From Pseudomonadota bacterium (GTDB lineage: Bacteria; Pseudomonadota; Alphaproteobacteria; Rhizobiales; Hyphomicrobiaceae), in NCBI GenBank assembly GCA_018242255.1, contig JAFECH010000354.1:1-39890 (forward strand): 39,890 nt of DNA. Direction: 5' to 3'. Made by a program: the position numbers and the translations under genes. The notes beneath the pieces are model-generated. The model was not told where the DNA came from and did not search any database. It saw only the letters and a program-made list of their open reading frames with translations. Below are positions 1 to 39,890 of the stretch, piece by piece. Within the stretch, counting starts at the first letter, position 1, and each line of letters opens with the position of its first letter.

Positions 1-38
1 GCCCGATATTTATATATCGGGCCTTTTATTTTTTTCTA
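1..38. terminator. Rho-independent terminator hairpin at window edge
   Basis: A perfect 9-bp stem (GCCCGATAT pairing with ATATCGGGC, 4-nt loop, positions 1-22) is followed on the plus strand by a T-rich run (24-38). It would terminate a plus-strand gene ending just outside the window. It also lies directly after the stop codon of the minus-strand LysR gene, with an A-rich lead-in on that strand, so it may act in both directions. The stem may extend beyond base 1. Confidence 0.8.
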
Positions 39-962
39 ATTCTTTAAAAGATCTGGCGCAAAGGCACTTTTTGCCACCTCGGCGACGTCGCGAGGTATTT
101 TTCCAAGCTCTCGGAAGCGCGCCACCACCGACAACTTTCTCGTGACGATCGGACCAGGGAGGGGCCAGGTTACAAGTTCTTTGTTCGTGAATTTAGCTTC
201 GGCGACGCATAGGGGTGTTGAAATGGCAAAGCCACGGCCTGATGCCACCATGGCTGCCACGGCAAATGGGCTGTCGTACTCGAATGATTGCGCTGCTTCG
301 ACGCCAAGCCTGCGTAGATGACGCTCGATTTCGAGCCCGGTCCTCGAACGTGCGCTGAACCGGATGAATGGTCTTGACTTGGCTAACTCAATGAGGTCTT
401 CGACAGCGCGCGGTCGCCGCTCACTCCGGGAGAGAAGAAGCACATAAGGTTCGCGCATGATTTCCCAACGCTCAAGTCCTGATGTCTCTTCCAAGTCATC
501 GACTCCAAGGAAAAGATCCAGACGCCGGGTGAGAAGCTCACTTGCATGGGCGGCGGTTAATCCCGATAGAATCGATACTTCTTCGGCATGTTCGGCAAGA
601 TAATTTGACAGGGGAACCGTTGCTGCGCGGCTCAATGAGTCTACCAGTCCGACGCGAATGAGGGCGACTTTCCCAAGCTTCACCTGACGAAGCATGGGGG
701 GAATTTGCCGTGCGTCGGCAAGCAGAGACGAAGCACGTTGACGCATAAGTGAACCCGTTAACGTGAGGGCGAGGGGGCGAACCTTGCGATCGAACAGCGC
801 AGCGCCTGTGCGCCGCTCTAGATCGGCTATCGCAAATGATACGGCGGGTTGTGTGATGCCCAGCTCCTGCGCGGCGGCTGCCATCCCGCCAGCGTCGCAC
901 ACACTGAGGAATATCTCCAAGCCATGGAGATCGAACGGAAGAGATCGGCTCTTCTGCTTCAT
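36..962 (-). CDS. LysR-family transcriptional regulator
   Basis: 308 residues, the usual size for the family. The N-terminal winged helix-turn-helix (about residues 11-70) carries the typical pattern of a LysR DNA-binding domain: an FLSV start helix, AAAAQELGITQPAVS recognition region and LERRTGAALFDR wing. The remaining ~220 residues match a LysR substrate-binding domain. It is transcribed divergently from the sarcosine oxidase operon with only 91 bp between the start codons, which is the standard arrangement for a LysR activator and its target. I infer that it responds to sarcosine, a betaine derivative or another methylated amine and controls soxBDAG. The effector cannot be read from the sequence. 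Confidence 0.9.
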   Translation of the reverse strand: MKQKSRSLPFDLHGLEIFLSVCDAGGMAAAAQELGITQPAVSFAIADLERRTGAALFDRKVRPLALTLTGSLMRQRASSLLADARQIPPMLRQVKLGKVALIRVGLVDSLSRAATVPLSNYLAEHAEEVSILSGLTAAHASELLTRRLDLFLGVDDLEETSGLERWEIMREPYVLLLSRSERRPRAVEDLIELAKSRPFIRFSARSRTGLEIERHLRRLGVEAAQSFEYDSPFAVAAMVASGRGFAISTPLCVAEAKFTNKELVTWPLPGPIVTRKLSVVARFRELGKIPRDVAEVAKSAFAPDLLKN

Positions 963-1053
963 GTGCTGCCTGTATAAACTTTTTTTATATGTACTAGAAC
1001 GGCCGCGCGACCGAAATTCATCGCGAGATTACCAGAGGCCAGTGACGAAAAAA
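963..1053. promoter_or_regulatory. Divergent promoter region with candidate LysR box
   Basis: This 91-bp region separates lysR and soxB. It contains the inverted repeat TATAAA-N5-TTTATA at 973-989, which includes a T-N11-A core with dyad symmetry (975-987), the classic LysR-type binding shape. The rest is GC-richer with no second clear palindrome. A purine run (GACGAAAAAA, 1044-1053) stands just before the soxB ATG but is a poor Shine-Dalgarno sequence. Binding of the adjacent LysR protein is inferred. Confidence 0.5.
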
Positions 1054-2313
1054 ATGGCGACGACAAAATATTCTATTTTCTCCGTAATGCGAGAGGCATT
1101 ACGCGGGCATACAGGATGGCGGCCAGCTTGGCGAAATCCAGAGCCGAAAAAGGCCTATGACATAATTATTGTAGGTGGGGGCGGTCATGGACTGGCGACA
1201 GCCTATTACTTGGCAAAAGAATTCAATCAATCGCGTATTGCGGTCATCGAAAAAGGATGGATTGGCGGCGGAAATGTGGGGCGCAATACCACAATTGTCC
1301 GTTCGAATTATCTTTTGCCGGGCAATATCCCATTTTACGAGCTTTCAATGAAGCTGTGGGAGGGTCTTGAGCAGGACATCAACTACAATGCGATGGTGAG
1401 TCAGAGAGGCGTTCTCAACCTCTACCATTCAGACGGACAACGGGACGCTTTCGCGAGGCGCGGCAACGCCATGCGGCTTCACGGCGTCGACGCCGAGCTG
1501 CTCGATAAGGCGGCCGTAAAATCGCTCGTGCCTTTCCTCGATTTCGACAACGCGCGCTTTCCGATACATGGCGGGCTGTTGCAGCGCCGAGGCGGCACGG
1601 TTCGACACGATGCCGTTGCGTGGGGCTACGCGCGCGCAGCAGATTTGCGCGGCGTCGACATCATTCAGAACTGCGAGGTCACGGATATCAGCCGGGAGGG
1701 CGGCAAGATCATAGGTGTGGAAACGAGCCGTGGCTTCATTGGTGCGCAAAAAGTCGGTGTGGCCGTCGCCGGTAACTCATCGCGCGTCATGGCTATGGCG
1801 GGACTGCGGCTTCCAATCGAAAGTCACGTCCTGCAGGCATTCGTGAGCGAATCCATCAAGCCATTCGTCGACGGCGTCGTGACGTTCGGCGCCGGTCACT
1901 TCTACATTAGTCAGTCGGATAAGGGCGGCCTTGTCTTCGGTGGCGATCTGGATGGCTACAACAGCTACGCGCAGCGGGGAAATCTGCCCGTGGTCGAGGA
2001 TGTGTGCGAGGGCGGGATGGCCCTTATGCCTCGCATCGGGCGCGTCCGCCTCCTGAGGCAGTGGGGCGGCATCATGGACATGTCGATGGATGGCAGTCCC
2101 ATCATCGATCGCACACCAATCGACGGCCTTTTCTTCAATGGAGGCTGGTGCTACGGCGGCTTCAAGGCGACCCCGGCATCTGGATTCTGCTTCGCGCACC
2201 TCATCGCCAAGAACACTGTGCATCCAGCGGCCTCCGCCTATCGGCTCGATCGCTTCGCCACAGGTCACACGATCGACGAAAAGGGCATGGGCCCACATCC
2301 CAATCTTCACTGA
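1054..2313 (+). CDS. soxB: Sarcosine oxidase beta subunit
   Basis: 419 residues from the ATG at 1054. The frame is open further upstream, but those codons lie antisense to lysR and do not resemble SoxB. The beta subunit of heterotetrameric sarcosine oxidase oxidatively demethylates sarcosine using FAD and covalently bound FMN. The dinucleotide-binding motif GGGGHG is at residues 41-46. His185 in the RHDAVAWG motif aligns with the histidine that carries FMN in the Corynebacterium enzyme (His173 there). The conserved C-terminal SPIIDRTP and GWCYGGFKATP motifs are present. It is the first gene of soxBDAG, in the canonical order. Confidence 0.97.
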   Translation: MATTKYSIFSVMREALRGHTGWRPAWRNPEPKKAYDIIIVGGGGHGLATAYYLAKEFNQSRIAVIEKGWIGGGNVGRNTTIVRSNYLLPGNIPFYELSMKLWEGLEQDINYNAMVSQRGVLNLYHSDGQRDAFARRGNAMRLHGVDAELLDKAAVKSLVPFLDFDNARFPIHGGLLQRRGGTVRHDAVAWGYARAADLRGVDIIQNCEVTDISREGGKIIGVETSRGFIGAQKVGVAVAGNSSRVMAMAGLRLPIESHVLQAFVSESIKPFVDGVVTFGAGHFYISQSDKGGLVFGGDLDGYNSYAQRGNLPVVEDVCEGGMALMPRIGRVRLLRQWGGIMDMSMDGSPIIDRTPIDGLFFNGGWCYGGFKATPASGFCFAHLIAKNTVHPAASAYRLDRFATGHTIDEKGMGPHPNLH

Positions 2314-2335
2314 ATAAGGCGTCAAAGGATCAGCC

Positions 2336-2638
2336 ATGCGCATTCAATGCCCATGTTGCGGCGAGCGTAGCCTCGATGAATTCACATATTACGGCGATGC
2401 GAGCGTCACTCGCCCGAATGCGTTCGCGCCGACAGCGATGAGTGACTATCACGCATACGTCTACCAGCGCGACAACCGGGATGGGGATCATCGGGAGCTT
2501 TGGTATCACGCGGCCGGATGTCATGCGTGCTTGGTCGTCACCCGAAATGTCCGTTCTCACATCATTTCCGACGTTCGCATTGCGCGCGAAGTTGCGCGAG
2601 AGCGCGATGCTGCGGCGCTGCCGGGGAGCACCTCATGA
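2336..2638 (+). CDS. soxD: Sarcosine oxidase delta subunit
   Basis: 100 residues, typical for SoxD, the small zinc-binding subunit needed to assemble the heterotetramer. The metal ligands expected in the family are visible: Cys5 and Cys8 in the N-terminal CPCCG motif, and His58 and Cys62 in the segment YHAAGC. It starts 22 bp after soxB, and its stop codon overlaps the soxA start in an ATGA junction (2635-2638), implying translational coupling. Confidence 0.95.
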   Translation: MRIQCPCCGERSLDEFTYYGDASVTRPNAFAPTAMSDYHAYVYQRDNRDGDHRELWYHAAGCHACLVVTRNVRSHIISDVRIAREVARERDAAALPGSTS

Positions 2639-5616
2639 GACGTCAATCCAATCGTCTCGGTGAAGGCGGTATAATCGATCGATCAAAGCCGGTGACTTTC
2701 ACCTTCGACGGCGCTCCTTATCAAGGATACCAAGGCGACACGCTTGCGTCGGCGCTCCTCGCGAACGGTGTCACGCTTGTCGGCCGCTCATTTAAATACC
2801 ATCGGCCACGTGGGGTGCTGAGCGCGGGCTCGGAAGAGCCTAATGCGTTGGTCGAGCTGAGGTCCGAAAACTATCGAGAAGCCAATACGAAAGCGACGAT
2901 GGTTGAGCTGTTTGACGGCTTGAGCGCGTCCAGTCAGAACCGCTGGCCCTCGCTGCGTCTCGACTTCATGTCGATCAACTCGCTGCTGTCGCCGATCTTC
3001 GTTGCCGGTTTTTACTACAAGACATTCATGTGGCCAGCAGCGCTTTGGGAGAAGCTGTACGAGCCAGCGATCCGCCGTGCAGCTGGACTGGGGCGCGCGG
3101 CGCAGGGAGAGGATCCAGATCATTACGAAAAGGCGACGGCGCATTGCGACGTCCTTGTCGTCGGCGGCGGAGCTGCTGGCCTAAATGCAGCGCTCAATGC
3201 TGCCCGCTCCGGCGCAAGAGTCATCCTCGCGGACGAAAACGCGCAACTTGGCGGTCGAGCTCTCGATGATGGCTTGCCGATCGATGGAGCGCCGCCGGTA
3301 CAATGGATTGACTCCGTGCGTGAACAGCTAGAGCGCGAGCCAAATGTCGTCGTCATGAGGCGCACGACGGTTTTCGGCGTTTACGACACTGGCACATACG
3401 GCGCTCTTGAGCGCGTCAGCGATCACCTTGCGCAGGCAAAGCACGGGTTTCCCCGTCAACGGCTTTGGCGGATCATCGCAAAGCGAACCATTCTTGCCAC
3501 GGGCGCTACTGAGCGGCCGATCGTCTTCGGCGGAAACGATCGTCCTGGCGTAATGCTGGCAAGCGCGTTCCGCACCTATCTCAACCGCTACGGCGTCGCG
3601 CCTGGCCGGCGGATTGTCGTATTTACAAACAACGATTCCGGCGCGCTCACAGCTGCGGAAGCGGCGCTCGCGGGATTGGAGGTGGTTGCCATCGTCGATT
3701 CGCGTCGCGGGCTGAGTGCGGAAATCTCGAAAGCGGCGAGCACTGCGGGAACGCGGATGATCAGCGGCGGAGTCGTGATCGATACCGTTGGCAAGGCGAA
3801 GCTTAGCGGCGTCGTTATTCGCACGGGAGAGGGCGAGGATGTCCGCCTTAGCTGCGATTGCCTCGTCATGTCGGGCGGCTGGAATCCCAACTTGCAGCTC
3901 ACCACGCATCTTGGCGGCAAACCCACCTGGAACGATGCCATCGCAGCTTTCGTACCGGGAACCCATCCTCCGGGGATGAGCGTCGCAGGAGCGGCAGGTG
4001 GCTCGTTCGGACTCAAGGATGCGTTGGATGAAGGCGCGAAGGCTGGTTCGGAAGCGGTCGCTTCGCTCGGATGGAAAGTCGCCGGCCCGGCTTCGCCGCG
4101 CGCCGACAATCAGCCATACGGAATTAGGCCGCTTTGGCTCGTCGAAGCATCTAAATCGAAGGCGCTCGTTGACTTCCAGAACGATGTCACCGCGGCCGAT
4201 ATCGCACTTGCAGCCCGCGAGGGTTTCCAATCTGTCGAACATCTCAAGCGATACACGACGCTCGGCATGGCGACAGACCAAGGCAGAACTTCGAACGTAA
4301 ACGCGTTGGCGATCATGGCGAAGGCGACCGACCGTTCTATTCCGGAAACGGGAATGACCGTGGCGAGACCGCCTTACTCACCAGTAGCAATCGGCGCTCT
4401 GGCGGGGCATCACCGCGGCAAATCTTTCAAAGCCGTTCGCAGGCCTCCATCCTACGCGTGGGCGAAAGCAAATGGCGGCGTATTCGTCGAAACGGGCCTC
4501 TGGCTGCGTCCGGCTTACTTCCCAAAATCCGATGAACGAGACTGGTTCGAAACTGTCTGCCGAGAGGTAAAGACCGTTCGCAGTGCCGTCGGCGTTTGTG
4601 ACGTTTCGACACTTGGAAAGGTCGATGTACAAGGCAAGGACGCCGGCGAGTTCCTCGACAAAATCTACATGAACGGGCTGAAAACGCTCCCAATCGGCAA
4701 GGCTCGTTACGGTGGGATGTTGCGCGAAGACGGGATCTTTATGGACGACGGCACAATTGCGCGCCTCGGAGAACATCATTATTTCGTCACGACCACGACT
4801 GCAAATGCCGTGAAAGCATTCCAGCATATGGAATTCTGCGCGCAATGGCTGTGGCCGTCGCTGGATGTTCAGCTTATCTCGGCGACTGAGCAGTGGGCCC
4901 AGTACGCGGTAGCCGGGCCTAAATCCCGCGATCTCCTACGCAAGATCATCGATCCCGAGTTCGATATTTCGGACGAGGCTTTCCCATACCTGCAAGTCGG
5001 AAAGATCACGGTATGTGGTGGCATCAAGGGCCGCTTGTTCCGCCTGTCCTTTTCCGGCGAGCGTGCATATGAAATCGCCGTTCCAGCTCGCTATGGCGAT
5101 GCCTTGATGCGAGCGCTGATGGACGCGGGCCAGGAGTTTGGTGTTTGCCCGTACGGTGCGGAAGCGCTCGCCGTCATGCGCATCGAAAAGGGACACATCA
5201 GTGGACCGGAGCTCAACGGTAACACCACGCCGCGCGACGTCGGCCTCGGCGACATGATCGCGAAGAAGAAAGACTTTATCGGTCGTGTTCTCGGCGAGCG
5301 GCCGGGCATAATCGACCCGGATCGGCCAAGCCTCATTGGGTTCCGCCCGGTCGATAAGAATATGCGAATGCGTTCCGGCGCTCACATTGTTCCCCTTTCC
5401 GCGCCGGCGACGGCCGCGAATGACCAGGGCTATCTCACTTCGGTGGCTTATAGCCCAACGGTTGGCGATTGGATTGCACTCGGCCTGCTCAAGCGGGGGC
5501 CTGAGCGAATCGGCGAGAAGGTGCGCGCAGTTGATCCTGTTCGCAACGAAGAGTACGTCGTCGAAGTCGTCAATCCGTGCTTCGTTGATCCTGAGGGAGA
5601 AAAACTCCGTGGCTAA
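2635..5616 (+). CDS. soxA: Sarcosine oxidase alpha subunit
   Basis: 993 residues from the ATG at 2635, chosen because it overlaps the soxD stop (ATGA) and gives the normal SoxA N-terminus; the longer open frame only runs antiparallel in soxD. Order of domains: an N-terminal ferredoxin-like domain that in this family lacks the iron-sulfur cysteines (about residues 15-105, containing RSFKYHRPRG), an NAD-binding Rossmann domain with GGGAAGL near residue 175, and a C-terminal aminomethyltransferase (GcvT-like) folate domain from about residue 620. The folate domain captures the formaldehyde equivalent as 5,10-methylene-tetrahydrofolate. The enzyme converts sarcosine, O2 and THF to glycine, H2O2 and methylene-THF in the cytoplasm. 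Confidence 0.97.
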   Translation: MRRQSNRLGEGGIIDRSKPVTFTFDGAPYQGYQGDTLASALLANGVTLVGRSFKYHRPRGVLSAGSEEPNALVELRSENYREANTKATMVELFDGLSASSQNRWPSLRLDFMSINSLLSPIFVAGFYYKTFMWPAALWEKLYEPAIRRAAGLGRAAQGEDPDHYEKATAHCDVLVVGGGAAGLNAALNAARSGARVILADENAQLGGRALDDGLPIDGAPPVQWIDSVREQLEREPNVVVMRRTTVFGVYDTGTYGALERVSDHLAQAKHGFPRQRLWRIIAKRTILATGATERPIVFGGNDRPGVMLASAFRTYLNRYGVAPGRRIVVFTNNDSGALTAAEAALAGLEVVAIVDSRRGLSAEISKAASTAGTRMISGGVVIDTVGKAKLSGVVIRTGEGEDVRLSCDCLVMSGGWNPNLQLTTHLGGKPTWNDAIAAFVPGTHPPGMSVAGAAGGSFGLKDALDEGAKAGSEAVASLGWKVAGPASPRADNQPYGIRPLWLVEASKSKALVDFQNDVTAADIALAAREGFQSVEHLKRYTTLGMATDQGRTSNVNALAIMAKATDRSIPETGMTVARPPYSPVAIGALAGHHRGKSFKAVRRPPSYAWAKANGGVFVETGLWLRPAYFPKSDERDWFETVCREVKTVRSAVGVCDVSTLGKVDVQGKDAGEFLDKIYMNGLKTLPIGKARYGGMLREDGIFMDDGTIARLGEHHYFVTTTTANAVKAFQHMEFCAQWLWPSLDVQLISATEQWAQYAVAGPKSRDLLRKIIDPEFDISDEAFPYLQVGKITVCGGIKGRLFRLSFSGERAYEIAVPARYGDALMRALMDAGQEFGVCPYGAEALAVMRIEKGHISGPELNGNTTPRDVGLGDMIAKKKDFIGRVLGERPGIIDPDRPSLIGFRPVDKNMRMRSGAHIVPLSAPATAANDQGYLTSVAYSPTVGDWIALGLLKRGPERIGEKVRAVDPVRNEEYVVEVVNPCFVDPEGEKLRG

Positions 5617-6184
5617 TACACAGTGGGTAGCCGCATCGGCATTCGTTGAATGGAGAGACATTCCAGGCTCAAGCGTCTCGGTCACTCGCCGCGATGACTT
5701 GACCATGGCGAACCTTGGCGTGTTCGAAGGGCAATCGGATAAAGTCCTGGAAGTGATCCGCAGTGCCTACGGCATTGACCTTCCGCGGACTCCGAAGATT
5801 GTTACGGCGCGAGGAACATCGTTTCTTTGGTATGGTCCGAACCAATGGCTTGCCGTGGCAGCTCGCGAGCAAAATCGCGACTTGGAACTCGAACTGGAGC
5901 CCTTATTTAGCGGCGTCGCGTCGATCGTCGACCAGACCGATGCACGAGCAGTCGTCGAAATTTCCGGGCATCGAGCGCGAGACGTTCTCGCGAAAGGGGT
6001 GCCTATCGATCTGCACCCTAGCGCCTTCAAGACTGGCGATGTCGCGATTACGCATGCGAGCCATATCGGAATCGTAATCTGTCAGATGGATGACAATCCG
6101 ACCTATCAAATCTCCATGTTCAGAAGTTTTGCCGACAGCTTTGCTGAATGGCTTTTCCATTCGTGTGAAGAGTTCTCCAACTGA
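5609..6184 (+). CDS. soxG: Sarcosine oxidase gamma subunit
   Basis: 191 residues beginning at a GTG (5609) that overlaps the last codons of soxA by 8 bp. The sequence GAGGGAGA about 8 bases upstream is a good ribosome binding site, which decides this start over the later internal ATG. SoxG folds like part of the GcvT folate domain and contacts the alpha subunit. The family signatures GPNQWLAVA and VDQTDARAVVEISG are present (about residues 75-125). Overlap with soxA indicates coupled synthesis of the four subunits. Confidence 0.93.
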   Translation: MANTQWVAASAFVEWRDIPGSSVSVTRRDDLTMANLGVFEGQSDKVLEVIRSAYGIDLPRTPKIVTARGTSFLWYGPNQWLAVAAREQNRDLELELEPLFSGVASIVDQTDARAVVEISGHRARDVLAKGVPIDLHPSAFKTGDVAITHASHIGIVICQMDDNPTYQISMFRSFADSFAEWLFHSCEEFSN

Positions 6185-6195
6185 GCCAAGGTCAA

Positions 6196-6891
6196 ATGGT
6201 AAAACCAAGGCGGCCTACATCACGGTCTGAAAATCGGCCCAAGGCAGCAAGGGATTTTGTCGACCAATCCGTCCTTTGCGCGCGTGCGGCGATCGGTGGC
6301 GAGTTGCTATTGCTGCGAAGAAAGATGAATCTCAATCAGGCGGATTTTGCGCGTAAGGTCGGCTTGTCAGCGGGGATGATCTCCAAGATCGAGCATGGTC
6401 GGGTCGGCGTATCACTGGAACTGCTCGTCACGATCGCGTCTAGATGCTCGGTTCCGCTGACAATTTTTTTGGCAGGGCTGGAGGAGGTCGATGACTGTCA
6501 CTACACCCCTTCCGGACGTGGGCTACGGGTTTCGCGAGAAGGCGCGGACTGTCTTAAATATGAGTTGATAGGGCACTGGTTTTCCATTGAAGGACAATCG
6601 GAGCTGCATCTGATTTCTTGCGATCAGAACGCAAAGCCGAACTTCAGCCGTCAACGCGGATCGGCGTGCCTCTATATGCTGACGGGTGTTATCCGATATC
6701 GGCATGGGGAGCGTACATATCGGTTGGCGGCTGGCGACACCTTGAGCTTTAATTGTGCGACATTGAACGGCTTGGACGCGCTCCTCTCGGACACTGCCCG
6801 CTTTTTGTTTTGGCGGCATAAAAACCAGCATTATCACGGGCAAACTACAACAGGCCGGCTAAGCAAAGAGCATTTCCGTTGCCTAACATAA
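6196..6891 (+). CDS. XRE-family transcriptional regulator with cupin domain
   Basis: 231 residues. A helix-turn-helix of the XRE/Cro type occupies about residues 35-90 (RRKMNLNQADFARKVGLS followed by a MISKIEHGR recognition segment). The C-terminal ~110 residues have the small-molecule-binding cupin look, including a short RHGERTYRLAAGD strand pattern. It lies 11 bp after soxG on the same strand and is probably the last gene of the operon. HTH-cupin regulators commonly control amino-acid and amine catabolism, so feedback control of the sox genes by a substrate or product is a reasonable inference. The cupin metal ligands are not clearly conserved. Confidence 0.85.
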   Translation: MVKPRRPTSRSENRPKAARDFVDQSVLCARAAIGGELLLLRRKMNLNQADFARKVGLSAGMISKIEHGRVGVSLELLVTIASRCSVPLTIFLAGLEEVDDCHYTPSGRGLRVSREGADCLKYELIGHWFSIEGQSELHLISCDQNAKPNFSRQRGSACLYMLTGVIRYRHGERTYRLAAGDTLSFNCATLNGLDALLSDTARFLFWRHKNQHYHGQTTTGRLSKEHFRCLT

Positions 6892-8286
6892 AAGCGATTT
6901 ATAGCGCGCATAAGAGCGTCTAGCGGCATCATAAAAAATACGAGTTGGGAAATCGTTCTTCATGATCGATCTCGTGCCTCGTTCCGAGCAAGCACCATTG
7001 TTGCAAGTCAGCTCTGGCTATTTCCTCGGTGAGCTACGTCCAAGACCTCTTCCCACGACGTGCACGCATCCTCCGTTTTTTCCCTCGCGTGCATGGACTT
7101 ATTGGCTGGGCCCCGTCCCAGCCATTTTTTTTGAAAAGAAGAATAAGAAACTCAAATCGCATTCAGGCGATTCCATCCCAGTATCGTATGGATTGCCCAA
7201 ATCAGAGCGGTATCCTTCGATCAGAAGCGATTCTACGCCCGTCACAAGGCCACTGGTGGGCGGTCATAACAAACCCGAACTTACGGTTGCGCTTGCAGGC
7301 CCCGCAATTTGATGCGCCATGTCTATGCAGCGAGGACGTTTCTAAGGACGTGAACGCCGGGGTGCGAGTTCGCGCTAGGCACGACATCGCCGGGACGCAA
7401 AGATGTGACGCACGCCTATAAGCGCGGTCGCTCTCGCCAGATCACATGGAGATTGAGATCAATGCCGTGCAATTTGCGGGCGTGCAGCTTAGAGGGAAAA
7501 ATTGAGAGCGCATCAGATCGGTCGATCGTTCTCACAGTGCTGGCCGAGCTGCGTCGTTCTGGTCAAGGCAAGCGCATGGTGATCGGCGACCTGTCGCAGA
7601 GGTCTCCAAACACGTCCCTCGTTCAAGTGTTGCTGGAAGCCTTCTCCATTCGAGACAAGATGTTGTCCGATACTACGGATTCCCTCAATGACATCACGCC
7701 GGGTATGACCAAGAGCAAAGGCCGGCACTGATGCGTCTGACGTATCTCGCGCCAAGCATCGTAGAGGACATCGTTGCCGGTCGGCAGCCGCCGGAACTCG
7801 GCCCGAAGCGTTTGCTCAGAACTTCTCAAAATCTGCCGCTCGACTGGACCGAGCCGCGCAAGTTCTTAGGCTTCGCCTGACCGTCGGAACCCAAGATCCT
7901 CCGGCAGAAGCCCAAACCGCGCGCCCCGAAAGTCGGCATCGGGACACTGGTGGGATCTTGCCGGCATCTCGCAAGGCTGAGTTATTGGACTTCGCCGCCA
8001 ACGAAGCATCTGGACAAGACGCCAGACATGTTAGTCCGTTCAGTCTTCAAGGCGAACTGTGGTTGGGGCGCGGCACTTTTGGTTGATATTGAATCATCCA
8101 GGCGCAGGTTCCTGCCACGCCTTGATCGCGTCGATTGGGTCGATCGAGCCGTAAAGGAATCCGAGAAAGGTTTATGGCGCGCATACGGCTTTATGACTTC
8201 CTTATTCTCCCGATCCCTTTTCCCGATCGATATTTGATACTTACCCCGCGATATATCCGTCTGTCAGTTAGATAGGAGGAGCGGAC
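6892..8286. other. Gene-poor spacer between the sox and kdp operons
   Basis: About 1.4 kb without a convincing intact gene. The middle (7446-7880) is a decayed serine recombinase, listed separately. Positions 6892-7440 contain only short open frames of odd composition. Positions 7881-8230 contain an open frame (7950-8237, 95 residues) that I do not recognise and do not call. The last 60 bases hold the kdp leader: a TTGATA hexamer at 8234, an AT-rich ATATAT at 8251 and a strong AGGAGG ribosome binding site near 8275. The hexamers are too close for a standard sigma-70 promoter, so the kdp start site is not assigned. Confidence 0.6.
7446..7880 (+). pseudogene. Remnant of a serine (resolvase/invertase-type) recombinase, C-terminal half
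   Basis: Three consecutive fragments in two alternating frames give the C-terminal part of a large rhizobial-type serine recombinase. 7446-7503 reads MEIEINAVQFAGV. 7501 to about 7722 reads DRSIVLTV, then LRRSGQGKRMVIGD, then SIRDKML. 7731-7880 reads MRLTYLAPSIVEDIVAGRQP and ends LDWTEPRKFLGFA. This order and these motifs match the beta-strand-rich and C-terminal helix-turn-helix parts of the family, where the last piece normally ends in a short GF-type tail. At least two frameshifts separate the fragments, and the catalytic N-terminal serine domain is missing. It is evidence of an old mobile element at this site. Confidence 0.65.
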
Positions 8287-8370
8287 ATGCTCGATCTCGT
8301 ATTTCTCGTTCTCGGGCTGGGTGGCTTTGCGCTGCTCGGCGCCTACGCCTTTCTTTGCAACAATCTATAG
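8287..8370 (+). CDS. 27-residue membrane protein upstream of kdpF
   Basis: A short frame with a strong ribosome binding site (AGGAGG about 8 bases upstream) encodes 27 residues that are almost entirely one hydrophobic helix: an [10 protein letters not shown] start, a [11 protein letters not shown] core and a polar CNNL tail. It precedes kdpF by 10 bp and is clearly translated with the operon if it is real. I have an impression that similar tiny proteins precede kdpF in other bacteria, but cannot check it here. A role as an additional stabilising peptide of the Kdp complex, like KdpF, is inference. Confidence 0.6.
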
Positions 8371-8380
8371 GGCGCGCCGC

Positions 8381-8467
8381 ATGTCCGACCCCGTCATCGG
8401 TCTTGTCGTCGCCGTCGTGCTCGCGATCTATCTCCTCTACACGCTCGCGCACCCCGAAAAATTCTAA
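8381..8467 (+). CDS. kdpF: K+-transporting ATPase subunit KdpF
   Basis: 28 residues forming a single transmembrane helix that ends in HPEKF, the usual KdpF ending pattern (a short polar tail with an E-x-F). KdpF is the small stabilising subunit of the KdpFABC potassium pump in the inner membrane. The position, 19 bp before kdpA, is canonical. The gene is too short for most automatic gene calls. Confidence 0.85.
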
Positions 8468-8486
8468 CATTCAAAGGATAGCTGAC

Positions 8487-10196
8487 ATGACAGCCGTCGG
8501 CTGGTTCCAAATCGGCGTGCTTTTGCTTGCAGTTTGCGTCGCTGCTCGGCCTCTCGGCCGCTACATCGCGCGCGTGCTTCAAGGCAAGAGAACACTTCTC
8601 ACCCGCATCGTCGCGCCGGTAGAAACACGTCTCTATGCGATTGCGGGCGTCGATGCAAAACACGAACAGTCGTGGCTCGACTATACGGCCGCGATGTTGG
8701 CATTCAGCGCCGCCGGCTTCATCATTCTCTATGCGTTGATGCGCTTTCAGGCCATTCTGCCTATCAACCCTCAAGGCTTTCCCGCCGTTGCTCCCGACCT
8801 TTCCTTCAACACAGCGGTGAGTTTCGTTACAAATACGAACTGGCAGGCCTATGGCGGCGAGACGACGATGAGTCATCTCGTGCAGATGGCGGGCTTCACG
8901 GTGCAAAATTTCCTCTCGGCCGCGACCGGTATCGCGCTTGCCGCGGCGGTTACGCGCGCCTTTGCAAGAAACGCAGTCGGAACCTTGGGAAATTTTTGGA
9001 TCGATCTCACGCGCATCACACTCTACGTGCTTCTGCCGCTTTCGATCATCGTGGCCATCGGTTTTTTGATCAGCGGCGTCCCGCAAACTCTCCTCGGCAG
9101 CACCGACGCGACCACGGTCGAAGGCGCCAAGCAGACGATCTCATTAGGGCCGGTTGCGAGCCAGGAAGCCATCAAGCAACTCGGCACCAACGGCGGTGGC
9201 TTCTTCAACGCAAACGCGGCGCATCCGTTTGAAAATCCGAACGCCTGGTCGAACATGCTGTCGATCTGGAGCATGCTTTTGATCTCAACGGCACTCACCT
9301 TCACTTTTGGCGAGATGGTCGGTGATTCGCGTCAGGGATACGCGCTGCTCGCCGCGATGGGCATTCTGCTACTTGCGGGCGTCGGCGCCGTCTATGCTGC
9401 GGAGACAGCGGGAAACCCGATCCTTGCCCACGCTGGCGTCGATGTCGCCGGCGGCAATATGGAGGGCAAGGAGATCCGCTTCGGTCAGGCGCTGACCGCA
9501 TTCTATGTCGCGGCAACCACGGGACTGTCGTGCGGCGCGGTCAATGCCATGCACGACTCCCTCACGCCGCTTGGAGGATTGGTGCCGCTTTTCCTCATTC
9601 ATCTCGGCGAAATCCTTCCCGGCGGCGTGGGCTCCGGTCTTTACGGCATGATCGTAATGGCAATTCTCGCGGTCTTTATTGCCGGTTTGATGGTCGGTCG
9701 CTCACCGGAGTATCTCGGCAAGAAGATCGAAGCGCGTGAAATGAAACTTGCCGTGCTGGCGCTCATTATCCTGCCGCTGTTCATATTGGGTTGCAGCGCA
9801 ATTGCCGCCGTCCTCCCGAGTGCTCTCGCCGGCCTGAACAACGCCGGACCGCACGGTCTCTCGGAAATCCTTTATGCGTACACGTCAGCAGCCGGCAATA
9901 ACGGCTCGGCCTTTGCCGGTCTCAATGCCAACACGACTTGGTACAATACGACGCTCGGAGTGACGATGCTTGTCGGCCGTTTCGCTTTCATTGTTCCAGT
10001 CATGGCGATTGCCGGATCAATCGCAGCCAAACGCAAACTCCCGCCGTCATCTGGCACGTTTCCGACGCACGGCGGATTGTTCGTCGGTCTTCTTGTCGGC
10101 GTCATCCTGATCCTTGGTGGACTGCAATATTTTCCCTCCCTCGCGCTCGGGCCGATCGTCGAACACTTCCTGATGACTGCCGGCAAAACGTTCTGA
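8487..10196 (+). CDS. kdpA: K+-transporting ATPase subunit A (potassium-binding channel-like subunit)
   Basis: 569 residues from the ATG at 8487, preceded by AAAGGA; the upstream extension of the frame runs through kdpF and is not real. KdpA binds and passes K+ through the membrane and is related to Trk/Ktr channels, with about ten transmembrane helices and four pore loops. The characteristic KdpA pore loop [19 protein letters not shown] is at about residues 232-250, and the later [10 protein letters not shown] loop near residue 471. The length and ends match the family. KdpB follows 13 bp downstream. Confidence 0.97.
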
Positions 10197-10209
10197 AGGA
10201 CCTCGTGTC

Positions 10210-12258
10210 ATGTCAAAAGCCTCTCTCGCGATGCTCGACATGGGCATCATTCAACAAGCAACTGTCGATGCCATCGGCAAGCTTTCGCCTCGCAAGCTGG
10301 TTCGCAATCCGGTCATTTTCGTTACTGCGGCGGTTGCCGCGCTCATCACGATTTTCTTCTTCCGCGATCTCCTCGCCGGGCGCGGCAACCTGCTCTTCAC
10401 AGGCCAGATTGCTGCTTGGCTTTGGTTTACAGTGCTATTTGCGAACTTCGCCGAAGCCGTCGCGGAAGGTCGGGGAAAGGCGCAAGCAGATGCCTTGCGG
10501 CGGACGCGATCGGACACGATGGCGAAGGTCTATCTCCATCCGGATGACCTCAAAAGCGATCTTTGGAGGCCCAAACCTGCTTCGGAACTTCGCGTTGGCG
10601 ATCTGGTGCTTGTCGAAGCCGGTGACACGATCCCATCCGACGGCGAAGTCGTCGCCGGCATCGCATCGGTTAACGAATCAGCGGTAACGGGCGAGTCGGC
10701 ACCCGTAATTCGCGAGTCAGGCGGTGACCGCTCAGCCGTGACGGGCGGGACAGAAGTCCTCTCAGACTGGATCAAGGTTCGCGTGACGGCCGCACCGGGT
10801 TCGTCGTTTCTCGATCGGATGATCGCGCTGGTCGAGGGAGCCGAACGAAAAAAGACGCCGAACGAGATTGCTCTTTCGATTCTATTGTCAGGCCTGACAC
10901 TGATATTTCTGATCACGGTCACGACGCTGTGGGGAATAGCCGCCTATTCTGGAACGGTTCTCTCGGTCACGGTGCTCGTCGCGCTTCTCGTCACGCTCAT
11001 TCCGACGACGATCGGCGGATTGCTCTCGGCCATCGGTATTGCAGGAATGGACAGGCTGATCCGCTTCAACGTGGTCGCGACGTCGGGGCGCGCCGTCGAA
11101 GCGGCTGGCGACGTCGACACCCTTCTTCTTGATAAGACCGGCACGATCACCTACGGCAACCGGCTTGCCAGCGCATTCGTCCCGGCGCCAGGGTATAGTG
11201 AACGCGACGTCGCCGAGGCCGCTCTTCTGGCGTCGCTTTCGGACGAAACGCCAGAGGGGCGCTCCATTGTCGCTCTCGGCCGCGGCGAATACGGTTTGCC
11301 CGAGATCGACAAGGGGTCTGCGGCCAGCGCTATCCCGTTTTCGGCGCAAACACGCATCTCAGGCATCGATATCGACGGGCGCCAAATTCGAAAAGGCGCA
11401 GTGGATGCAGTTTTCCGATTTACCGGAACGTCAGCCGAAGACGCACCTGCCGCCTTCCGCGACGCGGTTGACAGGATTGCTCGATCGGGCGGAACGCCAC
11501 TTGCTGTCGCCGATGGCGACGCGCTGCTGGGCGTTATCCACTTGAAGGACGTCGTCAAGCCCGATATCAAGGCCCGCTTTGCAGAGCTCCGTTCCATGGG
11601 GATCAAGACGGTCATGGTCACCGGCGACAATCCGGTCACCGCGGCTTCCGTCGCATCCGAAGCCGGCGTCGATGATTTCATCGCCGAAGCAACCCCTCAG
11701 GATAAACTCGCCTACATAAAATCCGAGCAGTCCAAGGGGCGGCTTATTGCCATGTGCGGCGACGGCACCAACGACGCGCCGGCACTGGCGCAGGCCGACG
11801 TCGGCGTTGCAATGCAAACTGGAACGCAAGCCGCTCGCGAAGCCGGCAACATGGTCGACCTCGACAGCAATCCGACCAAGCTCATCGAAATCACCGAGAT
11901 CGGCAAGCAGCTGCTGATGACGCGTGGGTCGTTGACGACGTTTTCGATCGCCAATGATGTCGCAAAATACTTCGCCATCATCCCGGCACTGTTCGTCGCG
12001 ACCTATCCGGAACTTGGCGCACTCAACATCATGCACTTGGCAACGCCGGAAAGCGCCATTCTTTCGGCGATCATCTTCAATGCCCTCATCATCATCGCGC
12101 TCGTTCCGATCGCCTTGAAGGGTGTCAGCTATCGCCCGGCCAGCGCAGCGCAGCTCTTGCGCCGCAATCTGCTCATCTACGGCCTCGGCGGACTGATTGC
12201 TCCCTTCGTCGGCATCAAGATGGTTGATCTAGCTGTTTCCGCGTTGCATCTCGCTTAA
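10210..12258 (+). CDS. kdpB: K+-transporting P-type ATPase subunit B
   Basis: 682 residues, full family length. The P-type ATPase catalytic elements are all present: the actuator motif TGES (about residues 159-162), the phosphorylated aspartate D308 in DKTGT, and the hinge sequence [19 protein letters not shown] (from about residue 517). Hydrophobic segments near residues 35-75, 215-275 and 580-680 fit the seven helices of KdpB. It hydrolyses ATP to drive K+ uptake through KdpA. Confidence 0.97.
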
Positions 12259-12268
12259 GGAGGCAAAA

Positions 12269-12847
12269 ATGCTGTCTCACTTTCGACCCGCCATCACGAT
12301 GGTTTTATTCTTCACTTTACTGACGGGTATCCTCTATCCGCTGGCCTTCACAGCGGTTGCCCAGTTTGCCGTGCCGTCGCAAGCCAACGGCAGCCTTATT
12401 TCTCGCAATGGCATCACTGTCGGATCGGCATTGATCGGACAAAATTTCATGCGGGACGGATATTTCCACGGGCGCCCATCTGCCGCCGGTCAGAAGGGAT
12501 ATGACGCCAGTGCCTCGTCAGGCTCGAACTATGGTCCCACATCAAAGATGCTTCTGGAACGCGTCGATGCGGATGTCGAGAAGCTGCGCAAAGAAGGCGC
12601 CGCCATCATTCCGGCCGACGCGGTCACAGCCTCGGCGAGCGGTCTCGACCCCGACATTTCCCCGGCATTTGCCGGGCTCCAGGTCGAGAGAATAGCGGCT
12701 GCGCGCCATGTTGCGGCTGAGCGTGTTCGCAAGATACTGGATAAACATATTGAAAAACCCTTCTTGGGTTTCATCGGCGAACCGCGCGTCAATGTGCTTA
12801 AGCTCAATCTCGCCCTTGACGCCAACCTCGGTTCCGGCGCCGGATAG
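12269..12847 (+). CDS. kdpC: K+-transporting ATPase subunit C
   Basis: 192 residues, preceded by AAGGAGG (12257-12263). There is one N-terminal transmembrane helix (about residues 10-32), then a soluble periplasmic domain with the conserved segments GSALIGQNF and [10 protein letters not shown]. KdpC stabilises the complex and raises its K+ affinity. It is 10 bp after kdpB and 3 bp before kdpD. Confidence 0.96.
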
Positions 12848-12850
12848 TCC

Positions 12851-15550
12851 ATGGCAGAAAATACGTCCACAGATGGAAAAGCGCGCCTTACGCCGGCAGC
12901 CTTTCTCGAGCTTGCCAGGAACGAAAACCGCGGCAAGCTTAAGGTCTTTCTTGGCATGGCTCCGGGTGTAGGAAAGACCTATGCCATGCTGAGTGCGGCG
13001 CGAGCGCTGAAAAATGATGGTACAGATGTCGTCGTCGGTGTGGTCGAAACGCATGGACGATCGGAAACGGCCTCTCTGCTTGATGGACTAGAAGTTCTTC
13101 CGCGCCGCACCGTCACCTATCGCAAACACACATTGATGGAATTTGACGTCGACGCGGCGCTGGAGCGGCGCCCTCGCTTATTGCTGGTTGATGAATTCGC
13201 CCATACGAACGCGCCTGGACTTTTACACGTCAAAAGATACCAGGATGTTGAAGAACTCCTGCAAGCGGGTATCGACGTCTGGACGACACTCAATATTCAG
13301 CATCTTGAAAGCCTGACCGATGTAGTTGAGCGCATCACCGGCATCACGGTGCGCGAGACGGTACCGGACAAGATCATCGAAAAGGCCGACGAGATCGTCG
13401 TTATCGATTTGCTGCCTGACGAGCTGATCAAGCGTCTCAAGGAAGGCAAAGTCTACCTCCCGGAAAATGCTCGCCGTGCAGTCGATCAGTTCTTCAAGGC
13501 CAGCAATTTGACCGCTCTGCGCGAACTTGCGCTCCGCCGCACGGCCGATCGCGTCGATGAACAGATGCTCGCGCAACTGAGACAACAGGGGGTCGAGGGA
13601 CCATGGCCAACGGCCGAGCGCCTCTTGGTGTGCATCGGCGGCGACGATATCTCCGAGACGGTCGTCAGAGCGGCGGCGCGCATGGCCGCCGCGTTGAAGT
13701 CCGAATGGATCGCAATCCACCTCGCCAAAGGCGATCGCAAATCGGCCGACCGCGTTCGTGAGCGCGCAGCGGAAAAAGCGATACGCCTCGCCGAGCGCCT
13801 CGGAGCAACCACCGTCCGGATCAAGGCCAAGGACATGGCGGAAGACATCCTGAATTACGCCAGAAGGAACAACATCACTCAAATCGTCATCGGAAAATCA
13901 AAGCCGGGTTTCCTGCGCTCGTGGTTTGGAAAATCGCTTTCGCAAGACGTTGTTGAAAGAGCCAGGGATCTTGCCGTCACCGTGATCGCGCAAGAACCGC
14001 GCAAGTCGGCCGCTCCATTTGAACTGCCGCGCCCGCATATTGCCATCGGCGGCGCGCTCGCGGCGTCATTCGGAGTCGGATCGGCGACGCTCATCGGTAT
14101 GGGGTTGGAGCACCTGACCCGGTTTCCAAATCTCTCGATGGTCTATCTGTTCGCTGTCCTGCTCTGCGCCTTGCAATTTGGTGTCTGGACCGGTGTCATC
14201 GCGGCGGCATTATCATTCCTGTCCTACAACTTCTTTTTCATTGAGCCCCGCTACACGTTCACCGTCGCTGAACCCTACGAGCTTCTCTCGCTTTTTATAT
14301 TCCTTGTTGTTGCCGTCGTGACGGGAGGATTGACAGGCCGCCTACAAGAGCAATCTGCCGCGATTGCAGAACGCGCGGAGGTAACTCAGGCGCTGTACGA
14401 TTTCTCGCGGAAGCTTTCCGGCGCAGTTGGGCTTGACGATGTTCTTTGGCTCCTGGCCGCGCAGTCTGCGGCCGTCGTCGGTGGGCGTTCGGTCGTCCTC
14501 TTGCGCGACGGCGCCAACCTGACCCTCCACACGGCTTGGCCCCCCGAAGAAGATATCTCGACTTCGGATTGGGCCGCGGCGCGATGGGCAAACCATCGCA
14601 AGGAGCCCGCCGGGCGCCTGACGTCGACTCTCCCTTCGGCTCAGTTTCAGTTTCGCCCCCTCCTGTCGCCGCATGGTGTACTGGGTGTGGTCGGCATCGA
14701 TCCGGAAACCGATCAGGAACTGCTTCCGTCGCCAACCGAAAGCGCGCTCCAATCGTTCATCGAACAGGCCGCGCTAGCGATCGAGCGGACCCAGCTCGTC
14801 GAACATGCGGCAAAGGCAGAGACGGCTGCCGAAGCCGAACGCCTGCGCGCCGCGCTTTTGACATCCGTATCGCACGATTTGAAAACGCCCTTGGCATCGA
14901 TTGTCGGCTCGGTCACGAGCCTTCGTCAGCTTGGCAGCAAAATGACAGAAGAGGATCGCGCCGATCTGCTTGCCACGATCGAGGAAGAGGCCAACCGCAT
15001 GACCCGGTTTGTTGGCAACCTTCTCGACATGACGAAAATAGATGCCGGCGCCGTCGATATCCGGCGCGACTGGGTCGATGTCGCAGACGCCATTCGCGGT
15101 ACCTTCGAACGTGCCAAGAAAAGTTTTCCAAAACGGAAGGCCGAGATGGCTATAGCCAAGTCGCTTCCGTTAGTTCGCGGCGACGCAGGATTGTTGGGGC
15201 AGGTCTTCTTCAATCTTCTCGACAATGCCGATAAGTACAGCGGACCCCAATCGACCACCCGCATTCTCGCCCGAGCCGTCGGGCGCAATGTGGAGATCAG
15301 CGTCTCCGACGATGGAATCGGCATACCTCCGGAAGCACTCGACAAGGTGTTCGACAAATTCTATCGCGTCGCGGGGAGCGACGGCCGCGCGCCGGGGACC
15401 GGTCTCGGCCTGTCGATTGCCGCAGGTCTCGTAAAGGCCATGGGTGGCACAATCAAAGCTGAAAGCCCGATTGCCGGAGGGCGCGGAACACGAATTACGA
15501 TTACGTTGCCGGCAGGCAAGCCCGACGACGTCGATAGGACAGTAGGTTAG
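12851..15550 (+). CDS. kdpD: Osmosensitive K+ channel histidine kinase KdpD
   Basis: 899 residues with the full KdpD architecture. The N-terminal KdpD domain has Walker A GMAPGVGKT (residues 35-43) and Walker B-like LLLVDEFAHTN near residue 110. A universal-stress-protein-like domain covers about 255-375. The DUF4118 four-helix membrane region is near 395-495, followed by a GAF-like linker. The HisKA domain has the phosphorylated His675 in SVSHDLKTPLAS. The C-terminal ATPase has the DNADKYS N-box and GTGLGLSIA motifs. It senses low K+ or ionic stress and phosphorylates KdpE. Confidence 0.97.
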   Translation: MAENTSTDGKARLTPAAFLELARNENRGKLKVFLGMAPGVGKTYAMLSAARALKNDGTDVVVGVVETHGRSETASLLDGLEVLPRRTVTYRKHTLMEFDVDAALERRPRLLLVDEFAHTNAPGLLHVKRYQDVEELLQAGIDVWTTLNIQHLESLTDVVERITGITVRETVPDKIIEKADEIVVIDLLPDELIKRLKEGKVYLPENARRAVDQFFKASNLTALRELALRRTADRVDEQMLAQLRQQGVEGPWPTAERLLVCIGGDDISETVVRAAARMAAALKSEWIAIHLAKGDRKSADRVRERAAEKAIRLAERLGATTVRIKAKDMAEDILNYARRNNITQIVIGKSKPGFLRSWFGKSLSQDVVERARDLAVTVIAQEPRKSAAPFELPRPHIAIGGALAASFGVGSATLIGMGLEHLTRFPNLSMVYLFAVLLCALQFGVWTGVIAAALSFLSYNFFFIEPRYTFTVAEPYELLSLFIFLVVAVVTGGLTGRLQEQSAAIAERAEVTQALYDFSRKLSGAVGLDDVLWLLAAQSAAVVGGRSVVLLRDGANLTLHTAWPPEEDISTSDWAAARWANHRKEPAGRLTSTLPSAQFQFRPLLSPHGVLGVVGIDPETDQELLPSPTESALQSFIEQAALAIERTQLVEHAAKAETAAEAERLRAALLTSVSHDLKTPLASIVGSVTSLRQLGSKMTEEDRADLLATIEEEANRMTRFVGNLLDMTKIDAGAVDIRRDWVDVADAIRGTFERAKKSFPKRKAEMAIAKSLPLVRGDAGLLGQVFFNLLDNADKYSGPQSTTRILARAVGRNVEISVSDDGIGIPPEALDKVFDKFYRVAGSDGRAPGTGLGLSIAAGLVKAMGGTIKAESPIAGGRGTRITITLPAGKPDDVDRTVG

Positions 15551-15554
15551 AAGC

Positions 15555-16244
15555 ATGAGCGGCGAACGAATTCTCGTTGTCGACGACGAGCCGCAGATTC
15601 AGCGCTTTTTGAAGCCAAGCCTCACGGCCGCCGGATATCAGGTGCTCACAGCTGAAAACGCGGCCGAAGCGTTGCAGCTTGTGGCTCTCAAATCGCCCGA
15701 TGTTATTATTTTGGATCTTGGCCTTCCCGACCGCGACGGCAAAGACGTTATTCGTGAACTGCGCGGGTGGTCGCAAATACCGATTATTGTCGTCTCGGCA
15801 CGGGATCGCGAGGCCGAAAAAATCGACGCTTTGGACCTGGGCGCCGATGATTATGTCAACAAACCCTTCGGCATCGGCGAACTGACGGCAAGGCTGCGTG
15901 CAGCGTTGAGGCACACGGCGCAGGCGAAAGGTGAAACCGTCAGATTTGTGTCCGGTCCACTCGTTGTCGATATTGCTGCTCATGCCGTGACGATTGACAA
16001 CAAGCCCATTAAGCTTACCCGGAAAGAGTTCGATTTGCTCGCGATCCTCGCAAGGAATGGTGGCCGCATCGTCACCCACCGACAAATTCTGACAGCCGTA
16101 TGGGGCCCGTCGCACGCACAGGATCTTCAATACCTGCGTGTCTTCATCGGTCAGCTCAGACAGAAGCTCGCGCAGCCTGGCTCGCCTCGAGATTTGATCC
16201 TCACCGAACCCGGTGTTGGCTACCGGCTCGCCACTGAAATATGA
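15555..16244 (+). CDS. kdpE: Response regulator KdpE (OmpR/PhoB type)
   Basis: 229 residues. The receiver domain (1-120) has acidic pocket residues D10 and D11, the phosphoacceptor D54 in ILDLGLPD and the switch lysine in the NKPFG motif (about residue 104). The C-terminal winged-helix DNA-binding domain (about 130-228) ends with the typical LTEPGVGYRL. The gene is separated from kdpD by 4 bp and closes the operon. Activated KdpE switches on kdpFABC. Confidence 0.97.
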   Translation: MSGERILVVDDEPQIQRFLKPSLTAAGYQVLTAENAAEALQLVALKSPDVIILDLGLPDRDGKDVIRELRGWSQIPIIVVSARDREAEKIDALDLGADDYVNKPFGIGELTARLRAALRHTAQAKGETVRFVSGPLVVDIAAHAVTIDNKPIKLTRKEFDLLAILARNGGRIVTHRQILTAVWGPSHAQDLQYLRVFIGQLRQKLAQPGSPRDLILTEPGVGYRLATEI

Positions 16245-16653
16245 AAGCTAGAATTCGGACGCCAGCGCCTGATCGCGAAAAGGCTTTCGCACTTCACCAC
16301 TGGCAACCGATATCAGCGACTAACATCGAAGTCTGTCATTGCCTTTTAAAGTCGGCTCAGCCGTCGATACCGGACAACTATGAAATCTCAGGCAGTGTGC
16401 TGAGAAGGTCGGTCGGCAAGCTCGCTTGGTTGAGTTGGAACCTCGCTATGTTTATGTCGCTGTGATGCGGTGGGAAAAGCGACAGGCCTGAAGGCCGTCA
16501 ACCTCGATACTGGTCACTATTCTCGCAAGGGCCCACTAAGGCCGATGCGGGCGCGGCTATGGAAGTGGATCGGCCCCTTCGGCTTGTTCGAAAGTCAGCG
16601 ATTTGCGACGTGCCAGTTCGTCGTCCATGAAAACTGATCCGCCTCTGGCATTC
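16245..16653. other. Spacer between kdpE and the integrative element, with a possible gene relic
   Basis: No intact gene and no obvious terminator after kdpE. On the minus strand at 16557-16628 there is a 23-codon frame whose product, beginning MDDELARRKSLTFEQAEG and ending DPLP, resembles the N-terminal end of a rhizobial hypothetical protein family as I remember it (possibly AbiJ/HEPN-like). It then stops at a TAG. This may be a truncated gene left beside the insertion site. The assignment is weak. Confidence 0.35.
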
Positions 16654-16732
16654 GCGTACTAGCAGCGTGTACGAGAGAGAGAAAAATTCGAACGCCAAGC
16701 TACTGAAAAATAAAAATAATAATTGTTGGCTG
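16654..16732 (+). repeat. Left flanking direct repeat (candidate attL)
   Basis: A 79-bp sequence matching 32693-32771 at 70 positions without gaps. Longest identical blocks include TACTAGCAGCGTGTAC near its start and AAGCTACTGAAAAATAA in the middle. It starts with two units of a 13-bp repeat (GCGTACTAGCAGC then GTGTACGAGAGAG). The second half is AT-rich. The following bases (GGGGGACTAGGACC) vaguely recall a tRNA 3' end on the minus strand, but no tRNA can be folded. Confidence 0.7.
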
Positions 16733-16804
16733 GGGGACTAGGACCCTTAGCGGTGGAAAGCTAAGTCCATACAACCATTGAATTTTCTCGGTAAATACTG
16801 GGGC

Positions 16805-16843
16805 GTGTGCTAGAAGCGTGTACTAGCAGCGTGTACTAGAGCC
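16805..16843 (+). repeat. Three tandem 13-bp repeats upstream of the integrase
   Basis: The units are GTGTGCTAGAAGC (16805-16817), GTGTACTAGCAGC (16818-16830) and GTGTACTAGAGCC (16831-16843), ending 11 bp before the integrase start codon. Bases 16818-16841 are identical (24/24) to 32693-32716 at the opposite end of the element. Candidate functions are integrase arm-binding sites, the real crossover site, or an operator for the integrase promoter. Confidence 0.75.
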
Positions 16844-16854
16844 TGTGGATAACT

Positions 16855-18591
16855 GTGGCCGATACCCGGTATTTAAAGCGCCGACGCGAGGGCTGGTATT
16901 TCCAAATGGCCGTGCCTCGCGCGGTCCGCGACGCCTACGGTTCGGCCGTCATTTCGAGCACGCTCAACACCCGAGATTTGACCGTTGCGCAGCATCGGCG
17001 CTGGGCCAAGCTCATTGAGGCCCAGGATGCTCTGAGGCGCGTGGTCGGCCCGGAAACCCATGCCATCGGTGGACCTGCGAGCCCCGTGCTCACGCAAATC
17101 GATGGCCACGCCCAATCGGTCTATCGAGCGGCGCTCGCAGATATGGAATTCGAGGCCGAGTGCGGGAAGCGGGCTTTTGCGGCGCCGGCCGAAGATGAGG
17201 TCGCCAACCCTGCCGCGGCAGAAATCGCGGGCCTATGGATCGTCGCAGCAGACCTCGCCGAAGCGATAGAGCTAGACGATTTCCAGTCGGTAGCAGCCAC
17301 CCTCGGCCCGTTGTCGCAAAGCTCGGCGTTCGAGCCCGGTTCGGATGCCTACCGGATGCTTGGCCAATCGCTCTTGAAGGCCCAGCTTGCTGCGGTCCAG
17401 GGCAGAATGGCAGCCCTTGCCGGTGAGCCGACAGAACATCCGCCCTCGTTCGTGCCGACCGGGTATGTGGACCCGGTGTCGCTGAAACCGGCGCGCGGAC
17501 CAAAGCGCAAGTCATCCGATGGCCTCACGTTCTCGGAAGCGGCGGCAAACTTTATCGAAGAAATGCAGCGCGACCCTGCAGCGAAAATGACGGCGCAGAC
17601 GCAAGGCCAGCATGAAGCGGCGTTTCGGCTCTTCATGGATTTTGTAAATGATGCGCCGCTTTTGGATATCGACCGGGCAACAGCAAGCGCGTTCGTGGCA
17701 GCTATCGCGCGGCTACATCCTCATTGGGGACGGTCCGCCAAATCGAAAGACTTGTCGCTCGCCCAGCTCTTGGAGAAGTACGGCCAAGGTGATGAGCAGC
17801 TATCGAATAAGACCCTAAATCGCATCATCGGTTCGCTGTCTGGCGTCTTCAAGCATGCACGCAAGCGCGGTCACTTCGATGGCAACAATCCGTTCTCAGA
17901 GCAGAGCAGACCGAAGGCGCGCAAAGGTTCAACTGAATGGTTGCCGTTCACCGATGCCGAGCTGAATAAGCTTTTCGCCTCCGATCTTTTCCGCTGCGAA
18001 ATGAAAGAGCGGCTGAAGCCGAACGCGCACACAATTGAAACCGCGTTGCGCTGGGTGCCATTGATCGGCTTGTTCAGCGGTATGCGCCTAGGCGAGATTT
18101 GCAGTCTCGGGACCGATGACATCCGCTGCGAAGACGGCATCCATTTTTTCAACGTCTGCGAGGATGCGGAAGAGGGCAAGCGCGTGAAGACCGCGGCAGC
18201 CGTCCGCCGCATCCCGGTGCATTCCGAGCTGATCAAATGCGGACTGCTGAAATACGTTGATGCACTGCCCGAGGGCCAACTGTTCCCCGCCCTTACGCCG
18301 GGTGGCCCGGACGACAAACTAAGCTGGGTGCCGACGCAGCACTTCACGCGGCTAAGGCGTTCGCTGGGCCTCACGCGGCCACGCCTGTCTTTTCATTCCC
18401 TGCGGAAGAACATGGCCACAGCGCTCGACCGTGCGCGCGTTACGCAGGCCGATATTGCCGCGATCCTTGGCCACGACCGCGGCTTTACGCTTTCGGTCTA
18501 CGCGCCGCTCGGTCTGGAGCTTGCCGCGCTCCAGTCGATCGTTGAGAAAGCCCGCTTCGAAGCGCTGAAGCTTGATCACCTGCACACCTAG
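16855..18591 (+). CDS. int: Tyrosine site-specific integrase
   Basis: 578 residues from a GTG at 16855, 11 bp after the 13-bp repeats; no ATG lies upstream in frame. The N-terminus (TRYLKRRREGWYFQMAVPRAVRDAYG) has the DUF6538-like arm-binding look common in alphaproteobacterial phage integrases. There is a central SAM-like core-binding domain around residues 225-350. The catalytic domain carries R411 (GMRLGEI), H514 and R517 (HSLRK), H540 (LGHDRG) and the nucleophile Y549 (SVYAP). It would catalyse integration and excision of the element. Its location just inside the left repeat supports that role. Confidence 0.93.
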   Translation: MADTRYLKRRREGWYFQMAVPRAVRDAYGSAVISSTLNTRDLTVAQHRRWAKLIEAQDALRRVVGPETHAIGGPASPVLTQIDGHAQSVYRAALADMEFEAECGKRAFAAPAEDEVANPAAAEIAGLWIVAADLAEAIELDDFQSVAATLGPLSQSSAFEPGSDAYRMLGQSLLKAQLAAVQGRMAALAGEPTEHPPSFVPTGYVDPVSLKPARGPKRKSSDGLTFSEAAANFIEEMQRDPAAKMTAQTQGQHEAAFRLFMDFVNDAPLLDIDRATASAFVAAIARLHPHWGRSAKSKDLSLAQLLEKYGQGDEQLSNKTLNRIIGSLSGVFKHARKRGHFDGNNPFSEQSRPKARKGSTEWLPFTDAELNKLFASDLFRCEMKERLKPNAHTIETALRWVPLIGLFSGMRLGEICSLGTDDIRCEDGIHFFNVCEDAEEGKRVKTAAAVRRIPVHSELIKCGLLKYVDALPEGQLFPALTPGGPDDKLSWVPTQHFTRLRRSLGLTRPRLSFHSLRKNMATALDRARVTQADIAAILGHDRGFTLSVYAPLGLELAALQSIVEKARFEALKLDHLHT

Positions 18592-18759
18592 CGGCTGTGC
18601 CATGACGCCGCGAATTGCGGCTTTATTTGCCCGTAATTGCTGATTTATATCTCCCGTAATTAAAGCCGAATTGGCCAATTCAATTCCATAATTAAATAAA
18701 AGATTGAAATAAGCCATATCCTCCTATATGCAATTCTAATTTGCACCGGAGGGAAATAA
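18592..18759. promoter_or_regulatory. AT-rich regulatory region with a 14-bp palindrome
   Basis: Between the integrase and the next gene lie GAATTGGCCAATTC (18668-18681), a perfect palindrome, and an inverted repeat CGGCTTTA/TAAAGCCG on either side of 18630-18660. The latter could form a hairpin behind the integrase gene, but without a U-run. The 3' part is AT-rich and ends with the ribosome binding site CGGAGGGA before the ATG at 18760. It probably holds the promoter and operator of the small-gene block. Confidence 0.45.
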
Positions 18760-18999
18760 ATGCCCCGCACCCAATTCCTGAGACTAGGCGTCATTGCGCG
18801 CCTTAGCGGCCTCACCTACCACGCGTGCCGATACCGGGCGCGGCAAGAGCACTGGGGCTACCGGAGCAAGAGCGGCCGGTCACGCTACTATTCGGTGACT
18901 GATGCCGCCTCATCGTTCGGCGCGCAGTGGACCGATGACGACATTGCCGGCGCGCTTCAGCCCCGCAAAATTCATGGCGCCCTTGAGGTGTCCCCATGA
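18760..18999 (+). CDS. Small DNA-binding protein with Mu-type winged-helix features
   Basis: 79 residues with a good ribosome binding site (GGAGGGA). The middle (about residues 8-48) shows an IARLSGLTYHACRYRARQ segment followed by W-x-Y-R and a YYSVTDA strand. This resembles the winged helix of phage Mu-type repressor/transposase N-termini. By position, next to the integrase and starting an overlapping gene block, it could be an excisionase or a regulator. Neither role is proven. It overlaps the next gene by an ATGA junction. Confidence 0.6.
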   Translation: MPRTQFLRLGVIARLSGLTYHACRYRARQEHWGYRSKSGRSRYYSVTDAASSFGAQWTDDDIAGALQPRKIHGALEVSP

Positions 19000-19655
19000 G
19001 CATCTTGCACCTCATCGGCGGTAAGGAAACCGCAGCCGATAAATTGGAAAACCAGGCTCTAGTGGCCGATGCGCGAGCGCAAGCGCTTGAAGCGGAAATG
19101 GACGCCTGCACAAATGGCGATAGTGCCGATGATGTTGAGCGCTATGTAAAGCTGGAGGCTGAGAAGAAGTTCGCTCTGGCCAAGGCGCGAAAGCTCCGGA
19201 AAGACGCGCAAGCCGCTCGCGACAAGGATATTGCCGACGCACGCGAGCGTGAAACGCGCGAGCTTCAGAAGCGAAAAAACCGGATCATCAAAAAGACGGC
19301 TGAACGTGTCGCGCTCGCCTCGGAAGTTGCTGTCCATGCTAGCCGTCTAGCCGATACGATCGAGCGGCTGCATCGGCTCAACGTCGATATTGCTACTCAG
19401 GCCGGTAGCCTTCTGGATCGCGAGACGCGCGCCGCCGCGCTCCTGGACCGCTCGTCCTACCGCAACGCCGTGGCCAGCATCCTGCGTAGCGCTGGGTACC
19501 AGCCGGCCGATGGCGTCCACTGTGGCGTCCCGTTCAAAGAAGCGGCGCTCTATTCCCCGCCGAGCCGCCTCACCGCTGAAGAAATTTTCGAGACGGCCAA
19601 TCGGAAAATTGGTGGCCAGCTCATGCCTCCCGAGGTGCAACATGCTGCGGAATGA
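18996..19655 (+). CDS. Hypothetical coiled-coil protein
   Basis: 219 residues, not recognised. Residues about 12-150 are charged and alpha-helical with heptad-like spacing (a long run of Ala, Glu, Lys, Arg and Leu), so an extended coiled coil is likely. The C-terminal 60 residues contain a GYQPADGVHCGVPF segment and look globular. There is no signal peptide or membrane segment. It is coupled to the gene before it (ATGA) and overlaps the next by 14 bp. A structural or scaffold role is possible but unsupported. Confidence 0.7.
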   Translation: MSILHLIGGKETAADKLENQALVADARAQALEAEMDACTNGDSADDVERYVKLEAEKKFALAKARKLRKDAQAARDKDIADARERETRELQKRKNRIIKKTAERVALASEVAVHASRLADTIERLHRLNVDIATQAGSLLDRETRAAALLDRSSYRNAVASILRSAGYQPADGVHCGVPFKEAALYSPPSRLTAEEIFETANRKIGGQLMPPEVQHAAE

Positions 19656-19875
19656 TGTTGATTATGGGCATCCCGCGCTCAATGAGCTGGCGACATTGAG
19701 CCCTGCTGAACGCGGCCATTACATCCTTTTGGCCTTGGAGAACTTGGCGCGCGGCTCCAATGCGGGCCTCGCAACCTGGGCCAAGGTTCTACTCATCGAA
19801 ACTGCCCGCAGCAGTGAAAGCTTTGCGATCGAGGCATCCGCCGCGCTCGCGCGGACCAATCGCGCCTTGCATTGA
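19642..19875 (+). CDS. Hypothetical small protein
   Basis: 77 residues starting at the ATG at 19642, inside the end of the coiled-coil gene; GAGGTG about 8 bases upstream serves as ribosome binding site. The sequence is mostly helical and mildly acidic, with LSPAERGHYILLALENLARG near the N-terminus. No known domain is recognised. It overlaps the gene before it and is followed by another gene 14 bp later, so it belongs to a translationally coupled set. Confidence 0.6.
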   Translation: MLRNDVDYGHPALNELATLSPAERGHYILLALENLARGSNAGLATWAKVLLIETARSSESFAIEASAALARTNRALH

Positions 19876-19889
19876 AGGATTGAAAAAAC

Positions 19890-20516
19890 ATGGCTGATGA
19901 ACCAACCATCACTGAGGCTGATGCTGCTAACGTCGATAGCGCCATAGCGGTTCGGCTCGGTGCGCGAGACGAGTACCGCAACAATCCCGTTGGGTTGAAT
20001 GCCGCCATCGAAGCTGAGAAAGCCGCTTGGCGTGCGCAGTACGGTTACACCGCGCCCGCGCCTTTGACGCCCGAGCAGAAGCTTCAGCAGCGCGCCGGCA
20101 TCAATTACGACCCGAGCCAATACTATGTGACCGTGCCGCCGCATCTTCGCGAGCTGCCCGATGGCGGCACCAATGCGCTCGGCGCGCTGAGAGAGGCCAC
20201 GGCCAAGATGGGCATGAGCGCAAAAATGGGCGGTGAGACTTTCATTGAACTTGTTGCGTCGATCGGTGCGCAAATCAGGGCCATGAGCCGCGATGCGCAG
20301 AAGCAGCACTTCGACGCGCAAGAGAACGCCTGCGAGCGCCTGTTCAAATCGCCGGAAGGATACAAGGCGGCACAGGCTGAAGCTGCGAAACTGCTGCGCA
20401 GTATCGGCACCGACTTCGGAAACGATTTGGCCAATTCCAGAAGCGTGCTCACGTCACCGCAAGTGCTGTCCATGCTCGTGGGGCATGCGCGACTGCTGAA
20501 GGCTACACGCAAATAA
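19890..20516 (+). CDS. Hypothetical protein
   Basis: 208 residues, not recognised. The N-terminal half is acidic and includes a proline-rich hinge (TAPAPLTPEQKLQQR, about residues 52-66) and a segment YYVTVPPHLRELPDGG. The C-terminal half is helical, rich in Ala, Arg, Gln and Lys. There are no membrane segments and no catalytic motif. It ends a run of four closely spaced genes and is followed at once by a strong hairpin, so it is probably the last gene of that transcript. Confidence 0.7.
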   Translation: MADEPTITEADAANVDSAIAVRLGARDEYRNNPVGLNAAIEAEKAAWRAQYGYTAPAPLTPEQKLQQRAGINYDPSQYYVTVPPHLRELPDGGTNALGALREATAKMGMSAKMGGETFIELVASIGAQIRAMSRDAQKQHFDAQENACERLFKSPEGYKAAQAEAAKLLRSIGTDFGNDLANSRSVLTSPQVLSMLVGHARLLKATRK

Positions 20517-20518
20517 AA

Positions 20519-20547
20519 ACAGCGGCCCGGTTGCAGCCGGCCGCTGT
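20519..20547. terminator. Strong hairpin after the small-gene block
   Basis: A perfect 9-bp stem (ACAGCGGCC with GGCCGCTGT, 11-nt loop) starts 2 bases after the preceding stop codon. There is no T-run on the plus strand, but the minus strand has GTTTTTATTT behind the stem, so intrinsic termination may be stronger for leftward transcription. It separates two gene groups on the same strand. Confidence 0.55.
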
Positions 20548-20614
20548 CAAGAATTCGGACTATCGTTAGTTTCCAACCCGGCCTGCCAGGGCCATTTATT
20601 GAGGTTTTTATGCG

Positions 20615-20971
20615 ATGTCAGAAGTATCAAATTATCAGCCTGCGGGCAATCCCCTAATTGGGGCGTTCGGATATAGCCGGGCCAAAGTTCCGGCCGGTTG
20701 GCTCAATCATTTAGAGCGGTTTATTAGGATTGAACGGGAATTGGCCCCGGACACGTTTCTGGTGGCAGAACTGTGCCCATTTTCAGACCGTGTTTATTTC
20801 CGCCGTATATGCAAGCTGGCGGACCTTCGCAATTGCCGGTTTTATTCGAGCCTGGACGAAATGCAGGCCGCTTTCAAATTCGATCATGAGCGCAACGCCC
20901 GCGAAGTCATGCGGCGCCATCGGCATCGCTTGGCTGAGAACTTCCGCGCCAACGAAGGGGCCTTCATATGA
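20615..20971 (+). CDS. Hypothetical protein
   Basis: 118 residues, not recognised. The first part includes GNPLIGAFGYSRAKVPAGW. The C-terminal half is basic and helical (EVMRRHRHRLAENFRANEG). A GAGG element lies about 10 bases before the ATG. It overlaps the following gene by ATGA, so the two are co-translated. There is no membrane segment. The arginine and histidine-rich tail would fit nucleic-acid contact, but that is a guess. Confidence 0.55.
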   Translation: MSEVSNYQPAGNPLIGAFGYSRAKVPAGWLNHLERFIRIERELAPDTFLVAELCPFSDRVYFRRICKLADLRNCRFYSSLDEMQAAFKFDHERNAREVMRRHRHRLAENFRANEGAFI

Positions 20972-21150
20972 GCTACGATGAACCTAGGCATCTTGAAAAC
21001 CGGACTGAAGCCCTCCGGCGGGAGCTTATTGCACATCTGGACGTTGCGCCGAAAGAGGAGCGGCCACGTCTTCGCGCAATGATCGCGCGGCTAAATGTTA
21101 TGCTGGACGAAATAGTCGAAGGAGGTTCGATTCCGGATCGATACAAATAA
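20968..21150 (+). CDS. Hypothetical small helical protein
   Basis: 60 residues, coupled to the preceding gene by an ATGA overlap. Composition is strongly helical and charged, with a TEALRRELIAHLDVAPKEE segment and a LRAMIARLNVMLDEI amphipathic helix, suggesting a dimerising helical hairpin. No family is recognised. It lies just before the leader of the replication gene. Confidence 0.5.
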   Translation: MSYDEPRHLENRTEALRRELIAHLDVAPKEERPRLRAMIARLNVMLDEIVEGGSIPDRYK

Positions 21151-21174
21151 CCGGCATTCGTGATATGCAATTAG

Positions 21175-21225
21175 AAAGGCCCATCGCAGCGAACGATGAG
21201 CCTTTAAATCAAACCTCTGAGAGGG
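21175..21225 (+). promoter_or_regulatory. Leader of the replication gene: hairpin plus 16-bp recurrent motif
   Basis: A hairpin at 21175-21205 pairs AAAGGC-C-CATCG with CGATG-A-GCCTTT (one mismatch, 7-nt loop). Immediately after it, CAAACCTCTGAGAGGG at 21210-21225 is the exact reverse complement of a 16-bp motif found twice near 25.4 kb. This lies 45 bp before the replication gene start, so it may be an operator or RNA control element for replication. The inner part (CCTCT-G-AGAGG) is itself palindromic. Confidence 0.55.
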
Positions 21226-21270
21226 AGATAAAACCGGGGCCGAAATCCCCAATTGGAGAAAGTGAATGCA

Positions 21271-23268
21271 ATGGCATATATAAATAATTCGGCCAATAAG
21301 GGCAAGAGCCGATTTGTTAGCGCCCTGCACCAGACCGCCCACGAATATGCGGCGAACGGCATCCCGGTTTTCATCTGCCACCCGGAATCGAAGGCACCAG
21401 CCACCGAGCACGGCTATAAGGACGCGACAACCGACCTTGATCAGATCGCCGCTTGGTTCGCTCGGTGCCCAAGCTACAACATCGCTATCTCACCTGAGCA
21501 TGCCAAGTGGAGCGTTGTCGATGTGGAGCGCGCGGGCCTGGACGCATGGCAGGCAATTCAGGCTGAGCACGGCGCCGTTAAGACCTACAGCGTGGCAACA
21601 CCACACGGCGGGCGCCATTTCTACTTTTCTGGCTCATTGCCAAGCCGCGTGAGGCTGTGGAAGGGGCTCGCGATCGATACGCGGGGCAGGGGTGGCTACG
21701 TGCTCGTGCCGCCGTCTCGCGTCGTTTACGAGGACGGTTCAAGCGGCGTCTATGAAGTCGCGGACGATTGTGACGTCGCCGACGTGCCGCATTGGCTGAT
21801 CCAAGCCGCTGAGCGCCACGTCGCGGATGTGATCACGGCACCATCTGGTGCCGACCCGGACGACCCCGGCAACATCGACCGCATGGCCTCATATCTGAAG
21901 GGTTTGGCCAAACAGGGCATGGTGGCAATCGAGGGCGCGGGCGGCAACGATACAACATTCAAGCTCGCGGCCGAAATCCTGGATCAACTGAGGCCCGACA
22001 CAGCGTTCCGGCTGCTGCTCGAACATTGGAACCCGCGTTGTCAGCCGCCGTGGGATGTTGAGGATTTGGCCGTCATCGTGGGTAATGCGGTCAATTATAA
22101 ACAGAACGCCATTGGTGCCACGACCGTCGCGCGAGCATCCGATGTCTTCGCGGACGTGGTGGCCAAGTTTCCAAGCGACACGCCGCGGATGACCGGCGAA
22201 ATTATTCCGTTCGCAGCGCTCTTGAAACGTGACGTGCCGCCCGTCCAAGAGCTGGTGCCGGGGCTGATTGAGAAAGGCATCGTGACGTTTTTGGCCGGCC
22301 ATGGCGGAACCCACAAAAGCCGGACATCAGTCCATTGGGGTTTGAGCATCGCGGCCGGGAGGCCAATTTACGGTCGTGAAGTAGAACGGGCGTCGTTCGT
22401 CTGCATTTCGTGCGAAGACGGGATCGATGAGGTAACGCGCCGCGTGCAGGCGATGGCTCAACGGCTGGATTTGCCAATCGGTGACAATGCCTATTTGTGG
22501 GACCGGCGCGGGCTCGTCGCGCCGCTCGCTACCGTTTCCGATGGCGGGATCAAGCTTGAACCCTTTTGGGGCGAGCTCCAGGCGCGTCTCAAGTCGATCA
22601 GCGGCCATAAATTCATCGTGGTCGATAGCGCTTACAATGTCCTGAATTTCACCGGTGCCACAAAATCGAATGAAGGCGCGGTCAAAGCGGCCATTGAAAT
22701 CTTGGGCCAGCTTTGTGCCGAGACGGACAGCACCATGGTTGTCCTATGGCACCCGTCGCAAGCCGGGCAGGAGCGCGGAGACAATAGTGGCTGGTCTGTC
22801 GCCTGGCACAACGCGCCGCGCGCACGGCTCAGTCTGACCCGGGTGCCGGATACGGAAAGCGCCTTTGACCTGAAGGTGGAGAAGCGGAACAACGCGCCGC
22901 CGCAAAAATTGCCGCTCACACTGCGGTGGGATGATGGCGTGCTGTTGCCAATAACTGAGGTGGCGGCAACCGAGCGCAAGGCCCTGTTCAAGAATGCCTG
23001 CATCAACACCGCGTTGCAGGCGGCAGATGGAGGCTGTCCGATCCAGAAGCAAAGGCGGATTCAAGGTTGGATGTTCGACCAAATCGAGAAGGACGCCGGA
23101 TATCGACCGACCGAAAAGCAAGTGAAAGATGAGCTGGCGGCAGCCATCAGCACGGGAGAGCTTAGGTATATTGCAGCCCATGGGAAGCAGCAGGCAGGAT
23201 ATTTTGCGAAAGAGCGTGACCCATTTCTAATTAAAAATCGAATTCCAGAAGCCAAACATCCCGGTTGA
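21271..23268 (+). CDS. Bifunctional primase-polymerase with RecA-like helicase/ATPase domain (replication protein)
   Basis: 665 residues from the ATG at 21271, set by GGAGAAAG eight bases upstream. The N-terminal Prim-Pol domain (about 20-180) has GIPVF, KAP, GYKDATTD and a metal-binding D84-V-E86 where many relatives have DxD, plus GGRHFYF (H116) and an AIDTRGRGGYV segment (D136). The C-terminal RecA/RepA-like ATPase has Walker A GHGGTHKS (343-350) and Walker B KFIVVDS (near 450). Such proteins prime and unwind DNA for plasmid, phage or integrative-element replication. The gene ends inside an array of iterons, the expected place for its origin. Confidence 0.88.
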   Translation: MAYINNSANKGKSRFVSALHQTAHEYAANGIPVFICHPESKAPATEHGYKDATTDLDQIAAWFARCPSYNIAISPEHAKWSVVDVERAGLDAWQAIQAEHGAVKTYSVATPHGGRHFYFSGSLPSRVRLWKGLAIDTRGRGGYVLVPPSRVVYEDGSSGVYEVADDCDVADVPHWLIQAAERHVADVITAPSGADPDDPGNIDRMASYLKGLAKQGMVAIEGAGGNDTTFKLAAEILDQLRPDTAFRLLLEHWNPRCQPPWDVEDLAVIVGNAVNYKQNAIGATTVARASDVFADVVAKFPSDTPRMTGEIIPFAALLKRDVPPVQELVPGLIEKGIVTFLAGHGGTHKSRTSVHWGLSIAAGRPIYGREVERASFVCISCEDGIDEVTRRVQAMAQRLDLPIGDNAYLWDRRGLVAPLATVSDGGIKLEPFWGELQARLKSISGHKFIVVDSAYNVLNFTGATKSNEGAVKAAIEILGQLCAETDSTMVVLWHPSQAGQERGDNSGWSVAWHNAPRARLSLTRVPDTESAFDLKVEKRNNAPPQKLPLTLRWDDGVLLPITEVAATERKALFKNACINTALQAADGGCPIQKQRRIQGWMFDQIEKDAGYRPTEKQVKDELAAAISTGELRYIAAHGKQQAGYFAKERDPFLIKNRIPEAKHPG

Positions 23269-23339
23269 GACTTTGGTTGAAACCGGGTTGAAACCATTCA
23301 AATTGTGGCGTTGAAACCGGTTGAAACCCAGTTGAAACC
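23264..23339 (+). repeat. Iteron cluster, candidate replication origin
   Basis: The 9-mer GTTGAAACC occurs exactly at 23276, 23287, 23310, 23320 and 23331, and a variant GTTGAGACT sits at 23264. Start-to-start distances are 12, 11, 23, 10 and 11 bases, so the copies fall on about the same face of the helix with one or two turns skipped. The array begins in the last codons of the primase gene and continues into an AT-rich non-coding region. This is the layout of iteron-type plasmid origins beside a rep gene. Confidence 0.75.
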
Positions 23340-23643
23340 GTAGGGTGAAATTAGTCCCCCCTAGTACCCCCCGGTCTGCTTCAGGGCCTGGGGGATCGGC
23401 CCTGAGCAAAGTGAAAAGCGAAATAGATTTGAGGCCGTGAATTAAATTGGCCATGGAATTAAAATTATTCCGTCCGAATTTTCCGACCGGCAATAAATCC
23501 GGAAATTACCCCCTCAAATCCAGGGGAATATCCGACACAATGCGCTGACCCGCGAAATGCGAATTAGGTCAGCAATGCTGTCCTAAAAATTAACTAAGGT
23601 TAATTCATAGTTCCGGAATAGCGAACATGCGAACTTTCATTAA
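23340..23643. other. Non-coding region after the iterons, possible unwinding region
   Basis: No gene is visible. A C-rich patch (TTAGTCCCCCCTAGTACCCC, 23350-23370) and a matching GGGCCTGGGGGATCGGCCC segment precede an AT-rich stretch (about 23405-23640) with repeated AATT, GGAATTA and TTAACT words. AT-rich DNA next to iterons is typical of a DNA unwinding element. Convergent ends of the replication gene and the second integrase enclose it. Confidence 0.5.
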
Positions 23644-24210
23644 TTAGAGCATATCAACAACCTTGCGCTGCGCGTCCTCGTCGGTCTCGATATAGCGCTG
23701 GGTGGTATTCAGGTTTTCATGGCCCAGAAGCGCCTGGACATCCTTCAGGCTGCCACCCGCTATGACGATCTTCTTGGCCGCGTTCGTCGCGAAGCTACGG
23801 CGCCCCGAGTGCGAGCTGTAGCCGGTCCAGCCGAGCCGGCGCCGGTAGAAGTCCCGGAACCATACGGCTACGGCGTTCGGGGTCAGAGCTTTGCCCGGCG
23901 CGGCCTGGGTATTCACGAACACGGGGTCATTGGCCCCTGTATGCCCTTGCCGCGAGCGCCTGTAGGCTTCTAGGGCTTCCCACAGCTCACGGCTCATCGG
24001 AACGGTTCGCGGCTTGTTGCCCTTCGTGGTGGCCAGCAACAGCTTCCGCTCTTCAAGGTCCACGCGGCTCCACGTCAGCCCTGCAATCTCGACGGCCCGT
24101 AGCCCCGCCTTGGTCGATAGCAGCACCAAACACTTCTCCCGATCGCTCTTGCAGGCTGCGAGCGCCTGATTGAGCCGTGCATTGCTCACCGTCTCAGCTT
24201 GTTTCGCCAT
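23644..24210 (-). CDS. Minimal tyrosine recombinase (catalytic domain only)
   Basis: 188 residues from the ATG at 24210, with GGGGA upstream; in-frame starts further up exist, to 24288, so the start is uncertain. Catalytic residues of the phage integrase family are complete: R38 (KAGLRAVE), K63, H134 and R137 (HSGRRS), H164 (LGHENLNTTQRY) and Y173. The N-terminal arm- and core-binding domains of larger integrases are absent. Enzymes of this short type may resolve dimers or invert DNA. Its position beside the iterons suggests multimer resolution of a circular form, which is inference. Confidence 0.85.
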   Translation of the reverse strand: MAKQAETVSNARLNQALAACKSDREKCLVLLSTKAGLRAVEIAGLTWSRVDLEERKLLLATTKGNKPRTVPMSRELWEALEAYRRSRQGHTGANDPVFVNTQAAPGKALTPNAVAVWFRDFYRRRLGWTGYSSHSGRRSFATNAAKKIVIAGGSLKDVQALLGHENLNTTQRYIETDEDAQRKVVDML

Positions 24211-24673
24211 GTCACAGTCCCCAATAGTTCTCATAAAATAATGCAATCGCAACATAATGTGAGAAGTTTGGGCAATGGTCAAGCGCAATCGCCTTCATAA
24301 CTCCTGTATTTATTGGGCTTGCGGCCAACTTCTCACTTAATTGCTATTTGATGAGAAGTGGGTTCGGAGGGTCATCGGCCGTCCCGCTCGATCCAGGCCA
24401 TCGGCCGGCGATGGTCCTTACCTACAACTTGGCCCAGCAGACCGGGGTGCCACGGGGGCATACCCCCGAGAAATCGCCTTTCGATATTTCTTACATGGAT
24501 CGTCCCGCGCGCGCCGGCCGCCAAAATTACGGCGCCGTTAATTATTGTGGCAATTCCGACTTTGAAAATTGGCGCGGAATTAAATTGGAATTGGCCATAT
24601 ACCGCTCAATTGACAAAAACGGAATTGGTGGGACAATTGAGTAATTAGCGCCAACTCGAAAAGGACGACAGCA
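24211..24673. promoter_or_regulatory. Intergenic region with GAGAAGT repeats
   Basis: This region lies between the divergent recombinase and the paralog pair. GTGAGAAGTT (24259-24268) and AACTTCTCAC (24327-24336) form a perfect 10-bp inverted repeat 58 bp apart. ATGAGAAGTG (24351-24360) repeats the word again, and AGTTCTCAT occurs near 24225. These could be recombinase binding sites or an operator for its promoter. From about 24530 the sequence is AT-rich with GGAATTAAATTGGAATTGG. The frames at 24341-24648 have no ribosome binding site or recognisable product and are not called. Confidence 0.5.
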
Positions 24674-24934
24674 ATGGCACGCGAAGCAACCCCCGAGGAA
24701 AAAGCCGTCTTCGGACACGATGTGAAAATTGACCCGGTGACCAATCAGCCGATCGAGCAGGGGATTGGTTCGGCTCAGCAGCCGACCATGCAGCACTTGC
24801 AGGCACGGCTCCAAACTTTGGAGCTGGGCATTCGGCACCAGCGCGACCTGGGCATCGACCCGAGCGACGAACTGCGGGCCGATTACATCAAGACGCAGAA
24901 CGCCCTCAAGGCATTCATGGCCGGTGCGCAATGA
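24674..24934 (+). CDS. Hypothetical protein, member 1 of a tandem paralog pair
   Basis: 86 residues, preceded by AAGGACG. Its first third, with the pattern E-x-K-x-V-F-G-H-x-x-x-I-D-P-x-T-x-x-P-I-E-Q-G-x-G-S, recurs in the next gene. The rest is a helical hairpin (LQARLQTLELGIRHQ and a C-terminal QNALKAF helix). No known family is recognised. The ATGA junction with member 2 means that both are made together. Confidence 0.7.
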   Translation: MAREATPEEKAVFGHDVKIDPVTNQPIEQGIGSAQQPTMQHLQARLQTLELGIRHQRDLGIDPSDELRADYIKTQNALKAFMAGAQ

Positions 24935-25194
24935 CCCGGCAGCCGACCGAAGACGAAAAGAAGGTGTTCGGCCACAACTGTCGGATTGATCCGATTACCG
25001 ACCGTCCAATCGAACAAGGCTTTGGCTCGCTAGACCGGCAACTCATCACGGGTTTGCGCGATCGTCTCGCGCGCTTGGCCGTAGAGTTTCATCAGATCGA
25101 GGCGATGGGCAGAGAAGTTCCGCAGGATCTGCTTGCCCGGATCGCTGACACGAAGCGGCAAATCGCTGTCTTCGAAAAGGCGCCGCAGGAATAA
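24931..25194 (+). CDS. Hypothetical protein, member 2 of a tandem paralog pair
   Basis: 87 residues. It shares with member 1 the segment around VFGHNCRIDPITDRPIEQG and the same domain plan (conserved N-terminal third, then two charged helices), while the C-terminal helices have diverged. This points to an old tandem duplication kept in the element. The function is unknown; a heterodimer is one possibility. Confidence 0.7.
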   Translation: MTRQPTEDEKKVFGHNCRIDPITDRPIEQGFGSLDRQLITGLRDRLARLAVEFHQIEAMGREVPQDLLARIADTKRQIAVFEKAPQE

Positions 25195-25617
25195 GGATTG
25201 GGCGGTTTCTCGCGTTGCCACGGAAGCGCGGGAAGCTGGCCCGGTTGGTCTACTTCGCGCGTGGCTGTCTCGCGTGAAGTATTGCCCGGTGGCCGTTTTG
25301 GGTTGGTGCTCGTTGCGGTCACCGGGCCCGCAGGCTCAACCGGAAACGCAAATTTCTCTCGGCGCCCTCTCAGAGGTTTGTTGCCGGGAGTGTCTTACGC
25401 AAGACGCCCTCTCAGAGGTTTGACGTGACCACGGTGGGCTGCGTCGCTTAACAGACTGCTAATCGATCGGCGCTTTGAAGTTATGGGCCAGCTTCTATCT
25501 TTACAGGTGCTGCGCGCGTTTGCACTGGCGCAACTTGGTGCTATTTCCCTGCCGAATTCATGGTATTTCAACGATGCGATGATAAAGTGTTCCTTTCGGC
25601 GAAACGGCAGGAACTAG
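25195..25617. other. Non-coding region with two copies of an 18-bp repeat
   Basis: There is no convincing gene in this 423-bp stretch. Two identical 18-bp repeats, CGCCCTCTCAGAGGTTTG, lie at 25363-25380 and 25405-25422, exactly 42 bp (four helical turns) apart. The 16-bp core also occurs inverted in the leader of the replication gene. The last bases before 25618 include AGGAA as a ribosome binding site for the next gene. Confidence 0.6.
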
Positions 25618-25947
25618 ATGCTTCGCAAGTCTTTCACTGCTGGCCTGGACCTCGACAACGCACAGCGTGCCGAGCATCCGATTATGCACGAATTGCGGCA
25701 GTGGATAGAGCGAAGGCTTTCCCATCGGCTCCTAGTCAATAGGCCGGTTTTGGTCCTTCAAGGCACGCAGGTGCAGTCCGGTCTACTTTGGGACCTCAGT
25801 GAAAGTGGTTTTGGCTTGAGTAGAGTTAGCGGCCTCGTCACAGGCGCAATCGTGTCTGCGACCACACATGACGGCGACGTGTTTGAGGGTCGGGTTGTTT
25901 GGATTGACGGTGGCCGCGCCGGCGTCTCCATGAACAGCCAAAGTTAG
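25618..25947 (+). CDS. Small PilZ-like protein
   Basis: 109 residues. The C-terminal ~65 residues have the PilZ beta-barrel pattern: a DLSESGFGL motif (the D-x-S-x-x-G of c-di-GMP binders) near residue 60 and a final GRVVWIDGGRAGVSM strand pair. The upstream RxxxR ligand motif is not clear (the place is held by VNRPVLVL), so c-di-GMP binding is uncertain. Alphaproteobacterial genomes carry many such single-domain proteins. The role in the element is unknown. Confidence 0.65.
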   Translation: MLRKSFTAGLDLDNAQRAEHPIMHELRQWIERRLSHRLLVNRPVLVLQGTQVQSGLLWDLSESGFGLSRVSGLVTGAIVSATTHDGDVFEGRVVWIDGGRAGVSMNSQS

Positions 25948-26405
25948 TATCAAAGACGAGCTTTTCCCGAACGACCCCGCGCCACTCGGTCCGATAAAGC
26001 GTATAGCGCCATTTTAGAAGTGTCTGAGAGGCGTGGGATATTTTCGTATGGTTTTGGGCATCGCCTCACGGACTGAGTTCGCCGCCAGCACGGCGTGAAG
26101 CGATGCGATTGCCTCTGTCACCGCCTCAATCAAACATCCGCGCGGCGAATTATTGTAGTCTCCATAGGCGTTGCGATCGCAGCGGCGGCCGAGCGCCAGC
26201 CGTCTTTCAATCTCGGATCGTGCAGCGTCCGAGGCTGCGGCTGCGGCGGACCGGGAGAGCCCCGGTGGACCGTAGCGGACGGACATCTATCATTGGCCAC
26301 CGGTCCGGCTTCCCCGCCTCGCGACTGCCACTGTCCGACTAACGCTCAACTCACAAACGGCGTCCGAGCCTTGATCAGCGTTCGATGCGGGCCCACATTT
26401 AGCCG
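25948..26405. other. Stretch without a confident gene
   Basis: 458 bp. A minus-strand frame at 26014-26286 (90 residues, Ala/Arg-rich, start ATG without a ribosome binding site) may be a gene, but nothing in it is recognised. A word CTGAGAGGCG near 26026 resembles half of the element's CTCTGAGAGG motif. No promoter or terminator is assigned. Confidence 0.35.
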
Positions 26406-26624
26406 ATGCAACTCATGAAATGCTACAAGTGCGGTGCGCACCCAGAAGTTTTGCGCGTTCCTGAAATGCTCGTTGTCGAAGTCGAGTGCTGGTGCGGCGC
26501 TTTCCGTTGGGCGCCGATCGAGCACGGTGACACGGACCGGGCGATCATGGACCTTGAAGTCGAGGCCACCAGCCTCTGGAACGCCGCGCAGGAAGCCTAT
26601 ACCGCAGATGTGCAACCTCTATAG
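26406..26624 (+). CDS. Small zinc-ribbon protein, Lar-like
   Basis: 72 residues (or 69 from the second ATG at 26415). It has CYKCGAHP near the N-terminus and CWCGAF about 20 residues later, a four-cysteine zinc ribbon, followed by a helix with ATSLWNAAQ. This is the plan of Lar/restriction-alleviation-like and related phage zinc-ribbon proteins. The end overlaps the SRAP gene by 17 bp in another frame, so the two are probably co-translated. The Lar link rests on pattern only. Confidence 0.5.
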   Translation: MQLMKCYKCGAHPEVLRVPEMLVVEVECWCGAFRWAPIEHGDTDRAIMDLEVEATSLWNAAQEAYTADVQPL

Positions 26625-27294
26625 TCTGACCCGTAACGTCGAAGCGATCCGCCGCCTCTTTCGTCTCGGCCATAATCGCGCGACAGAGGTCAAACCACAG
26701 TCTGCAATCTTTCCTGGCTATACAGCACCAGTGATACGCCGCGCTGAAGATGGCGAGCGTGAGCTTGTTCAGATGTCCTGGGGCTTCGTGCTCTTGCAGG
26801 ATGGCAAGGCACCTCGTCGCGTAACGAACGTGCGCGATGATAAAATTCGGACTTCGCGCTTTTGGAAACCGTCATTCGCGGCGAGGCGTTGTCTCGTGCC
26901 AGCATCGAGCTATTGCGAGCCTGACACTGCCAAGCCTGCGAAGTGGAATTGGTTCGCCGTCAACGGCGAGCATGAACGCGAGCTATTTGCCTTCCCCGGA
27001 ATCTGGCAGCGCTGGAAGGGCCCAATCAAAAAGGATGGCCCGACCGTCGAGATAGATGTCTACTCGTTCATGACGACGGCGCCGAACGCGCTGACCGACA
27101 GCATCAATCACGAACGCATGCCGGTCCTGCTCTCCACCGAAGCCGACTTTGAAACTTGGCTTAGTGGCACCCCCGAGGAAGCGTTCGCGCTTGCTCGCAG
27201 CTTTGATCCGAACGCTATGCGGATCGTCCAGAGCGGCAAAGACAAGGAAGACTTACTTGGGCGGCCGAGCGCGGAGCAACACAGCCTGCTTTAG
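26608..27294 (+). CDS. SRAP-domain protein (YedK/HMCES family abasic-site protein)
   Basis: 228 residues starting at the ATG at 26608, which places the catalytic cysteine at position 2 (MCNLYS) as the family requires. Other SRAP hallmarks are present: MSWGFV, RCLVPASSYCEPD with the active-site glutamate, FAFPGIW, and the histidine in DSINHERMPVLL. The family forms a thiazolidine crosslink to abasic sites in single-stranded DNA and protects them. Many mobile elements carry a copy. It follows a zinc-ribbon gene that it overlaps. Confidence 0.93.
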   Translation: MCNLYSLTRNVEAIRRLFRLGHNRATEVKPQSAIFPGYTAPVIRRAEDGERELVQMSWGFVLLQDGKAPRRVTNVRDDKIRTSRFWKPSFAARRCLVPASSYCEPDTAKPAKWNWFAVNGEHERELFAFPGIWQRWKGPIKKDGPTVEIDVYSFMTTAPNALTDSINHERMPVLLSTEADFETWLSGTPEEAFALARSFDPNAMRIVQSGKDKEDLLGRPSAEQHSLL

Positions 27295-27364
27295 CGCATC
27301 GAATGACTGGTCTCATCATCGAAGGTGGTACTCGCTTTAGTGCTGCAATCCACCTTCGATGCGC
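27294..27364 (+). promoter_or_regulatory. Nested inverted repeats after the SRAP gene
   Basis: Two alternative perfect pairings exist: ATCGAAGGTGG (27318-27328) with CCACCTTCGAT (27350-27360), an 11-bp stem with a 21-nt loop, and GCGCATCGAA (27294-27303) with TTCGATGCGC (27355-27364). The two share the right arm, so they are mutually exclusive. There is no U-run. It may be a factor-dependent terminator or an RNA element. Confidence 0.45.
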
Positions 27365-27963
27365 TGAGTTTCAGGCCGGCCGAGTAAGCGGCTGCCATTC
27401 CAACAGCGTGGTCTAGCTCCCTTATCCATCCCACAGCCTGTGCCTCGATGCGGGCCTTACCACCCGCGTGCCGGAGGCCTGTGGTGATCCACACCAGGAT
27501 TAGGTGGTATTTTACGGCGCAGTCAAAATTTTGGTCAAAGCGACCTCCTTTAGCTGCACAGGTATTGCTTATGAGATTCTGATTGGTCCAACGCTGCCGT
27601 CATTGTCGCATCCATCCGTCAGTCAGCCTGACCTGCAATATTGTGCGAGGATCATTCGTGCCGCAGACGGAGCATTGGAGGTGCCGAGAAGCTCGCGATA
27701 GTCCATCTCAGGACCAAACTTCGATAGACCCAATGTGATTGTGCAGGGCCCACCGAACTCGCCGTGGTGACCGTGACAGATTGCGTATAGCTCGCGCCCG
27801 CGTTCAATGAATTTTCCAATCTGCACGGCTAGCTCTCTAGGCCAGACCTTCCCTTTCTCTCATTATCCCATTGAAAACGGGTGTTTGCAGAAAGTAAATG
27901 CAGACGTTGATTCGATGCCGAACGGTAGGTAATCACTTAGAGCTTCTGCAAAGCGGATAAGTC
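27365..27963. other. Stretch with at most one small gene
   Basis: About 600 bp. Apart from the small minus-strand frame at 27623-27826, listed separately, I see no coding evidence. No clear terminator or promoter is recognised before the next gene at 27964. Confidence 0.4.
27623..27826 (-). CDS. Possible small hypothetical protein
   Basis: 67 residues from a GTG, with GAGAG about 11 bases upstream. It holds a short Cys/His segment (CHGHHGEFGGPC) and an LSKFGPEMDYREL segment faintly like small metal-binding hypothetical proteins of alphaproteobacteria. It is convergent with nothing nearby and lies inside otherwise empty DNA. It could be a degraded gene. Confidence 0.3.
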   Translation of the reverse strand: MQIGKFIERGRELYAICHGHHGEFGGPCTITLGLSKFGPEMDYRELLGTSNAPSAARMILAQYCRSG

Positions 27964-28494
27964 ATGCATTCGTCGGTGGCTCCAAATCTCGATGAGACAT
28001 ACGGGGCCGCGGCTGAGCCCCGGAAATTAGATGCCTGGGAAAAGAAAGGTAAGGTGCCGCGTAGCCTGTCTAACCTAGACGCCCAGAACGCATTGCTCCT
28101 GCTTGATCTTATGCAATTGGTGGAAAAAGGGCTTGGGGTGGTTAAGTATGTGTTCGCCGACCGTCCGATACTCTGGGTGGTTGACCGCGAAGGCAACATT
28201 TGGTTCGCCCTAGAGGAAACAGTCGATGCTGAAACGGGAGAGTTCACCTATCCTGACATTCGTCCTGATCCAGGAGTGACGTATGACCGGCTAGGCCATC
28301 CCGCTCTGATCGGCTGCGCCGTCGGAAGGATCGCTGGTGAGCTAAAATTTGATCCGGGACCACCGGGCCGATGGTATATAAATAATTTTTCTGGACGCTA
28401 CAGTCGTGGGAACAACCGAACTGAAGAACACCTTAACAACGTTGGTGCAGCATTCGCTAAGCTGGGTATAGAGGTGGCTGTTCAATTCTATTAG
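27964..28494 (+). CDS. Hypothetical protein
   Basis: 176 residues, not recognised. It is soluble and acidic. The C-terminal third reads RWYINNFSGRYSRG, then a HLNNVGAAFAKLGI segment, a pattern I associate with small immunity-type or effector-associated proteins; that association is weak. There is no good ribosome binding site before the ATG. It pairs with the following gene (29 bp apart, same strand). Confidence 0.6.
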   Translation: MHSSVAPNLDETYGAAAEPRKLDAWEKKGKVPRSLSNLDAQNALLLLDLMQLVEKGLGVVKYVFADRPILWVVDREGNIWFALEETVDAETGEFTYPDIRPDPGVTYDRLGHPALIGCAVGRIAGELKFDPGPPGRWYINNFSGRYSRGNNRTEEHLNNVGAAFAKLGIEVAVQFY

Positions 28495-28522
28495 TTAAAA
28501 ATCCCGTGAGTGAAGCAAAGCC

Positions 28523-28897
28523 ATGGAACCTTCAATTGATCAACTCCAGCGATTAACGCCTAGTCGCCTACTTGCGCTTCGGCAGAGCATCGAAGAGCCG
28601 GCACGACTGAGGGATTTGCTTGCTCAGGTTTGCCTGTACCTTCTCCGGATCCGTTCACCGAGAGCTTCTGACACTGATGATGTCTATAAGCTTCTGCTCC
28701 AATTAAAGAGTATAGGTTTGTGGGAGGAGGGGCGCGGGGACGCACTGATTTCAGTTTTTCGACAGGATTTCGCGGCGGACGTAATCGAAGTCGCAGAAGA
28801 CGTTTTGAATTCTCATGATCGGAATCCCGCCAAAGCGCAACTTGCTAGATCGGTCGCCTTGCTCCAGAGCATCAAAGCAAGGTTGAATGTTCGTTGA
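28523..28897 (+). CDS. Hypothetical helical protein
   Basis: 124 residues, predicted mostly alpha-helical and acidic, with no cysteines beyond one and no membrane segment. It begins MEPSIDQLQRLTPSRLLALRQ. No family is recognised. It follows the gene at 27964 on the same strand and converges with the minus-strand gene ending at 28915, leaving only 17 bp. Confidence 0.55.
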   Translation: MEPSIDQLQRLTPSRLLALRQSIEEPARLRDLLAQVCLYLLRIRSPRASDTDDVYKLLLQLKSIGLWEEGRGDALISVFRQDFAADVIEVAEDVLNSHDRNPAKAQLARSVALLQSIKARLNVR

Positions 28898-28914
28898 ACT
28901 TGCGTGCATCGCGA

Positions 28915-29883
28915 TCACTGACTTAGTAGCTTCACATTCACGAGCGCGGCATTCTTCGCGCGTCGGATTCCCGTAATTTCACAAATCAACTTCAGGCGCT
29001 CATGAAACTCGGTCGTATTGAGCGCAGCCATGCCCTTCGACGCACACCAACCCTGATACGCCTCGAACAGATCGTCTGCTGCTAACCGCTTGCCTTCAGC
29101 GCGTGATAGGCGTTCCGACATAAACGGCGCGACGCCACCTAGCTTGGTAGGTGGAAGCATCTCAGCTCGCGCAGCGACAACCCTAGGACTAGTTAGACCT
29201 AGGTTTCGTTGATTCGGATGCCCTAGGCCGATAGCCGTGCAGAGCACACTCAACAACGAGAGCGTCAGTGGAAGCACCAGTGGCTCGTAGAGCGTAACCT
29301 GATCCTCGCTAAGCGGGAGCATTGCTACAAGTCGCGACGTGAGCGCGTTTGTCTTGTTTGCTCCGACATTTCCCGCTTTCGCGCGCGCATCATCTAACTT
29401 GGCCTGAGCTTGAGCTTCGCGGGACTCTAGGCTTTCGCAGTGTGGGCCACGCCCTGTGCTGCACTCTGCGGAAGCCGCGGCGCTCGCTTTGTCCAACGCT
29501 ACCTTCGCATCAGCGATGGCGTCATCCGCCAGCTGAACGCGTCTTGACTGAGCCGTCACCGGCATGTTTGCGGCGTCCATCGCTGAGCCGCTTCGCTCGA
29601 TAGCCGCTAGCGCAATCGTGCTGAGCGCCAATGGCAGAATGCAGAAGGCGAAGAATCCGGCTAAACGCTGGGCATCTTTCCAAGCCTTCTCACCAATCCA
29701 CGGCAGGAACCCGGAGAGCATGGTGCACGCTGCGCCTGCTAGAACGAGATAAGAAAAGCCGCCATCACGCGACAGCAAGTACATGACCGAGCCGTAGGTC
29801 TCGATGCCGACGAGGCACAGGCCGGCTGCAAGGATCGGGGTACGCCAACTCAACTCAGGCACGTTTGCCCCCGAGCTTATCAA
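28915..29883 (-). CDS. Membrane protein with central coiled coil and C-terminal helical domain
   Basis: Up to 322 residues from a TTG at 29883; a GTG at 29862, seven codons later with GGGGG upstream, is as likely. Both overlap the end of the preceding par-type gene. There are three hydrophobic helices near residues 14-34, 40-62 and 70-95, then an Ala-rich coiled coil (110-175), a further hydrophobic segment (200-225), and a soluble C-terminal domain. The C-terminal domain (LFEAYQGWCASKG, then TTEFHERLKLICEITGI) resembles the small winged-helix module at the end of phage/plasmid primases. It probably belongs to the parA transcript. The function is unknown. Confidence 0.7.
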   Translation of the reverse strand: MISSGANVPELSWRTPILAAGLCLVGIETYGSVMYLLSRDGGFSYLVLAGAACTMLSGFLPWIGEKAWKDAQRLAGFFAFCILPLALSTIALAAIERSGSAMDAANMPVTAQSRRVQLADDAIADAKVALDKASAAASAECSTGRGPHCESLESREAQAQAKLDDARAKAGNVGANKTNALTSRLVAMLPLSEDQVTLYEPLVLPLTLSLLSVLCTAIGLGHPNQRNLGLTSPRVVAARAEMLPPTKLGGVAPFMSERLSRAEGKRLAADDLFEAYQGWCASKGMAALNTTEFHERLKLICEITGIRRAKNAALVNVKLLSQ

Positions 29884-30202
29884 GTTCCACGGCTAGGGCG
29901 CGTTCAACTATATCAACGATGCGTTCGCCGTGCTCGCGGCTTGCCGCCACCAGACGCGCCTTCAGCGTTTCCTCGATCGTGACGTTGAGCTGAGCCGTCC
30001 GTGCGCTCGTGCGGCGCTTCACGCGGCCATCCGGTGCAATCGATGCGCTTTCGAGCGCCGCACGCCCTTTGAGCGTCCGGGGATTGTGAGCAGGGCGCGC
30101 ACGGTTGGACTTCTGCGGCGCCGGTTTATGGCCACGATCGCCAAGCCGCAAGAGGCTGGCCATGATGCGGCTATCGTCATCCATTTCCGCTTCGGGTTTC
30201 AT
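29855..30202 (-). CDS. Small basic protein, likely DNA-binding partner of ParA
   Basis: 115 residues from the ATG at 30202, fixed by AAGGAGA upstream. The first 75 residues are basic and disordered (RPAHNPRTLKGRAA). The last 45 have a ribbon-helix-helix appearance: strand LNVTIEETLKARLVAA, then a REHGERIVDIVERALAVEL helix. Small RHH proteins of this kind (ParG/CopG-like) bind centromere repeats and stimulate a ParA ATPase. It starts 4 bp after parA. It probably binds the ACCTAGGT repeats in front of parA, by inference. Confidence 0.65.
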   Translation of the reverse strand: MKPEAEMDDDSRIMASLLRLGDRGHKPAPQKSNRARPAHNPRTLKGRAALESASIAPDGRVKRRTSARTAQLNVTIEETLKARLVAASREHGERIVDIVERALAVELDKLGGKRA

Positions 30203-30206
30203 TGGC

Positions 30207-30857
30207 CTATCTCCTTGCCTTTGAACGCGAAGCAATGCGCTTCTTGATGGCTTGCCACAGCGCGTCGATTTCCTCGCCGCAATCCTTGGCCTGCGCTTTG
30301 TTGGAAACCTCGGGGCCAGTTTTGCCGAGCGCGATTGCGTTGGCGTAGGCCGCGCGCTGGCGAATGATTTGATCGAGCACCGGGCCGTTCTGGCCTAGGC
30401 CCTTCACCATGCCGTTGTAGCTCGCGCCCTTGGTATCGATGACGGCGTTGAGCAGAAAGACGAACGGCTTGTTGAAGTCTTCGCAGGCCTGCACGGCCGG
30501 CGCGATCGCGTCCAGGTCGAAAGCCGAGACGCGAACCGGGATCACCACTAGGTCTGCTTCGGCAATGATGAGGGCTAGGCGTTGCGCGTCGCCCGGCGCC
30601 GTGTCGATGAAAACCCAATCTGTGCCTTGGCTTTCGAGGTCACCTAGGTCTAGCTGAATGTCGCTGACGGCAAACACTTCCGGCGCCCATAGCCCGTTCT
30701 CGGTCCGCATCAGCGACCACATGCCGATGCTCTGCTGGGGATCGCCGTCCAGGATTACGACCTTGGCCTTTTCCTTCATTGCGGCCACGGCAAGGGCGGT
30801 CGCGACCGTGCTCTTGCCCGTACCGCCCTTGGTTGCGGCTAAAACGATTGTTTTCAT
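30207..30857 (-). CDS. parA: ParA-family partition ATPase
   Basis: 216 residues, the short ParA form without an N-terminal helix-turn-helix. It has a deviant Walker A KGGTGKST (residues 10-17), an LDGDPQQS switch and a Walker B region DWVFIDTAPG. Short ParAs position plasmids together with a small DNA-binding partner, here the next gene, and do not bind their own operator themselves. The upstream tandem palindromes would be the centromere and operator. Confidence 0.9.
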   Translation of the reverse strand: MKTIVLAATKGGTGKSTVATALAVAAMKEKAKVVILDGDPQQSIGMWSLMRTENGLWAPEVFAVSDIQLDLGDLESQGTDWVFIDTAPGDAQRLALIIAEADLVVIPVRVSAFDLDAIAPAVQACEDFNKPFVFLLNAVIDTKGASYNGMVKGLGQNGPVLDQIIRQRAAYANAIALGKTGPEVSNKAQAKDCGEEIDALWQAIKKRIASRSKARR

Positions 30858-30873
30858 AGGTGAAACCCTCGTG

Positions 30874-30942
30874 ACCTAGGTCTACCTAGGTTAGCACACA
30901 ACGCCTATGCCTAGCTAGACCTAGGTTAATCTAGGCCTAGGT
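30874..30942. repeat. Tandem ACCTAGGT palindromes, candidate centromere/operator
   Basis: The 8-bp palindrome ACCTAGGT occurs at 30874, 30884 and 30919, with one-mismatch versions GCCTAGCT at 30909, ATCTAGGC at 30929 and GCCTAGGT at 30935. The main spacing is 10 bp, one helical turn, as expected for ribbon-helix-helix arrays. It covers the promoter of parA, 17 bp from the start codon. Two more exact copies lie inside genes of the same transcript (29197 and 30642). Confidence 0.75.
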
Positions 30943-30962
30943 AGTGAAGGGTCCGTAAAGGT

Positions 30963-32648
30963 CTATTGGGGTATTCCTTTGCGGGTGGGGTCGGTCAGCC
31001 ATTTTTTAATAGAGCCGACGAAATCCCAAACATCGCCCTTCGCAGGGTAAACGTAGGGTTCTTTTTTGGGGTCGCTTCCCATCGCACCAAAGATCGCAGC
31101 GCGCCAGCCACCATCCTTGGATGGGAGCGACAGATGCTTTAGCCAGGATTCCACTTCCCCTTTTCGCACAATAAATGAGCCATACTTCTCGAGATCGTCA
31201 CAAAAGTTATTCGCGGCTTCCCTTTGGTCGCCTTTAAGAAGCTCAATGCCCCCGTTGCGCTTAAAATATATCTCTGGTTTCGCGGCTTCTTTTGGGGCGG
31301 CCTTGACCAAATTCTCGAGAACGTTCTGTCTAAGTTTATGACTAGCTTCATGCTGGCCCGAAGGTAAACCCGATCCCTCTAGTAGCCGAGTCCACTTTGT
31401 TTTGCCCTCGCGCACAACATCGAGATCAAAAACGCCCACGGCGGGAATTCCCAGTTTACGAAGTGGGCCTACGATAGCCGGAATTGTGTCCTTGTTATCG
31501 GCATTGAGAAACAGAGCATGAGGTATCGCGCGGGGATCACCCGCCGCTAGAAGACGCTCATTCACTTCTTGATAAAATGCTCTATCGGTATCGCCCTCAG
31601 TCACGACCACGTTGTTGAAGAACAGGCCCGAAAGCACCCCGACTGAACGTAACATCGGATCATTCATCATCTGAACGAGATCATCGTTCGGAAGCAGCCT
31701 AGCCGTACCTACCCCCGCGTCATGAGTAAGGCGAACAATATTGACGACGGCACCGGATTGAATCGCTCCCATCACGAACTCCGAGCTATGCGTCGAAACG
31801 AAAACAAATTTATCTTCGCTGTGGGCGGCCGTCGCGAGCGACTTGCCCAACGTTCGCGCAAGAGAAGGGTGCAGGAACGCCTCCGGTTCATCGATCAGGA
31901 TTACTTTCGGATCGCCAGCGAACACCTGAAGAAGAATGCCAGAGAATGCTTTTACGCCATCGCTGACCTCTTCGAGGGGTCTTGCGGCCTTCATCCAATC
32001 AATATTCTCTTCCTCGAAGGAGCGCTCTTTCGAGGGAGGCGTTGAGCCGAACCGGACTGACAGAATGTTGCCTACAGTCGCATCGATGGCAGGGTACAAC
32101 TCAAATGCGTTGTGAACTTCGGTGCGCCATTTAGTTCGCATCGGATCATTCATGAAGATCTTAGCGAGCGGCGCCACTGGCGCCTTCAAATCGCCGGGAG
32201 GAACTTGGTTCAAGAGTCCGATTCTTGTGGCACCATCCAGCCACAAAGTGAGCCCCGATAAATAATAATACGCGTAGAGACTTAAGTGTTGATTGGGCTG
32301 TTTGCGCCCAATAAGATAAGTCTGATTGTCGACGACGCTGTGACCGCCATTTAGCCAAATGGACGATTGCCCCGGCTGAAGAGCTTCACCGGGGCTAATC
32401 GCGCGCTGAATCTTCTTGAGATCGATTTGCGCAGTTTGTTCGTCCACCCCCTCGAATTGAAGCGTGTCTAAAATGCGCGTATGCGGGCCATTGCTGCCAT
32501 CCTTACAGAGCGCATTTATTTCGCGAAGTAGGAGGCTTTTCTCGGAGTTATTAGGGCCTACAAAAATCGTAACGGAAGGCTGCAGAGAAAAACTGAGCGG
32601 TGCCTTTCCTCGGGAAGACGCCAACTTCAATTTGATCGCGGTCAACAT
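30963..32648 (-). CDS. OLD-like AAA ATPase/TOPRIM nuclease
   Basis: 561 residues from the ATG at 32648 (a TTG two codons upstream is possible). The N-terminal ABC-type ATPase has a Walker A place reading GPNNSEKS (31-38), where the last glycine is replaced by glutamate, a signature-like SDGVKAF, Walker B KVILIDEPEAFLHPS and the H-loop STHSSEF. The C-terminal TOPRIM domain starts with VVVTEGDTDRAFY and has a DLD. This is the plan of OLD-family and other phage-defence nucleases. It stands alone at the right end of the element, next to the flanking repeat, and is the likely cargo. The Glu in Walker A raises doubt about ATP hydrolysis. Confidence 0.85.
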   Translation of the reverse strand: MLTAIKLKLASSRGKAPLSFSLQPSVTIFVGPNNSEKSLLLREINALCKDGSNGPHTRILDTLQFEGVDEQTAQIDLKKIQRAISPGEALQPGQSSIWLNGGHSVVDNQTYLIGRKQPNQHLSLYAYYYLSGLTLWLDGATRIGLLNQVPPGDLKAPVAPLAKIFMNDPMRTKWRTEVHNAFELYPAIDATVGNILSVRFGSTPPSKERSFEEENIDWMKAARPLEEVSDGVKAFSGILLQVFAGDPKVILIDEPEAFLHPSLARTLGKSLATAAHSEDKFVFVSTHSSEFVMGAIQSGAVVNIVRLTHDAGVGTARLLPNDDLVQMMNDPMLRSVGVLSGLFFNNVVVTEGDTDRAFYQEVNERLLAAGDPRAIPHALFLNADNKDTIPAIVGPLRKLGIPAVGVFDLDVVREGKTKWTRLLEGSGLPSGQHEASHKLRQNVLENLVKAAPKEAAKPEIYFKRNGGIELLKGDQREAANNFCDDLEKYGSFIVRKGEVESWLKHLSLPSKDGGWRAAIFGAMGSDPKKEPYVYPAKGDVWDFVGSIKKWLTDPTRKGIPQ

Positions 32649-32692
32649 GCGCAATGAACCCGATTGTCGATATGATCGGCGGAAAGGAGCGT

Positions 32693-32771
32693 GTGTACTA
32701 GCAGCGTGTACTAGAGGGAGGAAAATTCAAACGCTAAGCTACTGAAAAATAACAAAAATAATTGCTGGCTG
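32693..32771 (+). repeat. Right flanking direct repeat (candidate attR)
   Basis: The counterpart of 16654-16732 (70/79 identical). Its first 24 bases are also identical to 16818-16841 beside the integrase and consist of two units of the 13-bp repeat (GTGTACTAGCAGC then GTGTACTAGAGGG). It lies 45 bp outside the start of the OLD-like gene. Right of it the sequence changes to that of the flanking chromosome. Confidence 0.7.
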
Positions 32772-33445
32772 TGCTGGCAGTCTGCCGCGAACCAGCCTCT
32801 GGGTGAAAAATCCCTGCAAACAGTGAAATTATCAGGGAAGTCGCGAAATTTGCACCGCGAAGATGCCCGCGACCCTGGCAGCTCGATTGTTTTCACGCGC
32901 TTTTTCCCCTGCACAAATAGCGAATTCCCTAAGCGACCGAACAGGGAATTTCAGGGATTTTGGGAAGCGGTCGGACAATAGCCTCCGAGAAACTAGTTCT
33001 TCTGCACCGGGATGTTTGATTGCATCGGTCGACGTGCCCCAAAAAATGAGTGGGTCGCAAACGAACCAGCTCGGTTTTTTGCTCTTGAATACGAGCGTAG
33101 TTGGTCGACTTCTTTCAGTCACCGCGCCTTTGAGGTGTTGATCCTCGCCGCTACTCATGCCGGAAGGCATCCAAAACCAGGGTGGGTCGCAAACGAACCG
33201 CCCCGATTTTTTGCCCTTGAAAGCCAACTCCGCTTGTCCGATTTTTGACTCGGACGCTTCACCCCTGAGGTGGCGGTTGTCCAAGCGAGCCAGTCAAGCC
33301 AAGGATGGGCGGTACATCGGCCGCGCTTCAACCAGGTCATCGAGCCAAGCTCGGACCTGATGAGCGCTGCGTGATGTCAGGCCCTCGGTTGGTGACTTCC
33401 ATTCCGGCGGTGAACGGATCTGTTCACCACCTGGAGACGAAGTCG
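32772..33445. other. Relic-rich spacer right of the element
   Basis: 674 bp without a convincing gene. The first 200 bases are full of CAGGGAA/TTCCC words (for example ACAGGGAATTTCAGGGATTT), a pattern I have seen in non-coding repeats of rhizobia. Two 40-bp direct repeats (33050-33089 and 33182-33221, 35 of 40 identical, starting GTGGGTCGCAAACGAACC) follow, 132 bp apart; the similarity continues weakly to a TGAGGTG word after each. The short frames here read like relics. Confidence 0.5.
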
Positions 33446-34903
33446 ATGCCAAATACCCGATCCACCAAAGACCCGATCCGGCCTGCGGCCGGTCTTAAAT
33501 CAGCGCTGCAGGATAAATCACGTAATCGGCGACAGGCGCAAAAAACACTAACCTCCTGCGAAGGTTCGGCCGCCCGCCAGCGCAACGATCTGCTACCGAA
33601 CCTGCGCGTTGAATATTTACCAATCGGCGCTCTACGCCCCGCCGATCGTCGCGTGCGCCGGTCGACGGTCTCACAGGCCGCTAAGATCGAACTGAGCCTG
33701 AAGCAGTTCGGGATCTGCGTTCCCATCTTGATCGATAGCGACGGTCGTATCGTGCACGGGCACGTCGTCTGGGATGCCGCCCGGCGTCTCGGCCTCGCGA
33801 CCGTACCGGTCATCCGGATTGAACATCTTAACCAGAGCGAGCGGCGAGCGCTTTCGATTGCCCTCAACCGGCTTGCGGAAACCGGTGACTGGGATGTCGA
33901 GGGTCTGAAGCTCGAATTCGAGGAGCTGGTCGAACTCGATGAGGACATCCTTGCGACCGGCTTCGAGCTTGCCGAGATTGATGCCCTCTTACTCGAAGAG
34001 GATGACTACGGTCCCGACGCCGAGGTCCTCCCGCCGATCCCTCAGTCAGCAGTGTCTCAACCGGGCGATGTCTGGGTTCTGGGTGACCATCGACTGGTTC
34101 AGGGCGACGCACGCGACCGCGAAGCCTATCAGCGGCTCATTGGAACTGACGAGGGCGTCCAGCTCGCTTTGACCGACGTCCCGTTCAACGTTCCGATCCA
34201 AGGCCACTGCACCGGCCAGGCACATCATCGAGAATTTCAGATCGCTCACGGCGAGCTCAGTCGTGACGAGTTCGACGTCTTCAATAAAGATTGGATGCAG
34301 CTCGCATCGGCGGTCCTTGTCGAGGGCGGCCTTCTTGCGACATTCATTGATTGGCGCAGTGTGGAACTCGTCTTGGCTGCCGGGCGTGATCTCGGTCTCG
34401 GTCTTTTGAATGTTGTCATCTGGGCAAAATCAAACGCCGGACAGGGCAGCTTATGGCGGTCTCAGCACGAGATGCTTCCGGTCTTCAAGAAAGGGACCGC
34501 GCCGCACATCAATCACGTCGAACTCGGTCGCTGGGGGCGCCATCGGAGCAATCTCTGGACCTATCCTGGTGCCTCGACGGTTGGCTCGGATGCGCGCGAA
34601 GGACTGGCTGTACATCCGACCGTCAAACCGCGCGTGATGCTCGAGGACGCCCTTCTCGATGTCACGGACCGCGGCGACGTCGTCCTCGACTGCTTCCTCG
34701 GCTCGGGCTCGATGCTGCTGGCAGCGGAAGCGACCGGGCGCATTTGCCGAGCGATCGAGATCGACGGTCGCTACTGCGACGTGGCTATCGACAGATGGCA
34801 GCAGATGACGGCGCTCGAGGCGATCCTCGAGGAAACCGGCGAGACATATGCTGCGGTCGCACGACGGCGCAGTACGGCTTCTTCGAACGAGGGAGAGCAC
34901 TAA
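33446..34903 (+). CDS. ParB-domain DNA methyltransferase
   Basis: 485 residues from the ATG at 33446, preceded by GGAGA; starts at 33374 and 33305 in the same frame lack a ribosome binding site. The N-terminal ParB/sulfiredoxin-like domain covers about residues 53-145 (VEYLPIGALRP, then GICVPILIDSDGRIVHGH). The C-terminal part is a DNA N6-adenine/N4-cytosine methyltransferase of the beta class: motif IV reads DVPFN (244-248) instead of DPPY, and motif I is DCFLGSGS (from 415). Conserved blocks between (FIDWRS, WAKSNAGQGSLWRSQHE, HPTVKP) are intact. As I recall, DVP-type motif IV is normal in this subfamily. Overlaps the next gene (TAATG). Confidence 0.88.
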   Translation: MPNTRSTKDPIRPAAGLKSALQDKSRNRRQAQKTLTSCEGSAARQRNDLLPNLRVEYLPIGALRPADRRVRRSTVSQAAKIELSLKQFGICVPILIDSDGRIVHGHVVWDAARRLGLATVPVIRIEHLNQSERRALSIALNRLAETGDWDVEGLKLEFEELVELDEDILATGFELAEIDALLLEEDDYGPDAEVLPPIPQSAVSQPGDVWVLGDHRLVQGDARDREAYQRLIGTDEGVQLALTDVPFNVPIQGHCTGQAHHREFQIAHGELSRDEFDVFNKDWMQLASAVLVEGGLLATFIDWRSVELVLAAGRDLGLGLLNVVIWAKSNAGQGSLWRSQHEMLPVFKKGTAPHINHVELGRWGRHRSNLWTYPGASTVGSDAREGLAVHPTVKPRVMLEDALLDVTDRGDVVLDCFLGSGSMLLAAEATGRICRAIEIDGRYCDVAIDRWQQMTALEAILEETGETYAAVARRRSTASSNEGEH

Positions 34904-35313
34904 TGTCTGAGAAGCCAATCAAGGTGTCATCGAAGGATGCTGTCGGTTACGGTCGTCCTCCGAAACAGCATCAGTTTAAGCCTGGTCAATCCGGCAACCC
35001 GAAAGGTCGACCGAAGGGCGCGCCGACCCTCCAGGAGATCATGGCGAAAGAGGCCACCAAGCACGTCAAGATCAAGCAAGGCGAGAACATCGTCACCGTT
35101 TCTAAGATGGAGGCGCTCGCGCGACGCGTCTTTAGCAAGGCGCTGGAGGGCGATCTTGCGGCGGCTCGCGTGATTTTCCAGCTGGCTGCCGAGCCAGAGG
35201 CGGCGGCGTCGAATGCAGGTTCAGGAGAGCCCTTCAAGCTGCCGGGCGACGATACCATCAAGCGTATGCTGAAACGGTTCGACCACCTCAACTCGTCAGC
35301 TGAAGGTAAATAA
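34903..35313 (+). CDS. DUF5681-domain protein (small terminase-like position)
   Basis: 136 residues, ATG overlapping the methyltransferase stop by one base, with GGGAGAG upstream. The N-terminal GYGRPPKQHQFKPGQSGNPK and GRPKG form the DUF5681 signature, a flexible basic region. The rest is helical (TLQEIMAKEATKHVKI and RRVFSKALEGDLAAARVIFQL). The product lies directly before the large terminase, where a small DNA-recognition subunit would be expected, so a terminase small-subunit-like role is inferred. Confidence 0.8.
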   Translation: MSEKPIKVSSKDAVGYGRPPKQHQFKPGQSGNPKGRPKGAPTLQEIMAKEATKHVKIKQGENIVTVSKMEALARRVFSKALEGDLAAARVIFQLAAEPEAAASNAGSGEPFKLPGDDTIKRMLKRFDHLNSSAEGK

Positions 35314-35314
35314 G

Positions 35315-36805
35315 ATGAGCGAGTTAGGTGTTGCAAAGCAGACAGGTAACGACATCGAGCCGTTCGATGCTCTGATCGCAATGGCCCGCGCCGACTTTAT
35401 GTGTTTCGTGGAGCTGACATTCAGCGTTCTGCACCCGGGCAGCAATCTTGTCTATGCGGACTATCTACAAGTCTTGGCCGATCTGTTGATGCAGGTGGAA
35501 GAGGGAAAGTATCGACGCGTCAACATCAACCTACCGCCACGACAAATGAAGTCGATGATGGTTTCTGTTTTCTACGTTGCGTGGCGCCTGGGACGCAACC
35601 CGGCATCCAAGTTCATCGCGATCTCGTATGGCGACGATCTTGCGCACGATCTTTCGGTGATGACCCGCACGCTGATGCTGTCACCAATCTACGGACAGAT
35701 TTTTCCAGAAACCATTCTCGACAAAAAGTCCGAAGATCACATTCGTACGACTCAAAAAGGTGGCCGCTATGCGACAGCGGTCGGAAGCGACATCACGGGC
35801 TTCGGTGCCGACCTCATCATCGTCGACGATCCGATACAGGCAGATGACGCCGGTTCAGAGCACGTCAAAGCTCGCGTTCGCGACTGGATGTCGAACTCGG
35901 TTGCAACGCGTTTCAACGATCAGTCAAAGGGAGCACTTATTCTTGTCATGCATCGGCTGGCACCGGACGACCTTTCGGCAACGCTCGAACCGAATGCCGA
36001 CTTCGTTCTGAAGCTGCCGATGATTGCTGAAAAAGAAGAGAAGTACGAATCTCACGGCAAGCTGACGATGCACCGCCTTCCCGGCGATGTGCTCAATCCG
36101 GGGCGCATGACGGCAGAGGACGCGGCGAAGCTCAAAGCAAGTCTTCCCCGTCATGTCTGGGACGGTCAGTATCAGCAGCGACCGACAGCTGGCGGATCCG
36201 GCATGCTCTCGGTCGAACGTTTCCAAAGATTCGATTTATCGAAGCCGCCAAAGTTCGAGCTGAGCATTCATTCCTGGGATGTTGGCGCGACCGTCAGCGG
36301 AAATGCCAGCGTCTGTACGAAGTGGGGGCTGGCCGCCAATATAGATAACAGAGACGCGCTCCACTTGACTCAAGCCATCTCCGTGAAGCTTGAACTGCCG
36401 GAGGTGCTTGCAACGATCAAGTCCGAAATCGCGCGGGACCGGCCAGCCTTGGTCGTCATCGATGAGCGCGGAGTCGGTCTCGGCGTAGTGCAGCATCTGA
36501 GGAAGGCTGGCTATCGGAACATATCCTGGTCCGACGCGACGTCAGCTTCGATCATGCCTGGACCAGCGTCAAAATGTCGACCATCCGACTCCAAGATAGA
36601 TCGTTTCGGCAAATCGATCTTCAGGATTGATGCAGGTGAAGTTCTGATCCCGATGTCAGCACCGTTCCTCGAAAAGTTTCTCTACGAGCTCAGCGCGTTT
36701 CCCAATATTTCCGACGACGACCAAGTTGACAGTATGTCCCAGCTCGTCGCAAATCTCGATGGGGCAATTTTTCAGGCGAGAAGTAATAAGAAAAAATTTG
36801 GCTAA
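35315..36805 (+). CDS. terL: Phage-type terminase large subunit
   Basis: 496 residues. The ATPase half has the degenerate Walker A NLPPRQMKS (72-80) common in this terminase group, and Walker B GADLIIVDDP near residue 165. The C-terminal RNaseH-like nuclease shows acidic positions at SWDVGAT (near 322), VVIDERGVG and DDQVDSMS. In a phage it would cut and pump concatemeric DNA into capsids. Here no portal, protease, capsid or tail gene follows, and the nearest upstream genes are the methyltransferase and DUF5681. So it is either a remnant or serves another function. Confidence 0.9.
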   Translation: MSELGVAKQTGNDIEPFDALIAMARADFMCFVELTFSVLHPGSNLVYADYLQVLADLLMQVEEGKYRRVNINLPPRQMKSMMVSVFYVAWRLGRNPASKFIAISYGDDLAHDLSVMTRTLMLSPIYGQIFPETILDKKSEDHIRTTQKGGRYATAVGSDITGFGADLIIVDDPIQADDAGSEHVKARVRDWMSNSVATRFNDQSKGALILVMHRLAPDDLSATLEPNADFVLKLPMIAEKEEKYESHGKLTMHRLPGDVLNPGRMTAEDAAKLKASLPRHVWDGQYQQRPTAGGSGMLSVERFQRFDLSKPPKFELSIHSWDVGATVSGNASVCTKWGLAANIDNRDALHLTQAISVKLELPEVLATIKSEIARDRPALVVIDERGVGLGVVQHLRKAGYRNISWSDATSASIMPGPASKCRPSDSKIDRFGKSIFRIDAGEVLIPMSAPFLEKFLYELSAFPNISDDDQVDSMSQLVANLDGAIFQARSNKKKFG

Positions 36806-37534
36806 ATGAGCGCGGAACACGCGCGGTGTGCGCATCTAGGGAGGTAGTTCATTGAGCGGCGTTTGCGCGATACGCCGAAGGTCGAAAATCCCTTCTCGCG
36901 CGACCCTTGCACGGACGCCCATCGCCTGCCTGCGCCCCGAGGGTGAGCTCACTGTCCTGCACTGGGGAGTTCGGCGTTCACGGCATAGCAGACGCGGCGT
37001 ATTACACGCGAGCCGATCGGGTTCAGATTCTCCTCCAGCCGATCGCCTGCATGGGCACATCAAGCAGCACTTTGCCTTTGGGCTTGAGCGTCTTGCGGTC
37101 GGCGCGCAAGCGCGCCGACAGGATCACCAGGGTAGTGGAGGCAATCCATGAAGCAGATCAGGTTGAAATCAGCCCTTCGACTCTTTGCCGCCTCTGGTAT
37201 GCGTCCTCAGAGATGCTGGGTCCGGGGAGAAAAAGCGCCCCGGACTCTTGACCTCAGCTAAAACAGCAGGCGCCTATTGCATGACCATGACCATGACCAT
37301 GACCATGACCATGACCATGACCATGACCATGACCGCTGGGAATAGCTTTGGACCGTGCGCCGCATCGATTTCCGTTCGGCATTCGCCCGTGACGCGCATC
37401 TCCGCGAAGGAGATCAACTTTCTCGACTTTGATTTGGCGTGCAGTATTTCCTATCCGAATTATCTGAGAGGCCACGACCTCCCTCATTCCGAGACAGAAG
37501 CCCGGGACGGCCCGGCAGCTGGAGGATACGGGAG
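36806..37534. other. Stretch without a confident gene, including a microsatellite
   Basis: 729 bp. A perfect inverted repeat GTCGGCGCGC-AA-GCGCGCCGAC lies at 37098-37119. A 37-codon frame from the ATG at 37148 has a good GGAGG ribosome binding site but an unremarkable product. The (ATGACC)9 repeat at 37281-37334 is listed separately. I see no protein family in the six frames. Confidence 0.5.
37281..37334 (+). repeat. Hexanucleotide microsatellite (ATGACC)9
   Basis: Nine perfect copies of ATGACC. The plus strand reads Met-Thr or His-Asp repeats, the minus strand Gly-His repeats within a possible 77-residue frame (37254-37487). Since the unit is a multiple of three, slippage would lengthen or shorten an encoded repeat rather than switch a frame on and off. 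Confidence 0.95.
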
Positions 37535-37840
37535 ATGGTTCGTGTTCATTTCCATGCCGTCGACGAATGCCTCATTCTTCATGGCGTGACCGCGCAGGGC
37601 CCTGTCATCGGATACTACCTGGGCCGGGAGATACATGATCGCGTCGAAGACAGGTGGCGACGGGTCTACATCTACGTCGGCGTTATCGAGCGGCAGCGGC
37701 TTGGCCGCTACGATCCGGCGCGGCTCGGACCGTTCGAATTCATCCTTGAACCCGGCCTCGTTTATCGCATGCAGATTCCCGAACGTAAGGGCCGCCCTCT
37801 CCGCAACACGGTGAGCTGGTGGAGTGGGTCCGATGTCTGA
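37535..37840 (+). CDS. Hypothetical protein
   Basis: 101 residues from the ATG at 37535, fixed by GGAGGA eight bases upstream. The product starts MVRVHFHAVDECLILHGVT and contains a GPVIGYYLGREIHD segment and a LGPFEFILEPGLVYRM strand pattern, so it is probably a compact beta-rich protein. It is not recognised. Its composition and clear ribosome binding site suggest a real gene. There are no close co-oriented neighbours. Confidence 0.65.
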   Translation: MVRVHFHAVDECLILHGVTAQGPVIGYYLGREIHDRVEDRWRRVYIYVGVIERQRLGRYDPARLGPFEFILEPGLVYRMQIPERKGRPLRNTVSWWSGSDV

Positions 37841-38062
37841 TAATGTCGGGGATGTCGTGTTGCCGTGCTCTGTCCCACTGCCGCAACTATCCAATAGCGG
37901 CCGTTGCTAAAGAAGTCGCCTCGATAGATTTAAGATAGCAGCCAACTTGTTCTAATGAGATATTTCTGCTGAACGGGCCTTTAGCTTCGGGCCAATAGGA
38001 GTGCGTTGGCGCGAGCGTGAGCAACTGGTGTTAAGTTGTTCGCCCTATGATACGATTGCACC

Positions 38063-38309
38063 ATGGCAGCTTCACTCTACGACCTCGGCGTTCCGACCTT
38101 CCTACAGACCCTGAGAGCCGTCGGAGGCTTTATCGAGCGCGCGACCCAACATTGCGCAGAGACCGGGGCCGACTTAGAAGATGTCGTGAAGTCCCGCTTA
38201 TTCCCCGACATGGCGCCTTTTCACTTCCAGATCGAAGCCCTCAAGAATCATGCCGTCTGGGGTATGGAGGCGGCAAAGACAGGCGTGTTCGCCCCACCGC
38301 CTCCCGTGC
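38063..38309 (+). pseudogene. Truncated DUF1993-family gene
   Basis: The first 82 codons encode the N-terminal half of a DUF1993 protein (start SLYDLGVPTFLQTL, then SRLFPDMAPFHFQIEAL). The family is normally about 165-170 residues. Similarity stops at the FAPPPPV segment, and the frame then continues through the opposite strand of the chloride channel gene. The 3' half is therefore lost, and the two genes now lie tail to tail. Confidence 0.7.
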
Positions 38310-38326
38310 GCTTGTGGCCGTCAGCG

Positions 38327-39890
38327 TTACTGTCTAGTCAGTCGGAAAAATGCGCGCCGCGGTTCTGCTTTATATTGATCCAACTTGGTACCGATGATGT
38401 CTTTCCAGCAAAGATAGCCGACCAATCGGCTGGTTTTTCTGTCGACCACCGAAATATGAGCGACATTTGCGGCATTCATGCGCTCGGCAACCGTCTCCAA
38501 ATGTTCGTCTGGGTGAACGATAACTGGCTTCACTGCCTGCAGAAGGTCGTGAAGCCGAGCATTTCTGGCCAGACCGCTCCGTCGCCACTTCATAACGCTC
38601 GGTGCGTCGACGACACCGACAACACGCCGATCGTTGTCAACCACAGGAAATGTCGGATGGATTGTTGCTGGATCAGTGAGAAATCTCGCAGCTTCGCGCA
38701 AGGTCATCGATGAGGGAATGGTTTGAACGTTCCTTATCATGACGTCCTCGACGCGCGTGAGGGCAAACGCCGGCACATGATACTCGCATACGATATGGTG
38801 CCCCCGCCGTGCCAGACGTTCCGTCAAAATCGAGCGGCGCATCATCAATACCGCCACGGTGTAAGCAGCTACACATGCCGCCAGGACCGGCAAGAAGCAA
38901 TTGCTTGAGCCGGTGATTTCAACGGCAAAAAACGTCGCCGTCAACGGAATGCGCATCGTTCCGCCCATCGTTGCGGCCATTGCGAGTAAAGGCCAGAAGC
39001 CGATGCTCGCCATCGGCATGATGGCCGACAGCACCATGCCCATCGAGCCGCCGATGATGAGCAGCGGCGCAAGCACGCCACCCGAGGTGCCCGACCCAAG
39101 CGCTATGCTCCATATTGTCATTTTGACGAGTAGCAGCGAAAGCGCGCTCGCGGTGGTTAGATCGCCTTTGAGCAGGTGATCGATATTATCATAGCCAACG
39201 CTCAGCGCCCGCGGATCGATAAGTCCACCTATGCCGACGCATACGCCGCCGATCATGGGCCACCACATCCAGTGGATAGGCAGCTTAGAGAACAGGTCCT
39301 CAGTCGTGTAGACGAGCTTCGTGAGGATGCCGGAGAGAAGACCGGCAATCATTCCTGCCGCGACCCACGTCATTAGTCCTGCGAGCGATATCTGCACATC
39401 AGCCGAGAATGGAAAAAGCGGCGACGGCATATGCAAGTAAGAACGTTCGACAGCGGAAATGCTCGCCGCCACTGCGACGGGGATGAAGCTACGCGGGGCC
39501 CACTCAAATAAAAGCAGCTCCACAGCCAGCAGGACCGCCGCGATTGGCGTTCCGAAGACGGTCGTCATGCCGGCTGCCGCGCCGGCGACGAGGAGGGTCT
39601 TTCTCTCATTGTCGCTGACAGGTAGCAGTTGCGCGATGATTGAACCGAGCGCGCCGCCGGTCATAATGATCGGTCCTTCAGCACCGAACGGGCCGCCGGT
39701 TCCGATAGAGATTGCCGATGAAATAGGCTTCAGGATCGCAACTTTCGGGCTGAGCCGCGATTGGCCAAGAAGGATCGCCTCAAGGGCCTCCGGTATGCCG
39801 TGGCCGCGGATTTTCTCACTTCCGTAGCGCGCCATCACGCCTATTATCAATGCTCCCGCCACAGGGATGAAAATCGAGCTAAAGCCGAGA
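38327..39890 (-). CDS. CLC-type chloride channel/antiporter with CBS domains (5' end outside window)
   Basis: At least 520 residues; the frame stays open to the window edge, with typical CLC residues before the first internal GTG at 39862, so the start is missing. It is an integral membrane protein with the CLC signatures RGHGIPEAL, GPFGAEGPIIM (the gating glutamate kept, with Ala instead of the usual Arg/Lys) and GSGTSGGVLAPLL. The C-terminal ~130 residues contain two CBS domains (VEDVMIRNVQTIPSS; LHDLLQAVKPVIVHPDE) that bind nucleotides and regulate the channel. It moves chloride or a related anion, possibly in exchange for protons. Confidence 0.93.
   Translation of the reverse strand, partial: LGFSSIFIPVAGALIIGVMARYGSEKIRGHGIPEALEAILLGQSRLSPKVAILKPISSAISIGTGGPFGAEGPIIMTGGALGSIIAQLLPVSDNERKTLLVAGAAAGMTTVFGTPIAAVLLAVELLLFEWAPRSFIPVAVAASISAVERSYLHMPSPLFPFSADVQISLAGLMTWVAAGMIAGLLSGILTKLVYTTEDLFSKLPIHWMWWPMIGGVCVGIGGLIDPRALSVGYDNIDHLLKGDLTTASALSLLLVKMTIWSIALGSGTSGGVLAPLLIIGGSMGMVLSAIMPMASIGFWPLLAMAATMGGTMRIPLTATFFAVEITGSSNCFLPVLAACVAAYTVAVLMMRRSILTERLARRGHHIVCEYHVPAFALTRVEDVMIRNVQTIPSSMTLREAARFLTDPATIHPTFPVVDNDRRVVGVVDAPSVMKWRRSGLARNARLHDLLQAVKPVIVHPDEHLETVAERMNAANVAHISVVDRKTSRLVGYLCWKDIIGTKLDQYKAEPRRAFFRLTRQ

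Follow-up and report, generated by a model that had tools for sequence, protein, structure and literature searches.

A putative integrating plasmid-like island with replication and partition genes in a Hyphomicrobiaceae genome

The segment of approximately 16 kb described here, located within a 39,890-nucleotide stretch of a Hyphomicrobiaceae genome (hereafter the window), is probably an integrated mobile element of the integrating plasmid-like island type, and most likely represents a variant, equipped with partition genes, of the "cryptic integrated elements" reported in 2018. Judging from its gene content, it looks like an island that could excise, replicate and segregate in the manner of a plasmid, and that carries a probable anti-phage gene. 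The original prediction, an integrative element carrying replication and partition genes of plasmid type, is well supported by six relatives situated at tRNA genes, together with the homologous integrase, replicase and ParA operon in the relative from genome G157; it has to be amended in that the repeats are not simple bounds and that this kind of element is already known.

Element ends and insertion context

A direct repeat of 77 nt (90% identity; 16656-16732 and 32695-32771) was detected by sequence comparison, and no further copy was found when the repeat region was searched by BLAST against its own genome. It had been proposed, as a 79-bp repeat, to bound a segment of 16.1 kb; the repeat is real, but it is composed of an integrase arm-type site plus a core and does not form simple boundaries. 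A plain att duplication was rejected, because an arm-type site lies inside the repeat and two cassettes in G007 match it only from the core rightwards. The left part of the first copy (16655-16724) comprises an arm-type site with one mismatch and a spacer, and is followed by a left core of 17 nt (16727-16743) identical to the 3' end of tRNA-Gln(CTG) on the complement strand (100% match to the G157 attL copy and tRNA-Gln), of which no other copy was found in the assembly at up to two mismatches. Further arm-type sites lie beside the integrase gene (16805-16841), where 16818-16841 is identical to the right arm-type site (32693-32716). The right core, GCTGGCTG (32764-32771), starts at the position where the likeness to the two G007 cassettes begins (32764). 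The attachment sites are direct repeats of the integrase type, with a short right core in which the tRNA end is cut down to 6 nt (TGGCTG); this truncation counts against the island reading, as does the absence of a tRNA-Gln of the common type from the assembly. The window gave no Rfam match at gathering score. Most likely, the integrase would target the 3' end of tRNA-Gln, with excision and integration taking place at the core between arm sites on either side. The left arm copy probably belonged, as its right end, to a tandem neighbour that has been lost, and the element proper would then lie at approximately 16725-32771.

The insertion context is an array, with a cassette on one side, the end of a presumably lost related element on the other, and no intact tRNA-Gln. 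To the left lies a fragment (16398-16529, +) left over from the 3' part of a DNA methylase gene of the cassette type, with 79% nucleotide identity to L081 19253-19386 (G016), a counterpart that sits at the end of the L081 methylase ORF. The right core adjoins a separate methylase-DUF5681-terminase cassette (33305-36805), which includes, just past the repeat, a terminase-like gene (35315-36805; phrog_38, 1.1e-69). This cassette was rejected as part of the element, since G007 has two copies of it, and tblastn detected no element protein within the 40 kb around either copy.

A search for an intact empty site, put forward as a check of the original prediction, covered the kdp flank in 22 congeneric genomes and revealed no uninterrupted site. 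None was found for the related elements of G134 (left flank, 12 genomes of the G134 genus) and G019 (tRNA-Pro neighbourhood, 22 genomes, with ~1.5 kb visible beyond each tRNA) either, and these three unsuccessful searches are counted against the island reading. At 20 tRNA-Gln loci, the 3' flanking sequences (one of only 83 nt) were mostly dissimilar, with alike groups in G003/G006/G011 and G015/G016.

Replication, partition and cargo genes

The predicted tyrosine integrase was recognised by Pfam at 16855-18591 (+; 2.3e-11 and 4.9e-10), with an N-terminal DUF6538 domain and a 41% identical homologue in G157. It is followed on the same strand by g2 (18760-18999), encoding a small protein without Pfam match that an iterated profile groups with proteins of G003, G019, G157, G134 and G215, and weakly with one of G035d, and whose excisionase-like role is a guess from gene position; by g3 (18996-19655), assigned by position, coiled-coil-like by eye and not joined by profiles to its positional counterparts, the g3 proteins in G003, G019 and G157; by g4 (19890-20516), an all-helical protein (mean pLDDT of the predicted model 71.8) grouped by iterated profile with proteins of G157, G003 and L107, the model of which had no match among viral structures at an E value of 0.001 or below; and by g5 (20615-20971), matched by phmmer (6e-13) to a G019 protein adjoining the G019 Prim-Pol. 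The g4/g3 likenesses of G134, G215 and L106 were seen by eye only and left out of the counts.

The replicase with iterons and the second, minimal recombinase claimed for the segment were both borne out. The replicase gene (21253-23268, +) encodes Prim-Pol (PF09250, 5.3e-30) and AAA_25 (4.5e-27) domains, the former being the AEP gene characteristic of cryptic integrated elements, and is directly followed at its 3' side by five exact copies of GTTGAAACC (23276-23339; mean expectation 0.26 in the whole window), a candidate origin from which the replicase may copy the circular form. An own replicase with iterons, as in integrating plasmids, was thus recognised by homology and repeats only. After the replicase gene, only G003 and L107 show a strong repeat density; that of the window is moderate and those of G157, G019, G134 and G215 are weak, an unevenness that counts against the island reading. 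The opposing gene (23644-24288, −) encodes a minimal Xer-like tyrosine recombinase of 214 aa (Phage_integrase, 4.3e-27; XerC model 2.4e-26, below the model cut-off), which would resolve multimers of the circle. It occupies the position of a serine resolvase in relatives, and Prim-Pol and recombinase genes face each other in the window and in all six delimited relatives.

The type Ib partition system ParF-ParG of TP228 consists of a small ParA and a ribbon-helix-helix (RHH) protein encoded directly downstream, with repeats upstream. The window operon resembles it in having a small ParA, a probable RHH gene directly downstream and repeats upstream, and differs in a third gene, which encodes a partly hydrophobic protein with a C-terminal domain of primase type. 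The ParA system with palindromic repeats had been predicted and was confirmed by Pfam and by the clustering of CCTAGG. ParA (30207-30857, −; phrog_164, 1.1e-35) has a type Ib size of 216 aa and lacks an N-terminal HTH, its ATPase match beginning at residue 1; it matches ParF in the PDB (4dzz) at 3.4e-8 over residues 1-183, and its relatives were found in 12 plasmid records at 1e-15 versus 4 phage records at 1e-10, with six of the ten plasmid relatives listed smaller than 60 kb. Its partner (29855-30235, −) is a probable RHH protein (phrog_31093, Arc-like, 0.0061) that is 48% identical in G157, remained without a PDB match at E values up to 1, and has a weak model with two C-terminal helices (pLDDT 57.7 overall, 77-79 for residues 91-120); this weak assignment is a further point against the island reading. 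An antisense ORF over the methylase gene (33424-33948) was picked up by the RHH profile during iteration and discarded as spurious. The third gene, TMwh (28915-29883, −; Pox_D5, 2.5e-5), encodes a protein that is hydrophobic in its N-terminal part (by eye) and resembles P4/D5-type primases in its C-terminal domain, also matched by PHROG and NCBIfam primase C-termini; homologues exist in G157, G016, G003 and G014, and plasmid records gave no match at 1e-3.

Four CCTAGG palindromes upstream of parA (30875-30941) form a candidate centromere, and more copies lie at 29182-29227, 30394 and 30643. The window contains 11 copies (3.57 expected under an order-1 model), nine of them within 29182-30941, and none of 20000 uniform placements was equally clustered; the operon thus has a repeat array near parA, as type Ib systems do. 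Segregation would depend on ParA and its RHH partner acting on these sites. Four of the eight G157 copies lie upstream of parA or in TMwh. Counted against the island reading are the absence of CCTAGG near parA in G003 and the presence of the ParA operon in only three of the seven delimited elements.

The claimed OLD-like gene (30963-32654, −) was verified by Pfam as an ATPase/TOPRIM protein (OLD-like_TOPRIM, 1.8e-5; PADLOC Old, 9.3e-22) and would serve as anti-phage cargo; its Walker A reads GPNNSEKS by eye, so that its function may be impaired, which also weighs against the island reading. Other genes, all on the forward strand, encode a small PilZ-domain protein (25618-25947; 1.9e-6), a SOS response-associated peptidase (SRAP) family protein (26434-27294; 1.3e-33), rejected as a recombinase on this Pfam match, and two proteins (27964-28494 and 28523-28897) without matches in Pfam, PHROGs or PADLOC. 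In agreement with the original prediction, neither the 22 segment ORFs scanned with Pfam nor the 17 scanned with PHROGs matched any conjugation, relaxase or virion family. With no transfer apparatus of its own detected, movement of the element would need a helper or general transfer.

Relatives at tRNA genes

The best relative, in G157 (same family, other genus), spans 15.7 kb at an intact tRNA-Gln, with the 17-nt tRNA-Gln core at both ends and a 22-nt arm repeat inside both ends. It has homologues of the window's integrase, g2, g4, Prim-Pol and ParA operon, and ParA-RHH-TMwh lies at the end opposite the integrase gene in both elements. Their arm sites have TGTACnnnCAGCnTGTAC in common, which among 205 loci has exact copies at the ends of these two elements and nowhere else; since the motif was read off them, this restriction is not independent evidence. 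Five further relatives of 12-17 kb are bracketed by repeated tRNA ends (Pro, Pro, Glu, Arg and Arg), the repeats measuring 65 bp (95%) in G003, 62 bp in G019, 48 bp in L107 and 51 bp each in G134 and G215, and the six relatives, which hold parts of the backbone, occupy four kinds of tRNA gene. Gene order varies, with g3-g4 inverted in G157 and the ParA operon adjoining the integrase gene in G003, and this is counted against the island reading. Defence-gene matches were found in three of the six: SIR2 and HerA (G157), PDC-S65 (G134) and PDC-M36A (G019). The related elements of G134 and G215 sit at the same tRNA-Arg in two species and have different inner parts; four of their five aligned segments are 91-97% identical, one (237 bp) is 80% identical, and the right flank is 88.8% identical over 3.2 kb. 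In G003, the stretch that separates the element from the intact tRNA-Pro contains tail-like ORFs (by eye). G010 has an island of 17 kb at tRNA-Pro (L100), which was excluded from the family, as its replicase looks different by eye.

Alternative explanations and related systems

The main rival to the island reading is a phage satellite, induced and packaged by a helper phage, in which the Prim-Pol would amplify the element after induction and the defence gene would target competing phages. The size of 12-17 kb, the tRNA sites, the Prim-Pol, an exchangeable cargo that includes defence matches, a Prim-Pol relative of 42% identity on an IMG/VR contig and the tail-like ORFs of G003 all fit this explanation, which we nevertheless consider unlikely. 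Packaging, capsid and phage-regulator families were unmatched in the window element (PHROGs), and neither Pfam nor PHROGs revealed packaging, capsid-remodelling or helper-linked regulator genes, which minimal satellites may lack; the integrase had no match in IMG/VR in a search sensitive to close relatives only. One would not generally expect a phage satellite to carry a partition operon, which counts against this rival. The P4-like, PICI and PICMI satellites (cf. PMC11389934) are likewise small integrated islands with defence hotspots and, in some, a primase; unlike them, the window element has partition genes and no packaging, capsid or satellite regulator genes were found in it.

It is improbable that the segment is what remains of a prophage or phage-plasmid after loss of the structural genes, with integrase, replication and partition retained, a scenario suggested by G016 L092, where a block of ParA, a 95-aa protein, TMwh and integrase occurs with a Prim-Pol relative next to genes for a terminase and DnaT_2. 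The relatives at several tRNA genes are alike in size and gene content, with no virion genes recognised by eye, and a stable kind of element fits this better than repeated decay. Very improbable is an integrative mobilizable element on which a conjugative helper acts via an undetected oriT: the size and tRNA sites would suit it, and SXT/R391 ICEs have srpMRC, a system for active partition of the plasmid-like form of an integrated element (PMC4489591), but relaxase families were unmatched in the 22 ORFs scanned (Pfam). That there is no single element, the repeat being an array leftover and the genes between having arrived separately, is the least credible option; the remnants and cassette on both sides and the left arm copy suggestive of a second element would fit it, and the core and arm beside the integrase gene with the arm at the other end, which is the G157 layout, speak against it.

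The preferred reading, an integrating plasmid-like island, has parallels among described systems. The cryptic integrated elements of Kazlauskas et al. 2018 (PMC5862659) have AEP primases and direct repeats, often at tRNA sites, and lack conjugation and phage genes; the window element is similar in its AEP primase, integrase, direct repeats and lack of detected conjugation and phage genes, whereas the words partition and iteron are absent from the main text of that paper. The claim of a new assembly is thus qualified: the kind is known from that description, and the lineage appears undescribed. As in SXT/R391 (PMC4489591), partition genes occur in an integrated element; the SXT/R391 ICEs are conjugative and have an actin-type (type II) system, in contrast to the ParA type of the window, where conjugation genes were not found.

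More tentatively, and as a joint proposition that we regard as possible rather than probable, the Hyphomicrobiales and their kin may harbour a lineage of tRNA-borne integrating plasmids with Prim-Pol and iterons, a facing resolution recombinase, a three-gene partition system, swapped anti-phage cargo and no transfer genes, in which the winged helix of TMwh would tie DNA to the membrane. Many genomic islands are without known means of moving or persisting. Here, an apparently full plasmid maintenance set without transfer genes makes it testable whether such an island leads a long extrachromosomal plasmid life and what carries it between cells. The related elements at one tRNA gene in two species, with their different inner parts, suggest that islands of this kind are possible vehicles of anti-phage genes.

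Gene content and ends of the integrated element

The segment encodes an integrase with DUF6538 (a term without occurrence in the literature searched), Prim-Pol with AAA_25, a minimal Xer-like recombinase, SRAP and PilZ proteins, ParA, an OLD-like protein and TMwh, the third gene of the ParA operon, with a primase-type C-terminal domain. ARAGORN found no tRNA gene in the window, and the G+C content of the segment did not differ clearly from that of the flanks. The direct repeat predicted at both ends was confirmed at 16656-16732 and 32695-32771 (77 nt, 90%), and BLAST found no further copy in the 404 contigs of the own genome.

A finer comparison of the nearest relative element, in G157 (same family, other genus), revealed an intact tRNA-Gln on one side and a copy of its 3'-terminal 17 nt on the other, with a 22-nt repeat just inside either end. 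The same 17 nt lie beside the window integrase at 16727-16743, and a 24-nt repeat, a putative arm-type site, lies inside both ends (16818-16841 and 32693-32716). The end repeats of both elements have TGTACnnnCAGCnTGTAC in common; in 205 loci, exact matches to it were confined to those ends. Since the motif was derived from these elements, its restricted occurrence does not count as independent evidence. Left of the left core, at 16655, a third copy carries a single mismatch and is probably the right arm of an element that once stood in tandem and was lost. On the right side, a methylase-DUF5681-terminase cassette begins after the core GCTGGCTG. Two cassette copies in the related genome G007 match the window starting exactly at 32764, with 86-88% identity over the cassette genes, and no element proteins were found near them; the window element therefore belongs to an array rather than occupying an intact tRNA-Gln. 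Of the 22 genomes of the genus, 19 carry an identical, complete 74-nt tRNA-Gln; it is absent from the own assembly and from G014, and represented by 23 nt in G005.

Attachment sites of relatives and neighbouring islands

Repeats of the tRNA-Pro end surround related elements in two species of one genus, G003 (65 bp, 95%) and G019 (62 bp, 100%). An intact tRNA-Pro adjoins the element in G019; in G003 it lies ~100 kb farther along, indicating that this element belongs to an array. Testing six further loci for repeats of at least 25 nt revealed perfect 51-bp tRNA-Arg repeats in both G134 and G215, a 48-bp tRNA-Glu repeat in L107 (from a Hyphomicrobiales MAG), a 27-nt repeat running to the contig end in G016, and none in G157 or G331.

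The cassette at 32764-36805 comprises a methylase (ParB_N and N6_N4_Mtase), DUF5681 and a terminase-large-subunit-like gene, and may be a mobile unit with terminase but without capsid genes. Near copies occur twice in G007 (L068, L070), with more distant cassette-like sets in G003, G006, G011, G012 and G016 (L081); GCTGGCTGTGCTGGCAGTC is common to all three copies in which the left end was read. CATGAC repeats form a tandem array at 37280-37340. Left of the kdp genes, 7429-7938 matches L070 15271-15789 (87% nucleotide identity), where, by eye, a large serine-recombinase-like gene adjoining a cassette copy ends, and judged from this match is a recombinase remnant. By eye, L161 (G011:C7:258001-278000) carries two large serine-recombinase-like ORFs, one beside tRNA-Gln and one beside a partial tRNA-Gln copy, and is another kind of element at the same tRNA. 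L100 (G010:C1:423001-443000) holds a ~17-kb island bounded by tRNA-Pro and a partial copy of it, where restriction-like genes and a resolvase-like gene accompany a different replicase, judged by eye. In L082 (G046), an ORF of 1102 aa (15390-18698) looks like Cas9; a Cas1-like ORF follows it, and a distantly related Prim-Pol is ~3 kb away, again by eye.

Replication and partition modules

Five exact copies of GTTGAAACC (0.26 expected per window) follow the replicase gene and form a candidate origin. When sliding windows were scored by repeated 9-mers, none of the same element outscored the region behind the replicase in G003 (335 windows) or L107 (329), and 10 of 315 did so in the window element. 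In G019 (8/331), G157 (24/307), G134 (20/240) and G215 (15/234) some windows also scored higher, the region itself having a low score in these four. The candidate centromere is CCTAGG: nine of its 11 window copies fall inside 1.8 kb over parA and TMwh, a clustering matched by none of 20000 uniform placements, a crude null model. The G157 element has eight copies in 30 kb, one upstream of parA and three in TMwh, and G003 has none in the corresponding parA/TMwh region. The N-terminal part of TMwh (28915-29883, minus strand) is hydrophobic, and its C-terminal domain resembles those of P4/D5-type primases; the protein is possibly a membrane-bound partition factor.

Iterated profiles over 27 loci found ParA in five and TMwh in five, and both with one small gene between them in four (window, G157, G003 and G016). 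The G016 locus is prophage-like and has a terminase, which indicates that the partition block is common to phages too. In the window element and the six delimited relatives (G157, G003, G019, L107, G134, G215), Prim-Pol and a recombinase gene are convergently oriented, adjacent or at most ~3 kb apart; the recombinase belongs to the serine resolvase family in the relatives and is a minimal tyrosine recombinase in the window, and its role would be multimer resolution.

Distribution, mobility and overall reading

With the own genome included in each count, the replicase was found in 15 of 60 relatives (E 0.001) and by a three-row profile in 11 of 397 genomes of the order (1e-30), the g4 profile in 2 of 397 (0.001) and the integrase in 2 of 150 genomes (1e-60). 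Among the small genes between integrase and replicase, the same iterated profiles linked window g2 to G003, G019, G157, G134, G215 and weakly G035d, g4 to G003, G157 and L107, and g3 to no other of the 27 loci. Gene order differs among elements: g3-g4 has the reverse orientation in G157, and the integrase has the ParA operon as its neighbour in G003, whereas in the window and G157 the operon lies at the other end.

G134 and G215, different species of one genus, carry related elements at the same tRNA-Arg. Their five aligned segments are 95.6, 91.4, 95.2, 79.7 (237 bp) and 97.5% identical, as against 88.8% across 3.2 kb of right flank; the inner part has been inverted en bloc, ~4.6 kb in the middle fails to align apart from the 237-bp segment, and the left flanks are not collinear. 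Selected cargo genes were scanned with PADLOC and Pfam. In G157 this yielded SIR2, HerA and an AbiEi-like protein; in G134, PDC-S65 (SIR2 domain); in G019, PDC-M36A together with an SBF-family transporter. Of two L107 proteins, one gave weak matches only, and the single protein scanned in each of G003 and G215 matched nothing. Defence-gene matches thus occur, among the genes selected, in three of the six delimited relatives and in the window (Old), where the OLD-like gene is probably a defence gene.

Kazlauskas et al. 2018 (PMC5862659) report precise borders in 25 of 31 genomes, 14 of them in tRNA genes, and distinguish three classes, one of them cryptic elements that have neither conjugation nor phage genes; partition is reported in an ICE family in PMC4489591. 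The portions of PMC11389934 and PMC11476347 consulted do not describe the window lineage, which appears to be undescribed in print as far as a limited literature search reached. The original prediction of an integrative element of new assembly holds for the element, which is real and integrated; its kind is already known, and this variant carries a partition operon and probably a defence gene. We infer that the element would excise, replicate, segregate and transfer.
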